This document shows positions 1-64,000 of a stretch of 64,000 nucleotides of DNA, piece by piece. The stretch comes from a virus. Location: IMG/VR virus record IMGVR_UViG_3300027754_000034, positions 124,001-188,000 of that record. One strand, given 5' to 3'. The position numbers and the translations under genes are program-made. Every line of letters starts with the position of its first letter. Within the stretch, counting starts at the first letter, position 1. A model generated the notes under the pieces. The model was not told the DNA's origin. It made no database searches and was given only the letters and a program-made list of their open reading frames with translations.

Positions 1-377
1 GGATCTCTTAATGATTCTAAGGTGACGCCTTCCCAAAAATCTTCATTGATTCGGTTCAGTACCCACGGGATTCCTTTATTAAGTTGCATGGGGCCAAAAG
101 CATTGCACTTTTTTTCCTTGCTCATCCCGTTAAAAAAACAATCTCCGTCAGGAGAATCTGGTCGATGTCTGGATTCTTCATATCCGATGGTAGCCAGTAA
201 AATGGGGTCGATATCTGGAGAGACTATCTTGCCCTCTCGTCCGACTTCCAAGTAATGTTCTGCCATCTCCCGAGCACCATTCAAATACTTGGCGTTTCGA
301 GCAGACCCGTCTTCAATGTTAGGATACTCATATGCCACCATCTTCAAAATGACAGCAAGAAATACTTTGAAATCCAT
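1..377 (-). CDS. lytic transglycosylase-like protein, C-terminus beyond the window
   Basis: The frame opens at the ATG at 377 and runs off the left edge, so only about 125 N-terminal residues are visible. Residues 56-70 (DIDPILLATIGYEESR) and 94-100 (FGPMQLN) match the SLT/lysozyme-like fold, in which the Glu after the helix 'ATIGYEES' is the catalytic acid and 'GxMQ' lines the sugar cleft. The family cleaves peptidoglycan between MurNAc and GlcNAc; in phages it is a tail-associated or lysis muralytic enzyme. There is no signal peptide, so a virion enzyme is likelier than a secreted one. The frame was translated by hand from the reverse complement. Confidence 0.75.
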   Translation of the reverse strand, partial: MDFKVFLAVILKMVAYEYPNIEDGSARNAKYLNGAREMAEHYLEVGREGKIVSPDIDPILLATIGYEESRHRPDSPDGDCFFNGMSKEKKCNAFGPMQLNKGIPWVLNRINEDFWEGVTLESLRD

Positions 378-406
378 AGTTCCTCTTAGTAGTTAGGTTG
401 TTTTAT

Positions 407-889
407 TTATTGTTTATGTAAACGAGCCATTACATTAATGAATGGTTCATAATCTAAGTATAGACTGTGTTGTATCTGTCTAGTTATTTTGTTGCAATCC
501 TGGGTTCCCACGTAGTGAAATCTTTCGTCATTTTCGTTTCCCTTAAACAGAGTCCATACTCCTATTATATTTGAAATTGGATCTATATACTCGAGTTTCA
601 TCCGGAAAATTCCAGGGAACTTGCTACGAATAGCCTGCACAATCTTCAGACTCGGTCGTGAAGATTCATAATTTCCTATTACCCTTTGATACATCTTATT
701 ATTTATTTTTACATTTTCTCTGTCGATGTCGATTGGACCTGGGTCCTTCTCCACATCCCAATTCATGTATGTATCATGTCCAATAGTTTCCGGGAATAAA
801 TGGGGTAACATAAACTGCGACCTATCAATCGCATCAATATCAGGTTCAGACCCGATAAAGATAAACCTATTGTAGCACCATCCAGACAT
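407..889 (-). CDS. YubB/DUF1281-like ferredoxin-fold protein
   Basis: A 160-residue protein starting MSGWCYNRFIFIG. The opening resembles the 'MPNWCxN' start of the DUF1281/YubB family (ferredoxin-like fold, function unknown), also found at 4455-5216 in this window, so the two are probably distant paralogues. The body is rich in aromatic and charged residues, with no membrane segment. It ends 29 bases before the transglycosylase start and may share its transcript. Upstream (890-1041) no gene is visible. The family call rests on the N-terminal motif only. Confidence 0.6.
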   Translation of the reverse strand: MSGWCYNRFIFIGSEPDIDAIDRSQFMLPHLFPETIGHDTYMNWDVEKDPGPIDIDRENVKINNKMYQRVIGNYESSRPSLKIVQAIRSKFPGIFRMKLEYIDPISNIIGVWTLFKGNENDERFHYVGTQDCNKITRQIQHSLYLDYEPFINVMARLHKQ

Positions 890-1041
890 TTCTATATTGC
901 ACCGGTTAATTTTTTAATTTTCCTAAACCTCGATTTTTGCTGACTTGAATCGGATCAAATCAGCAGAAAATATTTGTACCTCCGTAGTGCGCTCTGTGTG
1001 GACCGTCACGGAGCTTGTGCCCTGGCATTACCTTGGGTCGG

Positions 1042-1347
1042 TCAGCTAATTCCCAAGCGGTCGGCTTCGGCTTGGGTCAAGCCCATCGAGACCATAACGA
1101 GCGACGCTTCCAACTCCCCCCGGACTGACCCGAATGCATTGAGAATGATCCGCGAACGGACGGACTGATGAAGGTCGTCGAACTTGGACCAAATGACGAA
1201 CAAGTGCGTACAACGCGGCCTCACTCGCCTAATCAATATAATGGGCTCTGGGTTGTCGGTGGGTTCTCGAAGCTCGGCTTCGAGAACCATTTGGAGTTCT
1301 GGCTCCTCGGGTAGGGGGGTATATATCAGGTGGTCTCGGACTGGCAT
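1042..1347 (-). CDS. conserved-looking small protein, function unknown
   Basis: 101 residues, MPVRDHLIY to EADRLGIS. The composition is protein-like: an acidic N-terminal half (PLPEEPELQ), a 'RRVRPRCTHLFVIWSKFDDL' core and a C-terminal amphipathic helix. It is more GC-rich than the genes on either side. A perfect 11-bp inverted repeat lies inside the gene at 1263-1287. I do not recognise a named family. An opposite-strand frame over the same DNA is a shadow. Confidence 0.65.
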   Translation of the reverse strand: MPVRDHLIYTPLPEEPELQMVLEAELREPTDNPEPIILIRRVRPRCTHLFVIWSKFDDLHQSVRSRIILNAFGSVRGELEASLVMVSMGLTQAEADRLGIS

Positions 1348-1446
1348 TTTTATGTCTCCGGTTGTGGTGGCATCATCAAAAGCGGTATGCCATTGAAGTT
1401 TTCTACTTACATGTCTGCATGGACATGATTTTAAAAAAATACATTC

Positions 1447-1872
1447 CTAATGCAATTTGACTACTTCTACTGGTGTTCCCCATATATCTCTTCCTGTGTC
1501 TCCGCTTATAACAAGGCAGTCAAACCCTAACTTTTTAAGCTCAGGCAGAGACTCTTCTATTACTAAAGCTATATCACCCATCACTTCTAGCGGTTTACTC
1601 AGCGATTCTATGAATTCCAGATGATTTGGATTATCTAAATCCAGGAACGCAATTTTCGAACAATTGGGGAGTTTATGTTCCTCAGGAACTCCATAAAATT
1701 CTGCGCCTTCAAAATCTGTGTGATAGTAAGTCCCACTTAAAAGAGACGACGAGCTACCGCTCCTCCATAGCTTCCCGTCCCACTCCTGGTCATAAGCTTT
1801 ATAAGCTTTTTCTATTAATTGTCTTAAATTAGAAAAAGAAAAATTTGTTGGAATACTTAATTTATTTAGCAC
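1447..1872 (-). CDS. hypothetical protein
   Basis: 141 residues, starting MLNKLSIPTNFSF. Mixed alpha/beta composition with 'CLVISGDTGRDIWGTP' near the end; no cysteine clusters, signal peptide or membrane segment. The AT-rich codons (many TTA, AAA) fit the phage bulk and contrast with purB immediately downstream on the same strand. It could be read through into purB, although a 60-base gap with a small GC-rich hairpin (about 1921-1946, overlapping the purB stop) separates them. Function not recognised. Confidence 0.6.
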   Translation of the reverse strand: MLNKLSIPTNFSFSNLRQLIEKAYKAYDQEWDGKLWRSGSSSSLLSGTYYHTDFEGAEFYGVPEEHKLPNCSKIAFLDLDNPNHLEFIESLSKPLEVMGDIALVIEESLPELKKLGFDCLVISGDTGRDIWGTPVEVVKLH

Positions 1873-1932
1873 AATTTAACTCAAAATTACATGTAATTGT
1901 ACCATTCATAGTATGAACCCCGAGGCTTCGCT

Positions 1933-3234
1933 TCATGGCGCCTCGAGCGCGCGATCGATCACGGCGTCGCTCCACCTGAGCACGTGCTCGGGGTCGAAAC
2001 AGGCCGCCAGGGCTGCGGGTGTGAGAACCCGCACGACGTCGGGATCGGCCGCTAACAGCGTTTGAAACTCGCCATGCCCTTCGAACGAACGCATTGCCGA
2101 GCGTTGCACGACGACGTAGGCGTCCTGGCGCGCCATGCCCCTGCGGACGAGCTCGAGAAGCACGCCTTCGCTGTAACAGCGTCCGCCCGATAACTCGAGG
2201 TTTCGCAGCATCGTCTCCCCGTAAACGACGAGCCCTTCCGCGAGCCCTGCGGCACGCTCCAGCATGAAGCCGAGGGTTGCGATTGCGTCCGGCGCAATCA
2301 TTCTCTCGACGGACGAATGCGAGATGTCGCGCTCGTGCCAGAGGGCGACATTCTCAAGCGCCGGGATGACTGCCGCCCGCACGACACGCGCGAGGCCGCA
2401 CAGGTTTTCACTTAGGATTGGATTGCGCTTGTGAGGCATTGCGCTCGAGCCTTTTTGGCCGCAGGTGAACGCTTCCTCCGCCTCGGTGACTTCGGTGCGC
2501 TGCCAGTGTCGTACGTTCGTCGCGAGGCGCTCGATCCCTGCGGCTACGAGTGCGAGCGCGGCGAAGAAGGCTGCGTGACGGTCGCGTGCGACGACTTGGG
2601 TGGACACGGTCTCGGGGCGCAGGCCGAGGGTCTCGAGTGCTTTTGCCTCGAGTTCGGGTGAGAGGTGCGCGTAACTGCCGACCGCGCCGGCAAGCTTCCC
2701 GACTGCGATCTCGTCCCGCGCGATTCGCAGTCGATGGCGGCCCCGTTTCAGTTCGGCAAGGTGGCCTGCGAGCACCATGCCGAAACGCAGGGGTTCGGCG
2801 TGGATCCCGTGGCTGCGGCCGATGATCATCGTGTTGCGGTGCTCGTCCGTGCGCTTCGCGAGTGCGGCAATAAGGCGGTCCTGCCGCACGGCGAGGAGGT
2901 CACAGGACTGGACGAGGAGCATCGCGAAGCTCGTGTCGAGCACGTCGCTCGAGGTCATGCCGAAGTGGAGCCAGCGTGCGTCGCTTCCGGCGAGCTCTTC
3001 GACGTGCGTCAAAAATGCGATCACGTCGTGCTTCGTCGTGCGTTCGATCGCATCGATGCGCTCGGGATCGAGCTTGAGCTCTTTTGCGCGAATGTTGGCC
3101 ACGGTTCCAGCGGGGACGACGCCGGCTTCCTCCATGGCCTCACACGCGGCAAGCTCGACGGCCAACCAGGCTCGAAAACGGGTGAGCGGGGACCAAAGCT
3201 CCAGAAATTCGGCAGGAGTGTAGCGGGGGATCAT
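1933..3234 (-). CDS. purB: adenylosuccinate lyase PurB
   Basis: 433 residues, the usual bacterial PurB length. The fumarase/aspartase superfamily signature GSSAMPHKRNP is at 262-272. Catalytic histidines are in TKHDVIAF (H69) and SHGIHAEP (H142), and TSSDVLDT is at 94-101. The enzyme eliminates fumarate from adenylosuccinate or SAICAR. In Z-DNA phages the host PurB performs the same step on the PurZ product, so a phage copy may supply dZMP. The start is the ATG at 3234, whose A overlaps the stop of the upstream gene (ATGA). An in-frame extension to 3291 would run through that gene. Base composition is much more GC-rich than most of the window, suggesting recent transfer. Confidence 0.93.
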   Translation of the reverse strand: MIPRYTPAEFLELWSPLTRFRAWLAVELAACEAMEEAGVVPAGTVANIRAKELKLDPERIDAIERTTKHDVIAFLTHVEELAGSDARWLHFGMTSSDVLDTSFAMLLVQSCDLLAVRQDRLIAALAKRTDEHRNTMIIGRSHGIHAEPLRFGMVLAGHLAELKRGRHRLRIARDEIAVGKLAGAVGSYAHLSPELEAKALETLGLRPETVSTQVVARDRHAAFFAALALVAAGIERLATNVRHWQRTEVTEAEEAFTCGQKGSSAMPHKRNPILSENLCGLARVVRAAVIPALENVALWHERDISHSSVERMIAPDAIATLGFMLERAAGLAEGLVVYGETMLRNLELSGGRCYSEGVLLELVRRGMARQDAYVVVQRSAMRSFEGHGEFQTLLAADPDVVRVLTPAALAACFDPEHVLRWSDAVIDRALEAP

Positions 3235-3407
3235 GGCAGGCGGACGGTGTCCCGCTCCTTCACCGCGACGTCGTGGAACGCTTTGGCACACGCAAGCTCG
3301 GCTTCCAGCAAAACGATTTTCTCGCGTAGGGCGTCACGTTCTTCGACGGCCATAACCGTCTTGCCGCACATCCGTCGAACTAACTCTTGGATGATGTCGT
3401 AACTCAT
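3231..3407 (-). CDS. 58-residue protein coupled to purB
   Basis: The frame begins at the ATG at 3407 (MSYDIIQELVRRM), ends LP-stop at 3231 and overlaps the purB start as ATGA. This is typical of translational coupling and is the main reason to believe it. It is predicted helical with heptad-like EERDALREKIVLLEAEL, resembling a short coiled coil, like the larger coiled-coil protein upstream. High GC matches purB. No known family. Confidence 0.65.
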   Translation of the reverse strand: MSYDIIQELVRRMCGKTVMAVEERDALREKIVLLEAELACAKAFHDVAVKERDTVRLP

Positions 3408-3427
3408 GGCCCTATTTTACACCGGTT

Positions 3428-3447
3428 AGAAGGGTCAACACCCTTCT
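3428..3447 (-). terminator. short hairpin after the coiled-coil gene
   Basis: Perfect 8-bp stem AGAAGGGT/ACCCTTCT with a 4-base loop, lying 4 bases after the coiled-coil gene stop and before the 58-residue gene. There is no long T run, so termination is weak or factor-dependent. Confidence 0.5.
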
Positions 3448-3450
3448 CAA

Positions 3451-4158
3451 TCACTTTAACGCTTCCCGGCACCACGACATTAGATCGCTCCAAGATTGAT
3501 CTGGATCGCTGTCGTATTCCACGACGCGCTGTAGCGCCGCTCTTGCCTCATCAAGCTCCGCTAGCGCCTCCAATTCGCGTTTCTCGGCGGCGCGTAACGC
3601 TTCGCGCATCTTCGCCATGGCGGTACCGAACTCGCTTTTTGCCGCATACCAGTCTCGCTCGTACTCGGCGGCTTTTGCTTTCGCATCGTCGCGTTCATTT
3701 TCGGCAGCGGCGGCTCGCGCGCCAAGCTCTCGGTAGCCGTCCAGCTTTTCGTTTGCGGCGCGCTCAACCATGAATGCGTAGTTGGCCCGCGCCTCGTCGC
3801 GCTCTTTTGTTAGGCGCTGGATCTCCTCCTCGTGCGCCACATTCAGCGTGTACGTCCCGGTCGGCGCGAGGCGATGCAGTTGCTCAAGTTCTTTGTGTAA
3901 CTCGTCGCGCTCTGCCCGAGCCGCACGCGCGTCGGCGCGTAGGTTACGAATGGCGTTTTCGACGTGCATCGCCGCGTGCAGGTAGCTCGTGTCGCTCCAG
4001 CCAAACTCACTGACGAGCATATGCACCAGCGTGTCGCGCTCTGCTTTCAGCGAAACGAGTTTCACCGTCGCTTCGGCAAGACGCTTTGCCATACGACCGA
4101 CTTCGCTTTCGAGTGAGCGGACGTCGGCGAGTAGCATCAATTCGACTTCCTCACTCAT
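3451..4158 (-). CDS. long coiled-coil protein
   Basis: 235 residues, start chosen at ATG 4158 (MSEEVELML) because it overlaps the stop of the upstream gene by 8 bases (ATGAGTGA) and has a purine-rich stretch before it; an upstream frame extension has no such support. Almost the whole protein is heptad-like helix rich in Ala, Glu and Arg (RAERDELHKELEQL; ERDDAKAKAAEYERDW; RELEALAELDEARAAL). A non-helical hinge lies near TGTYTLNVAHEEE. No enzymatic motif. GC-rich like purB. A structural or scaffolding role is possible but not shown. Confidence 0.7.
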   Translation of the reverse strand: MSEEVELMLLADVRSLESEVGRMAKRLAEATVKLVSLKAERDTLVHMLVSEFGWSDTSYLHAAMHVENAIRNLRADARAARAERDELHKELEQLHRLAPTGTYTLNVAHEEEIQRLTKERDEARANYAFMVERAANEKLDGYRELGARAAAAENERDDAKAKAAEYERDWYAAKSEFGTAMAKMREALRAAEKRELEALAELDEARAALQRVVEYDSDPDQSWSDLMSWCREALK

Positions 4159-4414
4159 CTTCGGCTCCATGCATCGCGCTCGCGAGCCGCCCTCCAGCTC
4201 GGTACGCCTCGACAGCGTGAAGCAACGCACCGGCAGCGCGGAGCGTCTCGCCCCTCTGGCTGGTTAAAAGACACTGAGCGTCCACGATTTGGTGCAAATC
4301 GCCGCCTTCGCGATCTATCGCACGCGCCCTATTTTCTATGCGGTGTAAGTCTGCTGATGCGTCGTAATATCGCTCAGCAGCGTCGATCAGTTCTTTGATA
4401 ACGTCAGGTTCCAC
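4151..4414 (-). CDS. hypothetical helical protein
   Basis: 87 residues from a GTG start at 4414 preceded by AGGAGA at suitable spacing; no in-frame ATG exists earlier. Helical, with EPDVIKELIDAAERYYDAS and a run of Arg/Ala. It overlaps the coiled-coil gene by 8 bases, so the two are probably translated together. First gene of the GC-rich block ending at purB. Confidence 0.6.
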   Translation of the reverse strand: MEPDVIKELIDAAERYYDASADLHRIENRARAIDREGGDLHQIVDAQCLLTSQRGETLRAAGALLHAVEAYRAGGRLASAMHGAEDE

Positions 4415-4454
4415 TTGACCACTTCTCCTGAATCACAAATGGGTCAGGTCTCAT

Positions 4455-5216
4455 TCAATTCTTCTTCTTGGCCTTGACAGCAGTCTTCTTGATAGCCTTG
4501 GAGGTCAACTTCTTCTTGGTAGCAGACTTCTTGGTAGCAGACTTCTTGGTAGCAGACTTCTTGGTAGCAGACTTCTTGGTAGCAGGCTTCTTGGTAGCAG
4601 GCTTCTTGGTAGCCTTCATAGTTCCGGATACTTTTTTAATTTCAGCATCAGCAAGAGCACGCTCGTCAGCTTCCCGTTCCAACACATATTCAGCTTCGCT
4701 TCGGGCCATTTCACTTCCAATAGTATCCGCCCAGGCTAAAAGGTCATCTCCGCTCTCATACTCGATATGATCGTCAGACCATAACCCATCACGGCCTTTG
4801 CAAAGGCCAGCCAATTTTTGTCCGGCTTCGTGATATTCACAGAATAAAGTTAACCCTTTGTCCTTATACTTCTCATATAGTAACTCCAGACCTTTATCCG
4901 GTGGTCCCCATGCAGATTCAAAGGTGGCATAAAGCTCCCATACTTTTGACTTACCTACCGGAGGGGTTACGGTTATATCCGGCTGGATATCCCACTTGGT
5001 ACCCCAGTTCTTGGTGCACCAATTCCACCAGTCTGCGCTCCCATATTTCTTCTCTAATGATTTAGCTAACTTCTTGTTCGTATTTGGTGAAGGACTCTCT
5101 CGAAGTTCAGTAGGACAAGGAAGAATGACTTCCAGAGATAACTCAAAGTCCTCGATTTCTTGAATAATCTTCTTAGGACCAGTAAGAATCAGGCTATTTT
5201 GACACCAGTTAGGCAT
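4455..5216 (-). CDS. DUF1281/YubB-like protein with lysine-repeat tail
   Basis: 253 residues in two parts. Residues 1 to about 150 begin [13 protein letters not shown] and carry [15 protein letters not shown], a pattern of the DUF1281 (YubB ferredoxin-like) family. Residues from about 205 to the end are a lysine-rich tail built of five-residue units ([10 protein letters not shown]), like a histone-H1 or bacterial nucleoid-protein tail, so DNA or RNA binding is a reasonable inference. The tail is encoded by 15-bp tandem DNA repeats at about 4511-4617, which may vary in copy number. Ends 5 bases after the next gene upstream. Confidence 0.75.
4511..4617 (-). repeat. 15-bp tandem repeats encoding a lysine-rich tail
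   Basis: About seven copies of a unit reading ttggtagcagacttc (last two copies 'ggcttc') on the plus strand, in frame in the gene on the minus strand. Copies are nearly identical at DNA level, implying recent expansion. Confidence 0.85.
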
Positions 5217-5222
5217 AATTCT

Positions 5223-5525
5223 TCACTTCTTAGCCGTCTTGAGGACCGATTTCTTACGGGGCTTTTTAGGTGCAGACTCCTGCTTCTTCGGGATGTCGCC
5301 CAAGTTAGACATGGACCTTGGGCGAAAAATTGATTCTCCCATGAGAGTCAGGTCGTGTTCGAACACGGGGGCGTAAACGCGCTTCATGATATCCCATGAT
5401 GATTTATTTACGGGTTCAAACCCGGCATCGCGCAGGAGTTTACGTGCCTGTCGAAGTGTCAGCCCTCCCAGAAGTGCTGCGTACGTGATTGCTCTCTCTG
5501 CCGGTTCCTTATTGCGGGTCTTCAT
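5223..5525 (-). CDS. hypothetical basic protein
   Basis: 100 residues, MKTRNKEPAERAITYAA. The first 55 residues look like a small helical fold (GGLTLRQARKLLRDAGF is HTH-like in spacing). The last 25 are Lys/Pro rich (KKQESAPKKPRKKSV), again nucleic-acid-binding in character, as in the downstream neighbour. It overlaps the upstream gene by 17 bases. DNA binding is an inference from charge. Confidence 0.65.
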   Translation of the reverse strand: MKTRNKEPAERAITYAALLGGLTLRQARKLLRDAGFEPVNKSSWDIMKRVYAPVFEHDLTLMGESIFRPRSMSNLGDIPKKQESAPKKPRKKSVLKTAKK

Positions 5526-5769
5526 GATTTCTCTCCTCAGTCTCGTTTACTTCGTAAATCACCGGGATTGGTTCTTTACCAGTTATGCTCGGATTCTTGT
5601 TAAACACACCTGGATCACTCGTACGAGGTCCGAATTTCTTCTTCAAGTAATTGTAATGCTCGGCAGATTCTACGGCCCGCATGATTTGTTCTGCTTGCTC
5701 TTGTTCCTTCACTGCCTTATTAAATGGATTTTCCCACTTTCCGCGGTTGTTATCCTTCACCTTATCCAC
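5509..5769 (-). CDS. hypothetical small protein
   Basis: 86 residues, hydrophilic, MDKVKDNNRGKW to RNHEDPQ. Overlaps its downstream neighbour by 17 bases and its upstream neighbour by 13 bases, consistent with one compact operon of four small genes (6184 down to 5223). No recognised motif. Confidence 0.6.
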   Translation of the reverse strand: MDKVKDNNRGKWENPFNKAVKEQEQAEQIMRAVESAEHYNYLKKKFGPRTSDPGVFNKNPSITGKEPIPVIYEVNETEERNHEDPQ

Positions 5770-5987
5770 TCTTTCCTATTATTAAGTTCTTCCAACACTC
5801 GGTTCAGCTTCTTGAGTCTTGCTTCATGAAGCGACGGATGACTGATTGGAGCCAGGAGAGAAAACTTCAAAATGGTGGATTTAAGAGATTCAATCACTTC
5901 ATCCAAGATTTTCATCTGGCTTCCCCGGCTAATACTTCCATTCATCGGTCCGCTACGAGTCGTATTATGAGAGTACGGCGGGTTCAT
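5757..5987 (-). CDS. hypothetical small helical protein
   Basis: 76 residues. The ATG at 5987 overlaps the upstream stop (ATGA), favouring it as the start. An internal start (MKILDEVIES, preceded by GGAAG) is the alternative. The C-terminal half is a charged helix (HEARLKKLNRVLEELNNRK). Confidence 0.55.
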   Translation of the reverse strand: MNPPYSHNTTRSGPMNGSISRGSQMKILDEVIESLKSTILKFSLLAPISHPSLHEARLKKLNRVLEELNNRKEWIR

Positions 5988-6184
5988 GATTTCTCTACCA
6001 TCAATTCATTCAAACTCATTCCGGTTATCATCTTCATGATGCGGTCTAAATCCTCAATGAAAATTTGATCCTCTTGATATAGTTCCTCCAGTAATTGAAA
6101 CATCAAGGATTTCTTTTCCGATAAACTTAGAGAGGAAATTGGGTTCAATGTTACCTCCTCATTAATCCGCTGATAACGAACCAT
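5984..6184 (-). CDS. hypothetical small protein
   Basis: 66 residues, MVRYQRINEEVTLNP. Acidic helical C-terminal half (LLEELYQEDQIFIEDLDRIM). First gene of the four-gene operon; the upstream leader is AT-rich and lies after a strong terminator (6219-6267). No family recognised. Confidence 0.6.
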   Translation of the reverse strand: MVRYQRINEEVTLNPISSLSLSEKKSLMFQLLEELYQEDQIFIEDLDRIMKMITGMSLNELMVEKS

Positions 6185-6218
6185 ATTATGTATTTGGTGA
6201 ATATATAACTGATATAAG

Positions 6219-6267
6219 TAAAAAACTTCCCCTCCACCGAAGGGTATCCTACGATGGAGGGGAAGTT
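6219..6267 (-). terminator. rho-independent terminator
   Basis: Perfect 13-bp stem (arms 6224-6236 and 6255-6267) followed on the minus strand by a TTTTTTA run, 20 bases after the stop of the 228-residue gene. One of the best classical terminators here. Confidence 0.9.
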
Positions 6268-6287
6268 CCGCCCACGCCTGGACGGAA

Positions 6288-6974
6288 TCAGAATTTCAGG
6301 CCAGGCTGCGCTCGGCTGACTGCCTGGACGAGGATGGTTCGAATCTCATCAGGAGCTTGGGTTTCCTGCTGCTCGAAATCATCACGGGTAGTGACCTTAG
6401 TGTCGACCTCGAAGAGCGCCTCCATAGCGCTATCCAAGGCTTCACCCTGCAGACCCAACTCAGAGAAGATATTACGAACCATCCCCTCCGCATCTGGACG
6501 CAGCTTCTTAGTCACGTCGAACTTGAAGAGCCGCTCATTCCAACCACCGAGAGCGTCCCGATTGTTCAACACCACATCACGGGCCACCGAGTATTTGTTG
6601 GAGCAGATGACGCTCACGTACTTGGTTTCGGGACCCTCGGGAGTCTCTACTGAGTAGGGTACTCCAACCGTTGTGACATTAGCCTTGTAAGTGTCGTTAT
6701 AAACCTTGCGCTTATCACGACCATAATCGCGAAGCTCTGCCTGCACGATTTCGAAATCGGACTGGGCACGCTCCAAAGCTTCTTTGAGTTTCGCCCCGTA
6801 GGCTGCTTTCTCATGGAAGTTCGGGTCTTGGCCCAGCTTCACTGTCGCCTTATCCCGCTTAGCCCCTGCAATCGCAGGGTCGGTCACTTGGATCGTCAGA
6901 CTCGGGGCCTGGGGAGCGGGCTTCTTCTGTGCGAGGTTACGGAGGGCTTCAATAGCAGAGGTCTTGTTTTCCAT
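6288..6974 (-). CDS. hypothetical protein, probably well expressed
   Basis: 228 residues. N-terminal helix (SAIEALRNLAQKK), a Pro-rich linker, then a domain ending in two helices (MVRNIFSELGLQGEALDSAMEALFEV). Isolated between a GC-rich promoter-like element (7106-7129) and a strong terminator, so it is likely transcribed alone. Codon use is richer in G/C-ending codons than neighbours, in line with high expression. No known fold recognised; a virion or DNA-associated protein is possible. Confidence 0.75.
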   Translation of the reverse strand: MENKTSAIEALRNLAQKKPAPQAPSLTIQVTDPAIAGAKRDKATVKLGQDPNFHEKAAYGAKLKEALERAQSDFEIVQAELRDYGRDKRKVYNDTYKANVTTVGVPYSVETPEGPETKYVSVICSNKYSVARDVVLNNRDALGGWNERLFKFDVTKKLRPDAEGMVRNIFSELGLQGEALDSAMEALFEVDTKVTTRDDFEQQETQAPDEIRTILVQAVSRAQPGLKF

Positions 6975-7105
6975 AGTCAGTTTCTCCGAGGGTCTGTAAA
7001 GAGCACCGGAAGTGGGGTTTATCAGGTCAGCTTATTCTGCCCAATTATCCCAAATCGTGTGTCCACGTCGCCTGTGCGGTCGCTGGTCGCCAGCGCCAAT
7101 CAGTA

Positions 7106-7129
7106 GACGCTGCCGCGCTGCCGATTTTC
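7106..7129 (-). promoter_or_regulatory. GC-rich 24-bp promoter-like element
   Basis: Minus strand reads GAAAATCG, 8 bases, GCAGCGTC, a diverged copy of the consensus GACAGTCG-N8-GCTGCGTC. It lies 131 bases before the start of the 228-residue gene. The leader between is GC-rich and could fold. Confidence 0.6.
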
Positions 7130-7289
7130 GCTGTCGCTTTAGAAATTTACATTTAAAACTGGTTTTTTCAATAACCCATCATTAATACTGACGGAGCCGA
7201 AACCTAAATACTGAGGGTAGGTCATCCCGAGAACCATTCGTAATCCGCCAAAGTAACTCTTTAATACTTTTACTTTCGGCATACTTGGG

Positions 7290-7361
7290 CTCCGGGGGTA
7301 CGGATCGAACGTACGACCAGTGCATTAACAGTGCACCGCTCTACCACTGAGCTACCCCGGA
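7290..7361 (-). tRNA. tRNA-Asn(GTT)
   Basis: Full cloverleaf on the minus strand. Acceptor TCCGGGG/CCCCGGA, D arm GCTCAGTGGTAGAGC, anticodon loop CTGTTAA (GTT), T arm GTACG-TTCGATC-CGTAC, discriminator G. The CCA is not encoded (CCC follows). It stands alone between two protein genes. Confidence 0.93.
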
Positions 7362-7385
7362 ATTTAATTCACCGTACCAACAAAA

Positions 7386-7421
7386 TGAAAAAGGCGACCC
7401 CGGATAACCAAGGTCGCCTTT
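7386..7421 (-). terminator. rho-independent terminator
   Basis: 10-bp stem AAAGGCGACC/GGTCGCCTTT (7390-7399 and 7412-7421) followed on the minus strand by TTTTCATTTT. It sits 22 bases after the stop of the NQ-repeat protein gene and before tRNA-Asn. Confidence 0.88.
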
Positions 7422-7443
7422 CCTATCAGTCAGTTCGAGTTAA

Positions 7444-7848
7444 TCAGAAATGATTATCCTCGTTGTGGTCGTGCGACGGGTACTGGAGGGTATCAGTCTC
7501 GTTCTCCCCGCGCACATAATCGACCTGTACGCCTCCACGGTCGGTGCGTGGAAAACGCTTCCGGTAACCACCGGAAGATCGACCATCGTTCATCTTGAAC
7601 TTCAGGTAAACGGGAGCGGTGGTCTTCCCTTCTTCTGGAATGTTGCTAATCGCAACCAGCTTGAATGGCCCGAGTTCGACCTCGAAAACCATTGCTTCTC
7701 CGTCGCGGACGGAGATGATACGTCCATCTACGGTCGACTCGTAAACCACTTCATTGTAACGCGGATTTGAACTCTGATTCTGATTCTGATTCTGATTCTG
7801 ATTGGAATACTGATTCTGATTCTGATTGGGATACTGATTCGGGTACAT
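7444..7848 (-). CDS. hypothetical protein with Asn-Gln repeat N-terminus
   Basis: 134 residues. Residues 1-27 are low-complexity Asn/Gln (NQNQNQ) encoded by repeats of gattctgattctg on the plus strand. The rest is a beta-rich domain (VDGRIISVRDGEAMVFEVELGPFKLVAI) that looks like a small OB or SH3-type barrel, ending with a His/Asp-rich tail. Own terminator downstream, so probably an abundant single-gene transcript. The region upstream to 8066 holds only an imperfect inverted repeat around 7975-8009. Confidence 0.7.
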   Translation of the reverse strand: MYPNQYPNQNQNQYSNQNQNQNQNQSSNPRYNEVVYESTVDGRIISVRDGEAMVFEVELGPFKLVAISNIPEEGKTTAPVYLKFKMNDGRSSGGYRKRFPRTDRGGVQVDYVRGENETDTLQYPSHDHNEDNHF

Positions 7849-8066
7849 TTTTTCTTCTTTCTAGTAAGGGGATTTCCCCATAATTATGGTGTCTGATTTC
7901 TGGCCTGAATTACACTGGAGTCCAGTGTTGATATAAACTTTACCTGCTTAGGAAGGTGTTCGTTTATATATGTGTCATACTCCTATAATATCACATATAT
8001 GTGAGTATGCTTGGTATAAATCCTCCGATTTCTTACACTTGAAGGACGTATCGTCCCCGATAATTT

Positions 8067-8528
8067 TCATGCTTCGTGGACTTTATTAATTAAACGAATC
8101 TTCCGGCATGCAGAAAGAAAAGAGCTTTTTGTCGTCTTCCACCACCAAGTCTTTTCTAAATAACCTTTACTCAGCATGACTTTTACCATCTCTTGATCGA
8201 GAGTATATGAATACATCTTAGATCTGTCGAATTCGTCTGGTATGATATTTAGTCCCTGTAGGATTACTTCATCCATGAAACCGGCACCGAACTTTTTAAT
8301 ACACTTATCGATATAACCAAGATGATTAACAATCACCCTCATTACTTTTTCCCTGGATGAACTCCCACTAGTAAGTTCCGCCAGGCGATCTGCGCCGATT
8401 TTATTTAGCACTTCGTTAATCTGTTGATGAATTGGTGATAAATAATCAATGCGAGATAAGAATGAAATTGCACAGGCTTCCCCTGCGCCCTTCATAAATT
8501 TGTCATTCCAATATCCACTATTTGCCAT
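8067..8528 (-). CDS. hypothetical protein
   Basis: 153 residues, mostly helical, MANSGYWNDKFMKGAGE to INKVHEA. Ends with a Trp/Lys-rich patch (EKTWWWKTTKSSFL). Divergent from the small plus-strand gene at 8554, with 25 bases between the two starts. No motif recognised. Confidence 0.65.
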   Translation of the reverse strand: MANSGYWNDKFMKGAGEACAISFLSRIDYLSPIHQQINEVLNKIGADRLAELTSGSSSREKVMRVIVNHLGYIDKCIKKFGAGFMDEVILQGLNIIPDEFDRSKMYSYTLDQEMVKVMLSKGYLEKTWWWKTTKSSFLSACRKIRLINKVHEA

Positions 8529-8553
8529 GTTATTTGCCTTGTAAAGTAATGAT

Positions 8554-8748
8554 ATGAAGTTTATGGTCCGTTATGACTTGAATGGAAACGTGAAAGAAAA
8601 TATACTGGATATTCCTGCTAATAAATATTGGAGTTCACAGAAAATTTTAAGAGTAGCCTCGGAGTCTCTTCTGCAATTAGTGGGTCATCACACTCTTCTA
8701 AGAGTGAAATCACTCAATGAGTCGGATCCAGTTGCAGCTGAATTATGA
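8554..8748 (+). CDS. hypothetical small protein
   Basis: 64 residues, MKFMVRYDLNGNVKEN. Directly preceded by GTAAAGTAATGAT, an AT-rich motif also found before other genes here (19451, 12970 on the minus strand). It converges with and overlaps the next gene by 6 bases. The sequence has a balanced protein-like composition, but no homology is recognised, so moderate confidence only. Confidence 0.5.
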   Translation: MKFMVRYDLNGNVKENILDIPANKYWSSQKILRVASESLLQLVGHHTLLRVKSLNESDPVAAEL

Positions 8749-9069
8749 TTCCATCACATCATGAATACTGAAGTAGTCGTTAATACTTGCGGCGTCTTGG
8801 GGATTCATCTGTGCCACTGACTTTGGGAATTTCCTAGCGAATGCTTGAATTTCCTCGATCTCTATCCTATACTCATTATATAATTTTGCTAGATTTATTA
8901 CCTCCTGCACTGAAAATTTATTAAGTATTCTCTTCCTACCACCCCACTTACCAGATGCAGAAAAAAATTCTGTAAAATTACTATGATTCTTTTTCGTTCT
9001 TTTCTCTGGTAATCCAGGAGAGAATGAATCGAAATCGTAGTTATGAAATATTATCTTTCGCTGTGACAT
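8743..9069 (-). CDS. hypothetical protein
   Basis: 108 residues. Basic N-terminal half (PEKRTKKNHSN; GKWGGRKRILNKF) followed by an acidic helical half. VQEVINLAKLYNEYRIEIEEIQAFARKF suggests a helical bundle. No recognised family. Confidence 0.6.
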   Translation of the reverse strand: MSQRKIIFHNYDFDSFSPGLPEKRTKKNHSNFTEFFSASGKWGGRKRILNKFSVQEVINLAKLYNEYRIEIEEIQAFARKFPKSVAQMNPQDAASINDYFSIHDVMES

Positions 9070-9103
9070 GGGACGTATATCATGAAGATTCTGGTTACAT
9101 ATC

Positions 9104-9150
9104 CTGAGGATTCGGGTGGGTATTCATTTTAACCCCACCCGAATCCTCAG
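9104..9150 (-). terminator. strong hairpin after the DUF6011-like gene
   Basis: 17-bp perfect stem (9104-9120 with 9134-9150), loop 13 bases. It begins right after the stop of the gene at 9152 on the minus strand. No T run follows. Confidence 0.65.
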
Positions 9151-9151
9151 A

Positions 9152-9967
9152 TCAGCCACCGCTCATCCCACCAAACCACTCTGGGGTGATTTTGTGGGAC
9201 CCCTTCGGCGTCTTGATGTAGAGTCCATTGTAAAACTCCACCAAGAGCTGAGCCAAGAACAAACGGTGCTTCTTAGGTACGATAGTCGCCTTCTTCGGGT
9301 ATCTCGTCATATGAACACCATCTTGGCCCCTCAGACGGTTCCAGAAGGACCAGCTGAAATCGGCCTTCTTGATCCACATACCGTAGGACTCCGGGTTATC
9401 GGTAAGCTCGTAAAGCTCCACCGCCGAGATTGACTCTCGGAGAGCTGATGCCAGCTTCTCATATCCGAGTGCCCCTATGGCGTCGGTGCAAGCCGCATGC
9501 ACCGGGGTGCGACGATTGAGAGAAGCCGTACGGGTTAAGCCGTTGACGAGGCCACGATTCCCCTTCGGCTTATACTTCTTGACGAGGTAGTCTACAAGCT
9601 CGGGGTACTCAGCCAAAGCCATCATGGCCTCAACATCATCCTTGGGTTCCACTTCCTCCTTGTAACCCTTCTTGGAGCATATAGGGCCGATACCCCGCTC
9701 AACAGACTCCGAATCCGTGAGGGGTTGCCCACAATGGGCACATGAGGTGCAAATTCCCTCGAGCACTAGCTGGTAGCGGCTACCACCGCTGAAGTAGCTA
9801 CTCGCGACGGGGACCAGGACGGGTCCGGTCACGAGGGTCATCTGAGTCATGGGGGTAGCCTCTTCTGGCGTGGTGGTGGTGGTGCTTTCGATCGGAATTG
9901 TGTTCATGGGTACCTCATCATTAAACATTTCGTCCATCATATCAATAATGTTCTTCATTGCGCTCAT
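9152..9967 (-). CDS. DUF6011-like zinc-binding protein
   Basis: 271 residues. After a Thr/Pro-rich N-terminus (about 20-45), residues about 73-105 hold CTSCAHCGQPLTDSESV...GIGPICSKK. This is the pattern of DUF6011-type zinc ribbons common in phages (two CxxC-type pairs with a GPxC end). The C-terminal 150 residues are helical with a Trp-rich patch (DFSWSFWNRLRGQDG). Start ATG 9967 is preceded by AGGTAATACA and, 53 bases upstream, a GC-rich 24-bp element. Role unknown; nucleic-acid binding is likely for this kind of zinc ribbon. Confidence 0.7.
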   Translation of the reverse strand: MSAMKNIIDMMDEMFNDEVPMNTIPIESTTTTTPEEATPMTQMTLVTGPVLVPVASSYFSGGSRYQLVLEGICTSCAHCGQPLTDSESVERGIGPICSKKGYKEEVEPKDDVEAMMALAEYPELVDYLVKKYKPKGNRGLVNGLTRTASLNRRTPVHAACTDAIGALGYEKLASALRESISAVELYELTDNPESYGMWIKKADFSWSFWNRLRGQDGVHMTRYPKKATIVPKKHRLFLAQLLVEFYNGLYIKTPKGSHKITPEWFGGMSGG

Positions 9968-9975
9968 TGTATTAC

Positions 9976-10146
9976 CTATTTGCTGTGTGTTGTGTGTGCG
10001 TGTCGCTCGCCCACCAGGAAGACGCAGCGCGCGCGCCGACTGTCACCATTCTCTTCAGAATGTTCCTCCATCAATTCTTGGATTTCTGCCTGGATAATAT
10101 TTAATTCTTGGACGTAATTTTTATAAAAATCGACGAGATCCTTCAT
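9976..10146 (-). CDS. small hypothetical protein whose tail lies in the promoter element
   Basis: 56 residues from ATG 10146 (MKDLVDFYKNYVQELN), one base after the stop of the upstream gene. The first 32 residues form a good helix. The last 24 (from ENGDSRRARCVFL) are encoded by the GC-rich 24-bp element and its flanks, so they are probably not under protein-level selection. A frame over another copy of the element (31325-31507) gives the same peptide. Confidence 0.5.
   Translation of the reverse strand: MKDLVDFYKNYVQELNIIQAEIQELMEEHSEENGDSRRARCVFLVGERHAHTTHSK
10021..10044 (-). promoter_or_regulatory. GC-rich 24-bp promoter-like element
   Basis: Minus strand GACAGTCG, 8 bases, GCTGCGTC, 53 bases before the DUF6011-like start. 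The flanks are shared with the copies at 31427 and 35364, including an inverted repeat ATTCTgaagAGAAT just upstream and a GT/CA-rich leader downstream. Confidence 0.7.
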
Positions 10147-10147
10147 A

Positions 10148-10729
10148 TCAATCCACCATAACTTCTTGAACAACCGCTAATTTTAAAATTTCTTCAATTT
10201 CTTTAGGAGAAATTCCTACTGTAAGCGCTTCGTTGATCCAATTGGGAAGAGCTACTTCAGCTTTCTTCCTCCGAATTTGATTTTTATGGATTCGAATTTT
10301 GTTTTGATCCGACAGTAATTTGTCAATTTGACATGTGGTATTTTCTAATAAACACTCGATATGTTCCTTTGACTTAGGGTTTAGACTACCAACTTTCACA
10401 CTAAGTTCAGATACAACTTCATCTCTAACATCTCGCAAAGTTCGTTTTTCTGAATTGAATCCTTGTTTATTGAGTAATTCATATGTTTTAATCCACCAAT
10501 TAGCAAGACCAGAAATTTCAATTATGAAATTTCTGGTCGATGGTGGTGGAGAAGTACGATCACTTCGAGATGAATAGTAACCCGTTATTCTTTTCCCATT
10601 TTCAACTCGCGAGATCCTAGTCCCTATTTTATCGCCGTTACCAACGATTGTCGTGGACTTGAGAGTCATGGTCGGTATAGAATCAATAACATCCTGTATT
10701 TTCTTCTGAATAATCTGATGGTGAATCAT
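10148..10729 (-). CDS. hypothetical protein
   Basis: 193 residues, helical and basic. It contains GYYSSRSDRTSPPPSTRN in the middle and NQIRRKKAEVALPNWINEALTVGIS towards the end, which is HTH-like in spacing. A perfect 13-bp inverted repeat (10507-10538) lies inside the gene. Overlaps the upstream gene by 47 bases in another frame, so its true start could be a little later. Function unknown. Confidence 0.6.
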   Translation of the reverse strand: MIHHQIIQKKIQDVIDSIPTMTLKSTTIVGNGDKIGTRISRVENGKRITGYYSSRSDRTSPPPSTRNFIIEISGLANWWIKTYELLNKQGFNSEKRTLRDVRDEVVSELSVKVGSLNPKSKEHIECLLENTTCQIDKLLSDQNKIRIHKNQIRRKKAEVALPNWINEALTVGISPKEIEEILKLAVVQEVMVD

Positions 10730-10985
10730 TCTTTTCTTTCTTCTTTTTCATTCTAATCGCTCTAAGCTCTAATCTAGAAAGCTCTGGCGGAAATTTATCC
10801 GTTCTTGCAATATAATACATCGTCAAGAAACTCAACCTCGCAAACCACACCTTATTACTTTCATTAATTTTGTCGTAATAGTCCAGAATCATTTGACAAT
10901 CTTCTGGACTGTGATACCATAAACCAAATCGAATTTTTTCTTGGTAGAATATTGATTCTACTAGTTTTTCAACACTATGATTCAT
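10683..10985 (-). CDS. hypothetical protein
   Basis: 100 residues from ATG 10985 (MNHSVEKLVES), which overlaps the stop of the BRCT gene (ATGA). Helical, with a C-terminal Lys-rich stretch (RMKKKKEKND). Probably co-translated with the BRCT gene. No known family. Confidence 0.6.
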   Translation of the reverse strand: MNHSVEKLVESIFYQEKIRFGLWYHSPEDCQMILDYYDKINESNKVWFARLSFLTMYYIARTDKFPPELSRLELRAIRMKKKKEKNDSPSDYSEENTGCY

Positions 10986-11296
10986 GATGATCCGCAAATT
11001 AAATCGTAAAAGTCTTTCTCACTGATAGTTTTCACACCCTTTTGGATGGCTTTCTGAAATTTAGAAGCCACATTTCCAGCGGCATTTGTCCAGTCCGCAT
11101 TGGTGAGAAGCAAGTCTGTGTTCCACTTCACGCTATTATGGAATACCCCGCCGGCAAGACCGATGATGTTTACGATATCCTTCCTTGGTCGGCCAAGATG
11201 ACCCGTGATACAAATGTTCTTCCCCCTAAGAGTGTCGGAGACTTCCATGATTTCCACAATAGTCGCCATGTCGGTAAATTCATTAATTCTTGCCAT
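10982..11296 (-). CDS. stand-alone BRCT-domain protein
   Basis: 104 residues from ATG 11296 (MARINEFTD), preceded by GGAGAG seven bases before. Residues about 21-95 form one BRCT domain: LRGKNICITGHLGRPRKDI, GGVFHNSVKWNTDLLLT (the GG turn and 'TDLLL' strand), then ISEKDFYDLI. This matches the BRCT at the end of NAD-dependent DNA ligases, which binds DNA ends and partner proteins. It may serve the phage ATP-dependent ligase (15628-16725), which has no BRCT of its own; that link is inference. Confidence 0.85.
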   Translation of the reverse strand: MARINEFTDMATIVEIMEVSDTLRGKNICITGHLGRPRKDIVNIIGLAGGVFHNSVKWNTDLLLTNADWTNAAGNVASKFQKAIQKGVKTISEKDFYDLICGSS

Positions 11297-11458
11297 GATT
11301 CTCTCCATGATAACGTTGATGCATTGGTACTCGTCTTGACACTCATTTGGCCGAGACGAGTGAATGAACTGATAACTGGGAAAGCTGCTAGGATAAGAAG
11401 CAGCTCATCCATATAGAAATGCGGGCCGAGGTTCCTCCGCTGTTCTCGTTACCGAACA

Positions 11459-11482
11459 GACGCAGCGTCCTACCCGATTGTC
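11459..11482 (-). promoter_or_regulatory. GC-rich 24-bp promoter-like element
   Basis: Minus strand GACAATCG, 8 bases, CGCTGCGTC in the same 24-bp frame, 162 bases before the BRCT start. The long leader contains GGAGGAACC and a small open frame from 11412 with a hydrophobic start, discussed under rejected items. Confidence 0.6.
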
Positions 11483-11513
11483 GCAGTTGATTTCGTGATA
11501 TGGAGCTAAAATT

Positions 11514-12212
11514 TCAAAGTAAACTTAAGCATTTCTTGTGAAATTTCTCTTGCTGGCCAGGGTGAAATATTTGAAAAGAATGCCAAAACTCTTCCACCCC
11601 ATTACCACTTTTAAATGTAGTACCCCTACCAAATTCCGGCATACCGTCTTTTAAATTCCAAGACGGGGCTTCTTGGGGAGCTTCATCAAATCTAGACGGG
11701 ATATAAAATTCTATTGGAACCCCGTTATCCTCTGCTAAAAAGGTATACTCCTCGGCCACATCAGATCTATAAGTTTCTACAGCACTCGGGCTTCCCATTT
11801 CCTTAAAGACTTCACGGTGGATTGCCATGCAAGAAGGAGCTACGAATAGGTGCTGATTATTCGCTATATGGTTTGACCTTTGAACGTTTCCTATTAGGAC
11901 ACCAGAATTGGCTTTATGGGCCAAGTTATTAATGGCTTCACAATTTAGAGGAACGCAATCAATATCTAAAATCACTACGACATCATGGTCACAATGATTT
12001 TGTACTTTTAAACTCTTAAAATATTCATTATCTGCACCATTCATTGCCCAAAAATGATCAATGCTGATCCCGTGCCTCGTATTGGTCTTTATTGAATAAT
12101 GAGGGAATTTAGAAGGGTTAAATTTCTCAACTACCTTTCTTTGTAATTCGACCGTATTATGGTCAATGTTATCCATATAAAAACTAATTATGCATGCATT
12201 CACTTGATCCAT
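11514..12212 (-). CDS. glycosyltransferase-like (GT-A fold) protein
   Basis: 232 residues. 'DVVVILDIDCVPL' near residue 80 is a DxD-type metal and sugar-nucleotide site following a hydrophobic strand, and 'FVAPSCMAIHREVF' resembles the acceptor-side motif. This fits a GT-A type transferase adding a sugar to DNA, a virion protein or host surface. It overlaps the next gene upstream, a clear GT2 member, by 13 bases, so the two likely act in one pathway. Substrate unknown. Confidence 0.65.
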   Translation of the reverse strand: MDQVNACIISFYMDNIDHNTVELQRKVVEKFNPSKFPHYSIKTNTRHGISIDHFWAMNGADNEYFKSLKVQNHCDHDVVVILDIDCVPLNCEAINNLAHKANSGVLIGNVQRSNHIANNQHLFVAPSCMAIHREVFKEMGSPSAVETYRSDVAEEYTFLAEDNGVPIEFYIPSRFDEAPQEAPSWNLKDGMPEFGRGTTFKSGNGVEEFWHSFQIFHPGQQEKFHKKCLSLL

Positions 12213-12955
12213 GGGAGTTTCCCTTCGTGTCTTTCCAGCATTACTTTATTCCCGTTCAGGAAAAAATCCTTTTTCACAGAGGTATCTGTGTTTCCTGCCG
12301 TATAATTAACCGAGTATTCATGAGTCGAACCATAATTTGGAAAGTCCTTATTCAGAATATTAAATATTGCTCTATCAGCTTCCAGGATCCCCAATTTTCG
12401 GGTTTGACGATGCCATGTGGGGGCAACTCGGATAGCAACGAATTTCCGTAGAAGATAACAATTCGTATCTACTAGATGATCGTTCTGATTCATAAAACTG
12501 CTCCATATCCCCAAAGACTCGCAGTTGTCTTGGCAAATGAAATTTCCCTCAGAATCCGTAATATTTCTAAAAGAATAAACCCAATCCCGCTTAGGATTAT
12601 CAAGAGACTTTATGCTCTTCTCTAAATGACCCTCTATGTAGGTATTATCATCATCTAGATATGAAACATATTCCCCTTCTGCGAAGAAGGGAGCACCGCC
12701 GTAAATTCGGTGGCAAAGATAGCCACTTTTGCCGGTCGAGTATGGTAGTGGGATTATATCCAGCCTACGGCCTGGTGATGGCAAGAATTGTGAGTTACTT
12801 ACTGCTTCTTGCACTTTATTTAAATGTTCTGCTCCATCTACTATTATTAGATGTTGAATATTGGGGTAAGTCTGATTAAAAACACTATTTATGCATTTAA
12901 CAGCTAAAGGATTTCCTGTGCTTGCTGTTATTACAGTAATAAACGGCTTTTTCAT
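12200..12955 (-). CDS. family 2 glycosyltransferase
   Basis: 251 residues. It begins PFITVITASTGNPLAVKCINSVFNQTYPNIQHLIIVDG, the classical GT2 nucleotide-binding start, with 'YVSYLDDDNTYIEGHLE' (DDD metal site) near residue 97 and 'GILEADRAIFNIL' (ED-type catalytic base region) later. Start ATG 12955 is preceded by CGTAAAGTAAATAG, an AT-rich motif seen before several other genes. A likely role is glycosylation of a phage or host surface structure. Confidence 0.85.
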   Translation of the reverse strand: MKKPFITVITASTGNPLAVKCINSVFNQTYPNIQHLIIVDGAEHLNKVQEAVSNSQFLPSPGRRLDIIPLPYSTGKSGYLCHRIYGGAPFFAEGEYVSYLDDDNTYIEGHLEKSIKSLDNPKRDWVYSFRNITDSEGNFICQDNCESLGIWSSFMNQNDHLVDTNCYLLRKFVAIRVAPTWHRQTRKLGILEADRAIFNILNKDFPNYGSTHEYSVNYTAGNTDTSVKKDFFLNGNKVMLERHEGKLPWIK

Positions 12956-13007
12956 CTATTTACTTTACGGGTAAAATATACTAAATCTTTAAAATGAGAA
13001 ATTTGGT

Positions 13008-13253
13008 ATGGATATGATGAGTGTAATCGCAAAACTAAATGGAGAAGGACAACTTATTTGGATAATAAAATCCAATGATTACTTAGTGATATATAATTGC
13101 GAATCCGGAAAAATAAGCGGAAATTGGAAAGAAGGAGTGTTTGCACCAATAGATGCCGTCATAGGTGCTCTGATTGAGTGGTATGAAATAGATAAAGTCA
13201 GTTATGGTGGAGAAAATATTAAGAAGGTTAAAGACTCACTTCATTCTATTTGA
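13008..13253 (+). CDS. hypothetical small protein
   Basis: 81 residues, MDMMSVIAKLNGEGQLIWIIKSNDYLVIYN. Beta-rich N-terminal half and helical C-terminus. Divergent from the GT2 gene and convergent with the next gene, which it overlaps by 13 bases. Start could be any of the first Met codons. Confidence 0.55.
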   Translation: MDMMSVIAKLNGEGQLIWIIKSNDYLVIYNCESGKISGNWKEGVFAPIDAVIGALIEWYEIDKVSYGGENIKKVKDSLHSI

Positions 13254-13693
13254 ATGGATTCTATCTTAGTAAGCCTATATAAATCAATTATGTAGGCTTC
13301 TTCGAAGTCATGCTTTTTGAATACTTTTTTGAGGGAGTTAACCCCCTCAAAATCCATTTTCGCCGTGACTCTTTTTGCTTTTTTAAGAGACTTTCCGAAT
13401 TCTGAAAAATTTACGCAACTATTCTTTATTAAATCATTAAGTTTCACACTTTTACTGAGTCGTAGAACTTCTTCTTTACTATCTTTAATCCATAAAGTAG
13501 GATGATCTATCTTGATGCAATATTTAACTATATCGGATTGAGTGTTAGAGTTGTAAATAAAACTCTTTATATTTCCTTTATACTTTATTTGTACATTCTG
13601 AAATATTTTATCACTTTTAACAGTCCAAAAACTAGTAAGTATTAGGTTAGTTAATACTTCCTTTTCAAAATTCTCATATAATTTATGGGACAT
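13241..13693 (-). CDS. hypothetical protein, paralogue of the next gene
   Basis: 150 residues. Its C-terminal 30 residues (LKKVFKKHDFEEAYIIDLYR) align with those of the 196-residue protein just upstream (LRKMFESHDFEEEQVLNLLR). The N-termini also correspond (FEKEVLTNLILTSFWTVKSD against EKELQEIINDLQLSAYWTTS). So the two genes are a diverged tandem duplication. Function unknown. Confidence 0.7.
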   Translation of the reverse strand: MSHKLYENFEKEVLTNLILTSFWTVKSDKIFQNVQIKYKGNIKSFIYNSNTQSDIVKYCIKIDHPTLWIKDSKEEVLRLSKSVKLNDLIKNSCVNFSEFGKSLKKAKRVTAKMDFEGVNSLKKVFKKHDFEEAYIIDLYRLTKIESIQIE

Positions 13694-13716
13694 TAGTCCA
13701 ATTTACATCACCTGAT

Positions 13717-14307
13717 TTATTCGTTCTGGATTTTATGGATTTGGCTTTCTCTTAAAAGGTTCAGTACTTGTTCTTCTTCAAAGTCATGACTTTCAAACAT
13801 CTTTCTGAGCCTCTTAATCTTCGTGGACTCAGCCATTTCAACTTTCTTGGTCTGAACCTTCTTGACTATGGCCTGTGCCGGTCCTTGTCCTATTGCTTGA
13901 TTGATGGCATGATCGATTTTGGCGATGAGGGTTGGGTTCACGTAATTTTTCTCCACTGTGTTCACATACTCCTCTGACCATCCGTTCTGTGTGGCAATCC
14001 AAGACAGGTCACCCTGCCTCCCGTAATAACAAATATACCCCATGATGTAAAGGGCCGCTCTCTCGGTATCGGGAAGAGAGAAGCCAAATCTTTGGATTTC
14101 ATTTCTGAGACGGTAAGCAGGAGGAGCAATTCGTTGCTCATATCCGATTTTAATTTCCTTGATTCTCACCCCAGAGAGAACTGGAAATTTCATTTTCACA
14201 GAGAGCTTCCTAATAATCTGGTATCCAGACGTCGTCCAATAAGCTGATAGCTGCAAATCATTGATGATTTCCTGCAGTTCTTTTTCTGTATACTGGTATT
14301 TATGCAT
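13717..14307 (-). CDS. hypothetical protein, paralogue of the downstream gene
   Basis: 196 residues. It shares N- and C-terminal segments with the gene at 13241-13693 and has a longer central part (RLRNEIQRFGFSLPDTERAALYIMGYICYYGRQGDLSWIATQNGWSEEYV spans the insert). The C-terminal 'HDFEEEQVLNLL' motif is the best-conserved piece. No known family. Confidence 0.7.
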   Translation of the reverse strand: MHKYQYTEKELQEIINDLQLSAYWTTSGYQIIRKLSVKMKFPVLSGVRIKEIKIGYEQRIAPPAYRLRNEIQRFGFSLPDTERAALYIMGYICYYGRQGDLSWIATQNGWSEEYVNTVEKNYVNPTLIAKIDHAINQAIGQGPAQAIVKKVQTKKVEMAESTKIKRLRKMFESHDFEEEQVLNLLRESQIHKIQNE

Positions 14308-14325
14308 GATGAATCCCTTGGTCTT

Positions 14326-14568
14326 TCACGGGAGAACGTCCAGATATTGGATTCCGATCAGCTTTGGATTTGTTCGAGCCCACCTCTTCGCCTCGGTGTA
14401 CGTCAGCCCGCCCGGACTGAATACGGTGTGGTCAAGGTAATCGGGCTTGTTCGTATAATACTGATCGCAGAAGGCCCAGCTCCCTCGGCCTCGGGGAGGC
14501 TTCTGATGAGAGTTCTCATATGGAGCGGTATTAAAGATTTTTGCCGACACGATTCTCTCCTTCACCAA
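14326..14568 (-). CDS. hypothetical small protein
   Basis: 80 residues, MVKERIVSAKIFNTAPYEN. Contains 'RGRGSWAFCDQYY' and 'GLTYTEAKRWART', a compact alpha/beta composition. Ends 18 bases before the next gene's start region. Not assigned to a family. Confidence 0.6.
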   Translation of the reverse strand: MVKERIVSAKIFNTAPYENSHQKPPRGRGSWAFCDQYYTNKPDYLDHTVFSPGGLTYTEAKRWARTNPKLIGIQYLDVLP

Positions 14569-14652
14569 TCATACTAATTTTGGACTCTCTGGATTCTTAA
14601 AAGCTACGCTTTCGACCGTCTATTCAGGCTCAATTGCTGTTCCAGTACATAT

Positions 14653-15075
14653 TTAATTTGTATCGAGAAAAACTTCAATCAATTCAAATGGTCTAATGAG
14701 TATTTCTTTTACTAAATCTTGTATTAAACTCCATTCAATGTTGTTTACAATATGTTCGAATATTGCACAGATGTCTTCACATTGTGGGTCATCGGGGTTG
14801 AAATCTTTTATATTTAGTTCATTTTGAATACTCAGTATCGAGTATAATTCGACAAGTTTTTCTATTCCTTCCTTAGTGATTATTCCTTCTAGGTCTTCGG
14901 AAAAATCATAAAGACGCGCGGAACTGCTTCGATAAAACTCACGTTCTTTTTCTTCTAATGCTTCCTCCGCTTTCTCTTTTGACTTGTAAAGAGTATGTGG
15001 TTTACTATATCCCGCCCTCGTGTAAGTTTGATCATCATAGTCATATTCAGATTCAATTACTCCATAAACTATCAT
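14653..15075 (-). CDS. hypothetical acidic protein
   Basis: 140 residues. Begins MIVYGVIESEYDYDD and contains a charged helix 'KSKEKAEEALEEKEREFYRSS', then a long acidic helical part. The start resembles small phage proteins that open with 'VYxVxxSEY'. Its first base coincides with the last base of the upstream DUF6915-like gene, suggesting coupling. Confidence 0.6.
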   Translation of the reverse strand: MIVYGVIESEYDYDDQTYTRAGYSKPHTLYKSKEKAEEALEEKEREFYRSSSARLYDFSEDLEGIITKEGIEKLVELYSILSIQNELNIKDFNPDDPQCEDICAIFEHIVNNIEWSLIQDLVKEILIRPFELIEVFLDTN

Positions 15076-15452
15076 TAGTCAACAAGCTCCACATGTGTTT
15101 CACTCATGGTGATTTTTAATGGCACGCCTTTGAAGGTCTTGGATCCCATCCAAGGTTCAACTGGCATACCCGACATACACTTCTCAAGTGTCGGGATATG
15201 ACCTAGGTCATCTACCACATGCTGTTCAAGGACGTCCCTGACAGAAACATCCTTGCCGTCCGAATTTTTAAAATATACTCCATGGATCTGCTCGGCCAGC
15301 ATGATCCCCCAGGCATTGTGGAGAATCATCCGATGGCGCATGTCCGGAACGTAACCTTTGGTAGAATCCATCCAGTTGTGGAGTGGAATATAGTCATCGA
15401 CCTTCCCCCCAAATTTACGAACTGAGATCTTGGCATGAATGAGTGGTTTCAT
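15075..15452 (-). CDS. DUF6915-like protein
   Basis: 125 residues, MKPLIHAKISVRKFGG...DYIPLHNWMDSTKGY...MRHRMILHNAWGIMLAEQIHG...VRDVLEQHVVDDLG. This string of motifs fits the DUF6915 family of small phage and bacterial proteins with conserved HNWMDSTK and RHRxxLHN, function unknown; the assignment is from memory of the pattern. Expressed from a 126-base leader with the GC-rich element at 15579. Confidence 0.65.
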   Translation of the reverse strand: MKPLIHAKISVRKFGGKVDDYIPLHNWMDSTKGYVPDMRHRMILHNAWGIMLAEQIHGVYFKNSDGKDVSVRDVLEQHVVDDLGHIPTLEKCMSGMPVEPWMGSKTFKGVPLKITMSETHVELVD

Positions 15453-15578
15453 TATACTCTGAAAAACCTCGTATCAACAAATTGCATATAGAGTAGTTTG
15501 ATCACCCCCATTGGGGGAGTCTCCGCTTATCGTAAATTCAATACTTACCTATGCTGTGTGTGCGTCGCCCACCAGAGA

Positions 15579-15602
15579 GACGCAGCGCGCGCACCGACTG
15601 TC
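15579..15602 (-). promoter_or_regulatory. GC-rich 24-bp promoter-like element
   Basis: Minus strand GACAGTCG, 8 bases, GCTGCGTC, 126 bases before the DUF6915-like start and 26 bases after the ligase stop. The upstream ATTCTGAAGAAAAC is a diverged form of the inverted repeat seen with other copies. Confidence 0.7.
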
Positions 15603-15627
15603 ACCGTTTTCTTCAGAATATATCTGT

Positions 15628-16725
15628 TCATTCGTAGTTTCGTTCCCCAACGAAGGCAGGAAATCTTGGGATACCATCCTTCGTAGTTTCCTGAAATCGA
15701 AACGTAATCATTGCACCGACGATCGGCGGAGAACGCCGATTATTATCAGTCAGTCCGGACCCGATTTCAAACCGGGTTCCTGCAGCCAGGATAGCTTTCT
15801 TCCCTCCAGCCTGGAGTGTGGTCGGCTGATTAATAATGCACTCCAGCCCCCCGGTCATTCCTTTATATTTTCCTTTTCCCGGAAAGTGACCTGTGACTTG
15901 GGCTTCAGTATCAAAGAAAGTCTTCACTTTTAGTAAAGAACCGGATCGCCCGATCTCGTAGTGGGACCCGGGCATGCGTGCCATAACACCTTCCCCGCCC
16001 AGCGTTTCAATATCTGCCAGGTATTTCCGCAAATGTTCATTCCCCTCGCATTCATGGCTCGGTAGCATCTGAACGAAATCCGGGAATGATAACGAGTGAG
16101 TTCGAAGAACAGACATTCGGGTTTCGAACGTCCCATCGACCTTCGGGGCGTCGAACACCTGAAATTGAATTCGCTTCCACCTGTCATCCGGAGTCATTGT
16201 CCGAACGATCGAAATGGTTTCCTGGAACATTCCCCGTCCACATGTTAGTTCCCCGTCGAGCGGAATCTCTGGCATTTGGTCCAGAAACCATTGCGGGGCG
16301 TTGAACACATTCGACCTCTTCGTTACCGCATTCTCTCGACTCCAGAACTTCTTACCATCCCATAGAGCCCGAACTCCATCCAACTTTTCCGAGAGCCACC
16401 AACCGGTCAGGTCTTGTGTGTTATCCCATGAGTGTGCCAATAAACAGTTTCCCTTGCTGGAACTGAGTGCAGTTGCTGTGACTGAACTCTTCAGGGGTGC
16501 ACTTTCCTGAAGCAGGACACCAAGACGGGTGTCCTCAAAGGCAAGGCCGTTTTCGACCTTGAGATGTTTACAAGTTCTTTTATCGGGACTTGACTGGCCC
16601 TGGTTTCTCCAGGCCGGGCAATCACACGAAAAATGACCCCCATGGTTTTTAAGTTTATAAGGATTTTTTCCAGATCCTTGGAACAACACTATAGTTCCAA
16701 GACCCCCATCAATCAATTTACCCAT
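15628..16725 (-). CDS. ATP-dependent DNA ligase with N-terminal SWIM zinc finger
   Basis: 365 residues. Residues about 34-54 (CDCPAW ... CKHL) form a SWIM-type zinc finger. The nucleotidyltransferase follows: motif I SEKLDGVRA with AMP-acceptor Lys at about 114, motif III LDGEL at 156-160, motif IV GEGVMAR near 245, motif V LLKVK near 263, then an OB-fold end (GSGLTDNNRRSPPIVGAMITFRF). It seals nicks in duplex DNA through a ligase-adenylate. The SWIM-ligase arrangement occurs in large phages and some bacteria. A GC-rich element lies 96 bases upstream; RBS AGGAAA. Confidence 0.93.
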   Translation of the reverse strand: MGKLIDGGLGTIVLFQGSGKNPYKLKNHGGHFSCDCPAWRNQGQSSPDKRTCKHLKVENGLAFEDTRLGVLLQESAPLKSSVTATALSSSKGNCLLAHSWDNTQDLTGWWLSEKLDGVRALWDGKKFWSRENAVTKRSNVFNAPQWFLDQMPEIPLDGELTCGRGMFQETISIVRTMTPDDRWKRIQFQVFDAPKVDGTFETRMSVLRTHSLSFPDFVQMLPSHECEGNEHLRKYLADIETLGGEGVMARMPGSHYEIGRSGSLLKVKTFFDTEAQVTGHFPGKGKYKGMTGGLECIINQPTTLQAGGKKAILAAGTRFEIGSGLTDNNRRSPPIVGAMITFRFQETTKDGIPRFPAFVGERNYE

Positions 16726-16821
16726 TTAATTTTCCTAGCTTGTAAATAACATTATATGTGTTATGAAATGAAGACGTGTGCGCCCGCCGCGCCGAGCGCC
16801 GCGAATTGCCCGCACCGGGAA

Positions 16822-16845
16822 GACGCGCTGATCGCGCCGATTGTC
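16822..16845 (-). promoter_or_regulatory. GC-rich 24-bp promoter-like element
   Basis: Minus strand GACAATCG, 8 bases, AGCGCGTC, 96 bases before the ligase start. The leader downstream is very GC-rich (GCGGCGCTCGGCGCGGCGGGC) and may fold. Confidence 0.6.
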
Positions 16846-16874
16846 GCGGAATCTTGAAGCACATATATAATACC

Positions 16875-17687
16875 CTAATTCAGGTGTACGTCCGCGATTT
16901 GCAGCCTTCTCAACAAATCACTAAAATCAACACAGTGCCCTTCCATAAAGCTGCCCGCTGACAGTTCAGCCAGTAATTCTTTTTCCACAAGCTCTTTCCA
17001 ATGAGGGCTCGGATATTCGTGTTCCGAAACCGCCTTGACTAGCAGTTCGGTCCAATCGGAGAAAGTAGCAATTCCATGTTTATTTCTTTCGAAATGTTCA
17101 TCTCTTTTGAAGATCATGTGGATTCGTTCTTCAAAAGAGATAACCACTTTCGTCTTCTTGCGAACCAAATCCCCAAGATCTTTCAGGATCGCCCCGGTCA
17201 GGATCGCCCCGGTCAGATTCGCCCCGGTCAGGTCCGCCCCGCTCAGGTTTGCCCCGCGTAGATTTGTCAGCATCAGGTTCGCGTTGGTCAGGATCGCCCC
17301 GGTCAGGTTCGCGTTGACCATATACGCCCCGCTCAGGTCCGCCCCGCTCATGTCCGCATTGGTCAGGTCCGCCCCCCGCAGGGCCGCATGGTTCAGGGAC
17401 GCATGGCTCAGATTCGCCATACTCAAGTCCGCACTATTCAGGTTCGCCCCGAACAGGTTCGCCAAACTCAGGTTCGCCCCGAACAGGTTCGCCAAACTCA
17501 GGTCCGCATCAGTCAACATTGCCCCAGTCAGGTTCGCACCACATAAGTTCATCCCGCTCAGGTTCGCATCGGTCAGGTACGCATTGCGCAGGTCCGCCTT
17601 GGCCAGGTCCGCCTGCTTTTCCCCCTCCTGACGGCTGAGCCGGATGGCGTGTTGCACTAAAACTGCTTCGAGTTCTGCCTTTTTCAT
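16875..17687 (-). CDS. pentapeptide-repeat protein with shared C-terminal domain
   Basis: 270 residues. Residues about 25-170 are some 29 A(D/N)LxX pentapeptides, forming a right-handed quadrilateral beta-helix; such folds mimic DNA and in Qnr-type proteins bind gyrase. Residues about 180-270 are a non-repeat domain (NKHGIATFSDWTELL ... VDFSDLLRRLQIADV) clearly homologous to the C-terminus of the pentapeptide protein at 53281-54174 (DWSDLL ... IDFSDILKRLQISDV). An N-terminal helix (EAVLVQHAIRLSRQEGEKQ) precedes the repeats. Binding partner unknown; gyrase modulation is only a possibility. Confidence 0.85.
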   Translation of the reverse strand: MKKAELEAVLVQHAIRLSRQEGEKQADLAKADLRNAYLTDANLSGMNLCGANLTGAMLTDADLSLANLFGANLSLANLFGANLNSADLSMANLSHASLNHAALRGADLTNADMSGADLSGAYMVNANLTGAILTNANLMLTNLRGANLSGADLTGANLTGAILTGAILKDLGDLVRKKTKVVISFEERIHMIFKRDEHFERNKHGIATFSDWTELLVKAVSEHEYPSPHWKELVEKELLAELSAGSFMEGHCVDFSDLLRRLQIADVHLN

Positions 17688-17817
17688 AATATGCTTCCTC
17701 TTGGATATCGTGCGGGGAGAAGATGAACTAAAAAGAGTTATTCATAACTTCGCTTTCCAACGAATGTCGGGAACATTAGCATAGGATTACTTTTACGTTG
17801 GTTTTATCTGAGGTATA

Positions 17818-17856
17818 GATTCCTGCCACCCATTCCTCATTAGGATGGCAGGAATC
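17818..17856 (-). terminator. hairpin after the VWA gene
   Basis: 11-bp perfect stem GATTCCTGCCA/TGGCAGGAATC with a 17-base loop, beginning 3 bases after the VWA gene stop on the minus strand. No T run. Confidence 0.6.
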
Positions 17857-17859
17857 TTC

Positions 17860-19341
17860 TTACTGCCGGGTAGGATTGAGCTGAACTACCCGACCGAAGT
17901 TCGGCTTAAAATGCCGCTTATTCGTGATAATCCACAGGCAATCCGCTCCCCTCGGCATCAGATTAATCGGGACTTCACCACAATCTCCATCGGTCAGAAT
18001 GATCACTAGATCAATCTTGTCACCAAATTTCTGCTTCGGCAGATCCTGGAAGAACTCGGTAAATACCGTGCCTCCACGACCCACCACCTGCGTACGCTCC
18101 AAAGAAGTCTTGCCGCTAACCCGAGTCGCTTTATCCCAATAGGGGACCGCATCACATGGCACGATCCAACCTTCAGCGACATCCGCCACCAATTGAAGCT
18201 CCTTCACCCCGTTCGCAATATCGTCATCCGACATTGACCCGGAGGTGTCCATCAAACAAACCCACCTAGGGAGGAAGTCGTGCTTCTTGGGTGTGTAGAG
18301 CTGATGCTTTGGGACGAATTTCCCATTCTCGTCCTTCGAGTAGATGTAGCTCGGACGACGGCGGAATCGCTTCCAGTCATTAATGTTTCCGGCATTCGCC
18401 TTCTTCTGTGCAATAGCCATTCGGATGATATCTCGTGCCGAGAGTTCTGGCTTCTTGAGTCGACCCAATGCCTGTTCGATACCCTCCGGTACCTCTCCAC
18501 GACCCATGGCACGGGTCTGGTCAGCAGCCCTCATCATATCCCCAAAGGTCTCCTCCTTGGTTTGGGAGGGAGGCATATGAGAATCGAGAGACCCCGGTCC
18601 ATCACAACAACCGGGCTTAGCCCCGCACTTCTGGCAACATTCTGGTCCCCAGGGCTGCGGGATTGTGCTCTGACCAGTCTTCGGGTCAAGAGACATGGCA
18701 CCGCAACCTCCTGCGTGCTCCTTGCAACGACGAGGGGAGTTCATTTGAGCCTTGCGGATCTGCTCGTAGATGGACTCCGGGCTTCGCCCGTAGACCGTGA
18801 CGTCTGCAAAGCATCCGGGTTGGGGGAGGTCATCCCGCGTTCCACCAATCCACTCCAAGTACATTTGGAGCGAAATCGGAGTTCCGAGCGGACCTGTCCA
18901 GATCTTCGGGAATTTCTGGTTCCGACCGGACTTCTCGTGCTCGGTCTCGATCGTGGCGTTCACCACGTAATCGACCGAGATGTTCCAGCATTGTCCGTCC
19001 AGACCACCGGCCCGTTCGGGGGAACAGTGGAAGAAGAGTACATGGTAGCTCTCGTGAGACATGACGGTCGTCACCTCTTCGGGAGACAGGGATTCCAGGA
19101 ACTCGGGGTTCCAATAGTATTCCTTACCGTTCGTGGCTGCTGTCTTGATTTCTTGTCCCCCGAGCTGCTTCGCCAGCTTATGGGGTTTAGGACCACTGAG
19201 GGCGAACAGGAAGGGATTTCCCCCTCCTGACGGCTGCCGGAACATCCTGGTTAAACATGAATTGATTTTATCCTGACAGTCCTGCAACTGTCGGGGGCTT
19301 GAGGCCACATTGTACGGATCAGCCAGTCGTGTGTATTGCAT
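17860..19341 (-). CDS. DUF2201-type metallopeptidase-like and VWA protein
   Basis: 493 residues. The N-terminal half has a zincin-like HESYH at 96-100 (HExxH). A Cys-rich insert lies near 205-260 (RRCKEHAGGCG; CCQKCGAKPGCC). The C-terminal 130 residues are a VWA-like domain with MIDAS motif DTSGS near 366-370 and 'IILTDGDCGE' later. This is the DUF2201 architecture, usually encoded beside a MoxR-type AAA ATPase, here at 21493-22593. Such pairs act as chaperone or metal-insertase-like complexes. An endolysin cassette on the other strand separates the two genes. RBS GGAGG before ATG 19341. Confidence 0.88.
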   Translation of the reverse strand: MQYTRLADPYNVASSPRQLQDCQDKINSCLTRMFRQPSGGGNPFLFALSGPKPHKLAKQLGGQEIKTAATNGKEYYWNPEFLESLSPEEVTTVMSHESYHVLFFHCSPERAGGLDGQCWNISVDYVVNATIETEHEKSGRNQKFPKIWTGPLGTPISLQMYLEWIGGTRDDLPQPGCFADVTVYGRSPESIYEQIRKAQMNSPRRCKEHAGGCGAMSLDPKTGQSTIPQPWGPECCQKCGAKPGCCDGPGSLDSHMPPSQTKEETFGDMMRAADQTRAMGRGEVPEGIEQALGRLKKPELSARDIIRMAIAQKKANAGNINDWKRFRRRPSYIYSKDENGKFVPKHQLYTPKKHDFLPRWVCLMDTSGSMSDDDIANGVKELQLVADVAEGWIVPCDAVPYWDKATRVSGKTSLERTQVVGRGGTVFTEFFQDLPKQKFGDKIDLVIILTDGDCGEVPINLMPRGADCLWIITNKRHFKPNFGRVVQLNPTRQ

Positions 19342-19386
19342 TTGATATTACCTCCGTGAGCGAACCTGCGCGGCTCGCACCGGAAA

Positions 19387-19410
19387 GACGCCGCGACACG
19401 CACGACTGTC
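19387..19410 (-). promoter_or_regulatory. GC-rich 24-bp promoter-like element
   Basis: Minus strand GACAGTCG, 8 bases, GCGGCGTC, 45 bases before the VWA start; followed by the leader ending GGAGGTAATATCAA-ATG, shared in form with the leader at 21330. Confidence 0.65.
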
Positions 19411-19466
19411 GATATTCCCTTTGATCAATTATATGAATTTTTATCGGGAAGGTAAAGTAAATAATC

Positions 19467-20192
19467 ATGCCAGCATTCGTCTCTAAATTAGATAGTTGCG
19501 TCATTCACAATACGGGATTCGTTGAAATTCCCGGGGGATTAGAAATTTCAAAGTTCCCGGTTTGGGATCGCGACAATGATTTAATCGCTAGATTAGGTCC
19601 TGGAATTTCATCGACTTGGGCAGAATCTAGTGGTTTTAGACTCCCTAGTGTTGCCGAGTATGACGCTTTACATAAAATTTCAGTCTACATATCTCCTTAT
19701 ACCCTTCCTACTTCTGATATGTTAAAAACTGCTGGTGTTTCTGCTAACGATGTAACCTCAATTAATAATTTTAGAAATAATAATATGCGGTCTAAAGAAT
19801 GGTGTGAAAAACACGATAAGGGGGTACTTGCCAGATTAGCTGATGTTAATTGGATAGACCAACCAGTAAGCAATGCAGGGAAACATTGGGTACAAGGTGG
19901 AGTAATATATGGATGGTGGAAAAAGGATGGGACTAAAATCCAAAACCCAAGCACTGCTCATCGGGCTGATGTCGGATTTACAGATTACGCAACTAATTTT
20001 CATGTCGTAAGGAAGTGTGCAAACCCGAGTTCTCCAGTTCTTCCGAAGAGAACGAAATTGGGAGATAAAGGCCCAGACGTCATTGCCTGGCAGAACTTTT
20101 TGATAACGAGTGGTTTTAACCCCGGAACTCCCGATGGAATTCATGGGAAGAAAACAGAAGACGCAGGTTTGGCCTGGAGTAAGTCAAAATGA
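19467..20192 (+). CDS. cell-wall-binding protein with C-terminal peptidoglycan-binding domain
   Basis: 241 residues. Residues about 1-185 are an unrecognised globular domain containing 'FRLPSVAEYDAL' and 'NWIDQPVSNAGKHWVQGG'. Residues about 195-241 (RTKLGDKGPDVIAWQNFLI ... GIHGKKTEDAGLAW) are a PG_binding_1 module, almost identical in protein and DNA to that of the next gene. Together they form a plus-strand lysis cassette in an otherwise minus-strand arm. A GGTAAAGTAAATAATC motif directly precedes the ATG. Accessory lysin or wall-binding virion protein. Confidence 0.75.
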   Translation: MPAFVSKLDSCVIHNTGFVEIPGGLEISKFPVWDRDNDLIARLGPGISSTWAESSGFRLPSVAEYDALHKISVYISPYTLPTSDMLKTAGVSANDVTSINNFRNNNMRSKEWCEKHDKGVLARLADVNWIDQPVSNAGKHWVQGGVIYGWWKKDGTKIQNPSTAHRADVGFTDYATNFHVVRKCANPSSPVLPKRTKLGDKGPDVIAWQNFLITSGFNPGTPDGIHGKKTEDAGLAWSKSK

Positions 20193-20340
20193 CTATTGTA
20201 GCACCGAAGAGAACGAAATTGGGAGATAAAGGCCCAGACGTCATAAGTTGGCAAAAATACTTAGTGAGTGCTGGTTTTAACCCCGGAACTCCCGATGGTA
20301 TTCATGGGAAGAAAACAGAAGACGCAGGTTTAGCCTGGGA
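20040..20340 (+). repeat. duplicated peptidoglycan-binding module, two DNA copies
   Basis: The stretch from ccgaagagaacgaaattggg to gaagacgcaggtttggcctgg at about 20042-20178 recurs at about 20204-20340 with few differences: one copy ends the first lysis gene and the other starts the second. A recent tandem duplication spanning the gene junction explains it. Confidence 0.85.
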
Positions 20341-20929
20341 AAAAGCGTCAACTGCTTCCACAATTCCGCCCGAATCTACTCTTTTTAGTCAGCACATTCA
20401 GTCTCGTAATTTCACGAAAGCTAACCGTAAGAAGGTAGACTTGGTGGTTCTCCATAGCACAGAAAACCCGATAAAGGCCGGAGTCGCGAAGAGCGTCGCT
20501 TTGTGGTTCAGCGGCGAGTCTTCACCTCGTGCGTCCGCTCATTACATCGTCGGCCCCGACGCCACGTTCCGGTGCGTCCGGGAGGACGACGTGGCGTACG
20601 CCGCACCAGGAGCGAACAACAACGGCGTGCAGATAGAGCAAGTCGGGCAAGCTTTTAAAACTCAGTGGCTCAAAGACGGGACTGGAGTCACCGATGGTTA
20701 CCAGGTTTTTAAAAATTCAGCTAAACTCGTCCATGATATTTGCCTTCGTTGGGACATTCCGATGGAGAAAGTGGATGCTATAGGTTTATTAGCCAAAAAA
20801 CGCGGCATTACCACTCACGCAGCAGTCAGCGAGGCATTTAAAAAATCAGATCATGTGGACCCAGGTTGCAAAGGCGATATTCGTTGGCCTTGGGCAGAAT
20901 ATCTTGACCTAGTAAATCAATCGTCCTGA
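20189..20929 (+). CDS. N-acetylmuramoyl-L-alanine amidase endolysin
   Basis: 246 residues. N-terminal PG_binding_1 module (residues 6-50), a Ser/Thr/Pro linker, then an amidase_2 domain: 'LVVLHSTE' gives the first zinc His, 'SAHYIVGPDATFRCVREDDVAYAAPGANNNGVQIEQ' the central strands, and 'GITTHAAVSEAFKKSDHVDPG' the remaining zinc ligands. It cleaves the MurNAc-L-Ala bond of peptidoglycan. Its ATG overlaps the upstream stop (ATGA). It overlaps the convergent minus-strand gene by 13 bases. No signal peptide, so release would need a holin, not recognised here. Confidence 0.92.
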   Translation: MTIVAPKRTKLGDKGPDVISWQKYLVSAGFNPGTPDGIHGKKTEDAGLAWEKASTASTIPPESTLFSQHIQSRNFTKANRKKVDLVVLHSTENPIKAGVAKSVALWFSGESSPRASAHYIVGPDATFRCVREDDVAYAAPGANNNGVQIEQVGQAFKTQWLKDGTGVTDGYQVFKNSAKLVHDICLRWDIPMEKVDAIGLLAKKRGITTHAAVSEAFKKSDHVDPGCKGDIRWPWAEYLDLVNQSS

Positions 20930-21330
20930 ATACTGCTTATTGTCTTTAACTTGGCTTTGATGGATTTTATCTCCTTTAAATTTTCAGTCCACCAAGTACA
21001 AGTTTTCAGTCGTCTTCCCAAATCACGAGCGATTCTCGGCTTACTATATAACTCAAAATCACCGACACCCACCACGTTATAGCAGAATTCACCGAATCCA
21101 TGGCTCTTTGTGAATTCGGTGAATTCTGCTTCTAAATTCCCGTACTCGAGTAAGATAATCCCCAAGTGTTCATCGTGAAATGATCCAGCCAATAGCCCTA
21201 AAGGAATTTTTCGACATATTAAATCCAGATTATCCAAAATCCCGGATTCTTTATACCAATATCCCACCATGGTGACTACCAAGGTTTCCAAGTCAATTTT
21301 AATGGTAATGAAATTACGATTACTTATCAT
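20917..21330 (-). CDS. hypothetical protein
   Basis: 137 residues from ATG 21330 (MISNRNFITIKIDLETL), chosen for GAGGTAATATC directly before it. Alpha/beta composition. A perfect 17-bp inverted repeat (21081-21097 with 21114-21130) lies inside the gene, encoding EAEFTEF on one arm and GFGEFCY on the other. Preceded by a short variant of the GC-rich element. Function unknown. Confidence 0.65.
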   Translation of the reverse strand: MISNRNFITIKIDLETLVVTMVGYWYKESGILDNLDLICRKIPLGLLAGSFHDEHLGIILLEYGNLEAEFTEFTKSHGFGEFCYNVVGVGDFELYSKPRIARDLGRRLKTCTWWTENLKEIKSIKAKLKTISSIQDD

Positions 21331-21351
21331 GATATTACCTCGCACAAGAAA

Positions 21352-21366
21352 GACGCCGCGACTGTC
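21352..21366 (-). promoter_or_regulatory. short variant of the GC-rich element (15 bp)
   Basis: Minus strand GACAGTCGCGGCGTC: both conserved boxes are present but 9 central bases are missing. Followed by CTTTCTTGTGCGAGGTAATATC-ATG at only 21 bases. If the element is a promoter this copy should be weak or dead, making it a natural test case. Confidence 0.5.
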
Positions 21367-21435
21367 GATATTTCCTTTGATATGTGGTCATTATAAAACT
21401 ATATATGATATATTTGCAAAATATATGAAATACGT

Positions 21436-21479
21436 ATGAGTCGACCCCAACACCCTTTCGGGCGTTGGGGTCGACTCAT
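21436..21479 (-). terminator. strong hairpin after the MoxR gene
   Basis: Near-perfect inverted repeat of about 20 bp (ATGAGTCGACCCCAAC ... GTTGGGGTCGACTCAT) with a TTTC-type loop, 14 bases after the MoxR stop. No T run, but the stem is very stable. Confidence 0.75.
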
Positions 21480-21492
21480 GTTCATCTTAAGA

Positions 21493-22593
21493 TCATTTCA
21501 AGACCTTCCGGACGGCCAGGTAGGTGGCCATTACGGATGGGATCTTCTGCATGCTGAAAGACTTTATCAAGTCCATGTTCAGCGCGGATTTCACCGCCGC
21601 GACCTGGAATTCAGTGGGGATTTCCTGCAACCAATTGAAGACATTGGTAGCTACCTTGTCGACGGATGCCTGGTGTTTCGTCTTATCCTTGAAGTCCGTT
21701 CGACGGCACTCCTGGGCAACGGCAGACACGGAGCCGATCGCGCAGACCAATTGCTTATCAATCGTCATCGTGTCCATGTTCGGCTTGGTCCCATCTGCCA
21801 CCAGCTTGTCGATGATAGGCTCGACGTGGCGGTAGTGGTCCAGCCAAACCCGGAACTTTACCGCAGCCTCACTCCCGACCCGGCCTGCAACCAGCATGGT
21901 CTGGAACTCGACCGAATCTTTGGACGTCGTCTGGTCCACTTCCCGAGCCGCCAGGCTCCAGGAGCGGGGAGACGGCCTGCAATAGGCAGTGGGGTCACCC
22001 TCAACCGAAGGACGGCTGAGGAATTCCTGATTCTTGCTCAGGAATCCGACCACAAGCGGATTTAGACCCGCGTCCTGTGCCCATTGCCTCCATGGTTCAA
22101 AGCTGTGTGTCAGCTTATACACCTTGCAACGGTTAGTCAGCGCGTGCGACACGGGCTGGCTGTGTGCCCCCTCGTCGGGTAGATTACCCGTTGCGATGAT
22201 GGCTTGAATCGAAAGCTTCGTCCCATTGAGGGTATGGGACTGGAACAACTCCAGGAGAGGATTCTGAAGCTCAGGCTTCGACTTGTCAACCTCATCCACG
22301 AGGAGGACCACCGGTCGATCCACCCTACCCTCAATGGGTAGGAAACGGGGTCGAGCATAGTCCACGCTCTGGTCCTCGGTGATGATGGGGAGACCGAGCA
22401 AATCCGGTGCTTCAAGCACCGACAAGTTCAGGTAGTACACCCCAAACCCCTCTGCCTCAGCGGCTTGGACCGCCATTTCGGTCTTGCCGATCCCCGCCTG
22501 ACCGAAAACCATGAGGTTTCCACCCGTTCGGACATTGAAGCGTAGAACCTCGGCGTAGGTATCCTGGGTGATTTCGACAACATTGGTGAGCAT
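21493..22593 (-). CDS. MoxR-type AAA+ ATPase
   Basis: 366 residues. Walker A GQAGIGKT at 31-38, the MoxR-like 'LNLSVLEAPDLLGLPII' segment, Walker B 'VVLLVDEVDKSKPEL' near 95, sensor 1 'AIIATGN' and arginine-bearing C-terminal helical domain. MoxR ATPases work with VWA proteins; the DUF2201/VWA partner is at 17860-19341. Start ATG 22593 follows AAAGGTAATACAAAA. A GC-rich element is 61 bases upstream and a strong hairpin follows the stop, so it is probably a single-gene transcript. Confidence 0.92.
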   Translation of the reverse strand: MLTNVVEITQDTYAEVLRFNVRTGGNLMVFGQAGIGKTEMAVQAAEAEGFGVYYLNLSVLEAPDLLGLPIITEDQSVDYARPRFLPIEGRVDRPVVLLVDEVDKSKPELQNPLLELFQSHTLNGTKLSIQAIIATGNLPDEGAHSQPVSHALTNRCKVYKLTHSFEPWRQWAQDAGLNPLVVGFLSKNQEFLSRPSVEGDPTAYCRPSPRSWSLAAREVDQTTSKDSVEFQTMLVAGRVGSEAAVKFRVWLDHYRHVEPIIDKLVADGTKPNMDTMTIDKQLVCAIGSVSAVAQECRRTDFKDKTKHQASVDKVATNVFNWLQEIPTEFQVAAVKSALNMDLIKSFSMQKIPSVMATYLAVRKVLK

Positions 22594-22654
22594 TTTTGTA
22601 TTACCTTTTATATAACGTGTTGGCGGAAAGCGCCACCGATCGGCGCACTAGAAA

Positions 22655-22678
22655 GACGCAGCGACAGCGACAGTTGTC
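22655..22678 (-). promoter_or_regulatory. GC-rich 24-bp promoter-like element
   Basis: Minus strand GACAACTG, 8 bases, GCTGCGTC, 61 bases before the MoxR start. The leader contains GGCGC/GCGCC-type complementary pieces. Confidence 0.65.
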
Positions 22679-22713
22679 GCTATTAACTTTAAGATATAAT
22701 AACTGAAAGATTT

Positions 22714-22749
22714 GGAGGATGGGAAGATTACAACCTATTACCATCCTCC
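22714..22749 (-). terminator. hairpin terminator
   Basis: 9-bp stem GGAGGATGG/CCATCCTCC, 18-base loop, 9 bases after the stop of the 218-residue gene on the minus strand, followed by AAATCTTTC. Confidence 0.65.
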
Positions 22750-22757
22750 ATTAGATA

Positions 22758-23414
22758 TCAATCTTTCATAATTTCATGCATAACATAGGAGTCAAGTGCC
22801 CTTTTGAGCACTTCTGGTGAAGCATCTTTGGCCCATCTGTCCAAACACTCCACAATTTTCTCTACGACGTGATCTTCCCGGGCTTTTCGGAGGCCACTCT
22901 TGTACTCATCCCCCGATTGGTCTTCGGCAACCAGGAGACAAATCTTTTTAGAAGCTTCTTGAAATTCGGTCTCCAGGTTATAAAACTCTTGGTGAATATC
23001 TTCCCACATCATCTGCAATAGCCTATCCGGCTTGCAGAAATAAGTAGGAACCCGAGGCTTCCTCTCTCCCTCCCGAATGACGCCGAAATTATCTAGAATG
23101 ATCTTCTCCAGATCCTTCTTGTGGAAGACCATACTGAAGTTCGTTCGGCACTCGAATTGAAATTCGCCCCCAGAAATCTTGTTATGGTGGAAGCCGGAAA
23201 TGACATTTTCCTCGTTCTCTCCAAATCCAACTACAAGTATTGGGTATGACACCCCACTATAATCGACTTGGAAATCCCATTTTACGATGGACGGCGTTGC
23301 AAGTCTCCTTTTTGCAATGGCTATATAATTTTTAAAATCTTCAGTCTCCTGAATGAGACTTGAAACCTTCTTATAACTTTCACCACTCTTCAGCTTTCGC
23401 GGATTACGGGACAT
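22758..23414 (-). CDS. hypothetical protein
   Basis: 218 residues from ATG 23414 (MSRNPRKLKSG), chosen because GAAGGAG lies seven bases before and the GC-rich element 22 bases before; a longer frame would translate through the element. The N-terminal half is beta-rich (WDFQVDYSGVSYPILVVGFG). The C-terminal half is helical with acidic patches. No family recognised. Confidence 0.7.
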   Translation of the reverse strand: MSRNPRKLKSGESYKKVSSLIQETEDFKNYIAIAKRRLATPSIVKWDFQVDYSGVSYPILVVGFGENEENVISGFHHNKISGGEFQFECRTNFSMVFHKKDLEKIILDNFGVIREGERKPRVPTYFCKPDRLLQMMWEDIHQEFYNLETEFQEASKKICLLVAEDQSGDEYKSGLRKAREDHVVEKIVECLDRWAKDASPEVLKRALDSYVMHEIMKD

Positions 23415-23436
23415 CGTGTTCTCCTTCACCCGGCGA

Positions 23437-23460
23437 GACGCAGCGACGCGGGCAATTGTC
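23437..23460 (-). promoter_or_regulatory. GC-rich 24-bp promoter-like element
   Basis: Minus strand GACAATTG, 8 bases, GCTGCGTC, only 22 bases before the start codon and about 11 before GAAGGAG. This short distance limits where a transcript could begin. Confidence 0.7.
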
Positions 23461-23490
23461 AGTATTTCGTTTCGATGCATTTACTACTAT

Positions 23491-23793
23491 TTAAGCAGCA
23501 CTATTAACTATTTTATTGATATAATGAGAAATGATTTTAGCATCTTTAACGCAAATGTCCATTTTCTCCGCAACATAATAACAGTTCGGGTTAGTGCCTT
23601 TTCCAACAATCATTGCAGAATTTTTCTGATAATTTATCCAGGTAACCAGAAATCCATCCGTTATCATTAGCTCAGAATTTTCACTTGCTTTCGGTCCGTT
23701 TACCGGAGTAATCATTAAAAGGTATCTGGTTCCATTACCGGGTTGTATTTCATGAAGACTAACTATAGCTGACCACGCATTTATTTTAACCAT
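23491..23793 (-). CDS. hypothetical small protein
   Basis: 100 residues from ATG 23793 (MVKINAWSAIVSLHEIQPGNGTR), with TAGGAC before it. A beta-rich small domain with 'RYLLMITPVNGP'. A longer frame to 23841 lacks a ribosome-binding site. Divergent from the HAD gene. Function unknown. Confidence 0.6.
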   Translation of the reverse strand: MVKINAWSAIVSLHEIQPGNGTRYLLMITPVNGPKASENSELMITDGFLVTWINYQKNSAMIVGKGTNPNCYYVAEKMDICVKDAKIISHYINKIVNSAA

Positions 23794-23902
23794 AAGTCCT
23801 ATATTTAGTTTTATTAAATAACAATCTGATACCAAGTTCAAGAAAAGCTAAGAAACGACATCAAGACGCCTGTGATTAAGTGTCTTTTAGGTATTAATTA
23901 TT

Positions 23903-24556
23903 ATGAAGATTTATCCCATAGCCATCCGAATAGCTGGATTGGAGTCATACTTTGATGATATTTGCATCTATGTAGATTTAGATAATACGCTAATATGTGC
24001 CAGAGAAAAAAGTTCTCTGGATGAAGAGGATTTTAAAGAAATATCTGATTCAGGATACGAATACAAAGAAGTGGTAGCAGGGAAAAAATGGATAGTAGGG
24101 TTGAGACCTGGTGCAAAAAGTTTTCTTGAAGCAGTAGGTGAACTTGGTGAAGTCAAGCTATGTACTGCAGCCACTAAACCTTATGCGAATGCCATGCTCA
24201 GAGCATTCGAGTTAACTAGATATTTCAGCGAAATAATAAGCAGAGAGAACTTAGATTCAAACGAAATGAAAGAAAAGTACCCGTGCTCCATACTAGTGGA
24301 CGATTTACCGTCAGGTATGCCAGATATAAAGAGTAAACTAAAAGTTATGGGTATACCGTGGGATAACTCTGAATTCTATCGTAATAATCCTAATGGTGGC
24401 TTATTAGAAGAGCATAAAGCTGAAATGGCTCACCATAAAAACCACCACGTAAATGTGGCGGGTTTTTATGGTGGTATTGATGATGGCGATATTAATTTAA
24501 ATGAAGCTCTTGCAAAAGTAAAAATCGTTCTTGGTCGTATTAATAGAACGATGTAA
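23903..24556 (+). CDS. HAD-superfamily phosphatase, FCP1/NIF-like
   Basis: 217 residues. Motif I 'IYVDLDNTL' (nucleophile Asp near 25) and 'VKLCTAATKPYANAML' (motif II region, as in FCP1/NLI-interacting phosphatases where the domain follows 'RPGxxxFLE'; here 'GLRPGAKSFLEAV'). Motif III-like 'CSILVDDLPSGMPD' follows. The C-terminal 60 residues include HHKNHH, encoded across a long perfect-looking hairpin at 24431-24473. Substrate unknown; phage HADs include nucleotide and protein phosphatases. Confidence 0.8.
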   Translation: MKIYPIAIRIAGLESYFDDICIYVDLDNTLICAREKSSLDEEDFKEISDSGYEYKEVVAGKKWIVGLRPGAKSFLEAVGELGEVKLCTAATKPYANAMLRAFELTRYFSEIISRENLDSNEMKEKYPCSILVDDLPSGMPDIKSKLKVMGIPWDNSEFYRNNPNGGLLEEHKAEMAHHKNHHVNVAGFYGGIDDGDINLNEALAKVKIVLGRINRTM

Positions 24557-24908
24557 AAGTACCCTTATTTGGATTTTAAGCCTAAACCGGGCAATACATC
24601 CCAGCATTTATCTATATTTTTTGAAGATCTTCCGCCATACTCTTTATATCTTTAACTACTTTTTCTATGCGTTCTGGACTTACATCTTCTCCGTCCAATA
24701 AAGATTTTGCTTGACTTATTATCCGATTAATATATCCTGCTGACGGATCAAAAAAGAATTGGTTCAAACTTGTTTTCTTACCTGTCGATATTCGGGAAAT
24801 GAGTGCTAGTGAACTGTCTACCTTTAAATAAAGTACACCGAAGAATGAATTTTATGTTCCGAAGTATAAAGTCCACTGGTCATATGCTTTTTATTATTGT
24901 TTTTTAAC
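24557..24908 (-). pseudogene. 352-base gap with a start-less open frame on the minus strand
   Basis: The minus-strand frame ending at 24612 reads ...LKVDSSLALISRISTGKK...FFFDPSAGYINRIISQAK...DGEDVSPERIEKVVKDIKS...LQKI-stop, a convincing protein tail of about 80 residues. It has no ATG, GTG or ribosome-binding site and meets a stop near 24860. A short frame starting MTSGLYTSEH enters from upstream in another phase. This looks like a frameshifted gene remnant or a sequencing error; no other feature is seen in the gap. Confidence 0.4.
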
Positions 24909-25493
24909 GTGAAACCTCGTGAATTATCAAATGCCCTTCGTCGTATAGCTGCAGCCATAGAGGGTTCTAAAAACCCATCTCGTAAACTTGTAACTGCGGA
25001 TTTAAAAGGGGTTATTTCACGTTTATCTTCTGATAAAATATCAAAAGATAAACTTGAAGAAATTATCAAGCAGCACGCCCTATGGGTCAAAAAAGACCCC
25101 GCAGGGGTGGAGGCGGACCTTAGCGGGATGGACCTTAGCGGGATGGACCTGGAGGGGGCTAACCTGAAGGAGGCTAACCTGAAGGAGGCTAAACTGAAGG
25201 GGGCTAACCTGAAGAGGGCTAACCTGCTTCATGCGGACCTGACCGGGGCGGACCTGACCGGGGCGGACCTGACCAAGGCGGACCTAAGCGGGGCGGACCT
25301 GGACCGGGCGTTCCTGACCGATGCGAATCTGACCGGGGCGCGGCTGGTCAATGCTAACCTGAAGGGGGCTAACCTGGACGGGACGAACGTGCACGATGCG
25401 GACTTTCGTGGGGCGAACCTGAATAATATATCCTTGGACAAAACGAAGGGCAAACCCAAAGAGGAAGGGATGCGAACCTTCGGACGGATCTAA
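24909..25493 (+). CDS. pentapeptide-repeat protein, frame-disrupted at the 3' end
   Basis: 195 residues from a GTG at 24909 (read as MKPRELSNALRRIAAAIEGSK). The first 35 residues match the N-terminus of the pentapeptide protein at 53281 (NASNMMKRMAAALAASKSP), so the two share a helical N-terminal module. Residues about 70-170 are ADLxX/ANLxX repeats. Near 25465 the repeat sequence shifts phase: after EEG the visible frame ends RTFGRI-stop, whereas another frame continues ANLRTDLTDAILRYANLTGADPYHSF to a stop at 25552. So the real gene probably ended there before a frameshift. Confidence 0.75.
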   Translation: MKPRELSNALRRIAAAIEGSKNPSRKLVTADLKGVISRLSSDKISKDKLEEIIKQHALWVKKDPAGVEADLSGMDLSGMDLEGANLKEANLKEAKLKGANLKRANLLHADLTGADLTGADLTKADLSGADLDRAFLTDANLTGARLVNANLKGANLDGTNVHDADFRGANLNNISLDKTKGKPKEEGMRTFGRI

Positions 25494-25590
25494 CCGATGC
25501 GATCCTGCGCTATGCTAATCTGACCGGGGCGGACCCGTATCATTCCTTTTAATACTAACTGGTGATTCGCCTAACGACATACCGTACTCT

Positions 25591-26166
25591 TCACGAATTC
25601 ATGACTCGCTCAGAAATGATAAGGTTCATAGCTGAAGCGAAAACTTCGTCATTAAGTTCAGACTTAGATAATATCATCTTTTTAAACTTCGTCCACCAAA
25701 AAATAGCATCCCCGAAACGGCTATTGGAAATATTATATTCCATCCAACCATTAAAATCCCTTACGGTGTGAATCTCAGGATATTCAAGAGACACGTATGA
25801 AGATGGATATTTAAGAGATCTCAGATTATTCTCTTGAATTAACTTGTCAAGCTCTTGAAGACGACTAAAGATCATCTTCGTCAGAACACTGTTAGGGACC
25901 GGTGCCTTCTTTTTCGGCTCCCACTCCTCAATCAATTTCTTGGTTGCCTCGAAGTCCATCCTAAAAAATAAAATACAATTTGGTATTGTCACCATGGTGA
26001 CATCTTCCAAGGTCAGGAAGTTCTGCTCTTGCAGAACTCTGATGTGAGACAAGTTCCCGCCTTGGAGGATGGAATTGGCCAACTTTCGAAGCTGACCCAT
26101 ACCTCCAAAGATGGAATCTGCTTTGGTTTGCGCAATACTATCGAGTTTATAATCGTGGTAAAACAT
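25591..26166 (-). CDS. hypothetical protein
   Basis: 191 residues. MFYHDYKLDSIAQTK start with AGGAGAGT before it, then a mostly helical protein with 'FNGWMEYNISNSRFGDAIFWWTKFKKMIL'. Controlled by the GC-rich element 61 bases upstream, whose leader contains self-complementary GGCG/CGCC stretches. Not recognised. Confidence 0.7.
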   Translation of the reverse strand: MFYHDYKLDSIAQTKADSIFGGMGQLRKLANSILQGGNLSHIRVLQEQNFLTLEDVTMVTIPNCILFFRMDFEATKKLIEEWEPKKKAPVPNSVLTKMIFSRLQELDKLIQENNLRSLKYPSSYVSLEYPEIHTVRDFNGWMEYNISNSRFGDAIFWWTKFKKMILSKSELNDEVFASAMNLIISERVMNS

Positions 26167-26227
26167 ACTCTCCTATACATGGTGTAAAACGGCGCGGAGC
26201 GACGCACCAGCGGAGCGCCAACAGCAG

Positions 26228-26251
26228 GACGCAGCGGCAGCGGCAGCTGTC
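26228..26251 (-). promoter_or_regulatory. GC-rich 24-bp promoter-like element
   Basis: Minus strand GACAGCTG, 8 bases, GCTGCGTC, 61 bases before the start at 26166. It overlaps the last two bases of the upstream gene. Confidence 0.7.
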
Positions 26252-26504
26252 ACTCACTCATTGTAAGTTCAATTATTGAAAGACGTATAGCATCTTCTTG
26301 AAGTTCATACAATCTGGAGGATCTTGCACGAGGCCACAATTTCTGCCCTCCAATCGTTAAAATCCAGTATGAAGTTTGAAAATCAATACATTCCGATATG
26401 CAAAATTCTTCTCCTCTAAATTTAAAAGTAGTGTGTGAATGAATTTTAAGACGGTTTATGGCGTTTCGTATTACAAGAGAAAAAGCACTCGGGATTTTCT
26501 TCAT
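26250..26504 (-). CDS. hypothetical small protein
   Basis: 84 residues, MKKIPSAFSLVIRNAINRLKIHSHTTFKFRGEEFCISE. Mixed alpha/beta with a basic middle (LWPRARSSRLYEL). Its stop touches the GC-rich element. No family recognised. Confidence 0.6.
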   Translation of the reverse strand: MKKIPSAFSLVIRNAINRLKIHSHTTFKFRGEEFCISECIDFQTSYWILTIGGQKLWPRARSSRLYELQEDAIRLSIIELTMSE

Positions 26505-26571
26505 TGGTCATAGGCCATAAAGTGGGTTAATTTCGAATTAAAACTTCCCATATGGATTCATACCATGAATA

Positions 26572-26739
26572 TCAGTCGAAAGACTGCTTTGACTCATGGT
26601 TGGTCTTCATATTCACGAAATCATGAAGAGCTTCATCAAGATTAATACCTGTGGCAACGAATTGCCAATTACCGACAGTCCAAAGACCGTTTTTCCGAGT
26701 CATCTTGATGGGACCAAATTCAGTAACTAACTTTTCCAT
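26572..26739 (-). CDS. 55-residue hypothetical protein
   Basis: Frame from ATG 26739 reads MEKLVTEFGPIKMTRKNGLWTVGN...ATGINLDEALHDFVNMK, ending KQSFD. The beta-strand pattern with 'NGLWTVGNWQFVATG' and an ALHDF helix looks like a genuine small domain. Upstream is the terminator of the next gene. Found by translating the gap by hand. Confidence 0.6.
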   Translation of the reverse strand: MEKLVTEFGPIKMTRKNGLWTVGNWQFVATGINLDEALHDFVNMKTNHESKQSFD

Positions 26740-26765
26740 AAACCACCATGTATGTATTATATAGA

Positions 26766-26798
26766 TGTGGGGGCAACCTCATTCGGTTTACCCCCATA
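26766..26798 (-). terminator. hairpin after the wHTH-like gene
   Basis: TGGGGG/CCCCCA outer stem with an inner AACC/GGTT stem, 15 bases after the stop at 26814 on the minus strand. No long T run. Confidence 0.55.
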
Positions 26799-26813
26799 TT
26801 TCAAATTCAATTA

Positions 26814-27182
26814 CTAAATCAGAAAGTATTTAGCTTTACCTTTGATACCTTCCATCCGAATTGATCCTTGACTCCGAAGTGTCCGCAACCAGGATTTAAC
26901 TTCATTCCGGTCACATCCAAGTTGGGTTATGAGGTCTCCCATCCCCACCCCAGCGGCGTGCATTTTCACAGTTTCAAGAACCGCTGACAGTCCTTGCTTG
27001 GATTTCGGAGCCTCGTGTTGTCGCTCCGTTATTAGCGGAGGTTGTGACTCGGCGCTGATGCTGGTGGAGAAGTCACCTAGAAGGTCCGCTATAGCAGATT
27101 CTACCTGGGACTGAACGATCTCGCGAACGCGCTCTTCCACGACAGCCATAAACCGATTGAACTCAAATGTTACTCTATCCAT
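26814..27182 (-). CDS. probable winged-helix DNA-binding protein
   Basis: 122 residues. N-terminal helix (NRFMAVVEERVREIVQSQVESAIADLLG) suited to dimerisation, a Ser/Pro-rich linker (about 42-62), and a C-terminal domain of about 60 residues. There 'GVGMGDLITQLGCDRNEVKSWLRTLRSQGSI' has helix-turn-helix spacing followed by a wing-like 'RMEGIKGKAKYFLI'. This is typical of small phage regulators, but no family name is recognised. RBS AGGAAGAAAA before ATG 27182. Confidence 0.65.
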   Translation of the reverse strand: MDRVTFEFNRFMAVVEERVREIVQSQVESAIADLLGDFSTSISAESQPPLITERQHEAPKSKQGLSAVLETVKMHAAGVGMGDLITQLGCDRNEVKSWLRTLRSQGSIRMEGIKGKAKYFLI

Positions 27183-27283
27183 TTTTCTTCCTTTTGTGTT
27201 TCAGACATCGAACAAACGCAAACAAACTGATAATTTTCTTAGTGTTATTGGCGATACCTCTCGGTAAAACCCGAGGAACTACT

Positions 27284-27599
27284 TGGTGCGACAGGAGGGA
27301 CTTGAACCCCCGACCCGCTGATTATGCTTACCACTTCGACTTTCGCCGCCCTCTTTCGAGGTTCGTGGTCTGGACTATACCTTGCCTCTCGGCCCTAGCG
27401 TCTAGTCTCTACACCTTCCTGATAAATCAGGCTTGGCTCGGGATTGGCATGCCGGTTTCCCAGTTTAGCGTTCCCCGAATTTGCCAGGTTCTACCGGGGT
27501 GTTTCGCCCGGCAACCCTACCCATTCAAACATAGGCGTAAAACCTTTAGTCGGAATTGGTCTTAAGTCAGCTGCTACTAACCTACTGAGCTACTGTCGC
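27284..27599 (-). tRNA. tRNA with CAU anticodon interrupted by a group I intron (Ile2 or Met)
   Basis: Minus strand. 5' exon 27599-27565 (GCGACAGTAGCTCAGTAGG...GCTGACT) and 3' exon 27326-27284 (CATAATCAGC...CTGTCGCACCA). Joined, they give acceptor GCGACAG/CTGTCGC, a D arm, anticodon stem GCTGA/TCAGC with 7-base loop CTCATAA (anticodon CAT), variable loop GGGTC, T arm and an encoded CCA. CAU can be elongator Met or, after lysidine modification of C34, Ile for AUA codons. The phage also encodes TilS (30349-31044), the lysidine synthetase, which favours Ile2. Acceptor pair C5-G68 is as in Ile2, but pair 4-69 is A-U, so identity is not settled. Confidence 0.85.
27327..27564 (-). ncRNA. group I intron (238 nt) in a tRNA anticodon loop
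   Basis: The insert starts after T33 of the tRNA and ends in G (27327), as required for a group I intron. Core segments are recognisable in order on the minus strand: AAATTCGGGGAACGCTAAAC (P/Q region), CCGAGCCAAGC, GAAGGTGTAGAGACTAGACG (R, P7) and AAGGTATAGTCCAG (S, P7'). They closely resemble the self-splicing Azoarcus tRNA-Ile intron as I remember it. No open frame for a homing endonuclease is present. Self-splicing is expected but untested. Confidence 0.88.
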
Positions 27600-27741
27600 A
27601 TGAATTATTGTAAGTGCGGAACTTAATCCCTCGCCAAGCTATGCGGCAAAACGAGAGATCCTCTCAATCGAACCCGGATGCCTTATTATCTTCCTTTCGG
27701 TGAAAGAAATTACATCAAACTTAATAACAGTCTCTCACCAG

Positions 27742-27814
27742 AGCGGGATGACGGGTTCGAACCGACGACATGGAGGTTGGAAACCTCCTGCTCTACCAAC
27801 TGAGCTAATCCCGC
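27742..27814 (-). tRNA. tRNA-Gly(TCC)
   Basis: Cloverleaf with acceptor GCGGGAT/ATCCCGC, D arm GCTCAGTTGGTAGAGC, anticodon stem GGAGG/CCTCC with loop TTTCCAA (TCC), and T loop TTCGAAC. CCA not encoded. GTAAAGTAAAAT lies just upstream of the 5' end. Confidence 0.93.
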
Positions 27815-27890
27815 GTTATTTTACTTTACAATGAAGAGTCGCCTTAATTCAGTTCTTAAAAGTCTATCATTTTACACCAATAGCATTCTT

Positions 27891-27966
27891 TGGTGGCCAT
27901 GGTGGGACTCGAACCCACACTTTATCGATTTTAAGTCGATTGCCTCTGCCTTTGGGCTACATGGCC
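27891..27966 (-). tRNA. tRNA-Leu(TAA), short variable arm, CCA encoded
   Basis: Acceptor GGCCATG/CATGGCC with A73 and encoded CCA, D arm GCCCAAAGGCAGAGGC, anticodon stem ATCGA/TCGAT with loop CTTAAAA (TAA), variable loop AAAGT, T arm GTGGG-TTCGAGT-CCCAC. Bacterial tRNA-Leu normally has a long variable arm; here it is only 5 bases, as in some phage tRNAs. Confidence 0.88.
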
Positions 27967-27983
27967 AAGTTTACTTAACAATA

Positions 27984-28036
27984 CCGAGAGGGTAACGGCC
28001 ATGGAGCCGACCAAAGCTCAACCGCTACCCTCTCGG
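27984..28036 (-). other. long hairpin heading the tRNA cluster
   Basis: CCGAGAGGGTAaCGG pairs with CCGcTACCCTCTCGG (about 14 bp with one mismatch) around a 23-base loop. It lies between the GC-rich element at 28081 and tRNA-Leu, hence near the start of a tRNA transcript. It could be an attenuator or a processing signal. Confidence 0.55.
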
Positions 28037-28080
28037 GTCTGCCGCAGAGGACGAGACGTGCTCGTCTCCTGCGATCGGAA

Positions 28081-28104
28081 GACGCAGCGACCGGGCCGAT
28101 TTTC
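28081..28104 (-). promoter_or_regulatory. GC-rich 24-bp element before the tRNA cluster
   Basis: Minus strand GAAAATCG, 8 bases, GCTGCGTC, 114 bases before tRNA-Leu and with no protein start downstream until after the tRNAs. This placement argues for a transcription signal over a translation signal. Confidence 0.6.
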
Positions 28105-28127
28105 GCCGTCGCTTGCCTACAGGACTT

Positions 28128-28514
28128 TTAAAATTGGAGAATTTTCCCATCCTTCTTGAGGATGACATTTCGCTCCACAGGATCAATTTCAGCATCAATT
28201 CCCGCATACTTCTTCATCAAGTAGATATAAACTTCGTCAGTTCTGATGGAATCTTGCATTCCTTCATTGCACCACATATAAGAATCATGTCCTATGATTA
28301 GATATGGTGCCCACTCATCGGCTACTTGAATACAATAAAAACCACCATGGCTGAACTCTCCGAGCTTCCATTTTATACCAAGAGGCTCTAAGACGGACTT
28401 GGTCATTCCCCTTACATGAGGAGATAAATCAAATAGTCTTGCATTATCAAATTTCATGGGAGGTTCCAAATGCAATCTTTCTTTGAAAACCTCCGCAGCC
28501 TCCCGAATGTGCAT
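28128..28514 (-). CDS. hypothetical protein
   Basis: 128 residues, MHIREAAEVFKERLHLEPPMKFDN. A compact alpha/beta protein with 'GGFYCIQVADEWAPYLIIGHDSYMWCNEG'. Follows the 93-residue gene closely. No family recognised. Confidence 0.65.
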   Translation of the reverse strand: MHIREAAEVFKERLHLEPPMKFDNARLFDLSPHVRGMTKSVLEPLGIKWKLGEFSHGGFYCIQVADEWAPYLIIGHDSYMWCNEGMQDSIRTDEVYIYLMKKYAGIDAEIDPVERNVILKKDGKILQF

Positions 28515-28527
28515 AAGGGAACTTTAC

Positions 28528-28809
28528 TTAATTCAAAAGATAGCGAAGTTCCTTCAATTTTTCACAACATTGTTCAGCCTGATCAAGGAGTCGATGCCAC
28601 ACCATAGTGGGTTCTCCCAACTCTTTACAATTAAAATAGGCAATACCAGCCACAAATTCCGCTGTCGTGCCTTCGAGATTCATAGTATTCTCAGTAATTT
28701 GAATATTATGGATCGTATCAAGATGACCAACGATTTTTCGACCATCCTTCAATTCAACAGTAACCCAGTCCCCATCGTTTATTTTGGATGTTTTTATTGA
28801 TGCTAACAT
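28528..28809 (-). CDS. hypothetical protein with SH3-like start
   Basis: 93 residues. 'INDGDWVTVELKDGRKIVGHLDTIHNIQIT' looks like an Sm/SH3-type barrel, followed by a helical tail with CKELGEP and QCCEKLKEL. It lies in an apparent operon 28817-28128. Function unknown. Confidence 0.65.
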   Translation of the reverse strand: MLASIKTSKINDGDWVTVELKDGRKIVGHLDTIHNIQITENTMNLEGTTAEFVAGIAYFNCKELGEPTMVWHRLLDQAEQCCEKLKELRYLLN

Positions 28810-28816
28810 GTTCTCC

Positions 28817-29269
28817 CTAACTGCTCATGATGTCAGATAACACTTGCGATCCACAATTTAAGTCAACACTGCTCTCTTCGCAAGCCTCAACCAGAGTTTG
28901 ATCTCGGCGTACGTTCACCCATTTAAGACATCTTCGGCACCTAAATTGGTATGCTTCATCAGAATAGATAGATTCTCTTGCAGATGCCCAATCATGGTTA
29001 TTAAAATTTCCTTTTGCCGGGTTGTACTTCTTTCTCTTCTCTAAACTTACATCAACACCTTCGGATTCAAGCAGAGAATCAAGCATGAAGGAAAATTGGT
29101 CTTTTTCAACCGTATCTTCCTCAGGGTCTACCGGCTTTTCAGCGTCGTATTCATCTTCTGCAATTTCTGATTGTACTTGTACATGAGTACCCTGATTAAG
29201 AATCAGATCTTCTTTCTTGGCTTCCGGTTTGCTAATGCCGAATAGATCATCCATTTCTTTGCTAAACAT
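28817..29269 (-). CDS. hypothetical acidic protein with a Cys pair
   Basis: 150 residues. The first 90 are acidic and probably flexible (EIAEDEYDAEKPVDPEED). The C-terminal part has 'QFRCRRCLKWVNV' and two later cysteines (VEACEESSVDLNCGS), a possible one-zinc ribbon. Expressed from the element 26 bases upstream with GGAGAGAG in the leader. Confidence 0.65.
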   Translation of the reverse strand: MFSKEMDDLFGISKPEAKKEDLILNQGTHVQVQSEIAEDEYDAEKPVDPEEDTVEKDQFSFMLDSLLESEGVDVSLEKRKKYNPAKGNFNNHDWASARESIYSDEAYQFRCRRCLKWVNVRRDQTLVEACEESSVDLNCGSQVLSDIMSS

Positions 29270-29295
29270 GTAAACCTCGCTCTCTCCGTGGTACA

Positions 29296-29319
29296 GACGC
29301 GGAAGAATCGCAGACTGTC
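29296..29319 (-). promoter_or_regulatory. GC-rich 24-bp promoter-like element (diverged)
   Basis: Minus strand GACAGTCT, 8 bases, TCCGCGTC, 26 bases before the start at 29269. The least GC-rich copy, but boxes and spacing are kept. Confidence 0.6.
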
Positions 29320-29324
29320 ACCCT

Positions 29325-29492
29325 TTATATTTCACCATCATCATCTTCGATTACATAATCGTGATGGGTTAGTTTTATTTTATTCTTGGTGCGTTCTAAA
29401 TCTAAAAGATATAAAGTATATTCTAATGCAGACACTTCTGTTTTTCTCTCTTCTAAGTATTTTCTAACCCTTCCCTCATCCCAGTATTTCAT
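29325..29492 (-). CDS. 55-residue hypothetical protein
   Basis: Frame from ATG 29492 reads MKYWDEGRVRKYLEERKTEV...LYLLDLERTKNKI, ending IEDDDGEI. A charged helix followed by an acidic tail. Ends 5 bases before the GC-rich element. It lies directly after a tRNA-like sequence. Confidence 0.6.
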   Translation of the reverse strand: MKYWDEGRVRKYLEERKTEVSALEYTLYLLDLERTKNKIKLTHHDYVIEDDDGEI

Positions 29493-29498
29493 TTCCGG

Positions 29499-29571
29499 CA
29501 CCCCGTACGGGACTTGAACCCATTTACATGATTTGAAAGGACGCTGGCCTGACCGGGTAGTCTAACGGGGT
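29499..29571 (-). tRNA. degenerate tRNA-like sequence (possibly Glu TTC)
   Basis: Perfect 7-bp acceptor ACCCCGT/ACGGGGT, a D-arm-like GAC...GTC, and a good T arm (ATGGG-TTCAAGT-CCCGT). The expected anticodon loop would be CTTTCAA (TTC, Glu), but I cannot pair the flanking anticodon stem (GCGTC against ATCAT). So it is either a decayed tRNA or a non-standard one. GTAAAGTAA lies just upstream. Confidence 0.45.
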
Positions 29572-29584
29572 ACATTCCTTTACT

Positions 29585-29884
29585 TTACTGTTTCTTTTTA
29601 TAAGGCAAAGGCGCCTCACCATTCCGAGCTAATTTACATACTTCTTCGTGCCCCAATCGGGCAGAATCCTCATCTTTATATTTAACCGTAAGTAACTCCG
29701 TTTTATTACTTACGGTTACGAATTCATGAACTTCTAAAATGCTCTCCATCCGTGGATTTTCATAATTATTAAAGAAAACCATAGTCTCGTAAGGATAACT
29801 AAGATTAATAGATAATGATGGAAGGAAATTCGTAGAAACGAGATAAAATACCCCGTTGCATAAAATGTCATCTTTCAGGTTCAT
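29585..29884 (-). CDS. hypothetical protein
   Basis: 99 residues, MNLKDDILCNGVFYLVSTNFLPSL. Beta-rich. It contains a perfect 13-bp inverted repeat (29683-29695 with 29706-29718) within the coding sequence. Its ATG overlaps the upstream stop (ATGA). Function unknown. Confidence 0.65.
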   Translation of the reverse strand: MNLKDDILCNGVFYLVSTNFLPSLSINLSYPYETMVFFNNYENPRMESILEVHEFVTVSNKTELLTVKYKDEDSARLGHEEVCKLARNGEAPLPYKKKQ

Positions 29885-30327
29885 GATTCCATCACATTCT
29901 CGATCACCAGTTCATCCGTCGCTTCTTGAAAGGCTGCGAACCAAACTTCACGTGAAACCTTAGAAGTCCACTTACTTTTCATGATATCCTTGAATTTGGT
30001 TTTGATCCGTTCGACCATCACGTCTTCTAGATATAATTTGGCTTCGGTTTCCTGAATAGTGGTGACCGATGCAGGCACAATCCAGAGCCTCCATACCGAC
30101 CCTTCACCATGATTTTTGCCCGGGTCCCAATTATGCGGTTCTGACATTCCTTTGTTGCAGTCGGAACAGAACCCGTAAACTTTGCGAGACATTAGCCATG
30201 GTGAGGTATTGACACCCGAAGAATACGTGACTCTATAAAAATGTCTTGATTTTTTACGACAAAAATCAATTTCCGGGGTGCCATTTTGTCTTTTCGTTCC
30301 GCGATCAACATTCTTAAAACAGCGCAT
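29881..30327 (-). CDS. hypothetical protein with Cys motif
   Basis: 148 residues. 'VYGFCSDCNKGMSEPHNWD' is a CxxC knuckle, with an earlier FCRKKS; the C-terminal 70 residues are helical. Translationally coupled to the downstream gene. RBS AGGAGAAAAAG before ATG 30327. No family recognised. Confidence 0.65.
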   Translation of the reverse strand: MRCFKNVDRGTKRQNGTPEIDFCRKKSRHFYRVTYSSGVNTSPWLMSRKVYGFCSDCNKGMSEPHNWDPGKNHGEGSVWRLWIVPASVTTIQETEAKLYLEDVMVERIKTKFKDIMKSKWTSKVSREVWFAAFQEATDELVIENVMES

Positions 30328-30348
30328 CTTTTTCTCCTATGGATGCAT

Positions 30349-31044
30349 TTACTTCATCAAATCATCGGAAATAATATTCAATTTGTTAATAATATCTGGA
30401 GATTTCTCTTGCAGCAGGGGAATTAAGATATTGCGAACCCACACCCTAAGAAATTCTTCATTATTATTAGAAGGATCTTCTGCACATGTCAGATCCCATC
30501 GTTTAGCATATCCCAGGATATCTTGCTTACTTGCCTTCAAGAGGGGTCGAAATAAGGCCAAATGAGTATCCCGCACAGGGATGTATTGGATTTCCGGAAG
30601 AACCGCTAAACTTCCAGCAGAAGTCGCTCGCATCATTCGAATGAGAACAGTTTCTGCTCTATCATCTCGATGATGGGCAGTTACCAGATTCGCCCCAATT
30701 TCATATGCCTTATTCCACAAGGCACAATAACGACCTTCTCGAGCTCGGGCTTGTAAATTGCCACCCTTCTCGATAGTGATTCTTTCTCGAATGAACGGGA
30801 TGGACTCATGTCGGCAAAGCGATTCTGCTGAATCCAGTTCAGAATCCGCCTCCGGTCGGAGTCCATGATTCACACCCATGGCCCATATACGGTGTCCCTG
30901 GGCTTTCGCGACGTGAGAAAAGCCCTTGATTAACACTTGACTATCTGAGCCGCCAGAGACGGCCAAGAGAAAGCGGAAAGGGCCATCGAAGTGCCTCTTC
31001 AGAGCAGCTTCAATTTCCTGATTGATGATGGCCCTCCCGCTCAT
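30349..31044 (-). CDS. tilS: tRNA(Ile)-lysidine synthetase TilS, short form
   Basis: 231 residues. The PP-loop SGGSDS at 30-35 binds ATP. It is followed by 'GVNHGLRPEADSELDS', 'NLQARAREGRY', 'VTAHHRDDRAETVLIRMMR' and 'EDPSNNNEEFLRVWVRN', the ordered TilS signatures. The enzyme converts C34 of tRNA-Ile(CAU) to lysidine, switching it from AUG to AUA reading. Bacterial TilS is usually 310-430 residues; this one keeps only the catalytic domain and lacks the C-terminal tRNA-binding domains. A CAU tRNA is encoded 2.7 kb downstream, a plausible private substrate. Six bases follow the upstream gene's stop before... its own leader GAGGCCTAATAAAA. Confidence 0.9.
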   Translation of the reverse strand: MSGRAIINQEIEAALKRHFDGPFRFLLAVSGGSDSQVLIKGFSHVAKAQGHRIWAMGVNHGLRPEADSELDSAESLCRHESIPFIRERITIEKGGNLQARAREGRYCALWNKAYEIGANLVTAHHRDDRAETVLIRMMRATSAGSLAVLPEIQYIPVRDTHLALFRPLLKASKQDILGYAKRWDLTCAEDPSNNNEEFLRVWVRNILIPLLQEKSPDIINKLNIISDDLMK

Positions 31045-31049
31045 TTTTA

Positions 31050-31394
31050 TTAGGCCTCCCCGATCGTTCCGAAAGTCTCAGCCGCCACCCGTGGTCCTTC
31101 ACCACGAACAATCACTGACATGTAATTGCCTGGCACTCCAAACATGTCGAAGAATGACTGGGTTAGAGTACCTCTTGCCATCAACGGAATATGCTTAGCA
31201 TCCTTGAGGGCTGCAATTTGTTCGTCCGAGATACGCGATCCAGATCGGATCTCGGTAGCTCGCGACATCTGGTGAATCACCAAGATGAGGTTTTCGAATT
31301 CCTCATCACTGCAGACAACGCTCGTCATGGTCCAAGGACCCGGATCTCCATTTGGGGAAGTTTCATGAAAGACATAATCGTGTAGTGTTGCCAT
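31050..31394 (-). CDS. hypothetical protein
   Basis: 114 residues, MATLHDYVFHETSPNGDPGPW. Alpha/beta composition with 'SRISDEQIAALKDAKHIPL'. Lies 5 bases upstream of tilS and is probably cotranscribed with it from the GC-rich element at 31427. Function unknown; a role with TilS is only guilt by association. Confidence 0.7.
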   Translation of the reverse strand: MATLHDYVFHETSPNGDPGPWTMTSVVCSDEEFENLILVIHQMSRATEIRSGSRISDEQIAALKDAKHIPLMARGTLTQSFFDMFGVPGNYMSVIVRGEGPRVAAETFGTIGEA

Positions 31395-31426
31395 GTGTTT
31401 ACCTGTGTGTGTGCGCCCACCAGGAA

Positions 31427-31450
31427 GACGCAGCGCGCGCGCCGACTGTC
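31427..31450 (-). promoter_or_regulatory. GC-rich 24-bp promoter-like element
   Basis: Minus strand GACAGTCG, 8 bases, GCTGCGTC, 32 bases before the start at 31394. Identical over some 45 bases to the copy at 10021, including the ATTCTgaagAGAAT inverted repeat. Confidence 0.75.
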
Positions 31451-31484
31451 ACCATTCTCTTCAGAATATGTAAATATATGTATG

Positions 31485-31829
31485 TCAGAGTTTGACCCAA
31501 TGCGCAAACTTTTCTGCGGGAAGATTGTCTGGGATACTTGTGTCAGCTATCACCACCATTTTGTCAGGATCCCACATAATTTGTCCAATGGCCTCCTGAA
31601 CAACGGAATCTGCCATACAGGCCCCCGTAACTATTATGAAATCTCCCGGATTGTAACTCGACCAGAATGAATTCAAAATAGAGTCGTCCAGGATTTCAAT
31701 ATCCAGAATGCGAGGCTCCTTTCCCTTTTTCCAAGCCTCCTCCTTGGCCATCATTTCTGCAGCATTCTGAGATACTGCCGTTAGCAGGATCGGCTTTCCG
31801 AAAATAATTTGATCACTAAGCGTCGTCAT
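31485..31829 (-). CDS. hypothetical protein
   Basis: 114 residues from ATG 31829 (MTTLSDQIIFGKPILLTAVSQ), which has GGAGG six bases upstream. The pattern 'DFIIVTGACMADSVVQEAIGQIMWDPDKMVVIADTS' resembles the second half of a P-loop or sensor region but lacks a Walker A motif. The GC-rich element is only 18 bases upstream, leaving almost no leader. Function unknown. Confidence 0.65.
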   Translation of the reverse strand: MTTLSDQIIFGKPILLTAVSQNAAEMMAKEEAWKKGKEPRILDIEILDDSILNSFWSSYNPGDFIIVTGACMADSVVQEAIGQIMWDPDKMVVIADTSIPDNLPAEKFAHWVKL

Positions 31830-31847
31830 GCGGACCTCCACCGGACA

Positions 31848-31871
31848 GACGCAGCGGCAGCGGCGACTGTC
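31848..31871 (-). promoter_or_regulatory. GC-rich 24-bp promoter-like element (closest to a start)
   Basis: Minus strand GACAGTCG, 8 bases, GCTGCGTC, followed by TGTCCGGTGGAGGTCCGC-ATG. The GGAGG starts 9 bases after the element, so a transcript carrying it must start within about 8 bases of the second box, just where a -10 box would put it. Confidence 0.75.
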
Positions 31872-31872
31872 G

Positions 31873-32037
31873 TCACCGCTTCATTACATGCTGTATTTGA
31901 GCTTTGGGAATACAATTCTCCATCCTTGTAGCGAGATCCCCATCCATGTTTTCTCTCAGGAGATCTTTCCAAATATTAAGTTCATCCGGAGATAAAACCG
32001 ACACATTCTTGATCAAATCCTCGATTTTGTCTTTCAT
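31873..32037 (-). CDS. 54-residue hypothetical protein
   Basis: Frame from ATG 32037 reads MKDKIEDLIKNVSVLSPDEL...DLLRENMDGDLATRM, ending IQHVMKR. Helical. Its ATG overlaps the upstream stop (ATGA), and its own stop is 2 bases from the GC-rich element. The coupling makes it convincing despite its size. Confidence 0.65.
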   Translation of the reverse strand: MKDKIEDLIKNVSVLSPDELNIWKDLLRENMDGDLATRMENCIPKAQIQHVMKR

Positions 32038-32360
32038 GAATTTTCGCCTTCCTTCATAAACCGGGCAACTTCAAGCAATCTACGTATGGCGCTATCCTTT
32101 TGTGATAGTGCCATACTCCAATGATCACGGCAGTCTTGAGACTTCTCGTAAATCTGCGTGTCTACGGTGCGTGGGTACAGAACGAAGTGTTCATTGACCA
32201 CATTTTCGGCATCCAGAAGGCCCATAAGAGCAACCTCAACATCCTGTGTGGTATTTGGGAATGTACGTACATTCTTCTTCTCTACCTCAATTTCCCTCCG
32301 AAGATTCGCCACGGCAACTTCCAAAATTGCCAAGTTCACGTTCAGGTTATGATCGTTCAT
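32034..32360 (-). CDS. hypothetical helical protein
   Basis: 108 residues. Nearly all helix (VNLAILEVAVANLRREIEVEKKNVRTF; KDSAIRRLLEVARFMKEG), likely a small coiled coil or bundle. Heads a two-gene unit with the 54-residue gene. An imperfect hairpin (about 32085-32113) lies within it. Confidence 0.65.
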   Translation of the reverse strand: MNDHNLNVNLAILEVAVANLRREIEVEKKNVRTFPNTTQDVEVALMGLLDAENVVNEHFVLYPRTVDTQIYEKSQDCRDHWSMALSQKDSAIRRLLEVARFMKEGENS

Positions 32361-32399
32361 ATTTATTCCACTCTGGTTTTTTAATCGGGGTGTTAAATT

Positions 32400-32894
32400 A
32401 TGATTAGGTTAGCGGCTTTAGTAGAAAGTCTCTTCGGCAAATTTGGGACCAGTGATATTGCAAATGCATTCTGGGGGATGGCATTCGACTGGGCTGATAA
32501 AAACCGTGCTTCCCTGCGGGTAAGTGTTCGTAAAACTGCCGGTGAGATTCACAAAAGATCAGTAACAGACGATGAAGCTGATGATATTGCAGACCACATA
32601 ATATATTACATACTGGAAAGAATAGACGTTTCGAACCCCATGGCCAATTCTCTTAAGCAGAAGTTAGAGAATCTTGGTCCAAGGGACGATAAAGAAGACA
32701 TCATATTAGAATTTGTGAAGTCATACTTGAATGAAGATCGTCTTTCTACTCTCTGGGACAGAAACGAAATCGAAGGATATTTAGACCGGGAAAAGCACCC
32801 TGTGCTACGCCAAGTATCCAGCATGATTACGAATCTAAAGAAGATGGAAAGTAATCAAATGAAAAAGTTCGCTTCAATCTTAAAGCATAACTGA
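32400..32894 (+). CDS. hypothetical protein
   Basis: 164 residues, MIRLAALVESLFGKFGTSDIANAFWGMAFDWADKNRASLR. Highly helical and charged, and a rare plus-strand gene in the left arm. The N-terminus resembles the 'xxxIARELL'-type openings of phage structural proteins but that is weak. Followed by a strong hairpin. Unknown function. Confidence 0.65.
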   Translation: MIRLAALVESLFGKFGTSDIANAFWGMAFDWADKNRASLRVSVRKTAGEIHKRSVTDDEADDIADHIIYYILERIDVSNPMANSLKQKLENLGPRDDKEDIILEFVKSYLNEDRLSTLWDRNEIEGYLDREKHPVLRQVSSMITNLKKMESNQMKKFASILKHN

Positions 32895-32954
32895 TGATTA
32901 CTTCAGCTTACCGGCCATTTCTCTAAATATATGGCATATGCAAGTGAAATTAAT

Positions 32955-32992
32955 GTGTCCGAAAGCGGCTTGCAGATGCCGCTTTCGGACAC
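32955..32992. terminator. bidirectional-looking hairpin between convergent genes
   Basis: 15-bp perfect stem GTGTCCGAAAGCGGC/GCCGCTTTCGGACAC, 8-base loop, between the plus gene at 32400 and the minus pentapeptide gene at 33000. A related copy (TGTCCGAAAGCGGC...GCCGCTCTC) lies at 38871-38900 in the control region. Confidence 0.7.
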
Positions 32993-32999
32993 ATTCCGC

Positions 33000-33239
33000 T
33001 CAGAATTCCGAATCTTTGAATGAGTGACCCTTGACGCCGACCATGATCGCCCTGGTCAGCTGCGCCCCCTCCCATTCAGCCCCGGTCAGATCCGCCCTGG
33101 TCAGGTCCGCCCTGGTCAGGATCGTGTTGCTCAGGTTCGCGAAGGTCAGGTTTGTGTCAACCAGACACGCCCCGCTCAGGTTCGCGAAGGTCAGGTTTGC
33201 AAAGTGCAGGTTTGCTCCGCTCAGGTTCGCGTTGAGCAT
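33000..33239 (-). CDS. short pentapeptide-repeat protein, possibly a fragment
   Basis: 79 residues from ATG 33239 (MLNANLSGANLHF), about 13 pentapeptides then a tail VGVKGHSFKDSEF. A TTG-start extension to 33311 would translate straight through the GC-rich element and is rejected. Upstream, at the 3' end of the next gene (33364-33384), the bases CTCAACGCGAACCT recur. This suggests that a longer pentapeptide gene was cut and the element placed between the pieces. No start-proximal ribosome site is evident. Confidence 0.6.
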   Translation of the reverse strand: MLNANLSGANLHFANLTFANLSGACLVDTNLTFANLSNTILTRADLTRADLTGAEWEGAQLTRAIMVGVKGHSFKDSEF

Positions 33240-33268
33240 CCACGCATCGCTCAGGTTCGCAACAGGAA

Positions 33269-33292
33269 GACGCAGCGAGTGCGCCGACTGTC
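33269..33292 (-). promoter_or_regulatory. GC-rich 24-bp promoter-like element
   Basis: Minus strand GACAGTCG, 8 bases, GCTGCGTC, 29 bases before ATG 33239. Nearly identical over 48 bases to the copy at 34018, including an upstream CGAAaaaTTCG inverted repeat. Confidence 0.7.
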
Positions 33293-33363
33293 GCGAATTT
33301 TTCGAACCCAAAAACTCTGTGTCTTTCGACTGATATTGTTACCTTCTAACTATATACGGGTGG

Positions 33364-33735
33364 TTAGGTTCGCGTTGAGAATATGGCGACAAGGCGAGTT
33401 ACCATCGATTCATGTCCGCCGACAGCTTCAACCTCATTGATATACCTGTCCGATTCTATTTCGGACCAGTTGATCTGTTCGCCTTCCACGGAGGCGTACA
33501 CCATGGTCTCCCATGGATATTCCAATGGATCGTAGTGATCATTTCTGACCTTATATGTTGTTACCACCGCTTCCCCCGTGGGGGATGCACTGGTATTAAT
33601 AAACGTTTTCATTTGTTCTGCCTGTCGTTCCACATGCTTGATTGGTTGCCCGCTTTGACTCACCATCCACGATTTCTCCGTCAGCCACTTTTTAATCATG
33701 GCAGAATGCCCAGCTGCAGCTACTTGTTCGTCCAC
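33364..33735 (-). CDS. hypothetical protein
   Basis: 123 residues, MDEQVAAAGHSAMIKKWLTEKSWMVSQ. Contains 'YDPLEYPWETMVYAS' and ends VAIFSTRT, where the last codons derive from pentapeptide-like DNA in another frame. The C-terminus may therefore be a recombination product. Function unknown. Confidence 0.65.
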   Translation of the reverse strand: MDEQVAAAGHSAMIKKWLTEKSWMVSQSGQPIKHVERQAEQMKTFINTSASPTGEAVVTTYKVRNDHYDPLEYPWETMVYASVEGEQINWSEIESDRYINEVEAVGGHESMVTRLVAIFSTRT

Positions 33736-33790
33736 ATAACTGACAAGCTCGAGATCGAGGAAATTGAGGGCTTCGTCCGTGAGACTGGAG

Positions 33791-33979
33791 TCACTTCTTC
33801 GGCACGAGATCGAAGTTTAGCCGGAGATACTCGAGCATGTAGTGGAGGTCGGCGGCATCGCTCTCGACCGTGGTGCGGCTCTTGTGGGCCGTGTGGGTGA
33901 GGCCATTGGCCATCTTGCAGGCCTTCTCGAGGCCTGCATCGTGGAGGTCGGGATGGAGGTGGGACTTGTCGTTGCTCAT
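33791..33979 (-). CDS. small His-rich hypothetical protein
   Basis: 62 residues, MSNDKSHLHPDLHDAGLEKACKMANGLTHTAHKS, then an acidic helix. Six histidines in the first half could bind metal but show no classical motif. Expressed from the GC-rich element 38 bases upstream. It has high GC for its surroundings. Confidence 0.65.
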   Translation of the reverse strand: MSNDKSHLHPDLHDAGLEKACKMANGLTHTAHKSRTTVESDAADLHYMLEYLRLNFDLVPKK

Positions 33980-34017
33980 GGTTCTACCCTAGCTGCTATG
34001 GCCCGCCGCAACAGGAA

Positions 34018-34041
34018 GACGCAGCGAATGCGCCGACTGTC
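34018..34041 (-). promoter_or_regulatory. GC-rich 24-bp promoter-like element
   Basis: Minus strand GACAGTCG, 8 bases, GCTGCGTC, 38 bases before the start at 33979. Twin of the copy at 33269. Confidence 0.72.
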
Positions 34042-34139
34042 GCGAATTTTTCGAACCCAAATATTTATGATATATGATACGAAGTCATGCCATCCTTCGC
34101 GAACCGTGCGGCAGTGCCTTATGGATGGGTGAAAATATT

Positions 34140-34493
34140 CTAGTTCAATTGCAAAACTTCAAAAGAATCGGGTCCGGTCGAATAAACAACCTTCCGGACT
34201 CCACGACGACGAAGCATACGCTCACAGTTATGGCATGGTTTAGCCATTGCCAAATCCCCATTCCTAGACGCTCTCGCCACCCAGACGATAGCGCCAACAT
34301 CAAGTTTGGAACAAAGCCGGGTTTCCGCATGAATCATCGCACACTTATCTCGTGCGGCACCATTATAACTAGAAACAAAAGCACCATCTGCCCGAAGCCC
34401 TAAGGCACCAACCCAGAAAGAACGTTCATCCTTCCTCTTGGAGCCGAGACGAGCTGCCTGCTCCAGCAGGCCCAGGTCTTCTTTTCGCGACAT
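34140..34493 (-). CDS. cytidine/deoxycytidylate deaminase-fold protein
   Basis: 117 residues. 'CAMIHAETRL' (H55, E57) and 'KPCHNCERML' (C87, C90) are the zinc-binding HxE and PCxxC motifs of the deaminase fold. Length fits a minimal domain. The usual phage role is dCMP to dUMP, feeding thymidylate synthesis by ThyX (49110-50405). A tRNA or other nucleic-acid deaminase cannot be excluded, notably because a tRNA-Ser with A34 is encoded nearby. It lies one base downstream of the signal-peptide protein gene. Confidence 0.85.
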   Translation of the reverse strand: MSRKEDLGLLEQAARLGSKRKDERSFWVGALGLRADGAFVSSYNGAARDKCAMIHAETRLCSKLDVGAIVWVARASRNGDLAMAKPCHNCERMLRRRGVRKVVYSTGPDSFEVLQLN

Positions 34494-34494
34494 A

Positions 34495-34917
34495 TCAATA
34501 ATGTTTCACAAGTCGCGCATTCACTATTCCGAGTTCCAGTACTCCGAAGTTTGTGTCAAATCGGCAAGCGATAATGTCGCCGTGATATTCTATCATTTGT
34601 CCTTCACGAACCCTCAGCGTCTGCTCGTCATTCGAAAGACGCAAGTAAATATCCGGGACGGATACTATTGCCTCGTCCATGTCTGCAGTGATTTTCCCTG
34701 AACGGCTCACATTTACCACGTAGCTGTTCAGATGAGCTTCGTGCCCTGTGAGGGCTTCACAAGCTTTTTCGGCTTGGAATCCGGTAAGCTTACGCATTCG
34801 GAATTCTGAACGAATTTGGAAATATTCCGATGTAGTAAGTACCGAACTCGCCTTGGCTAACGGATCGATGAAAAGGATTGAAAATGCTAGAACGGCTGCT
34901 GTTGCGATCTTCTTCAT
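34495..34917 (-). CDS. secreted protein with OB-fold-like domain
   Basis: 140 residues with a clear Sec signal peptide (MKKIATAAVLAFSILFIDPLAKAS, cleavage probably after AKA). The mature part has 'KLTGFQAEKACEALTGHEAHLNSYVVNVSRSGK', '...VYLRLSND' and 'GQMIEYHGDIIACRF', the strand order of the tRNA_anti-like OB domain found in periplasmic proteins. It is likely exported into the host envelope, perhaps a superinfection or lysis modulator (inference). A tRNA-Arg lies just upstream. Confidence 0.7.
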   Translation of the reverse strand: MKKIATAAVLAFSILFIDPLAKASSVLTTSEYFQIRSEFRMRKLTGFQAEKACEALTGHEAHLNSYVVNVSRSGKITADMDEAIVSVPDIYLRLSNDEQTLRVREGQMIEYHGDIIACRFDTNFGVLELGIVNARLVKHY

Positions 34918-34944
34918 AATTCCTCCAGAAGATTAGAATCTTCG

Positions 34945-35018
34945 CGCCCTCGGGTGGACTCGAACCACCGACCTGTCGCTTAGAAGGCGAATGCTCTATC
35001 CAATTGAGCTACGAGGGC
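34945..35018 (-). tRNA. tRNA-Arg(TCT)
   Basis: Acceptor GCCCTCG/CGAGGGC, D arm GCTCAATTGGATAGAGC, anticodon stem with 4 clear pairs (TCGC/GCGA) and loop CTTCTAA (TCT), T arm GGTGG-TTCG-CCACC, discriminator G. CCA not encoded. It would read AGA codons, frequent in the AT-rich genes. Confidence 0.92.
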
Positions 35019-35107
35019 AATTTTTGGTTTTCATTTACCGCGAACGTAAAACCAATAAAACCGTACTCCGTCCAATTAGGACGAATACCATGTTCACGAG
35101 CGGGATT

Positions 35108-35326
35108 TTAAAATCTCATCCAGTTCTCGGGTTCACCTGAAGAAATGGCTTTTTTGGCCTCTTCCTCGGTTTCGAAGTAGATAGACTCCCGAGAGTAGGG
35201 TCCACAGTAACAAGCTGTTCCGAGGTACCACCCCGCGCCGGAACGGAGCGGTTGGAGGACCAGCTTAATATTACAACTGCCGCAGGTATCAGCGGCTCCA
35301 GACAGTATAGTTTCGCCTGCAATCAT
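35108..35326 (-). CDS. small Cys-containing protein
   Basis: 72 residues from ATG 35326 (MIAGETILSGAADTCGSCNIKL), preceded by GGAAGAACACAA. An upstream in-frame extension to 35392 would translate the GC-rich element and is rejected. 'DTCGSC' and 'CYCGPYS' could form one zinc site. Function unknown. Confidence 0.65.
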   Translation of the reverse strand: MIAGETILSGAADTCGSCNIKLVLQPLRSGAGWYLGTACYCGPYSRESIYFETEEEAKKAISSGEPENWMRF

Positions 35327-35363
35327 TTGTGTTCTTCCTGTGTGTGTGTGCGTCTCTCGGGTA

Positions 35364-35387
35364 GACGCTGCGCGCGCGCCGACTGTC
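35364..35387 (-). promoter_or_regulatory. GC-rich 24-bp promoter-like element
   Basis: Minus strand GACAGTCG, 8 bases, GCAGCGTC, 37 bases before ATG 35326. Shares the ATTCTgaagAGAAT upstream inverted repeat with the copies at 10021 and 31427. Confidence 0.72.
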
Positions 35388-35429
35388 ACCATTCTCTTCA
35401 GAATATTTCTCCATCAGGACATTTTTGGG

Positions 35430-35993
35430 TCATTTATTCAAAAGGTGTCGATTCAGCAAATGCTGAAAAGGGCGGATTTCAAACATGGCTTCCTGAACCA
35501 TTCTCACCCAGGTAGAAGAATGGAAAAAATTGGGTCCAGGTTTTTCCAGGAAATTCCAGAACCCCAGGAAATCGGTATTATGTCCGATTTTCCGATTCAT
35601 CCGGTCGGTCGGATCTACCCAGGGGTTTGTCACCATCCATGATGGTCTGCCTCTTCGAATTTGAAAAAGACAGGGTTCCCAGTCCAATATATGACACATA
35701 CTGGACGAAAATAATATATTATTTCGGTTTAAATCTCCATGCACTAGACCGAAATAATAAGCTAAATCCAAAGATTTGGCTAGGCTGATTTTTTGCCTAG
35801 AGGACAACTCACCATAGTTTATTTTTTCGCCGGGCGAGCGAGAAGATTCCCTTACTACATTATCCTTCAATACAGTAAATTTTACTTGAACAGGAATCCT
35901 GACCGAAATCTTTTCAATCACGGCGATTCTATCTAGAACTTGGTCCCAAGGGCAAAGAAGGTCTTCTCTTTTATAAGATTTTTGGAAGATCAA
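35430..35993 (-). CDS. protein-kinase/APH-fold protein, C-lobe only
   Basis: 187 residues. 'YYFGLVHGDLNRNNILF' is a catalytic loop of the kinase/aminoglycoside-phosphotransferase superfamily (D87 as base, N91 region for metal), and 'CHILDWEPCLF' is the DFG-equivalent (LDWE). The N-terminal lobe is short, with no clear glycine-rich loop or ion-pair Lys, so ATP binding may be altered. It could phosphorylate a small molecule or a host protein. An 11-bp inverted repeat (about 35707-35755) overlaps the catalytic loop codons. Downstream partner of two small genes in an ATGA-linked run. Confidence 0.75.
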   Translation of the reverse strand: MIFQKSYKREDLLCPWDQVLDRIAVIEKISVRIPVQVKFTVLKDNVVRESSRSPGEKINYGELSSRQKISLAKSLDLAYYFGLVHGDLNRNNILFSSSMCHILDWEPCLFQIRRGRPSWMVTNPWVDPTDRMNRKIGHNTDFLGFWNFLEKPGPNFFHSSTWVRMVQEAMFEIRPFQHLLNRHLLNK

Positions 35994-36199
35994 CCGAGCT
36001 TCCTTAGTTTATCATTCAATTCTTCAATTTTATCTCGCAAAAATTTGCGCATCGCCTGATTGGCTTTCGACTCTTCCTGGAACGTTAAGTCGTTCTTTAC
36101 GTATCCGTGTCCCACGATGTGATAACCATCGGGGTCACTACGGATTGCATCCGAACGCTTCACTTCTTCTTTTGACGAGTCGATAAACCAAAGCTTCAT
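35990..36199 (-). CDS. hypothetical small protein
   Basis: 69 residues, MKLWFIDSSKEEVKRSDAIRSDPDGYHIVGHGYVKND, then a charged helix. ATGA overlaps on both sides join it to the HTH gene and the kinase-fold gene. Function unknown. Confidence 0.65.
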   Translation of the reverse strand: MKLWFIDSSKEEVKRSDAIRSDPDGYHIVGHGYVKNDLTFQEESKANQAMRKFLRDKIEELNDKLRKLG

Positions 36200-36624
36200 T
36201 TTATATGAACTTTACAAGTCCGTTTATTATGACCGAGTTCGTAACAAATCGAACATCGATTGAAGCCGATTTGGGTTCTCGGCGGACTTGAAATTCGCAT
36301 CCTAGAATTCTTCTTTTTAAAGAATTCCGGGGGTTTGGGTCTGCAAGTTTCCATTATGTCGATTTCAAGACCCAAAACGAATAAAACTTTTCGAAATACA
36401 AGTTCGCTGATTGATTCTTGTCGAAGCATTCCACGAATTCTTGCAGAAGTCACACCGACTCTGCGAGCCAAATCGCTCTTGGTCCAATTTAGATCTTTTA
36501 GCCTGAAATCAATGACCTCTGAAAAAGTAAAATTTTGATTCAAATTACTACCATTTGGGAATACGTTTCCAAATGTAATGATAGCCTTTCTCACCCGGTA
36601 AATTACAACGGCAAAGACTCCCAC
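36196..36624 (-). CDS. HTH protein with C-terminal zinc knuckle
   Basis: 142 residues from a GTG at 36624 (no earlier ATG). Residues about 33-85 hold 'FSEVIDFRLKDLNWTKSDLARRVGVTSARIRGMLRQE', an XRE-type helix-turn-helix. Residues about 122-137, 'CSICYELGHNKRTCKVH', form a CCHC zinc knuckle that binds single-stranded nucleic acid. The combination suggests a nucleic-acid-binding regulator heading the operon with the kinase-fold protein. Confidence 0.75.
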   Translation of the reverse strand: MGVFAVVIYRVRKAIITFGNVFPNGSNLNQNFTFSEVIDFRLKDLNWTKSDLARRVGVTSARIRGMLRQESISELVFRKVLFVLGLEIDIMETCRPKPPEFFKKKNSRMRISSPPRTQIGFNRCSICYELGHNKRTCKVHIK

Positions 36625-36647
36625 TGTATTTGATACAATATATCAGC

Positions 36648-36686
36648 ATGCCGTGTCAAATATGTGCTATATATTTGACACGGCAT
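36648..36686. terminator. hairpin after tRNA-Ser
   Basis: ATGCCGTGTCAAATAT pairs with ATATTTGACACGGCAT (16 bp), short loop, 4 bases after the 3' end of tRNA-Ser on the minus strand and before the HTH gene leader. Confidence 0.7.
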
Positions 36687-36690
36687 TCGG

Positions 36691-36775
36691 CGGAAGAAGA
36701 GGGATTCGAACCCACGGTGGGTTTCCCCACGGCTGATTAGTAATCAGCTGCCTTAAACCACTCGGCCATTCTTCC
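36691..36775 (-). tRNA. tRNA-Ser with ACT anticodon
   Basis: Acceptor GGAAGAA/TTCTTCC, D arm GCCGAGTGGTTTAAGGC, anticodon stem GCTGA/TCAGC with loop TTACTAA (ACT), long variable arm CGTGGGGAAACCCACCG and T loop TTCGAAT (T stem with one mismatch). The long arm marks a class II Ser tRNA. The usual anticodon for AGC/AGU is GCT; A34 is unusual. CCA not encoded (CCG). Confidence 0.88.
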
Positions 36776-36780
36776 TAGTA

Positions 36781-37221
36781 TCAGCCGTAATTTCGGACGA
36801 TGTGGAAGTTCCACCATTTGAGAGGTCGGAACCTTCGCAAACGGTCGGAAAGATCCATGATCGTCCGAAGCGGGACATTATGAATGTTCCGATCGGAGCA
36901 CAGATCCACATCAGCGTCGATTCGGATGATGCGGGAATCACATCCAAACGCGTTGGCGAGCGCCATGTAAGGCGCGCATTCAAGCTCAGTGGTGTTTGTA
37001 TTATCAATGATCACCTCTGGGGCACCAGAGGTTACAGCTTCTACTGCTCTCTTGAAGCAGTTCCCATGAGCCCATGATAGCTGCGTTTTATCGAATTTGT
37101 AAACCCCATTCACTTCAAAGAAGTGTTCGGAGCTACAAATTACGGCGTTCTGAAAGTGGGCTTTCGTGTAATGGGTTTTACCTGAGCCAGGAAGACCCTG
37201 CATAATGTATAATTTAGTCAT
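36781..37221 (-). CDS. P-loop polynucleotide-kinase-like ATPase (AAA_33)
   Basis: 146 residues. 'MQGLPGSGKTHYTKAH' is the Walker A (9-16), 'VICSSEHFFEVNG' the substrate strand, 'PEVIIDNTNTT' the Walker B-like element typical of the PNK/NEDD4BP2-like AAA_33 family, and 'SDRLRRF' gives LID arginines. Likely a 5'-polynucleotide or small-molecule kinase. With the ligase it could repair tRNA or DNA breaks (inference). Ends 5 bases before tRNA-Ser. Confidence 0.85.
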   Translation of the reverse strand: MTKLYIMQGLPGSGKTHYTKAHFQNAVICSSEHFFEVNGVYKFDKTQLSWAHGNCFKRAVEAVTSGAPEVIIDNTNTTELECAPYMALANAFGCDSRIIRIDADVDLCSDRNIHNVPLRTIMDLSDRLRRFRPLKWWNFHIVRNYG

Positions 37222-37275
37222 AACCTATTTTACAGACCAAACTGGTAGTAGAATTTTCTCTTTCTAGTATCCATC

Positions 37276-37328
37276 ATTAAGTGAGGTATATGGAATATTG
37301 AGAAAATATTCCATATACCTCACTTAAT
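37276..37328. terminator. 24-bp perfect inverted repeat
   Basis: Arms 37276-37299 and 37305-37328 are exact complements around a 5-base loop. It lies after the 53-residue gene on the minus strand, which ends at 37348, and is among the longest perfect stems in the window. Confidence 0.75.
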
Positions 37329-37347
37329 TTTTCACAAATTCTAGGCC

Positions 37348-37509
37348 TCAGTTGATTTCTATGACCTTCCCCTCTTCCAAGAGTACTATATACTCTTTCT
37401 GGCCGAATCCGCAGAAAGTAACGGTATTCCTTTCACTATCATGATGCCCTATATAGAAGAAAGGTATATTATACCTCACTCTAAGATAGTCTAATGAATC
37501 TTGATTCAT
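37348..37509 (-). CDS. 53-residue hypothetical protein
   Basis: Frame from ATG 37509 reads MNQDSLDYLRVRYNIPFFYIGHHD...VTFCGFGQKEYIVLLEEGKV, ending IEIN. AGGATCCC precedes the ATG. It sits between two strong hairpins, so it looks like a single-gene unit. Beta-rich; function unknown. Confidence 0.6.
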   Translation of the reverse strand: MNQDSLDYLRVRYNIPFFYIGHHDSERNTVTFCGFGQKEYIVLLEEGKVIEIN

Positions 37510-37560
37510 GGGATCCTATTTCTTAGAATAGGCTTAATCCTCACAATTTCTCTTTCGAGA

Positions 37561-37597
37561 ATATATGGCATGAATGCTAGAAATTCATGCCATATAT
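37561..37597. repeat. ATGGCAT-type hairpin, copy 1
   Basis: 15-bp stem ATATATGGCATGAAT/ATTCATGCCATATAT. Same motif (ATGGCAT ... TTAGAAA-like loop ... ATGCCAT) as at 37711 and 38091. The segment 37598-37710 between copies holds no convincing gene. Confidence 0.7.
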
Positions 37598-37710
37598 GTT
37601 TCACTTGCCGATGAATGCGAGTCCAGTTAGAATGATGCCTCTTTCAGTACCAATTAATCACTTGATCAGGTTTTATTTTTCCGGGTGTGGTGGGTTGGGG
37701 ATCGAGCAAG

Positions 37711-37747
37711 AGATATGGCATAAATTTTAGAAACCTATGCCATATCT
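37711..37747. repeat. ATGGCAT-type hairpin, copy 2
   Basis: 12-bp stem AGATATGGCATA/TATGCCATATCT with loop aattttagaaacc. The following stretch to 37832 contains a GT-rich run and no supported gene. Confidence 0.7.
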
Positions 37748-37832
37748 GTGCGTGTGTGTTTGTTGTGTGGTGCTATGGGGATCGGTCTCGCTACCCATCT
37801 CCATTCAAGTTTGGCTCGCTTTGATCTCAAAT

Positions 37833-37875
37833 CTCGATCCTAACCCAGGGGTCTTCCGCCTGGGTTAGGATCGAG
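37833..37875. terminator. 17-bp hairpin overlapping a gene end
   Basis: CTCGATCCTAACCCAGG/CCTGGGTTAGGATCGAG with a 9-base loop. The stop codon of the 79-residue frame on the minus strand lies inside one arm. Confidence 0.7.
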
Positions 37876-38079
37876 CAAAATATATCCTAGGGGTTCAAGC
37901 GAATCCTGCCACCCATCCGGCGACTTCTCGGCCTTGGGCAGACATGACGATCCCATTGATTCGAATGAGTGCCAATGGGTTCCGATGTAAAAGTTCTCCC
38001 CGTCCACCGTCAGAGCAAGATGGAGTGCTTCTCCTCGAGCCAGTGTATCCCCCCTAGGAATGCTTCGAATTTCTTTTAT
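37840..38079 (-). CDS. 79-residue protein with apparent non-canonical (ATA) start
   Basis: The frame reads IKEIRSIPRGDTLARGEALHL...VDGENFYIGTHWHSFESMG...KSPDGWQDSLEPLGYILLDP and looks clearly protein-coding. It has no usable ATG, GTG or TTG at its 5' end, and a stop lies 18 bases further up. GGAGGAACT lies directly before ATA AAA GAA, so ATA at 38079 is the best start candidate. A 5' truncation is the alternative. Function unknown. Confidence 0.45.
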   Translation of the reverse strand: MKEIRSIPRGDTLARGEALHLALTVDGENFYIGTHWHSFESMGSSCLPKAEKSPDGWQDSLEPLGYILLDPNPGGRPLG

Positions 38080-38090
38080 AGTTCCTCCAA

Positions 38091-38127
38091 ATGTATGGCA
38101 TAAATGTTAGAAATCTATGCCATACAT
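38091..38127. repeat. ATGGCAT-type hairpin, copy 3
   Basis: 12-bp stem ATGTATGGCATA/TATGCCATACAT with loop aatgttagaaatc, just upstream of the ATA-start gene. Loop sequence matches copy 2 in 11 of 13 positions. Confidence 0.7.
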
Positions 38128-38140
38128 GATGTGTGTTTGT

Positions 38141-38222
38141 AGGGTGGTGCTTTGTTATTTAAATATCAAGTAACCGGATATTTAAATAACAGAGCACCAC
38201 CACCCTTTCGGATGGTGGTGCT
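38141..38222. promoter_or_regulatory. two mutually exclusive hairpins sharing one arm
   Basis: Arm 38141-38167 (AGGGTGGTGCT then TTGTTATTTAAATATC) pairs with 38177-38206. The last part of that second arm (AGCACCACCACCC, 38193-38205) can instead pair with GGATGGTGGTGCT (38210-38222). The two structures cannot form together, as in an attenuator. Confidence 0.55.
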
Positions 38223-38233
38223 CAGGTTCGCCC

Positions 38234-38273
38234 GGTTCAGATGGGCCGGTCTTGCGACCGGCCCATCTGAACC
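38234..38273 (-). terminator. 18-bp GC-rich hairpin
   Basis: GGTTCAGATGGGCCGGTC/GACCGGCCCATCTGAACC, loop TTGC, 6 bases after the stop at 38280 on the minus strand. No T run but very stable. Confidence 0.75.
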
Positions 38274-38279
38274 TCCTCC

Positions 38280-38840
38280 TCAGATCTCGGGGGAGATCAC
38301 CCGGGCCTGGTCTCGAAGCGCGGGATCAGCTGCCATCAGCTGGTCTCGAACCACGACCAAGGTGGCCTTGCTGTAACGTGTGCCCACCAATGTTGCGTAA
38401 CCAAGCATCCCATGCTTGGTGGTTGCAAACCGGATCCCATCGGCCTTGAGCTGCCCGAGTGGCTTGCCATCCTTGTCCGTTGGGACCTTTAGATCTCCCT
38501 CCCAGGCCTTCTCGAAGGCCTGGGCCGGTTCCTCACCAGCGGTGGTGAGTGCCTCGAAGGAGGCCATGATTTGGGAGGCGATGCCAGTGCTCGCGAGAGC
38601 GTGGCTCGACATGAACCCCCTCCGGTTCTTACTTGTGGTCTCTTTCGAGGCCACCTCGTCTTGTGTCTGGAGGAGGAAGGTCAAGAGGAAGACGCAGCGC
38701 GCGGCGGCATCGTCGTTCGAGACTCTGTGCCGCAATTCTTCGACCCCGATGAAGGGCCACTGGCGGAAGCCAGGGGAAGGGACCTTGATCTGGACGAGGT
38801 TGTTGATGAGCATGGAAATGGTCTTGATGTTGTTGTTCAC
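38280..38840 (-). CDS. hypothetical protein behind a four-copy promoter-like array
   Basis: 186 residues from a GTG at 38840 with GGAG seven bases before. Reads VNNNIKTISMLINNLVQIKVP, 'GFRQWPFIGVEELRHRV', 'TSKNRRGFMSSHALASTG' and a helical C-terminal domain with KHGMLGYATLVGTRYSKATL. 'NxRGFMSSxA' resembles a conserved motif in small phage proteins, which supports the longer form over an internal ATG at 38612 (GGAGGGGG before it). A copy-like 24-mer (38691-38714) lies within the coding sequence. GC-rich; likely very highly transcribed. Confidence 0.65.
   Translation of the reverse strand: MNNNIKTISMLINNLVQIKVPSPGFRQWPFIGVEELRHRVSNDDAAARCVFLLTFLLQTQDEVASKETTSKNRRGFMSSHALASTGIASQIMASFEALTTAGEEPAQAFEKAWEGDLKVPTDKDGKPLGQLKADGIRFATTKHGMLGYATLVGTRYSKATLVVVRDQLMAADPALRDQARVISPEI
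38691..38714 (-). promoter_or_regulatory. element-like 24-mer inside a coding sequence
   Basis: Minus strand GACGATGC, 8 bases, GCTGCGTC in the right spacing, with CTTCC after it, but the first box is poor and it lies in frame within the 186-residue gene (DDAAARCVFL). It could drive an internal start at 38612 or be chance. Confidence 0.3.
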
Positions 38841-38910
38841 GGTCGGCTCCAATGCAGGTGAAGGTGAAATGTCCGAAAGCGGCACCTGCAAGCCGCTCTC
38901 GCATCAGGAG

Positions 38911-39112
38911 GACGCAGCGCCCGGTGCAGCTGTCGCTGCGACCGGATCACCGCTCCCTCACACAAGGAGGACGCAGCGCCCGGTGCAGCTGTCGCTGCGA
39001 CCGGATCACCGCTCCCTCACACAAGGAGGACGCAGCGCCCGGGGCAGCTGTCGCTGCGACCGGATCACCCCGTCTCCCTCACAAGGAGGACGCAGCGCCC
39101 GGGGCAGCTGTC
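38911..39112 (-). promoter_or_regulatory. four tandem copies of the GC-rich element
   Basis: 24-mers at 38911-38934, 38970-38993, 39029-39052 and 39089-39112, spaced 59, 59 and 60 bases, each GACAGCTG-N8-GCTGCGTC on the minus strand. Each is followed by CTCCTTGTG and a GGTGATCCGGTCGCAGC spacer. The last box lies 70 bases before the GTG at 38840. The spacers are identical, not unique, so this is not a CRISPR. Confidence 0.75.
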
Positions 39113-39122
39113 ACCCAGTGAC

Positions 39123-39246
39123 AATCTCCATCCCCCTATATATATAGGGGGATGGAGATTGGGTGAAAATTGGTATACCCCCCTATATATATAGGGGGAT
39201 GGAGATTGGGTGAAAATTGGTATACCCCCATATGTATAGGGGGGAT
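39123..39246. repeat. tandem palindromes CCCCCTATATATATAGGGGG
   Basis: Positions 39123-39160 are a perfect 38-base palindrome (AATCTCCATCCCCCTATA and its complement). The unit GGGGGATGGAGATTGGGTGAAAATTGGTATACCCCC then repeats with a period of about 47 bases two more times, the last diverged. It can extrude as cruciforms or form strong RNA hairpins on either strand. Confidence 0.8.
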
Positions 39247-39363
39247 GGGGTATAGGGAAAATTAGGTAGGGATCAGTGAACCCCTTTGGGAGGGGAAACC
39301 GTGAGCCTGGTAAAATGGGGGGTCCCCGGTGAAAATTGGGTACGATTCAGTTTACACGGTAGT

Positions 39364-39580
39364 GGTCCCGTTTCAAACATATCTGGGTATTTGACATCAC
39401 GATAAAAAACGGTCCCATTTCAAACATATCTGGGTATCCTGAATGCTAATAACTGGGTATCATGAATGCTGATACAAGTGGATTCCACCCTAGAAATGTT
39501 TAACTTGTAACTCCGCATTCATAACGATCCTGACGTATTCAGGTATTTGCGGAATTAAAGTGGTCCCATTTCAACCATAT
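39364..39580 (+). repeat. interspersed 27-bp direct repeats
   Basis: GGTCCCGTTTCAAACATATC at 39364 and GGTCCCATTTCAAACATATC at 39411 are followed by TGGGTAT. A third, shorter copy (ggtcccatttcaaccatat) is at 39562. Between them 'gaatgctaataactgggtatc' and 'gaatgctgatac' form another partial repeat. Such iterated sites are common at replication origins. Confidence 0.6.
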
Positions 39581-39907
39581 TTTGGAATGTAAAGCCATAA
39601 TATCCGGGTTTTTAAAACCGGTTATGCTTTATCTCTTTAAATGATAATCCTGAAAGTTCATCCAAAAATCTGAATATATCGAGATAAACGACTCTAAATA
39701 AAAACCTTTTTGGAGAAGAAATTAAACGGGAAATTCTTTTTTGGGTCCCCCTTCCCACATTATACATTATGTAATTTCATTTTTGTTCTATCACAGAACA
39801 TCCTGATATTGACGCTTCACAAGCATGCTTTTTAAGTGTTTATGGGTCCCGCAGTTTAAAATCACCGGGTCAATCAGTATGGTGTGTAGATTATATGGAG
39901 GCAGTAA

Positions 39908-40117
39908 ATGAAAGAATTTCAAATATGGAGTGAAGGTTTTAGTATGGGCAATAAAATCACACGAGCTAGTTATATGGGGATTTCTAGAGGTGCTTCCTTT
40001 CATGAAGCGTGTGATTATTTTTTCCGAAAAAATCCTCGTTATAATTCGTCAGACATTACTCATTGGGGATGCAGGCTTTTCGAGGATGAAAAATCTGCTA
40101 GAAGCCGATTTGGGTGA
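39908..40117 (+). CDS. hypothetical small protein
   Basis: 69 residues, MKEFQIWSEGFSMGNKITRASYMGIS. GGAGG lies six bases before the ATG, the clearest ribosome site on the plus strand here. Contains 'SFHEACDYFFRKNPRYNSS' and ends KSARSRFG. First rightward gene of the control region. Function unknown. Confidence 0.7.
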   Translation: MKEFQIWSEGFSMGNKITRASYMGISRGASFHEACDYFFRKNPRYNSSDITHWGCRLFEDEKSARSRFG

Positions 40118-40120
40118 TCG

Positions 40121-40462
40121 TCAAGTCATTTGTTCCAACATATCTTGAGCCTTATCGGACATCTCACCTTTACCTTTACCTTTACCTTTTTTCTGGTCTC
40201 TACGGTTTACCTTTTTTAGCTCTTTCTTTTCCTGGTTCACTTGAGTAGTAGTCATTACCGTATTTTGGCTAGGTCGAGCCATATTTTTACATAACGGACA
40301 ATATACACCAGAAGTCTTCACGGTATCCAGGTACACTTGGAAATCAGCGTTACATTTTTCACATTTATAATCCCACAATTTCATAGCAAGTCTTTTTGAC
40401 GTCGCATTCCTAAAATTGTAAGTTTTACCAAGTAACTCGATAGAACGTCGAAATTCATCCAT
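40121..40462 (-). CDS. zinc-ribbon protein with Lys/Gly tail
   Basis: 113 residues from ATG 40462 (MDEFRRSIELLG), with GGTGAG before it. ATG 40384 (MKLWDYKCEKC) is an alternative. 'YKCEKCNADFQVYLD...SGVYCPLC' is a four-Cys zinc ribbon. The C-terminus carries KKGKGKGKGE, encoded by a tttacc repeat. A longer frame to 40528 would overlap the polymerase gene. Nucleic-acid binding likely. Confidence 0.65.
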   Translation of the reverse strand: MDEFRRSIELLGKTYNFRNATSKRLAMKLWDYKCEKCNADFQVYLDTVKTSGVYCPLCKNMARPSQNTVMTTTQVNQEKKELKKVNRRDQKKGKGKGKGEMSDKAQDMLEQMT

Positions 40463-40496
40463 ACAAAGGCTCACCATTAAGGGTGTAACCTTCCGA

Positions 40497-42179
40497 ATGG
40501 ATTTAACCGAACACTTCATTCGGACCATTCCTGATTCACATGAGTACCAAGAACGTTTAAAATTAGAACTTTCTTGGTTTCGGGGTAGCGCGGCTGAACC
40601 TTATTTATTAACCGTCGCCCAAATATGCAGAGCAACAGTCGATATACCTCGAATTATTCGCGGATCAGCAGGTTCCAGTCTTGTCGTCTACGCCCTCGGG
40701 ATTTCAGACATTGATCCCGTTCATTGGAACATTGAGCCAGAACGGTTCTTCCATCCCCGACGACATTCTCTTCCCGATATCGATTTAGACTTCCCCGACA
40801 ATCGTCGTGACGAAGTCTTCGAACGCATCTACAATTTATTTCCCGGAAGAGCAGCTCGAATCTCTAATCATTCTCAATTTTCCGACGCCGGGTCCATTCG
40901 ACAAGCCGTTCGGTTTCTCGGTTATCGACACCATTTACCCAGTAAATTCCTTCTTTCCGACGTCGTTCCCGGTCTTGAATCTCGCGCCGTCGAAATCGCT
41001 TCAGAGTTACGACACCAAGTCTACAACATATCGCTTCATTGCGGCGGAGTCGTCGTTTTCGACCACCAGGTTCCACCACATCTTCTAACAGATTCCCCCC
41101 GACAAATTCGACTCGATAAGTTGGAAACCGAACATCATCAATTTATGAAAATCGACATTTTATCTAACATTTCGCTCACCCAACTCCACGCAATATCGGA
41201 CGCTCCCTTTTCCTCATATTCTGAAAAGGACGAACTCACATCCCGTCTCTTATCTAGCGGGCGTTCTCTCGGCATCACTCAAGCGGAGTCTCCCGCTTTC
41301 CAGAAGCTCCTTCGAGCACTTCGTCCTAATTCTCTTCCAGACGTCGTTCTCGCTATGGCTCTCATTCGTCCAGCATCCGCTTGGCGAGCCCACAGGCGCG
41401 ATTTTCTTAATCAGTGGCATCAAAATAGAAGAACTTCTCTCATGGTTTATGAGGACGACGCTACGCAGGTAATATCACGCCTCACAGGTTTACCAGGTCC
41501 TGAATCCGATGAAATTCGCCGCGCCTTTATAAATCGTCATCTGGAAATAACCAAAACATTAAGAGACAAATTAGAATTAACAGAAGAAGGTAACGGGATA
41601 ATCCAGGATATAGAGGCTTTTCGCACATTTTCAATGTGCAAGTCTCATTCAGTATCTTACGGGCGAGTTGTATGGGCACTCGCATATCATAAAGCCCACA
41701 ACCCCTCCGCTTTTTGGTTATCCACCATCAACCATGCAAAGTCCATGTGGCGTGATTGGGTGCACATTGAAGAAGCGAAACTGTCAGGACTCGACATAAA
41801 GCCGGGGAAAAAACCCTTCATCCTATCCGGTTCTACTTTATATCCTTCGGGATATACACCAACACTTTTCCTTCCGGATCCCCTTTGGGAGCTTAAAACT
41901 TACGGGATGTGGTCCGGCAATACGTTTCCAGCCGGATGTGGTCACAGTTATGATGAGACTCGAATCTCTTTCAAAGGAATAATCGGTACTTCTCGAATTT
42001 TAAAATCAAAAGATGGAGACGCCACTACATTTGTTACCATTGGGACTTCTCCCGGCGTATACCGCGATCTAATCTTAGAGGGAGCGATCGATACGACTCG
42101 CCGGAACTTTATCGAAGGTACCGGGGATTCGTATGTAACAAATGGGAGTGAATCTGTTAAAGTAACTCATTACGAGTTA

Positions 42180-42185
<6 letters not shown>
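40497..42185 (+). CDS. compact DnaE-type DNA polymerase III alpha
   Basis: 562 residues. The palm of C-family polymerases is clear: '[19 protein letters not shown]' near 57-74 (compare GSAAGSLVAYALGIT) and catalytic '[17 protein letters not shown]' at 91-107. The fingers motif '[25 protein letters not shown]' is near 378. Cellular DnaE has about 1,160 residues with an N-terminal PHP domain and C-terminal HhH and OB domains. This protein starts at the palm and lacks the PHP domain; the remaining C-terminus is short. It is therefore either a minimal polymerase or one part of a split enzyme. Probably the replicative polymerase; overlaps the convergent collagen-like gene by 6 bases. Confidence 0.85.
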
Positions 42186-43986
<1,801 letters not shown>

Positions 43987-44005
43987 TAATGACCTATAGT
44001 CCGTA

Positions 44006-44896
<891 letters not shown>

Positions 44897-45131
44897 TTAC
44901 ATATGTTTTTTTATAAACAATTCACTTCAGATCATTATTTATTAGTTTATTAGTATGTAGGCACATACTTAACTTATGCTTTATGAAATCATTCTAAGGT
45001 AAGTTCGATCAATGAAACATAAATCATATGCAAGATTCTAGTCCGACTAGTTCTTAGTAAACCCCGGAACTCCTTTTACATATTTATTCTAGATTAATCA
45101 TAATAGAAAAGTCCCGAGTATTTATAATAAA

Positions 45132-45344
45132 TTAGGGAGAATTAGGGATATTGATTCCCATTTGTTTCAAAGCGTCCACCAATACTCTTAAGTTTTCTTC
45201 TACTGAGTTATTCTTAATATCTGGAATGCCTATGCTTTCTAATCCAGCCCTCTTCTTCACTTCTGCACTGGCTACATTAACAATATCTAGAAGTTCATCA
45301 TCGGGTATAATAGACATATTAGCTTTTAAAGATTCTAGGATCAT
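45132..45344 (-). CDS. hypothetical small helical protein
   Basis: 70 residues, MILESLKANMSIIPDDELLDIVNVASAEVKKRAG, acidic and helical. Placed between the virion-like gene at 45358 and the fibre genes, so possibly structural or a fibre chaperone. The gap 44897-45131 shows no gene. Confidence 0.6.
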   Translation of the reverse strand: MILESLKANMSIIPDDELLDIVNVASAEVKKRAGLESIGIPDIKNNSVEENLRVLVDALKQMGINIPNSP

Positions 45345-45357
45345 ATTTTATTGTACA

Positions 45358-46350
45358 TTAAGAAATGGTTATTGTTATCAAATTGGACTCAACCGGATTG
45401 TAATTAGAATTACCATTAAATTCGCATTTCAAGGATTGATTCATATCCCAGGATAATGAAGAATTATATTTCACCATTATAATTTCTGGATTCTGATTTA
45501 CCAGTCTTGTTTCTAACTTCCTTCTAGTCATTCCCTGTAATGATGTTACCTCGACCGTATAAGGAATTTCTAAATCATGTATTAAATTGATGGTAATCCA
45601 TTCATTGGTTGAAATTGTGGTCTTATTTGGCGAGATAGTGATATTCTGGTTTCCCTTGGAGACGTTAACGTTAAAATATTTTTTTGATTTTAAAAATGTG
45701 AATAAATCATCATCACCTGGATAGAAAGATACTGAATAATCCTGACTTCCAGCATCTTTTGGAATGTATGTTAAAGAAGCACTGTTATTTATCAAAGCTA
45801 TTCTAGGTCCATCATTCAATCTAACTTCTCCTTTTACGCTTATCGGTATTTCATTAAACAATGATACAGCTGTCACATTAATTACGTATGGAGACTGAAC
45901 TTCCGGAATCATCATCGGTGTAATCTGAAATTCTACAGATAATTTAGGGGATGAATCGAAAACATATTGACCATATATAGGAAATTCATGATCGTATAAT
46001 GTAATATTATTCCAAATCCAGGAATTTTTCAAATCAACCTTTTTAAATTCCTCTGCGGCATTTATTTCGTTTAAACTAGCGATTTCTTTGAACGCGTAGG
46101 CTGGGATGCTGTCTGTTACTAGTAAAACTGAGTATTGATTTTCTGCGATTCTGTCTACTCTAGATACATGTACTTTGGATATTATTTCATCTTGTAATTG
46201 ATATCCCTCTAAATACCAGTTAGTAACGAGTCCATTTTTAAATAATTTTATTGCGTTTTGTTCGGCAGTCTTGGAGTCTAGAGCAGATATGAGTATGCTA
46301 GCTCTAGCAAAGTATTTTTTACTAAATACAGTCAATACATAATTATTCAT
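45358..46350 (-). CDS. Ig-like multi-domain protein, probable virion component
   Basis: 330 residues from ATG 46350 (MNNYVLTVFSKK); a longer frame to 46452 overlaps the divergent glycosylase gene. The N-terminal 100 residues are a small alpha/beta domain. The rest is a chain of Ig-like beta-sandwich segments (VEFQITPMM...VINVTAVSLFNEIPISVKGEV; DYSVSFYPGDDDLF; ITISPNKTTISTNEWITINL). Such domains decorate phage tails and heads and bind carbohydrates. Its position next to fibre genes supports this. Confidence 0.7.
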   Translation of the reverse strand: MNNYVLTVFSKKYFARASILISALDSKTAEQNAIKLFKNGLVTNWYLEGYQLQDEIISKVHVSRVDRIAENQYSVLLVTDSIPAYAFKEIASLNEINAAEEFKKVDLKNSWIWNNITLYDHEFPIYGQYVFDSSPKLSVEFQITPMMIPEVQSPYVINVTAVSLFNEIPISVKGEVRLNDGPRIALINNSASLTYIPKDAGSQDYSVSFYPGDDDLFTFLKSKKYFNVNVSKGNQNITISPNKTTISTNEWITINLIHDLEIPYTVEVTSLQGMTRRKLETRLVNQNPEIIMVKYNSSLSWDMNQSLKCEFNGNSNYNPVESNLITITIS

Positions 46351-46416
46351 AACAAAATATCCGATAAAAATTCCGACTTGGATATTTTTATGTAATATTT
46401 TGATGTAATATTTTGT

Positions 46417-47106
46417 GTGGAAAGACACACTACACTTGATCAAAATTACCATAAATACGCTCCATCAGAATGTCTAAACCCCAAAGAATGGTTCGAAAAG
46501 GCATTCCAGTTCGGTCATGAATATTATGGTTCAGAAATAACTAGAGCTAGTGCAGTAGATTTTAAAAAGGTTTCCCCCAGTTTATTCTTCTCAGAATATA
46601 TCTGGGTAGTTCATGCGACAGGCTTTTCAGCAAAAGCAGTTAGTAAATTTATCGAACGTCTGTCGAAAGCATATGGGGAGTATGATACACTAAGCCAAAA
46701 ATCCATAGAAGAGGCACTAATGATAGTAACTCCTGTCGTGAATAACCCTCCTAAAATTAGAGCCATATGGGAGACATCAAAATTACTTAATCATGGCATT
46801 ATACTTATGGGTTGGGAGGAGTTCAAAAATACTAAATTAAACGACCTAGAAAAACTGCAATCACTTCCATATATAGGAAAAGTAACTAAATATCATTTAG
46901 GCAGAAATATTGGAATGTTAGATTGTGTAAAACCAGATTTACACTTAGTGAGATTGAGGAAAAAATTCGGGTACGAATCTGAAATAGAAATGATAAGAGA
47001 TATGTCTATGGGTCACGAATTACCACTAGGAATCGCTGATATGATTGCTTGGTACTATGCTTCTACCTTTGGAACCAGCCATATGAAAAATAAAGGAGAC
47101 CGATAA
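46417..47106 (+). CDS. HhH-GPD-type DNA glycosylase-like protein
   Basis: 229 residues from a GTG. 'LEKLQSLPYIGKVTKYHLGRNIGMLDCVKPDLHLVRLRKKFG' contains a helix-hairpin-helix (LPYIGKVT) and the following conserved Asp (KPDLHLVR) of the endonuclease III/AlkA superfamily. These remove damaged or unusual bases. The N-terminal half is a helical domain without a recognised iron-sulfur cluster. In a phage with modified DNA it might remove wrong bases (inference). Its stop overlaps the dNMP kinase start (TAATG). Confidence 0.75.
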   Translation: MERHTTLDQNYHKYAPSECLNPKEWFEKAFQFGHEYYGSEITRASAVDFKKVSPSLFFSEYIWVVHATGFSAKAVSKFIERLSKAYGEYDTLSQKSIEEALMIVTPVVNNPPKIRAIWETSKLLNHGIILMGWEEFKNTKLNDLEKLQSLPYIGKVTKYHLGRNIGMLDCVKPDLHLVRLRKKFGYESEIEMIRDMSMGHELPLGIADMIAWYYASTFGTSHMKNKGDR

Positions 47107-47915
47107 TGAATTATATTTTTGGAATATCTGGATTCGCAGGTATTGGTAAAGATGAATTTTGTAGAAGACTTGTGTCGAATTACGGGGCAACGCATATTGG
47201 ACTCATAGATCCAGGTAAAAGAACATTGCACGAAATATATGGATTCTCGGAAAAACAGTTATTTGGTCCTTCGAAGTATAGGAATTACGGTGACTTGAGA
47301 TATCCTAAAGCGCCATTTTTTGAGGAGAAACTCATTAGAACGAACATCAAGAATGAAACAGGCAAACACTTTTGGGTTAAATCTCTAAATTCCCATATCG
47401 ACAGTCAAGACTGTATTTCAGAAGGAGACCCAAAGTACTGGCTATCTCCTAGAGAAGCATTACAACAAGTGGGGGAACTTTTAAATAATTTATATCAAAA
47501 TACTTGGATAGATTTAGGATTGAAGACCCATCAAGTATTAGCTGAGGGAGGATATAAATATTCTAGAATGGAAGGGTTAAAAAAAGATAATTCAATACCA
47601 AAACCGAAGACATTCATTTCCTGTTTTTCAGATTTTAGACATCATAATGAAATTCATGCTACTAGAAAATTAGAATCTGCGGATTTGAAGACTATTTTAA
47701 TAAGAATTAAATCCTGTAAAATTCCGCAACCACAACATGATCATAAATCTGAGATAGAACAAACGACTATTCCAGATTCACATTTCGATTTTATCATTCA
47801 AAATGACGGTACTCTAATGTTATACCATGAAATGATAGATAAAATATTATATGAAGTATTTAATACTAATCATCTGGAATCTCCTGAATCATCAATGATC
47901 AATGGAAGTACTTAG
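47106..47915 (+). CDS. deoxynucleoside monophosphate kinase
   Basis: 269 residues. Walker A 'GFAGIGKDEFCR' at 9-16, then 'YWLSPREALQQVGE', 'FISCFSDFRHHNEI' and 'FDFIIQNDGTLMLYHEM', the ordered features of the T4 gene 1-type dNMP kinase family. It makes dNDPs from dNMPs and, in a phage making dZMP, could accept that substrate (inference). Coupled to the glycosylase gene; overlaps the convergent downstream gene by 17 bases. Confidence 0.87.
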   Translation: MNYIFGISGFAGIGKDEFCRRLVSNYGATHIGLIDPGKRTLHEIYGFSEKQLFGPSKYRNYGDLRYPKAPFFEEKLIRTNIKNETGKHFWVKSLNSHIDSQDCISEGDPKYWLSPREALQQVGELLNNLYQNTWIDLGLKTHQVLAEGGYKYSRMEGLKKDNSIPKPKTFISCFSDFRHHNEIHATRKLESADLKTILIRIKSCKIPQPQHDHKSEIEQTTIPDSHFDFIIQNDGTLMLYHEMIDKILYEVFNTNHLESPESSMINGST

Positions 47916-48741
47916 TGATTATCCATTGCAAAAAGGCTATAGCAGCTGCCATGGTTCCCACAGGAATAGTAATTTTTCGAGTCAATCCTTTTCCGGATTG
48001 ATCAGCCTGATCAATAATCTGCGTTAAAGCTTCAGTTGTGGTTTTCTTAACATGACCTTCAAAGGTCGCCATTCGCGAATCATGTATCACATCGGATGTC
48101 ATTAGTTTCATTATTTCCTTCGTATGTATATTAAACTGGTTTATTACTTGATTTTTTAGTTCTTCTAAAGCATCTTTATTTTGTATAGCTGCGGCCTCCG
48201 CCTTTTTTGAGGCTGCAACCGCTTGATTTAAATCTTCTCTTGTCTTTATGATTTCTTCTTTAAGAGTATCATTGATGTCTAAAATCTCCTTTTTTATAGA
48301 TTTTAACTCCATGAGTGCAGCTGAAGTCTGAAACGTATTGTCTGCTGACATCTTTGCGAACTTAAATCCTATGTCCGCCTTTTCTGTTAAAACCATTAAT
48401 TCCACGTGGAAAATTAAATATTCATCATCTTTATATTCTATGCTCATCATCCACCATGCTATTTTATGTTTAGCGCATGAAATAGGCCACAACGTTTTTA
48501 GTGGGACACTGTGTGGGGAATAGCCAGTAAGTAATCTTGATAATCTACCCCTAAAGGTTTCGTCCACCAAGCCGAATATACTAGTATTAAGAATAGAGTT
48601 TAATTCCCCATTGCACTTTTCTGTTAAGGAGGTATTCACCCAAGTAACAGTTCCTGAAAGACATTCTAACTCAAAGTATGATTTTTCAGAGTATGCCTTG
48701 TCTTCTTTAAATAATTCTCTAGATGCATTTGACTCTTGCAT
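47899..48741 (-). CDS. PAS-like domain, coiled coil and C-terminal membrane anchor
   Basis: 280 residues. Residues about 20-120 have the PAS fold's strand and helix pattern ('YFELECLSGTVTWVNTSLTEKCNGEL...IFGLVDETFRGRLSRLL...IEYKDDEYLIFHVE'). Residues 130-240 form a long coiled coil (IKKEILDINDTLKEEIIKTREDL). Residues about 255-275 (VGTMAAAIAFLQWIITKYF) are a membrane helix. The layout resembles a sensor or membrane-tethered scaffold. No kinase or cyclase output domain is present. Target unknown. Confidence 0.7.
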   Translation of the reverse strand: MQESNASRELFKEDKAYSEKSYFELECLSGTVTWVNTSLTEKCNGELNSILNTSIFGLVDETFRGRLSRLLTGYSPHSVPLKTLWPISCAKHKIAWWMMSIEYKDDEYLIFHVELMVLTEKADIGFKFAKMSADNTFQTSAALMELKSIKKEILDINDTLKEEIIKTREDLNQAVAASKKAEAAAIQNKDALEELKNQVINQFNIHTKEIMKLMTSDVIHDSRMATFEGHVKKTTTEALTQIIDQADQSGKGLTRKITIPVGTMAAAIAFLQWIITKYFH

Positions 48742-48782
48742 TATTCTGTAAAGTATATTAACGATTAAACACTGAAAGAATC

Positions 48783-49115
48783 ATGATTTTAGAAATGAGA
48801 TGTGAAAAATGCAGAGTATCTGATTATTGTCCTTCGAAGGGTTCGTCTCCTGGCGTCCTTAAAAATGGAAAGCATGCGTTATGTAGATTAGTAGGGGGAT
48901 ATGGACGAAAAACTCTTCCTGAAAAAATCCTTTCTAAGGAATCGAAAGAATTGTCAGCAAACGGTAGGAATTGTCTAACAATAGCTGAAATTCCCATTAT
49001 TTTAGGAAATGATGTATTTTACAAAATAGAAAAGATATTCTCGCCCCCAGTTTTACATGAGAGAGAATCTCTCTCATGGCATCAGAAAATGTTAATGCCT
49101 AAAAGAAAATCATAA
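48783..49115 (+). CDS. Cys-rich hypothetical protein
   Basis: 110 residues. 'MRCEKCRVSDYCPSKGSSPG...HALCRLVGGYG' has CxxC and two more cysteines close by, probably one zinc site. Start could be ATG 48783 or 48795. TGTAAAGTATATTA lies 30 bases upstream. Overlaps the convergent ThyX gene by 6 bases. Confidence 0.65.
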   Translation: MILEMRCEKCRVSDYCPSKGSSPGVLKNGKHALCRLVGGYGRKTLPEKILSKESKELSANGRNCLTIAEIPIILGNDVFYKIEKIFSPPVLHERESLSWHQKMLMPKRKS

Positions 49116-50405
49116 ATGATCACCTATTTCGTCTGGGGAGATCGCGTTGCACCACTGCATTAATTCAGGAAATTTATTATTTACTTCTTCAAACATTTTA
49201 AATGCTATTCTTCTATATGAAATATGACCTTGAGGCTTAGTTCTCAATTCAGTGATATAATATAACTCCGCTAGGTCCATCTTAAATATACTACGATGTA
49301 AATAACCCATGGGAATGATGTACTGGTATATGTCATTGTCATGAATTACTGTGTCTTCTTCGTAATTCAATAACTGATCCATAACGTTCCTATATTTTTC
49401 CTCCAGGGGTGTGTTAACAAAGTCATCCGGCACTGAGTACCCATAGTATGTAGTTAAAGGTTCAGGAAATTGTTCACACCTTCGATGTCTTTGTAAGTCT
49501 CTATATGCCCCATAATCCATTATTATCTCTAATGTGAAATCTACTAATCTAAATATTTCAACAGTTCTTCTATTTCCTCTTTTATTCATCAGTGTATTCA
49601 ATTCCCCCCATTCCATACCATATATGCTCTTTGCATATTTCTTCATTTTCTCGAAGGACTTAAGGTCGCAATTTAGTATCTTTACTGATTCTTTATCTTT
49701 TACAAAATAATCTGGTATGATCGCCTTCAACCTTGGTTCAAAATTATCTGGTTCAATTCCCCCCAATAATGAAGGACATAATTCCGAAGCACATTTTAAA
49801 ACCTCTGCACCTATGGTTCGTATCTCCGGATTTTTATGCCCTAAAGCCTCCGATATCAAATATCTTAAATCCCTAAGATTTATTACGCAAGCCAAGTTGG
49901 TTCCTGTTCCAGCTGGTAATAAGTATCTAAGACTATCAAAAGCCCTGGCTTTTACTCTATTTTCATTAATGTCTTGAGTTCCAATGAGGCATGCTGCTCT
50001 ATCTAGAGCAGCATGATGCATTTCATCATACGCTTCATAATATCTTTTAGCAAAGTTCGTAAGTGTTGTATTACCAGGTAAGGGATTAATAAAACTATCC
50101 TTACTAAAATATTGATATCTGGTACTTTTCTCTGAATAGCCTGCTCTTTGATATTTTTCTATGAATTTAGATGCAATTATACTAATTCCTTCAAAGCAAA
50201 TAGGGATTACAGCTAGCTCTGCAACACTAGAATGACCATAACTTATAGTCCATTTAGAATGGAATTTATTCGCTTCTTCGTTAGTTAACGTGTTTATTAT
50301 ATCCTTTGCAGATAAGGACGACCTAGAATACTTAGCAAGAGTAGTGGCTTGAATGGAAGGAGGTAATAAATTTCCATCCTTAGATTTAAGAACATATATA
50401 TCCAT
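49110..50405 (-). CDS. thyX: flavin-dependent thymidylate synthase ThyX, double-length
   Basis: 431 residues from ATG 50405 (MDIYVLKSKDG, AGGATTCTTT before it). 'IEKYQRAGYSEKSTRYQYF' in the N-terminal half corresponds to the ThyX RHRxxSxNExSxRY motif, and 'YRDLQRHRRCEQFPEPLTTYYGY' in the C-terminal half looks like a second, degenerate copy. So the protein resembles two fused ThyX folds; ordinary ThyX has 220-260 residues. The enzyme methylates dUMP using methylene-tetrahydrofolate and FAD. An internal 12-bp perfect inverted repeat lies at 49990-50015. The N-terminal half probably holds the active residues, though it lacks the first RHR in usual form. Confidence 0.82.
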   Translation of the reverse strand: MDIYVLKSKDGNLLPPSIQATTLAKYSRSSLSAKDIINTLTNEEANKFHSKWTISYGHSSVAELAVIPICFEGISIIASKFIEKYQRAGYSEKSTRYQYFSKDSFINPLPGNTTLTNFAKRYYEAYDEMHHAALDRAACLIGTQDINENRVKARAFDSLRYLLPAGTGTNLACVINLRDLRYLISEALGHKNPEIRTIGAEVLKCASELCPSLLGGIEPDNFEPRLKAIIPDYFVKDKESVKILNCDLKSFEKMKKYAKSIYGMEWGELNTLMNKRGNRRTVEIFRLVDFTLEIIMDYGAYRDLQRHRRCEQFPEPLTTYYGYSVPDDFVNTPLEEKYRNVMDQLLNYEEDTVIHDNDIYQYIIPMGYLHRSIFKMDLAELYYITELRTKPQGHISYRRIAFKMFEEVNNKFPELMQWCNAISPDEIGDHL

Positions 50406-50455
50406 AAAGAATCCTACATTCATATAATGATTCTAACAATGGAATTGGTAAGGTA

Positions 50456-51025
50456 ATGCTGGAGATTACAAAAATGTTAAATGCGGAACTAATAGAGAGA
50501 ATATCTAAAACGAAAATAAATGTGAACCCTGAAGTTTATTCACATGAAATTCAAAAAGCTTTTCTACCATGGGATGTAGATTTATCTCCCTCTGCCTTAT
50601 ACGGGTGTAGTGTTGGATGCAGGAAGTCCATGGGAATTAAAACCCCAGAAGTAAAATGGATAAGTGTTAAAAGATGGGTGAATATAACACCAATGGGTGT
50701 TACCCTCCCACCAGGGTGTTATTTATCAATTAAAAGAAAAGAAACATTTGAAGCCACTCCGACACCCAAATTCATAAAACAAGATTTCGTTTTAGTATTA
50801 TTTCCACATGGGAATGTGTGGTCACAAAAAGAAGAAGATGATCCAATTACGGAAGAATGGTTATGGTCAGAAGAAAACGGAAAAACCATCTTCGAAATGC
50901 TCATAAATAAGGATTATGACAGACCGATATCTGGATATTTTTCTTCCTGCTATGGATATATGAAGAAAAATCCTGAACAAATCGGAATACACCTAAAGAG
51001 AAAGAAAAATCTCACTAAGGTGTGA
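50456..51025 (+). CDS. hypothetical protein
   Basis: 189 residues, MLEITKMLNAELIERISKT. Beta-rich, with 'GVTLPPGCYLSIKRKETF' and 'KQDFVLVLFPHGNVWSQKEEDDPITEEWLWSEENG'. Divergent from ThyX with 50 bases between starts. No family recognised. Confidence 0.65.
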   Translation: MLEITKMLNAELIERISKTKINVNPEVYSHEIQKAFLPWDVDLSPSALYGCSVGCRKSMGIKTPEVKWISVKRWVNITPMGVTLPPGCYLSIKRKETFEATPTPKFIKQDFVLVLFPHGNVWSQKEEDDPITEEWLWSEENGKTIFEMLINKDYDRPISGYFSSCYGYMKKNPEQIGIHLKRKKNLTKV

Positions 51026-51027
51026 AA

Positions 51028-51237
51028 TCATTCAAGTCGTATGAAAGGAAGTCCCACTAAATTTCTCCTTATGGACTCTCTTTCTTCTGATGAATTCGTT
51101 TTTATTATTAAATGACTGTCGGACCAATGAATACTTAGGGCTTCATATGGTAACTCGGTGGTTCCGATCCATAATCTTATTCCATTCTGATTTATCGCTA
51201 TAGTTACTGAGTCCATCGAAAATACCTTAGGCTTCAT
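51028..51237 (-). CDS. hypothetical small protein
   Basis: 69 residues, MKPKVFSMDSVTIAINQNGIRLWIGTTELPYEALSIHW. All-beta, possibly a small barrel. It follows the glycosyltransferase/TPR gene by 24 bases and may be cotranscribed. Function unknown. Confidence 0.6.
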   Translation of the reverse strand: MKPKVFSMDSVTIAINQNGIRLWIGTTELPYEALSIHWSDSHLIIKTNSSEERESIRRNLVGLPFIRLE

Positions 51238-51261
51238 AAAGACATTTTGAGTATAAAAGAA

Positions 51262-52296
51262 TTACTTTTTATATAACCTATTCACATTATTCAAGGCCCA
51301 TTCTTCCAATTCTGATTTTCCTAGTCTTTTTGCCGACCACCTAATTATATCATAGGGTCCTTCATGTAAGGCTGCTGGATGTCGAAAACCTATTCTATAT
51401 ACCGATGTTCCAAGTCCACTATCTAGTCCCATATTAATCGCTTGTCTCGACCAGATTATTGCTTTATCAAACATGTTGAGATGATAACTACAAAATCCTG
51501 CCAACCAATACAACTCCGCGATGCCAGGATGTCTACCTATCCCTCTCGCACATGATTCCAAAGCTTTCTGATATTCATTTTTCTTAATAAAGCAACCAGC
51601 CATTTTGAACATACTCCAAGCAGATTCTTCATCCCAGCCGTTCAAATTATGGCAAGATTCATAAGCTAGTATGGCGTCATCTAATTTATTTAAATTATTG
51701 TAAGTGTCTCCTAAATAATAAAACCACCTCGGATCTTTCGCATTTTCCTTTGTATGCTTTTCTAAAATTTCGGCATCTCTCTTTAGTTTGTGCTGCATCT
51801 GTTCAGCAGTCTTACGTAACTCACTAAAATTAGCATTAGGGGCATTGTGGCACCCCACAGAATGTGCAGGGTAAACCTCATGGGTAGGACCATAAAAAGC
51901 ACTGGATATAGGCAACCGAAAACATCGTGCTTTATAATATGTCTTCCCAACATCCATTATGGATATGCAGTTTTCTTTTGTAAGAGACATTAGTTTTCTT
52001 AAGTCATCGTTATTCTGGTGAATTCTTTCGTCCGTATCTAGAATTATCGCCCAATCACCACCGTGGTTATGCGCCGACAATAGTGTGAAATTCCGAGCAG
52101 CTGCAAAGTCATTGATCCATGGGAAAGATTCTATTATGAGTCTTTCTCCACATACATCTTTAGCTACTTCTAAAGTTTGGTCTGTAATGCCTGTATCAAC
52201 CACCAAGAATTTATCGACTATATCATATACGCTTTTTAAGGCATCTGATATTATACTCTGATTATTTCCAGATAGAGTTACACTTATGACCTTCAT
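51262..52296 (-). CDS. family 2 glycosyltransferase with TPR repeats
   Basis: 344 residues. Residues 1-110 are a GT2 domain: 'VISVTLSGNNQSIISDALKSV', 'VDKFLVVDTGITDQT', 'FPWINDFAAARNFTL' and 'DWAIILDTDERI' (DxD). Residues about 185-310 are TPR-like helices ('DPRWFYYLGDTYNNLNKLDDAILAYE'; 'KNEYQKALESCARGI'; 'AELYWLAGFCSYHLNMFDKAI'). The architecture is known from SunS-like and phage glycosyltransferases that recognise protein or surface acceptors. Acceptor unknown. Confidence 0.88.
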   Translation of the reverse strand: MKVISVTLSGNNQSIISDALKSVYDIVDKFLVVDTGITDQTLEVAKDVCGERLIIESFPWINDFAAARNFTLLSAHNHGGDWAIILDTDERIHQNNDDLRKLMSLTKENCISIMDVGKTYYKARCFRLPISSAFYGPTHEVYPAHSVGCHNAPNANFSELRKTAEQMQHKLKRDAEILEKHTKENAKDPRWFYYLGDTYNNLNKLDDAILAYESCHNLNGWDEESAWSMFKMAGCFIKKNEYQKALESCARGIGRHPGIAELYWLAGFCSYHLNMFDKAIIWSRQAINMGLDSGLGTSVYRIGFRHPAALHEGPYDIIRWSAKRLGKSELEEWALNNVNRLYKK

Positions 52297-52358
52297 AACT
52301 AAGTTATTTTACTAATTGAGTTGTCGCATCATTACTTTATTTATGGTATGTGAAAATC

Positions 52359-52766
52359 ATGGGAATTTTTAGCAAGTTAAAACATAAAATAGCCGTAACC
52401 AAAAGCAATAGAAGAGAAAAAAGAAAAGAAAAACTCCGTTCCCCTAAGTGGTCTTCTACCAGGGATTCATTTTTAAAAAGTCACAATACTTGCTCTGTGT
52501 GTATGGGAACCAGTAATCTACAAGTACACCACATAAAACCATTCCATAAATATCCCGAACTAGAATTAGACTCTGAAAATCTTATTACATTATGTATGGG
52601 CGACAAGGATTGCCACTTAGGAATAGGTCATGGAGGATCCTTTGATTTTTATAATCCAAAGGTTCGAGAAGATGTAAAACTGCTTACGGAAAAATTGTCT
52701 TTATTTGATAAATTGAAAACAGAAATAAAGCAAAGAAGATTTTCTAATACTAATAAATCCCTCTAA
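52359..52766 (+). CDS. HNH endonuclease
   Basis: 135 residues from ATG 52359 (MGIFSKLKHKIAV). 'CSVCMGTSNLQVHHIKPFHKYPELELDSENLITLCMGDKDCH' is an HNH domain with its two CxxC-like zinc knuckles and the catalytic HH pair. A basic N-terminus (SNRREKRKEKLR) should bind DNA. Could be a free-standing homing nuclease or part of packaging or recombination; no intron is nearby. Overlaps the convergent gene by 4 bases. Confidence 0.85.
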   Translation: MGIFSKLKHKIAVTKSNRREKRKEKLRSPKWSSTRDSFLKSHNTCSVCMGTSNLQVHHIKPFHKYPELELDSENLITLCMGDKDCHLGIGHGGSFDFYNPKVREDVKLLTEKLSLFDKLKTEIKQRRFSNTNKSL

Positions 52767-53047
52767 TCTCCAATAACGATATCCAAAGACAATAAATTTA
52801 GAGAATATGTGAGTTGCATTTGCGCCACTACGTGGAGGCCATTACTTGGTGTTTCCATGACCTCCCGTATTGATTTTATGTCTTCAGATTCTTGAGCCAG
52901 CTCACATTTATCTAAACTATAACTCTCAATTAATCCTTGCTTACATAATGATTCTAAAAGAATATTAATTTTAACCCGATGAGTTTCTAACGATTTATCT
53001 GTAATTATATAATTAGATATCGTATCACGAATCATTTGCTCTATCAT
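52763..53047 (-). CDS. hypothetical protein
   Basis: 94 residues, MIEQMIRDTISNYIITDKSLETHRVKINILLESLCKQG. Helical first half (HTH-like spacing is possible), beta second half. Its leader contains the 20-bp hairpin at 53136-53185. Function unknown. Confidence 0.6.
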   Translation of the reverse strand: MIEQMIRDTISNYIITDKSLETHRVKINILLESLCKQGLIESYSLDKCELAQESEDIKSIREVMETPSNGLHVVAQMQLTYSLNLLSLDIVIGD

Positions 53048-53135
53048 AAATGAAGTTACACAAAGAATTTCATTTACACCGGATTTGAATTTGTCATATA
53101 CCCTAGTAGTTCCCCGAGCATATGTTCAGGTGAAA

Positions 53136-53185
53136 CGACGCCGTGATCGATCGAGTGTATTCGGGCTCGAACGATCACGGCGTCG
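53136..53185. other. GC-rich 20-bp inverted repeat between divergent genes
   Basis: Arms CGACGCCGTGATCGATCGAG and CTCGAACGATCACGGCGTCG pair with one mismatch around a 10-base loop. It lies between two divergent starts, so it is not a simple terminator. 18 bases of one arm (CGACGCCGTGATCGATCG) are identical to the 3' end of purB at about 1951-1968. Confidence 0.65.
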
Positions 53186-53280
53186 AACGTGAATCCCATT
53201 CTTTTAACATTGGCTTTAAACCTTGATTAAGGCTGCGGAGTCTCACCACGGTTTTTATCTTTTAATGTATACTTCATAGT

Positions 53281-54174
53281 ATGAACCCCGTAAATGCATC
53301 TAATATGATGAAGAGAATGGCTGCCGCGTTAGCGGCATCCAAGTCTCCCAATAAATCTGCCGTAGCAAAAGATCTTATGGCATTATCTGACGCCATAAAC
53401 GGAAATAGAAAAGCTGAGGCTTATTTAACAAATAAATTGGCGGGAGGAAGGACTCACAAAGGAAACATACCACCCCTCCCCATGCAAGGGGAGCGTTTGG
53501 ATTTTTCTGGTATGATCCCTTTAGATAAGGATTTTCATGGGAAGGACCTGTCCGTACTGAACTTCATCGATGAGGATTTACGCAGGGCGCAATTACAAAA
53601 CGCGAAACTTAACGGGAGGGACCTGTCCGGGGCGGACCTGTCCGGGGCGGACCTGACCGGGGCGGACCTGAGCGGTGCGAAACTTAACGAGGCAACCATG
53701 AAAGGGGCGAACCTCACCGGGGCGGACCTGACCGGGGCGGTCCTGACCAACGTAAACCTGTCCGTGGCGAAACTGACCGAGGCGAACCTGTCCGGGGCGA
53801 ACCTGTCCGGGGCGAACCTGTCCGGGGCGAACCTCACCGGGGCGAACCTGTCCGGGGCGAATCTGGACGAGGCATTTCTGATTGATAAGCGGCACCCCGC
53901 ACCCACAGTAAGAGCTGAAGGACACCCAGAAATAGAATTGTTCATCCAAGAAAATCTCAGCAGAAATTATGGAGTTCATACTCTCAATGACTGGTCTGAT
54001 CTCTTGACTGATGCGGTATATGAGGCGTCCGGTGCCTACCATGGTAGTAATTTGAAAGAGCGTGTAAAAGAGGAGCTGATAAAGGAACTATTAGCGGGCA
54101 ATTTTATGAGAGGCATTATAGACTTCAGTGATATTCTGAAAAGACTTCAAATTTCGGATGTAATGATGGCATAA
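53281..54174 (+). CDS. pentapeptide-repeat protein with N- and C-terminal modules
   Basis: 297 residues. Residues 1-35 (NASNMMKRMAAALAASKSPNK) match the N-terminus of the protein at 24909. Residues about 85-200 are pentapeptides (GADLSGADLTGADLSGAKL). Residues about 205-297 match the C-terminus of the protein at 16875 (DWSDLL ... IDFSDILKRLQISDV). It is thus the full-length version from which the other family members appear to be assembled or trimmed. Start ATG 53281. Partner unknown; gyrase-like DNA-mimic function is only a family-level possibility. Confidence 0.88.
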   Translation: MNPVNASNMMKRMAAALAASKSPNKSAVAKDLMALSDAINGNRKAEAYLTNKLAGGRTHKGNIPPLPMQGERLDFSGMIPLDKDFHGKDLSVLNFIDEDLRRAQLQNAKLNGRDLSGADLSGADLTGADLSGAKLNEATMKGANLTGADLTGAVLTNVNLSVAKLTEANLSGANLSGANLSGANLTGANLSGANLDEAFLIDKRHPAPTVRAEGHPEIELFIQENLSRNYGVHTLNDWSDLLTDAVYEASGAYHGSNLKERVKEELIKELLAGNFMRGIIDFSDILKRLQISDVMMA

Positions 54175-54248
54175 TAGTAAAAATGCAACTGAACCATAAT
54201 GATCACCAAACAGAAAACACGTGGATTATTATGGCACCTCACTTGTTG

Positions 54249-54818
54249 TCACTTATTTGATGACCACACCACACGCCGACGACCTTTATCCTTAATATAG
54301 GCTCGAACTATGGATGATATTGGAATGTTTCCAGGATATCTTGCTGTCAAAGCCCCCAATCCCCCTTGCCCATCATCGATCAACAAAGGGTCAGGGGTAA
54401 TCTTCATGGAGTTAATAACCTGAATGATTACATCATTAGGTTCACCCCCGTTTTCGATGAGCTTCATGATCTCGGCCCCAGCTTCTGGATATTCATCCAT
54501 GAACTCGTCAGATGGCGGGTCTCCAAGACTATAACAGTTCACGGAGTCCTCATCCATCAAGAGAGGTCCAGGTGGAACCACCTCGATGATTACAACCTCA
54601 TCGTCTGATAGTTTTAGAATTTCCTGATAATTGTTGGCCCCTTTCATATTATTTATGAGATAAACCCCTTCTCCCGTCTTATATCCTCCCCATTTAACAT
54701 TATTAGAAGTCTTTTTCAGTCCGCTCTTAAGAATAGATTTCAACAACTTCCGATTCGTAACATGAAACCATTTATTACCGCCAGCAGCCACCCGATAGGC
54801 AACAGTGTAGAGATTCAT
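54249..54818 (-). CDS. possible ADP-ribosyltransferase-fold protein
   Basis: 189 residues from ATG 54818 (AAGGA before it). 'KWFHVTNRKLLKSILKSGLKKTS' followed by 'GEGVYLINNMKGANNY' resembles the His-containing first strand, 'L..IL..GL' helix and 'G.YL' strand of ART/KptA/DarT-like domains. An acidic C-terminal half includes IIEVVPPG and MDEDSVNCYSL. The catalytic Glu or equivalent is not assigned. The C-terminus 'IPISSIVRAYIKDKGRRRVV' is consistent with ART-like end strands. Fold call tentative. Confidence 0.5.
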   Translation of the reverse strand: MNLYTVAYRVAAGGNKWFHVTNRKLLKSILKSGLKKTSNNVKWGGYKTGEGVYLINNMKGANNYQEILKLSDDEVVIIEVVPPGPLLMDEDSVNCYSLGDPPSDEFMDEYPEAGAEIMKLIENGGEPNDVIIQVINSMKITPDPLLIDDGQGGLGALTARYPGNIPISSIVRAYIKDKGRRRVVWSSNK

Positions 54819-54956
54819 AGACATCCTTGTTGAGATAGTAGTATGCTGAATTTTATTATTACGGTGATACTTTTCTTCCTGTTATTTTAAAAAAAAATTC
54901 AGTATCATTTAGCCTTGTTGGTGTTTATCCAGTATAATCTATTTGCGTTTTACTAA

Positions 54957-54985
54957 TTGACTTTTTTGATACGTAGTGTTACAAT
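54957..54985 (+). promoter_or_regulatory. sigma-70-type promoter giving a near-leaderless transcript
   Basis: TTGACT (54957-54962), 17-base spacer, TACAAT (54980-54985), only 6 bases before the ATG at 54992. Transcription would start at or next to the start codon. Confidence 0.6.
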
Positions 54986-54991
54986 GGTTAC

Positions 54992-56515
54992 ATGATTGAG
55001 TTTTTAGATTCTGAATTTACTCTTAGAGAGTTTGGTTATTCAGTTCCTAAAAGATCAGATGATAAATGCTATGCCAAATGCTCACTTGGGAATCATTCTG
55101 TAATAACCACGTTAAGAGCTTTGAAGAGAACTCTTAAGAAGCGTGGGTTATATAGATGTTCTAAGTGCGTTTCTAACTCAGAAGAAGGCAAGCGACACCG
55201 ATCTTTGCAGGCCATTACTTTATGGTCTAATCCAGAAATAGCAAGTTTGATATCTGAAAAATCTAAGGAGTTAGCGAATAGCGAGAAGGGAAGAGCACAA
55301 CGTTCTCTTCAATCAAAGAAGGCGTGGGAGTCAGAACCCTATTCCAGAGTTCAAAAAGACCGAATCGCTAGTTTATTTAAGTCAGAAGAACATCGTAAAT
55401 TAGTATCTGAACGGAATAAAAAGGATTACCAAGAAAATCCTATTAAATATATTGAAGATAAAGTATCCGCGATGTGGTCGGATGCTGCAAAGAAAAAACA
55501 TAAAGAAGCTCTGGCTAGTCCCGAATATAGAGAAACTCACCGCCAGTTAGCCAAAACCAGGTTTGAAAACGATGAGTATAAAGAAAAAATAGCTAAGGGA
55601 CTAGAAAACTTTCCTCGTGGTGGGAAGATGTCCACGCCGGAAAAGCAGGTAAAAGATATTTTAGAAGCTCTTGTACTAGAGTATGTTTATAACAAGGCGG
55701 TAGGCCCTTATAACTTTGACTTCTATATCGAAAAACTTAACCTATATGTTGAGGTACAAGGTGAATATTGGCACAGTCTACCAAATAACGAAAGACGAGA
55801 TCGGGCTAAGTTTTCATACCTAAGAATGGCTTTTCCAGAAGCCAAATTAATTTATCTGTGGGATTATGATTTTAACTCCGGAAACGCTGAATATAAAATT
55901 CGAGAAGCATTAGGGTTATCCCTTAATTCAGCAATCGAGTTTAAGTTCTCAGAATGTTCATTGAGAACAGTTAATTCAACTGAGGCTAAGCCGTTTCTTA
56001 ACAGCTGGCATTACGCGCAATATGGAAAGGCTGCTAAATTTCTCTATGGTGTTTATTTAAACGAGTTATTAATATCAGTTTGCAAAATTGGTCCGGTGAG
56101 CCGTAAAGAAGTCGCTTCGTCAGAAGGATTCACTCCTAAAGAATGCTTCGAACTTGATAGGTTCTGCATTCACCCTTTTTATCATAAGAAAAACCTCGGG
56201 TCTTTTCTATTGAGCCGATCGGTAAAAACTTTCTTTAATGAATTTCCGCAATCTAAAGCATTAGTTAGCTTTTCTGATTCTACCTTCGGGCATGAGGGAA
56301 CTATTTATCGAGCTAGTAATTGGACGGAAGTCAGAAAAGTAAAACCTGATTACATTTATGTGGCTTCTGATGGATGGATTTTACATAAGAAAACCCTATA
56401 TAATCAAGCCGTTTCGGTACATATGACCGAAACGGCTTATGCTTCTAAGCATGGTTATAAAAAAGTATTCGGAAAAGAAAAAACGAAATTCATCACCAAA
56501 CGCTCATGTCGATAA
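54992..56515 (+). CDS. VSR/DUF559-like nuclease fused to a Mom-like acyltransferase domain
   Basis: 507 residues. The N-terminus has 'YRCSKCVSN' and helical repeats (KSEEHRKLVSERNKKDY; SPEYRETHRQLAKTRFEND) like DNA-binding regions of homing enzymes. Residues about 215-300 form a PD-(D/E)XK nuclease of the VSR/DUF559 type ('STPEKQVKDIL', 'YNFDFYIEKLNLYVEVQGEYWH', 'AKLIYLWDYDF'). Residues about 320-490 match the Mom-like family related to GNAT ('HYAQYGKAAKFLYGVYLNELL', 'ELDRFCIHPFYHKKNLGSFLL', 'ALVSFSDSTFGHEGTIYRASNW'). Phage Mu Mom modifies adenine in DNA. A 13-bp inverted repeat lies at 56406-56438. Could be a mobile nuclease or a modifying enzyme. A 23-base convergent overlap with purZ follows. 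Confidence 0.8.
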   Translation: MIEFLDSEFTLREFGYSVPKRSDDKCYAKCSLGNHSVITTLRALKRTLKKRGLYRCSKCVSNSEEGKRHRSLQAITLWSNPEIASLISEKSKELANSEKGRAQRSLQSKKAWESEPYSRVQKDRIASLFKSEEHRKLVSERNKKDYQENPIKYIEDKVSAMWSDAAKKKHKEALASPEYRETHRQLAKTRFENDEYKEKIAKGLENFPRGGKMSTPEKQVKDILEALVLEYVYNKAVGPYNFDFYIEKLNLYVEVQGEYWHSLPNNERRDRAKFSYLRMAFPEAKLIYLWDYDFNSGNAEYKIREALGLSLNSAIEFKFSECSLRTVNSTEAKPFLNSWHYAQYGKAAKFLYGVYLNELLISVCKIGPVSRKEVASSEGFTPKECFELDRFCIHPFYHKKNLGSFLLSRSVKTFFNEFPQSKALVSFSDSTFGHEGTIYRASNWTEVRKVKPDYIYVASDGWILHKKTLYNQAVSVHMTETAYASKHGYKKVFGKEKTKFITKRSCR

Positions 56516-57710
56516 TATCATCATGAACTGCCCCTGTTCCTATTAGGATAACAGGCACCCCAGCAGTTTCTTCTACTTTGTTAATGAAATCGCGGGATTC
56601 TTTAGAAAGACTCTTTAGAGCCTCCTTTCCTCCACGAATCCCATTATCATTCCAGTTTAGATATTGAACGAAGTTCACCGAGATCTTGGTAACCCCGTTT
56701 ACGCGAACGGCGTCTTCCAAGCCTATCCAAGAAAATGTAGAAACTCGTCGAATACGTTTTGTAACTGTTGTACGCTCGCGTTCTGCTAGTTTTTCTGCCT
56801 CTTCTTTAGGCATTCCCGCGTTTTTTGCTACTTGATCCCAGGTCAGCTCTTTACAATCATCGTAAAAGCCTCCTGAATACCCCTTCTGCTCTCCGTCATC
56901 CTCCACCACATTGCCTACGCGGATTGGGTAGGAGCGAAGATTCAGCCAAACATCACCCAGCATACTGGGAGGTACCGCCATGTAGTCCATAGCGGCTTGC
57001 AGGGTGCAGTTCCGACTCGTGCAGAATGGATAATGAGACCCATGGTCTATTGACAGTGCATAACCTTGGCTTCCTTCATGGAGCCAAGTATTACCTTCAT
57101 TAATCAATGAATGCGTGAGATTCCGAAATTCCATGGCAGACACCACCTGAATTTTCTCAAGTGCTTCTGCAATCCCGTTTTCTCCAATATATTTTTGGCA
57201 TTCCGAATCAGATGAAAGCAAGTCTGAGAACACATCTTCTAACTTGCGAGAAGCCACCACTGAGGCGTTTGGCTTTCGAAGAATCTTATCAGACAAAGCC
57301 GTTCCTGATCCCTGCATCGTGGAGGCAATGTGTTTGGTGGACTCCATACCATCTCGCTCACGAGAGGCATGTTCATCTGTCACATAAAGAGCTCGATCAT
57401 GAATGAAGAGACGAGGATTGCCACATTCATGCCATTCCTTCAAAAGCTGCTTCGGGGCAAATCCGGAACCTGGGCTTACAAATCCCACCATTCCAATCCC
57501 ATTCACCTTCTTAAGGATCAGAGCCGTTGGAATGGCCTTGGATACGAATTTTGTTCCATCTGCAAATATGGCGGAGTGACCGGCATTCGGAAGATTCGCG
57601 GAGGAGACGTTCACCACCCCATATTTATCAGCCAGGTATGTTGATATCTTTCCTTTCCCACTCGATCCCCACGCCTGATCCAAAATTACGTTAAATTTAC
57701 CGTTCTTCAA
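56493..57710 (-). CDS. purZ: PurZ-type (2-amino-2'-deoxyadenylosuccinate) synthetase
   Basis: 405 residues from a TTG at 57710 with GGAGG five bases before. It belongs to the adenylosuccinate synthetase superfamily but differs from PurA at key points. 'AWGSSGKGK' (14-21) replaces PurA 'QWGDEGKGK', losing the catalytic Asp; 'ANLPNAGHS' replaces 'GGHNAGHT'; 'CTSRNCT' replaces 'TSSNTTA'; 'SYPIRVGN', 'KELTWDQV' and 'TTVTKRIRRVSTFS' follow. These match PurZ of aminoadenine phages as I recall the PhiVC8 sequence. PurZ joins dGMP and aspartate with ATP; a PurB then releases fumarate to give dZMP. PurB is at 1933-3234 and dNMP kinase at 47106. Confidence 0.85.
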   Translation of the reverse strand: MKNGKFNVILDQAWGSSGKGKISTYLADKYGVVNVSSANLPNAGHSAIFADGTKFVSKAIPTALILKKVNGIGMVGFVSPGSGFAPKQLLKEWHECGNPRLFIHDRALYVTDEHASRERDGMESTKHIASTMQGSGTALSDKILRKPNASVVASRKLEDVFSDLLSSDSECQKYIGENGIAEALEKIQVVSAMEFRNLTHSLINEGNTWLHEGSQGYALSIDHGSHYPFCTSRNCTLQAAMDYMAVPPSMLGDVWLNLRSYPIRVGNVVEDDGEQKGYSGGFYDDCKELTWDQVAKNAGMPKEEAEKLAERERTTVTKRIRRVSTFSWIGLEDAVRVNGVTKISVNFVQYLNWNDNGIRGGKEALKSLSKESRDFINKVEETAGVPVILIGTGAVHDDIIDMSVW

Positions 57711-57739
57711 TGCAACCTCCGTGTTTAGAGACTATACAT

Positions 57740-58507
57740 TCAGTCTTTATCTTCAATATCATTTTTAACCGGCTTTAAATCCGAAATCAGAATTTCCGAT
57801 TCAACGCCCGAAACTCTATATAAGGTAGTTTTTTCGTATATCTTATCAAGATCTTTTTTCTCTACATATCTGGCTAGACTTCTACGAGGGTCATTTTTAA
57901 AATGACCCAAGGCAAATATTCGGGCACCCGCTAGTTGTTTAAAAGTGAATTCTCTCCCTTCTAATTTAAATTCTTTTCTTTTATGGTATCTATTTAGTTC
58001 TCTTACCTTCAAATGCCTTCTGAGAGAACGTTCACTCACGAACATCACTCGAATGGAAATGTCACTAGGTATTTTCTTAAATAATCTTAAGGAAATTCTC
58101 AAAGCATAATCGCATGCTAATGCAAAAGCATCTTGATATGAATTGGCCCTAATTAAGACACTCGCCATTCCGAAAGATTCATGCAATATGACTCGCCAGA
58201 TTTTCATATCGGGGTCTATACTTTCACCCACCAGCCTTCTAAGGGTATTTATTTTGTAATCAGGGAATGCTAATTTTTGAGCAGCATCAAATATCTGATC
58301 AAATTTAGTTTTCCCTGATTTTGCAGGATGAATCGGAATCTCTTCTAAAATACTATAATGTATAGCATTGTTTTTTATTAGTTCCGTGAGCACTTCCCTG
58401 AAGTATTCTTCATCCTTTTTACCAGACATTCTAAATATGCATTTTTCTATCGCTTCCAGGGCCTCTTCAGATAAAGGATCAACAGAACGAATTTTGGGAC
58501 TACTCAT
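57740..58507 (-). CDS. hypothetical protein
   Basis: 255 residues, MSSPKIRSVDPLSEEALEAIEKC. Alpha-rich with a basic central region (SERSLRRHLKVRELNRYHKRKEFKLEGR) that could bind nucleic acid. It lies 29 bases upstream of purZ on the same strand and is probably cotranscribed. No DatZ-type HD motif is seen. Function unknown. Confidence 0.7.
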   Translation of the reverse strand: MSSPKIRSVDPLSEEALEAIEKCIFRMSGKKDEEYFREVLTELIKNNAIHYSILEEIPIHPAKSGKTKFDQIFDAAQKLAFPDYKINTLRRLVGESIDPDMKIWRVILHESFGMASVLIRANSYQDAFALACDYALRISLRLFKKIPSDISIRVMFVSERSLRRHLKVRELNRYHKRKEFKLEGREFTFKQLAGARIFALGHFKNDPRRSLARYVEKKDLDKIYEKTTLYRVSGVESEILISDLKPVKNDIEDKD

Positions 58508-58865
58508 AAACTGTATAGTTTTAGCACAGAAGACAGACTCTGGGTACTTTACCCAATGGGATTAAATTACTTACTCGAAAAATTAATTTAATCCTAGCCT
58601 AATAAGGGAGCGGTTTTAAACCAGGAAGACCTAAGAAAAAAATAGGATCATCAGAATCGAGATTTTTCTGATTATCTGAAAATAAAGCATCTCATGATCC
58701 TTTATTTTCTTTTTCTTTTTTTGATCTGATCTTTTGTTAATTGAAATGAAATGGAAATGAACAAAGTAGATTCCTTCGTAGCAGGACACCCAGAGAAGGT
58801 AGAAGAGAAGTCAGTGAAGAAGAACGCCAAGTAAGTAGAACGCCAAGTAAGTAGAAGATTTAGAA
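58508..58865. other. 358-base intergenic stretch with one tiny possible gene
   Basis: AT-rich and without a convincing gene on the minus strand. On the plus strand a 27-codon frame (58751-58834, MEMNKVDSFVAGHPEKVEEK...) precedes the tandem repeat agaacgccaagtaagt (58817-58853). An imperfect inverted repeat (gaatcgagatttttctgatt region) lies near 58656-58680. Nothing stronger is seen. Confidence 0.5.
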
Positions 58866-59135
58866 ATGAAAGATTTTATTATAAGTAAAGAAGAGGGGAT
58901 ATTTCCTACTTTCTTTATTTTTATGGATCTTCCGAAGCATCTAGAGTATAGAGTGCAAAATATGCCCCTTTTAAAAGAAGGTATGATCGTTGATTTTAAT
59001 CTAAACATCAATGATCTTAGGTCTTTTAGACATCCCAAGATTATTAAGGGTAACCATATAATAAATAAATGTGTTTTCAAATATGGGGGAAAAAGGCCCG
59101 GTTTGGTGCAGTATGTGGAGTGGAAAGCTATTTAA
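58866..59135 (+). CDS. hypothetical protein
   Basis: 89 residues, MKDFIISKEEGIFPTFFIFMDLPKHLEYRVQNMPLLKEG. Small alpha/beta protein ending RPGLVQYVEWKAI. Intergenic repeats precede it. No family recognised. Confidence 0.6.
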   Translation: MKDFIISKEEGIFPTFFIFMDLPKHLEYRVQNMPLLKEGMIVDFNLNINDLRSFRHPKIIKGNHIINKCVFKYGGKRPGLVQYVEWKAI

Positions 59136-59552
59136 AATTTATGAAACTTATGTAGGATAGTATTAAATAAAAATATTTATTGTGTAAATTGTATATGAGA
59201 AAGTATCCTCTTATATAAAGGGTCAATTTACGAAAAAATATTTAAATCACTATTCATTGAAGGGGGTCTACACACGAGAGCGTCACTTCTCTGGGATTCG
59301 CTGGTTATTTTCCTAAATGAAAGAATGGTGTGCCAATATGCTGAAGACTGGGGTATATGGGAAAGGAGCAGTGGGGAGAAATTTTATGAAAATTTGGCGA
59401 AAATTCTTATGCTTGTTTAGTATTTACTGAACAGATATTTACTTTACTATTGACTTTAAAAGAGGGCTATGTTAGACCTCTTTTATCCGATGTTGATCGG
59501 TTCTAACCATAACTCCGATAAGTCGGCGTAGCATTCGCCGCATGGGGACTAC
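59136..59552. other. 417-base intergenic region before the sigma-like gene
   Basis: AT-rich. It contains a terminator-like hairpin AAAAGAGG/CCTCTTTT with trailing TTTT (59458-59484), a short 37-codon plus-strand frame at 59317-59430 (MKEWCANMLKTGVYGKG) without clear support, and a small GC hairpin (GGCG tagcatt CGCC) 25 bases before the sigma-like start. Probably the control region for that gene. Confidence 0.55.
59458..59484 (+). terminator. hairpin with T run
   Basis: AAAAGAGG/CCTCTTTT, 11-base loop, ending in TTTT on the plus strand. It could end read-through from 58866 or attenuate transcription into the sigma-like gene. Confidence 0.6.
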
Positions 59553-60851
59553 ATGAATTCTGAAAAAGCCGATATTTCGGCAAGTTCTTCTGTGCGTGTC
59601 ATTATTCCTACAACTTCGGAATTTTTGACTAAATGGAATGCCTGGATTCACGGCAAAGTGAGCAAGCATTATAAGCGAGATAAAGAAAGAATCCCTGACA
59701 CTGCTCAAAGGGTAAGGCTTCGTTTACTCTCCAAGGATTTCATTTCTCGTTGGTTTTTTAAACATCTCACTGACGATCTCGTTGATCTGTCAGAGGCAAT
59801 CAGTATGACTGGCAATCCTAGGATTAATTTTTCACCTAGGATTAGCCCAGTTCATGGGGGTCGCAAAGATCCTAATTCTCTTTGGAGAATTTCAGATATT
59901 CTGAATTTCAGTAATTTTGATTATGAAAGGTATTTTTATAGTACTCAGAATCACACTATAGAGACTGATAAATTTCTTCGTTTATTGGGTTACGGATCTA
60001 AAAGTACTGTTACAGGTAAGTGGGAAATAAACACCGAGGATTATAGTGTACTGGAGTCATTATATCGACAAGGTAGAATCAAACCTGCTGAACTTACGGA
60101 ACATACTTGTTCAGAATCTAACATCAAGAAGAATTCTGACGGAACATGTTTAGTAGGTGGTTGTTCAGAAAAGCATTTTAGCAAGGGTTATTGTAAACCT
60201 CATTATAGAAGTACTCGCGCCAATGCATGTTCTGAATGTGAAAAAGGAAGAAATGTACTCAAAAGTAAGGGTATTTCTCTTGCTCATAGATGGAATGACC
60301 CTGAAGTAATAAAGTCTGTTTCGAAGCTTCGTTGGAACGATTCTCAGCTGGTTCCATTCTTGCGGGATTGGAAAAGTGGAAATCTTATTAAGCATCCACC
60401 TCGCTACATTATGAGAAAGCCTTCTGAGGCTACGGTGGATGCTGGATTACTCAAATACGCTAATATGGTGATTGATAATGACGTTTTCAATCATTTTAAG
60501 AGTATGATCAGATCGGATGATGTCTCTTACATCTCATTAGATATAAAATCTGACCCTGATGGGTCTACATTTGAGAAAATGTATTGGGAGACTAGTGAAG
60601 AAGGTTCAGGAAGAACAGCAGTATTTATCGATCATAACGCTCAAAATGAATTTATTGTGACTGAAGACAGATATACTATTATTTCATTAATAAGAAAGGC
60701 GAATTTAACACAGATTGAAGAGAATATCATCAAATTTGTGGATCTAGAAGAGTCTACCATATCTGAAGTAGCAGATAAATTAGGACTAGCCCCGGCTAAA
60801 ATTAATAAAATTCGTTTAAACGCTATGAATAAAATAAGAAGTTTAGCTTAA
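59553..60851 (+). CDS. phage sigma-like transcription factor with zinc finger
   Basis: 432 residues. N-terminal 90 residues (KWNAWIHGKVSKHYKRDKERIPDTAQRVRLRLLSKDF) resemble sigma region 2. Middle residues about 195-235 'CLVGGCSEKHFSKGYCKPHY...ACSEC' form a treble-clef zinc motif (CxxxxC, CxxH) otherwise common in HNH-like proteins. The C-terminal 45 residues 'LTQIEENIIKFVDLEESTISEVADKLGLAPAKINKIRLNAMNKIRS' are a sigma-70 region-4-type helix-turn-helix. It may steer host RNA polymerase to phage promoters such as the GC-rich 24-bp element (inference). Confidence 0.72.
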   Translation: MNSEKADISASSSVRVIIPTTSEFLTKWNAWIHGKVSKHYKRDKERIPDTAQRVRLRLLSKDFISRWFFKHLTDDLVDLSEAISMTGNPRINFSPRISPVHGGRKDPNSLWRISDILNFSNFDYERYFYSTQNHTIETDKFLRLLGYGSKSTVTGKWEINTEDYSVLESLYRQGRIKPAELTEHTCSESNIKKNSDGTCLVGGCSEKHFSKGYCKPHYRSTRANACSECEKGRNVLKSKGISLAHRWNDPEVIKSVSKLRWNDSQLVPFLRDWKSGNLIKHPPRYIMRKPSEATVDAGLLKYANMVIDNDVFNHFKSMIRSDDVSYISLDIKSDPDGSTFEKMYWETSEEGSGRTAVFIDHNAQNEFIVTEDRYTIISLIRKANLTQIEENIIKFVDLEESTISEVADKLGLAPAKINKIRLNAMNKIRSLA

Positions 60852-60879
60852 ATTTTTCATGATTACCTAATGTAGGATC

Positions 60880-63183
60880 ATGAATACTCGTATATCTGCT
60901 GCGGAGATCATCCATCTTTATAGAACCAGAATAGCGTCACTAGAGGATGATTTAGGAAATCGAGTAAGATTGTACCTGGAATCGAAATTTCCAGGTACAA
61001 ATATCGAATTATCACCTAAGCGAATAGGTGTCAGATTATATAAGATACTTAGCCAAAATACTAAAAGTGATATCGATACACTAATTGAATCACTATTTGA
61101 AAAGTTAGAGTCCAAATCTTTAAGTGCGAATGATGTGGACGAAGCATATGCGAATCTAATAACGGTTGCTAAGGGAGTGGCCTCTGGCGCGACGTCTTCC
61201 AAGGATCCCGTTCAGAAAAGTACAAAGACCTCCATCCCGGAGATCGATACAGATGCTATTAAGGCCAGAGATTTCGGAAATTCTCTAATCGCTGTCCTAC
61301 AAAGGAATTCATTTTTAGGGGAATTCGCTAATGATTCTCCAGAATCTATAGGCAGAAGATTAATATCGATTGCAAAGTATCAGTTGGCAGGGAATTTACA
61401 AAAGGCATATGATGCCATACAGGATTTACTGAAGTATTATGTAACTTCCGATTATGACTTTACGAAAAGAGCAGACAATATAAATCAGGCAATATTAAAA
61501 GTATTTGGAGATTTAAAAAGTAGATCGATGTCGCGCTCTAAATCTGAGCGTCAATATAAGCACAAGAGTGATATAGACGAGATGTCTGCACTGTTGTGGA
61601 AAAAGAATAAAGTAGAATCAAAATCACTGTTCAAAGGAATTCCAATAAAATGGACAAGTAAAGATGAACAGAGATTTAGGAGTTTAGGCGAAAAACTGAA
61701 GGGTGATGGAATAGATAGTTCTATCATAACTCCAAAGCCTCCAGATATGACTTCGGAGCGCAAAGAAGAATTCGCAGAGGAAGCATTTGGGACTCGTTCA
61801 GATAGTGGAGTATCTGAGGGAGGGATTGATAAAATACCGGAGGGGGCTCAAAAGTTTCTAGAAATAGGCGATGCTGAGGTAGATACTTTAAGTGGGGAAA
61901 AGCATTTCATAAAAATACTTCAGAGTCATTTTCCTGAAATTAAATCAACACTGGATGATAAAGAAAAATTATTATTTGAATTAATTGTAGAACAGGGATC
62001 AGGGTTTTACAATTCAGCGAAGGAAATAAAGAAAAAGGATGGTACTACGGAGATCGTAGAATCAAAGAAAAAATGGTCAGGGAGTTTGCTTCCTGGCGAA
62101 GAACATAATATGAATTTAGGAGGGGCATGGAAAGAAGCATGTCTGCTCGAAAATCCGACTTGGGTATCTTGGTATCAAGACAGACCTGGTCGGTTAACAA
62201 AATTACGAGAAGTTCTCTTAGATAAGATTCAGAGCTATCTCGATAATAAATTACCTAAAGAAGATTACGAGGTATTGTACTCAACATGGAATACTTCTGG
62301 TGGTAAGGTAATAGATAAAGATTTAGAAAGATTTCAATATGAAAGAGGTCGCTTAGAAAGGAAAAAACAAAAATTAGAGGAGAGTATAACGACCAGAGGT
62401 CTTTCTCCTCAAGAGGAAGCAGAAATTGAGCGTTATAACGATAAATTCATTTTAGAAGATGAATATGGTAAACTAAAGTACTATGATGATATTAGGGAAT
62501 TAACTCATAAAGAAGAACGGAGGTTAGAGGAACTGCCGTTACTTTTAAAGAAATATAATGTAAATCTTAATAGTATACCCAAGATTCCACCTAAGACGCC
62601 GACACCAGTGGAACATCTAATGTGGCTTAATAAATTAGAAGACACAAGAGCGTTAACTCCTTCTTTAGATATTCTGATGGATAAGGTATATGATGAAGTG
62701 TTGGATATGTTCGATGGGAAGGGGTCAATAGTCCGTTCCATAATTTCGGAAATGCCTTCTTCTTCGAATCTGTCTCTATTAAATTCGATGGCGAAGGGAT
62801 TACAAAAAGTACGAGAAGAGAAAGTACGAATAAAGGATCTTCCTGCTCAGAAGGAAAAAGAATCCGAGAATGGATCAAGAGATTTTGAAGATTCAGAAGA
62901 AGACTCGGTAAAGAAAGAATCCATTAAAAAAATTAAAGATATGCTTGCTCAAATCAAGCGAGCTGTTCCCCTAAAATATCTAGATCTCTTGAATGATGTA
63001 AAAGCATTTGCAGATGGAAACCCTCCATCTAGACTCCGAGATAAGAATTTTTGGAAGGATCTGGAGCCCAGTGACTTTCGAGATATTTTAAATGCAATAC
63101 CTGGAGCGAATCAATTATTAGAAGAATCTTTAGGTGTCAAAAAGGCGTCATACCTAGAACGGATTGCACTAAGTATCATGTAA
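60880..63183 (+). CDS. large hypothetical protein, possibly structural
   Basis: 767 residues, the longest gene in the window. Largely helical and charged (SKDEQRFRSLGEKLKG; FQYERGRLERKKQKLEESI; DEYGKLKYYDDIRELTHKEERRLEEL) with a low-complexity segment near 660-690. It ends KKASYLERIALSIM, a tail form seen in several proteins of large phages, perhaps a processing or targeting tag (inference). A perfect 11-bp inverted repeat lies at about 60972-60998. Follows the sigma-like gene by 28 bases. No known domain. Confidence 0.75.
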   Translation: MNTRISAAEIIHLYRTRIASLEDDLGNRVRLYLESKFPGTNIELSPKRIGVRLYKILSQNTKSDIDTLIESLFEKLESKSLSANDVDEAYANLITVAKGVASGATSSKDPVQKSTKTSIPEIDTDAIKARDFGNSLIAVLQRNSFLGEFANDSPESIGRRLISIAKYQLAGNLQKAYDAIQDLLKYYVTSDYDFTKRADNINQAILKVFGDLKSRSMSRSKSERQYKHKSDIDEMSALLWKKNKVESKSLFKGIPIKWTSKDEQRFRSLGEKLKGDGIDSSIITPKPPDMTSERKEEFAEEAFGTRSDSGVSEGGIDKIPEGAQKFLEIGDAEVDTLSGEKHFIKILQSHFPEIKSTLDDKEKLLFELIVEQGSGFYNSAKEIKKKDGTTEIVESKKKWSGSLLPGEEHNMNLGGAWKEACLLENPTWVSWYQDRPGRLTKLREVLLDKIQSYLDNKLPKEDYEVLYSTWNTSGGKVIDKDLERFQYERGRLERKKQKLEESITTRGLSPQEEAEIERYNDKFILEDEYGKLKYYDDIRELTHKEERRLEELPLLLKKYNVNLNSIPKIPPKTPTPVEHLMWLNKLEDTRALTPSLDILMDKVYDEVLDMFDGKGSIVRSIISEMPSSSNLSLLNSMAKGLQKVREEKVRIKDLPAQKEKESENGSRDFEDSEEDSVKKESIKKIKDMLAQIKRAVPLKYLDLLNDVKAFADGNPPSRLRDKNFWKDLEPSDFRDILNAIPGANQLLEESLGVKKASYLERIALSIM

Positions 63184-63184
63184 A

Positions 63185-63514
63185 ATGGATGGAAGTTCAA
63201 AAAATAGTGTAGTAGATGGTGTTTTATTCAGACCCGTATCCTTGTCATATGCCCTATCTGAATTTCCTGTATTAATATATGACATGATTTGTAGAAGAGT
63301 TCATATAAACCCAATATCTACTGCAAATGGTTTATATGGAGTAAAGATATTTGGCCGCAATAATAAAATATGGACTCTGAGAACTGAAGATTATGATAAG
63401 TGTCTTAATATCACAAGAAAATTCAGTTCATCCGCTCTTTTTCCTTCTTCTATTGAATCTACTCTAGAAATTGTAAAAAGTTTCATCTCTGTTGAATTTG
63501 CAGGTAGAGTATGA
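63185..63514 (+). CDS. hypothetical protein
   Basis: 109 residues, MDGSSKNSVVDGVLFRPVSLSYALSEFPVLIYDM. Begins one base after the stop of the 767-residue gene and is almost certainly in the same operon. Contains 'GLYGVKIFGRNNKIWTLRTEDY'. Function unknown. Confidence 0.65.
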   Translation: MDGSSKNSVVDGVLFRPVSLSYALSEFPVLIYDMICRRVHINPISTANGLYGVKIFGRNNKIWTLRTEDYDKCLNITRKFSSSALFPSSIESTLEIVKSFISVEFAGRV

Positions 63515-63515
63515 C

Positions 63516-63701
63516 ATGAAGAATAAAGAAGAAGTATTTGTAGTTTGTAAGCGTGGTAAAGACAATGCTACTGCTGGTCAGCATTGTTCAAGCAACCTTG
63601 CATATAAGATGTCGGAGGATGGATCTCATTCAGTAATATTCAGGTGTGTAAAGTGTAGCTACCAATGGAGCACTCCTATTGGTGGTTCTGTTAGTTTATG
63701 A
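63516..63701 (+). CDS. zinc-ribbon protein
   Basis: 61 residues from ATG 63516 (MKNKEEVFVVCKRGKDNAT), one base after the previous stop. 'CKRG...GQHCSSN...FRCVKCSYQW' gives four cysteines of a zinc ribbon, similar in style to the next gene. Probably nucleic-acid binding. Confidence 0.7.
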   Translation: MKNKEEVFVVCKRGKDNATAGQHCSSNLAYKMSEDGSHSVIFRCVKCSYQWSTPIGGSVSL

Positions 63702-63880
63702 TATTTTTTTGCCCGGATTGTAACAGCAAACTAGATCAGTCTGCGTTTCCGGGTAAATTATACTGCAATCTTTGTGATTGTAATTTCTCATTGGAGATTA
63801 AATTTATAAAAGAAAATAATGAACACTCTTTATATAGGAAACAAACATGCGCAAGAATTGACGAGAAGAGTAATAGATGA
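63698..63880 (+). CDS. zinc-ribbon protein
   Basis: 60 residues, MIFFCPDCNSKLDQSAFPGKLYCNLCDCNFSLE: two CxxC knuckles of a zinc ribbon, then a charged tail. Its ATG overlaps the previous stop (ATGA), and its 3' half overlaps the clamp-loader-like start by 62 bases in another frame. Confidence 0.65.
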   Translation: MIFFCPDCNSKLDQSAFPGKLYCNLCDCNFSLEIKFIKENNEHSLYRKQTCARIDEKSNR

Positions 63881-64000
63881 TGGCTTAGGTCCAGTTTTAC
63901 TCCAAGGACCGGGAGGAATAGGAAAATGTTCTTTTATTAAAGAAATTCTTTTATCACAAGAGTATAAAGTTAGTATATTGAATAAAGAAAGTAAGATAGA
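63819..64000 (+). CDS. P-loop ATPase start (clamp-loader or AAA+-like), runs off the window
   Basis: Frame from ATG 63819, open to the window edge, about 60 residues visible. 'MNTLYIGNKHAQELTRRVIDDGLGPVLLQGPGGIGKCSFIKEIL' has a Walker A GPGGIGKCS after a short helix, as in DnaX/HolB-type clamp-loader subunits and other AAA+ proteins. With a DnaE-type polymerase in the genome a clamp loader would be expected. Confidence 0.7.
   Translation, partial: MNTLYIGNKHAQELTRRVIDDGLGPVLLQGPGGIGKCSFIKEILLSQEYKVSILNKESKI

Follow-up and report, generated by a model that had tools for sequence, protein, structure and literature searches.

A repeated two-box element of an uncultured giant phage is probably an ECF-sigma-like promoter of its jumbo-phage clade

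The uncultured giant phage G000 (IMGVR_UViG_3300027754_000034; whole record 257,205 bp) carries a repeated two-box element ahead of about twenty genes in the window, the 64-kb stretch of its record that was analysed. The copies are listed below by window position, together with the state of the homologous gene in the relative G001.

7106..7129, minus strand: element copy with first box GAAAATCG, 132 nt ahead of a gene whose start is at 6974; element also at the G001 homologue
8045..8068, minus strand: weak extra candidate copy, GAAAATTATCGGGGACGATACGTC, intergenic, 19.4 bits versus a null maximum of 9.0 bits
10021..10044, minus strand: element copy preceding gene 9152-9967; conserved in G001
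11459..11482, minus strand: element copy preceding 10982-11296; conserved in G001
15579..15602, minus strand: element copy preceding 15075-15452; conserved in G001
16822..16845, minus strand: element copy preceding the DNA ligase gene 15628-16725; conserved in G001
19387..19410, minus strand: element copy preceding the HNH gene 17860-19341; conserved in G001
21352..21375, minus strand: element copy, described as short, 22 nt before 20917-21330
22655..22678, minus strand: element copy preceding the ATPase gene 21493-22593 by 62 nt; the G001 homologue is 78% identical and has the element 63 nt before it
23437..23460, minus strand: element copy preceding 22758-23414 by the chosen start (intragenic if this gene instead starts at 23480); absent before the G001 homologue
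26228..26251, minus strand: element copy preceding 25591-26166; conserved in G001
28081..28104, minus strand: element copy 115 nt before a tRNA-Leu
29296..29319, minus strand: element copy preceding 28817-29269; conserved in G001
31427..31450, minus strand: element copy preceding 31050-31394; absent before the G001 homologue
31848..31871, minus strand: element copy preceding 31485-31829, with 19 nt to its start codon; conserved in G001
33269..33292, minus strand: element copy, found by pattern and reading
34018..34041, minus strand: element copy, found by pattern and reading
35364..35387, minus strand: element copy preceding 35108-35326; conserved in G001
38691..38714, minus strand: degenerate copy inside gene 38280-38840
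38911..39112, minus strand: four tandem copies (38911, 38970, 39029, 39089) with a period of 59-60 bp, preceding 38280-38840; the G001 homologue of this gene is also preceded by an element

The pattern GACAGTCG-N8-GCTGCGTC, with up to three mismatches, has 20 matches in the window versus 0.14 expected in shuffles. Nineteen of these are on the minus strand; at 31844 the remaining one overlaps on the plus strand with an offset. Copies 16822, 21352 and 38691 have more than three mismatches and are recognised by reading the sequence, not by the pattern. An earlier note had listed 22 copies, 21 of them with 24 bases from box to box; the element is found at 22/22 places and the length holds in 21 of them. 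Conservation extends beyond the second box to about +33. Its short copy at 21352 does contain the element but can also be read as a normal 24-mer, GGAA-N16-CGTC. The range of 18-162 nt that it gave to the next start is too narrow, as the two upstream tandem copies lie at 189 and 249 nt and copy 11459 lies at 163 nt by the gene calls of this analysis. The whole-record motif search that it had proposed returns the same 20 matches, confined to record positions 131,106-163,112 (32 kb) with none scattered elsewhere. A reversed-pattern control across the whole record has 0 matches.

A matrix scan of the window gives 31 matches, including all 22 listed copies at 18.6-53.9 bits; the maximum in the null is the 9.0 bits given above. 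Besides the candidate at 8045, there are seven plus-strand matches (9.7-26.8 bits), all in called ORFs, with three inside the tandem array, and one minus-strand match at 20576 (9.9 bits) within a plus-strand gene. These eight are taken as composition artefacts. By a simple gene caller, 13/22 listed copies are intergenic, five fall in doubtful ORFs of 42-59 aa and three tandem copies fall in a doubtful 65-aa plus-strand ORF. Copy 38691 lies inside a 186-aa gene, as had been described. Sigma70-like sites between 21 and 39.6 kb number 35, versus 29.5 in shuffles (sd 5.1).

The relative G001 (308 kb) has a spelling of its own, CGGAARTCGG-N-GCnCGTY, which is present on both strands. With up to three mismatches, this spelling has 57 matches in G001 versus 11 in the reversed control, and 53 of the 57 fall at 13.9-79.4 kb. 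The G001 matrix sites are intergenic in 47 of 51 cases, in DNA that is 82% coding. The next gene is on the same strand for 47/47 of the intergenic sites and is within 200 nt for 42 of them. Among 25 homologous gene pairs, the G001 gene has the element in 12 of the 14 pairs whose G000 gene has it, versus 0/11 where the G000 gene has none (p=2e-5). The homologues of the genes behind copies 23437 and 31427 have no element. Gene order and strand are changed between the two phages; element presence is nonetheless retained. The element had been described as one-armed. It is not inherently one-stranded, because the G001 element occupies both strands and follows its genes.

The element had also been described as a new class of this phage. 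It is not private to G000, because relatives have the same element spelled differently. A de novo motif search, scored as the best log-likelihood against shuffled nulls (two per genome, one for G006), recovers related spellings in G002 (168 vs 105-117), G004 (193 vs 112-113), G005 (182 vs 124-126) and G006 (281 vs 116). The scores are 261 vs 107-112 for the G000 block and 701 vs 121-122 for G001. Outside the G000 block, they are 112 vs 99-107 and 94 vs 81-95. Run on the reverse strand of G000 84-124 kb, the search scores 125, higher than its nulls (99-107), on a motif of low complexity; reverse-strand runs are unfit as a control because the same sites are recovered. No motif of this kind is found in the stretches fetched of G007, G008, G010 and G011, all of which encode the 210-aa sigma described below, and the search is ambiguous in those of G009. 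The gapped-word test alone is clear in G000, G001 and G002 and not clear in G004 and G005.

The spellings share a common form. The gap between first and second box is 16 in G000, G002 and G004 and 15 in G001, and a gap of 16 is also counted on the G005 and G006 consensus sequences. The second box is CGT-type (GCGTC, CGTY, CGTA, TGTA across relatives) and the first-box consensus is cG(A/G/T)(A/C)ARTC. In G002, G004, G006 and G010, some boxes stop 9-10 nt short of a start codon, an indirect bound on where transcripts would begin. Counts of a single degenerate pattern peak at one gap only, and 59/83 of its matches are intergenic where noncoding DNA is 7-18%; the pattern was built from the motifs it counts, so only G009-G011 (3-4 matches each) are partly independent.

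Searches with one phage's spelling in other genomes return little. The exact G000 pattern matches 12 stretches among 2.9 million viral contigs, once each and without clustering, and thus no close carrier was found. The G000 spelling has 2 matches in G001 and 0 in G002. Across 11 further records, the G001 spelling shows no excess above the reversed control and the G000 spelling with a looser first box shows no clear excess, with small excesses in G003 (12 vs 4) and G008 (12 vs 5). Exact GTAAAT-N14-TGTA exceeds its control in G002 (14 vs 1), G004 (17 vs 1) and G010 (8 vs 2). The same word occurs 6 times vs 1 in G000, always outside the element block. In 50 kb each of CcrColossus, Atu_ph07 and phiKZ, which served as control phages, there are 2, 1 and 1 matches at the 13-base gap. 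None of them shows a clear peak, and their own motifs are different ones.

The comparison with relatives strongly supports the earlier proposal of a phage promoter family with -35/-10-like boxes and an ECF-like, GTC-type second box. As judged from sequence, the element is very probably a promoter class of a jumbo-phage clade. The spellings of the relatives, the use of both strands and the footprint at homologous genes together point to an ECF-sigma-like promoter of one gene class in this clade, the best explanation overall (probability roughly 0.8). The first box (cGACARTCGg in G000) would act as the -35 and GCGTC as the -10, and the transcript would start about 6-9 nt past the -10, at or near a conserved GTGG. 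Single genes and short operons within the 32-kb block would be driven in this way, with the same architecture and drifted boxes in relatives. The element appears to behave like an ECF promoter and is not assigned to any named ECF group. ECF promoters usually have AAC in the -35; AAC is missing from the -35 here, which speaks against an ECF assignment.

Among the open papers listed in literature searches, none reports this motif. The nearest experimental precedent is the late promoters of Salmonella phage 7-11, GTAAtg-(16)-aCTA, which are read by the phage sigma SaPh711_gp47 (PMC8948821). Like the element, these are bipartite and differ in spelling between related phages, and they serve a phage-encoded sigma on the host core, as is predicted here; the 16-nt gap is shared by G000, G002 and G004-G006 and the GTAA first box by G002 and G004 (PMC8948821). 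Unlike the eight 7-11 promoters, with their aCTA second box, the element has (C/T)GT(A/C), is GC-rich, has more copies and belongs to a separate clade of uncultured jumbo phages (PMC8948821). The phiEco32 middle and late promoters for the phage sigma gp36, tAATGTAtA, start transcripts 6-8 nt after this motif. They contain TGTA, which G002 and G004 have as their second box, but are described as a single box without a -35 (PMC8948821). Among bacterial ECF promoters, that of ECF41 (TGTCACA-n16-CGTC) has a CGTC-type -10 and fixed spacing, as here (PMC3426412). The -35 of Streptomyces sigmaE sites contains GGAA, as here, with 18 nt counted from GGAA to CGTC in one such site versus 15 in G001 and 16 in G006 (PMC6767563). 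A comparative overview describes sigma factors and gp33-like proteins in some jumbo phages that lack an RNA polymerase of their own; its relevant passages give no promoter motif and its main text has 0 occurrences of ECF (PMC7824862).

Two of the G000 proteins that could read the element are listed here.

G000 record ~83.6-84.2 kb, outside the window: 210-aa ECF-like candidate sigma with a region 2 match
59553..60851 of the window, plus strand: candidate factor of the earlier note, 432 aa, C-terminal part sigma region-4-like, conserved in relatives

The 210-aa protein is the better candidate and is, by a narrow lead over even odds, the expected reader, acting with the host core RNA polymerase. 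It has relatives at 15 IMG/VR loci, 11 of which were aligned (39-57% identical). PF04542 (sigma region 2, cut-off 24 bits) scores 26.0 in G000 and 34.1 in G002, and 22.1 in G001, which is below the cut-off; the Pfam search finds region 2 only, without region 4. In the structure model (pLDDT 81), residues 19-111 align at Z 7.1 with region 2 of sigmaE in complex with its -10 strand, and C-terminal residues 138-209 align with CnrH (Z 7.0) and SigW (Z 6.0) at middling values. No structural Z score reaches 8, and no Foldseek match has an E-value under 0.12; fold matches include chain F of the gp79-dependent complex 9m7y (E 0.31, Z 6.1). The profile has no match among PDB sequences, and of 19 stretches matched in genome contigs 0 were confirmed, leaving no bacterial relative there. 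In the phage collection, LR745208.1 alone matches both this sigma and the tandem region-4 protein. Its homologue is distant, with a sigma match over residues 32-107 only, and its abundant motif has a CGTA box but a different first box.

It is possible, at somewhat longer odds than for the 210-aa protein, that the sites are promoters with another reader: a full-length sigma, the tandem region-4 protein, the 59553 protein or an alternative sigma of the host. G000, G001 and G002 encode a sigma with regions 2 and 4, a tandem region-4 protein and a member of the 59553 family, region-4 proteins are present in most other records too, and a 234-aa sigma of G001 is situated inside the element block. 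However, the full-length sigmas of G000, G001, G002 and G004 retain the helix SRERIRQ(I/L)E, a reader of sigma70-type -35 boxes, and the -35 here is spelled otherwise. Likewise, the tandem region-4 proteins of G000 and G002 share 58% identity although the -35 boxes of these phages differ. The 59553 protein is not favoured; its sigma region-4 match is sub-threshold (18.2 bits vs a cut-off of 24.1) and its model is of low confidence (pLDDT 51.5).

It is very improbable that the sites are mobile regulatory cassettes, or RNA elements of the 5' leader, spreading together with genes. PeSL mobile cassettes consist of a promoter and a regular stem-loop. Longer flanks are common to copies 10021, 15579, 31427 and 35364 and to the pair 33269 and 34018, and a hairpin is possible in many G001 leaders. 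Conservation is nevertheless centred on the two boxes in both G000 and G001, and tRNAs are the only Rfam matches within the window. The hairpin is weak in G001 (mean z -0.67 in 39 long leaders; upstream control 0.05) and in G000 (mean z -0.63 in 19 leaders; control -0.38), and was rejected as a conserved feature since its signal is too weak. Least probable of all are operators of a phage regulator, for which mycobacteriophage stoperators are the known precedent (PMC9283540): the sites are repeated, asymmetric and in a single orientation relative to transcription, but their fixed-spacing boxes, CGT-type second box, new spelling per relative and placement right in front of start codons, as close as 9 nt, argue against this, and the architecture of stoperators differs.

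Under the ECF-sigma-like promoter reading, the spelling in each relative probably has a matching version of a phage sigma factor as its reader. A single dedicated ECF-like sigma in the clade, with a promoter code that has drifted into at least five spellings under near-constant architecture and gene-by-gene retention, is proposed tentatively. If this is true, a block of accessory genes is transcribed in a language private to each phage; genes acquired from a relative would therefore remain silent until they gain the local spelling, and sigma and promoters would have to co-evolve. Control of transcription is known for few of the uncultured jumbo phages; a readable code of promoters would give operon boundaries and a regulon of more than 100 genes without a cultured host, and would point to a testable sigma and a source of orthogonal sigma-promoter pairs. 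With several spellings in one clade, it would become directly testable how a sigma factor co-evolves with its dozens of promoters.

The two-box element, described in the earlier note as 22 minus-strand copies at window positions 7106-39112, is real. Twenty matches to GACAGTCG-N8-GCTGCGTC with up to three mismatches occur in the window, against 0.14 expected. A scan of the whole 257,205-bp IMG/VR record (G000), of which the window covers positions 124,001-188,000, returns the same 20, confined to a block at record positions 131,106-163,112, and the reversed control pattern returns none. All 22 positions were inspected in the window sequence. In a profile built from 21 copies (21352 left out), the element is about 35 bases long and consists of (C/T)GACARYYG, a GC-rich spacer, GCTGCGTC and a weaker TtCCtggTGcg. 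By approximate gene calling, 13 of the 22 copies lie between genes. Five others fall in doubtful ORFs (42-59 aa), three in a 65-aa ORF that is also doubtful, and the last (38691) within a 186-aa gene. Scanning the window with a matrix yields 31 matches, made up of the 22 copies (18.6-53.9 bits) and the following:

8045: weak candidate copy
minus strand, within a plus-strand gene: one stray match, 9.9 bits
plus strand, within called ORFs: seven stray matches, 9.7-26.8 bits

We regard the eight stray matches as effects of local GC richness. Other features of the window are:

16875-17687: 270-aa ORF, several partial matches to unknown phage families
29497-29571: tRNA-SeC as called by ARAGORN, anticodon tca; Rfam tRNA score marginal (30.5, cut-off 29)
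39119-39150: perfect palindrome ctccatccccctatatatatagggggatggag, directly upstream of four tandem element copies
about 39178-39200: second, similar palindrome
40497-42185: 562-aa ORF matching part of DNA polymerase III alpha only
56493-57710: adenylosuccinate synthetase resembling PurZ (phrog_1211, E 5.6e-60), which may point to diaminopurine DNA

The ATPase gene behind copy 22655 has a 78% identical homologue in the related 307,777-bp phage record G001, where the G000 spelling gives only two weak matches. The repeats around this homologue contain another spelling, CGGAARTCG-N8-GCnCGTC followed by TTGGTGGGCG. Across G001 it has 57 matches (control, 11) on both strands, and 53 of these fall at 13.9-79.4 kb. 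A matrix applied to 72 kb of G001, in which 82% of the DNA is coding, places 47 of its 51 sites between genes. The next gene is on the same strand for all 47 and lies within 200 nt for 42.

Twenty-five window genes have a G001 homologue (BLASTP best match, E up to 1e-5); some of these pairs rest on short or weak matches. Fourteen of the genes have an element no more than 260 nt upstream, as do 12 of their 14 homologues, compared with none of the homologues of the other 11 (Fisher p=2e-5). The two exceptions, with an element in G000 only, are 22758-23414 and 31050-31394. In several pairs the two phages differ in the strand of the gene relative to its neighbours; the element thus travels and changes orientation along with the gene, as a promoter does. 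The one-armed arrangement proposed earlier is not inherent to the class; G000 appears one-armed because its block holds mostly minus-strand genes.

The class is also not restricted to this phage, since related spellings are present in G001 and in four further related records (G002, G004, G005 and G006). Among gapped words upstream of genes, GACA-N16-CGTC occurs in 10 regions (null maximum 4), GGAA-N15-CGTC in 21 (null 5) and, in G002, GTAA-N16-TGTA in 9 (null 6). An expectation-maximisation search, with no motif supplied and with shuffled nulls for comparison, recovers the known G000 and G001 motifs. The searched stretches were chosen by gene order, and motif density applies to those stretches. 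No motif of this kind is found in the stretches searched of G007, G008, G010 and G011, or in two G000 stretches outside the block; the G009 result is ambiguous. Spacing was counted with the degenerate pattern CGN[AC]ARTY-N(gap)-[CT]GT[AC], which was built from the same phages, making the counts partly circular.

Motifs from the expectation-maximisation search (all above shuffled nulls, of which there was one for G006) and peak gaps of the degenerate pattern, with matches at the peak versus the mean at other gaps
G000: known motif; gap 13, 8 versus 0.5
G001: known motif; gap 12, 16 versus 1.4
G002: CGTAAATc...TGTA; gap 13, 20 versus 1.3
G004: CGtAAGTTc...tGTA; gap 13, 12 versus 1.9
G005: CG.AaaTc.g...cG.GTAtc; gap 13, 7 versus 1.7
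G006: CGgAAgTc...GCGTAc; gap 13, 8 versus 2.0

No gap peak is found in G007, G008, the distant phage LR745208.1 or G000 outside the block. G009, G010 and G011, a more independent but weak test, have 4, 3 and 4 matches. At the modal gaps, 59 of 83 matches are intergenic. In some cases in G002, G004, G006 and G010 the start codon is 9-10 nt past the box end, which limits the possible transcription start region and suggests that these phages may make leaderless messages.

An ECF-like sigma region 2 suits a CGT-type -10 box. Among the G000 proteins, one of 328 aa is a sigma containing regions 2 and 4, and another of 210 aa has sigma region 2 and relatives in 15 IMG/VR loci. The structure model of the 210-aa protein (pLDDT 81) aligns with region 2 of sigmaE bound to its -10 strand (Z 7.1), and its C-terminal end with the sigma-4 domain of CnrH, an ECF sigma (Z 7.0); these alignments are suggestive only. 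In LR745208.1, a 485-kb uncultured phage, the homologue is alignable over region 2 only, and the phage's own motif (25 of 72 upstream regions) retains CGTA but not the first box. This single comparison fits recognition of the boxes by the 210-aa protein. The motif, TTTCnCTAAAAAGTnncCyTCCCGTACCGATA, occurs within positions 1-50,000; in strict matches CCGTAC is 28-33 nt from the start codon in five of six and 114 nt in one. The earlier note's candidate factor, the 432-aa product of 59553-60851 (plus strand), is conserved in four phages, but its structure model is of low confidence. A 271-aa G000 protein (record 206,102-206,917) has two sigma region-4 domains and is 58% identical to its G002 counterpart; such double matches are also present in G001, G002, G004, G005 and G006.

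Many ECF promoters have this second box: the ECF41 promoter is TGTCACA-n16-CGTC (PMC3426412), and sigmaE sites have a second box of the same kind (PMC6767563). Phage 7-11 promoters, GTAAtg-(16)-aCTA, are recognised by the phage's own sigma, and phiEco32 has a single tAATGTAtA box with transcript starts 6-8 nt downstream (both from PMC8948821). Phage sigmas with promoters of their own are thus already known. As far as our searches show, the literature does not describe a GC-rich spelling in dozens of copies that varies as several dialects within a clade of uncultured jumbo phages.

What the first reader, a model, noticed from the sequence alone, without database searches (positions are those of the whole stretch)
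56493..57710. PurZ-type enzyme: this phage may contain 2-aminoadenine (Z) in its DNA
Seen: the enzyme has WGSSGKGK in place of the PurA WGDEGKGK, plus CTSRNCT, PIRVG and TVTKRIRRV features that I recall from PurZ of Z-genome phages. Established: PurZ condenses dGMP with aspartate, the first committed step to dZTP. Inference: A is replaced, wholly or partly, by Z. It is unusual that the window shows no DatZ-type HD phosphohydrolase, MazG or PolA-type DpoZ; the polymerase here is C-family.
Basis: partly seen in the sequence, partly recalled or inferred. Interest (0 to 1): 0.85.

Follow-up and report, generated by a model that had tools for sequence, protein, structure and literature searches.

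The report
PurZ-like enzyme clade in jumbo phages
A giant phage carries a gene from a previously unplaced branch of the enzyme family with which some small phages make 2-aminoadenine ("Z") in place of adenine; the branch runs through dozens of very large phages, so Z-containing DNA may be common among giant viruses of bacteria, though no chemistry has been done.

Summary
In detail: window 56493-57710 (minus strand, 405 aa, TTG start behind GGAGG) encodes a PurA/PurZ-fold protein with Ser16 in place of the PurA catalytic Asp. It is neither canonical PurA nor PurZ0. It belongs to a separate, strongly supported clade (100/99), probably sister to PurZ, carried by about 55 metagenomic phage contigs, 17 of at least 200 kb. 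Nearly all PurZ substrate-contact residues are kept, including an ATP-type donor pocket, and the five best structural matches are PurZ. One clade member (L284) sits in a classical purZ-mazZ-datZ cluster; others lie near purB. This supports dGMP chemistry and Z-DNA, but indirectly. However, these HD, MazG and PolA proteins lack the known specificity hallmarks of DatZ, MazZ and DpoZ. The Ser motif alone is not diagnostic: gut Clostridia, alphaproteobacteria and Nanoarchaeota have Ser-type proteins. Verdict: PurZ-like third clade; Z in DNA likely but unproven.

The parts
56493..57710 (-). PurZ-like (succino-amino-deoxyadenylate synthetase-like) gene, 405 aa, third Ser-type clade
57740..58507 (-). 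conserved unknown gene directly upstream of the purZ-like gene, same strand, 29-b gap; homologue in 14 of 20 relatives' loci, in most of them directly upstream
   Evidence: no family match
1933..3291 (-). PurB, adenylosuccinate lyase (TIGR00928 457.8 bits, cut-off 326.2); likely start about 19 codons in; G+C 65% against about 40% in the genome; expected to convert dSMP to dZMP
47106..47915 (+). deoxynucleoside monophosphate kinase-like (phrog_139), candidate dZMP/dNMP kinase; homologue in 12 of 20 loci
49110..50423 (-). ThyX, flavin-dependent thymidylate synthase; neighbour of purZ-like in 14 of 20 loci
50456..51025 (+). conserved unknown 189-aa protein, between thyX and purZ-like in most of 14 of 20 loci
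54992..56515 (+). homing-endonuclease/Mom-like fusion, convergent with and overlapping the 3' end of purZ-like by 23 b; beside purZ in 4 of 20 relatives, so probably a mobile neighbour and not part of the pathway
40497..42185 (+). C-family polymerase-like protein, 562 aa, palm (PF07733) and finger (PF17657) only

Best explanation
The gene encodes a dGMP-using PurZ-like ligase of a third, so far unplaced clade. Proposed route: a MazG-like pyrophosphohydrolase (or host enzymes) gives dGMP; the PurZ-like enzyme joins dGMP and aspartate with ATP or dATP as phosphate donor to give dSMP; PurB (phage-encoded here, otherwise host) gives dZMP; the phage dNMP kinase and host NDK give dZTP; the phage PolA copies with it, while an HD hydrolase may thin out competing nucleotides. 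Adenine in the phage DNA is thereby replaced by 2-aminoadenine, wholly or partly. Shown here: sequence residues, predicted fold, phylogeny, gene content and synteny. Inferred: every substrate and the DNA composition.
For: Of the S-2L substrate-contact positions checked, S16, N42, A43, S130, T131, R145, Q215, C230, T231, R264 and V265 are kept (only positions 130 and 203 differ), plus TTVTK and an NFxQY donor pocket identical to S-2L rather than the Asp-type site of PurA and PurZ0 (positions from PMC8342488). AF2 model pLDDT 94.3; the five best PDB matches are phiVC8 and S-2L PurZ. Trees: clade 100/99, sister to PurZ 96/85; grouping with bacterial PurA (p=0.011) or PurZ0 (p=0.0005) rejected, and an exclusive PurZ+PurZ0 clade rejected (p=0.005), so the clade lies between two lineages known to use dGMP. 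L284, inside this clade (AU p=4.5e-5 against joining PurZ), has purZ, a MazZ/DUF550-like protein (38% to S-2L MazZ, E=1.5e-12, Asp60 kept) and a DatZ-like HD protein (E=9e-10 to S-2L DatZ) in a row. L290 has purB-HAD-purZ in a row; L141 has purB about 3.4 kb from purZ; purB is in 6 of 11 large records, 5 over cut-off. HD and MazG genes abut in the own genome and in all six large close relatives.
Against: NCBIfam PurZ score is below cut-off. In the own genome HD+MazG lie about 92 kb from purZ, the HD has Ser where DatZ Ile22 excludes the 2-amino group, the MazG has Leu where MazZ Asp60 reads it, and PolA keeps the Tyr that both DpoZ clades change to Phe and lacks the DpoZ insertions. An alternative tree joining the clade to gut-bacterial Ser-type proteins is not rejected (p=0.305); the substrate of those is unknown and in several MAGs they are the only PF00709 protein found. 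Ser at this site is therefore not proof of dGMP use. purB may have been acquired more than once and was not found in several relatives.
Confidence: 0.62

Rival explanations
1. The enzyme is a functional PurA: with PurB it turns IMP into AMP to boost ATP/dATP for a large phage; Ser at the Asp13 site is tolerated. The genome is ordinary DNA.
For: PurB is co-encoded. Ser-type proteins are the only PF00709 protein found in several gut Clostridia/Tenericutes MAGs, which might need a PurA. These share NFxQY and TTVTK with the phage clade. Own HD, MazG and PolA lack Z-system hallmarks.
Against: Asp13 is 99% conserved in the PurA group of PMC12884076. The clade is nested among Ser-type lineages flanked by dGMP-using PurZ and PurZ0. 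Relative L284 has its gene in a mazZ-datZ cluster, where an IMP enzyme would make no sense.
Confidence: 0.17
2. The enzyme uses dGMP but Z is only partial: the PolA and HD enzymes are not selective, so the DNA is a mix of A and Z, giving partial protection from restriction.
For: PolA keeps canonical motif B with Tyr and lacks DpoZ insertions; the HD has Ser/Thr at the DatZ Ile22 site in all seven members; S-2L shows that a non-selective polymerase needs a strict dATPase (PMC8065100).
Against: Hallmarks were defined on two DpoZ clades and one DatZ; a third lineage could have other solutions, as PMC12884076 shows for DutZ/DmtZ.
Confidence: 0.13
3. The protein makes some other succinyl-purine or modified nucleotide (for example on 8-oxo-dGMP or GMP), not a DNA precursor, as may the NUDIX-linked Ser-type proteins of gut bacteria.
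For: The bacterial Ser-type relatives are fused to or next to a MutT/NUDIX-like domain (by eye, no family scan); they cannot be excluded as the sister group.
Against: Gene neighbourhood in the phages is DNA-precursor metabolism: ThyX, dNMP kinase, and in relatives PolA, thymidylate kinase, dUTPase.
Confidence: 0.06

Closest known systems
PurZ of phiVC8 / S-2L / SH-Ab 15497-type phages
   Same: fold, Ser in place of Asp13, nearly all substrate-contact residues tested, ATP-type NFxQ/NY donor pocket
   Different: 28-38% identity, separate clade, longer (about 375-405 aa), phages up to 436 kb instead of about 38-68 kb, gene not beside mazZ-datZ-dpoZ except in L284
PurZ0 (Arthrobacter phage Wayne, Microbacterium Jera, Streptomyces Hiyaa)
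   Same: Ser-type, phage-borne; Streptomyces members also carry a PurB-like gene
   Different: Asp-type (GTP) donor site TMxD, distant clade (joining rejected p=0.0005), dUTPase-like genes beside it instead
Cellular Ser-type PF00709 proteins of gut Clostridia/Tenericutes
   Same: Ser, TTVTK, NFAQY; possible sister group
   Different: bacterial, NUDIX-linked, Ile for Val at the 2'-OH-sensing site
Flavobacterium phage MaF61 PurA-like (PQ858689, 168 kb)
   Same: Ser-type, large phage, purB about 10 kb away
   Different: long branch, about 26% identity, NASH and RIHD variants in the pocket
DatZ / MazZ / DpoZ
   Same: the same superfamilies are present in this genome (HD, MazG, PolA)
   Different: specificity hallmarks of each are not conserved

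Membership tests
PurZ (NCBIfam NF038379) | score over curated cut-off | tested here: not met
   190.6 bits against 300
PurZ | Ser in place of PurA Asp13 | tested here: met
   S16; all clade members examined have Ser
PurZ | dGMP pocket and ATP/dATP donor pocket residues | tested here: met
   against residues listed in PMC8342488; positions 130 and 203 vary
PurZ | falls inside the clade of characterised PurZ | tested here: not met
   separate clade 100/99; sister to PurZ 96/85, alternative not rejected
PurZ | makes dSMP from dGMP | not testable with these tools
   needs enzyme assay
PurZ0 | clade membership and GTP-type donor site | tested here: not met
   AU p=0.0005; NFVQY, not TMxD
PurA | catalytic Asp13, TKLD GTP site, PurA clade | tested here: not met
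   Ser16, NFVQ, AU p=0.011
Z-cluster | purZ next to mazZ and datZ | tested here: not met
   own purZ has neither nearby; met in clade member L284
DatZ | Ile/Leu/Met at position 22 excluding the 2-amino group; Trp20 | tested here: not met
   Ser/Thr and Tyr/Phe in all seven jumbo HD proteins
MazZ | Asp60 contact to guanine 2-amino group | tested here: not met
   Leu (own), Ile/Val or similar (relatives); phiVC8 MazZ-like p26 lacks it too
DpoZ | Tyr to Phe in motif B shared by both DpoZ clades; NCBIfam cut-off | tested here: not met
   FAFIYG keeps Tyr; 68.7 bits against 500
Z-DNA phage | 2-aminoadenine in virion DNA | not testable with these tools
   needs LC-MS

The most novel reading that the evidence does not exclude
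A third, independent lineage of Z-DNA phages: jumbo phages up to about 436 kb that encode a nearly self-contained dZTP pathway including their own PurB and dNMP kinase, and that use a non-DpoZ PolA and an HD/MazG pair of new specificity to keep A out.
Probability: 0.45. Interest if true: 0.82.

Novelty: new variant of a known kind. Interest (0 to 1): 0.64.

Why it matters
Published Z phages fall into PurZ and PurZ0 groups (PMC12884076; the word 'jumbo' does not occur in it); the classical PurZ phages listed here are about 38-68 kb. If this clade makes dZTP, Z-DNA extends to some of the largest phages, the polymerase and pool-control solutions must be new (DpoZ and DatZ hallmarks are absent), and the origin of PurZ becomes testable because bacterial and phage Ser-type relatives bracket it. 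It also warns that Ser at the Asp13 site is not by itself a marker of Z phages.

Tried and rejected
Taking the Ser motif as proof of PurZ: rejected, as Ser-type proteins occur in gut Clostridia, Nanoarchaeota and alphaproteobacteria. Absence of an HD hydrolase, MazG and PolA: rejected for the whole record. HD protein as true DatZ and MazG as true MazZ: not accepted, hallmark residues differ. PolA as DpoZ: rejected on motif B and insertions. purB as an assembly chimera because of its 65% G+C: made unlikely by purB in several relatives, with G+C from 38 to 65%. A single ancestral purB: not resolved. Microcystis phage MaAM05 purB: its neighbours look bacterial, set aside. C-family polymerase as the constant partner of purZ: the DnaE-like ORF was found in only 3 of 11 records. 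No match of 54000-60000 in E. coli genomes.

Full report
1. The observation. The window is bases 124001-188000 of a 257,205-b IMG/VR virus record. Terminase, portal, head maturation protease and major head protein are encoded in the record, so it is a tailed phage; its completeness is not known, and close relatives reach 308-436 kb. The ORF at 56493-57710 lies on the minus strand, 405 aa, starting with TTG just after GGAGG. Family scans name it PurA/PurZ, with PurZ the best NCBIfam model but below cut-off.

2. Residues. Mapped onto S-2L PurZ positions given in PMC8342488, the protein keeps Ser23 (S16), Asn49, Ala50, Ser131, Thr132, Arg146, Gln190, Cys204, Thr205, Arg240, Val241, the TTVTK loop, and Asn305-Phe306-x-Gln308-Tyr309. 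The last pattern is the adenine-nucleotide pocket of PurZ; PurA and PurZ0 have an Asp there. Changes: Gly130 to Ala, and Tyr203 to Phe (variable in the clade).

3. Fold. AlphaFold2 on an alignment of 26 relatives gives mean pLDDT 94.3, pTM 0.93. Foldseek's first five PDB hits are PurZ of phiVC8 and S-2L; then P. horikoshii PurA, bacterial PurA, and PurZ0 at rank 16.

4. Relatives. Twenty viral contigs encode it at 41-68% identity, and a broader scan returned 78 loci. Leaving out classical PurZ and other branches, about 55 contigs carry this type, 17 of at least 200 kb and 10 of at least 300 kb, the largest 436,316 b. In 89-row and 51-row trees these form one clade with L030 (an Actinomycetes MAG contig, probably a phage).

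5. Phylogeny. The careful 64-row tree puts the jumbo-type clade (100/99) beside PurZ (96/85), within a larger set that also holds Clostridial Ser-type proteins and Bacillus phage BpsS-140 (100/99); PurZ0 and the alphaproteobacterial and Nanoarchaeal Ser-types lie outside that. AU tests reject union with bacterial PurA (p=0.011), with PurZ0 (p=0.0005), and an exclusive PurZ+PurZ0 clade (p=0.005), but not union with the Clostridial type (p=0.305). These groups were named after seeing the first tree, so the p-values are somewhat optimistic. If PurZ and PurZ0 both use dGMP, as the literature reports (PMC12884076; the PurZ0 biochemistry from memory), the simplest reading is that the clade between them does too.

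6. Context within the clade. As a positive control, classical PurZ contigs (L299, L304-L307, L310, L312-L314) show mazZ and datZ and in most cases dpoZ beside purZ with the same search. L284 (117,656-b contig) is inside the jumbo-type clade (joining it to PurZ costs 110 log units, p=4.5e-5) and has, directly after its purZ, a 242-aa protein whose C-terminal half is 38% identical to S-2L MazZ (E=1.5e-12; best match a two-domain protein of Acinetobacter phage DMU1, E=1.8e-16) and a 228-aa HD protein similar to DatZ (E=9e-10). No Pfam or NCBIfam model hits the former. L290 has purB, a HAD protein and purZ in one row, then a dUTPase; its purB is over no curated cut-off (221 against 326 bits). L287 has PolA, purZ, ThyX and thymidylate kinase. 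In the close group the purZ neighbourhood holds a conserved unknown gene upstream and ThyX (each 14 of 20) and a dNMP kinase (12 of 20).

7. The rest of the own genome. PolA with 3'-5' exonuclease at 77041-79836; MazG-like at 87668-88129 and HD (YfbR-like, phrog_7076 'dATP triphosphohydrolase') at 88126-88758; B12-dependent RNR, thymidine kinase, dCTP deaminase-like. PolA, HD and MazG are conserved together in six relatives of 308-436 kb, with HD and MazG abutting in each; scans for the HD and PolA returned nearly only contigs of this group or of its source metagenomes. This is inheritance within one virus group and so only weak evidence of shared function. The window has purB at 1933-3291; purB is also in five other records of eleven (one under cut-off) and about 3.4 kb from purZ in L141. 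The enzymes after PurZ were said not to be on the genomes of S-2L and phiVC8, host enzymes serving instead (PMC8342488), but Streptomyces Hiyaa-type phages carry PurZ0-like and PurB-like genes.

8. What speaks against. The own HD has Ser where DatZ Ile22 shuts out the 2-amino group, and Tyr for Trp20 (PMC8065100). The MazG has Leu for MazZ Asp60. PolA keeps the Tyr that is Phe in both DpoZ clades and lacks the DpoZ insertions (PMC8599892). So the accessory enzymes, if they serve Z, do so in another way. Ser-type cellular proteins exist, some fused to a NUDIX-like domain and some the only PF00709 protein found in their MAG.

9. Conclusion. PurZ-like third clade, dGMP use probable (about 0.7 by my judgement), Z in DNA somewhat less so (about 0.6); complete replacement is open. 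It is filed as a new variant and not as a member of PurZ proper, because clade membership and the curated cut-off were tested and not met.

Noticed in passing
L142 and L151 purZ-like genes (G025, G030): An insert of roughly 420-430 aa with intein-like ends (Cys at the start, His-Asn at the end) interrupts the PurZ-like protein right after the NAGH motif in both contigs.
   Followed up: partly
L031, L036, L044, L051 (fused), L042, L049 (adjacent): Ser-type PurZ-like proteins of gut Clostridia/Tenericutes MAGs are fused to or beside a MutT/NUDIX-like domain, and in several MAGs no other PF00709 protein was found; possible cellular PurZ.
   Followed up: partly
L069, L074, L076, L078, L070: Alphaproteobacteria and a Lachnospiraceae genome carry a Ser-type PF00709 paralogue of about 340 aa; canonical PurA was also found in the two of these genomes checked (G018, G019).
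   Followed up: no
L201, L196 (Streptomyces phages Galactica, Hiyaa): PurZ0-like, dUTPase-like and PurB-like genes together, so phage PurB with a PurZ-type enzyme has a precedent in cultured phages.
   Followed up: partly
window 40497-42185: DnaE-like protein with palm and finger domains only, 562 aa, also in G022 (567-aa frame), beside a full PolA in the same genomes.
   Followed up: partly
window 2001-4250: Island of about 50-68% G+C, holding purB and part of the next ORF, in a genome of about 40%: recent acquisition likely; of the few references the nearest are alphaproteobacterial.
   Followed up: partly
window 17860-19341 and 21493-22593: DUF2201/VWA-like protein and AAA ATPase, a MoxR-VWA-like pair.
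   Followed up: no
window 42180-44896 and 53281-54174: Collagen-like GPTG repeat proteins and a pentapeptide-like repeat protein.
   Followed up: no
G000:87668-88758 (outside the window): MazG-like and HD genes are convergent and overlap by 4 b here, but on one strand in all six relatives: a local inversion.
   Followed up: yes
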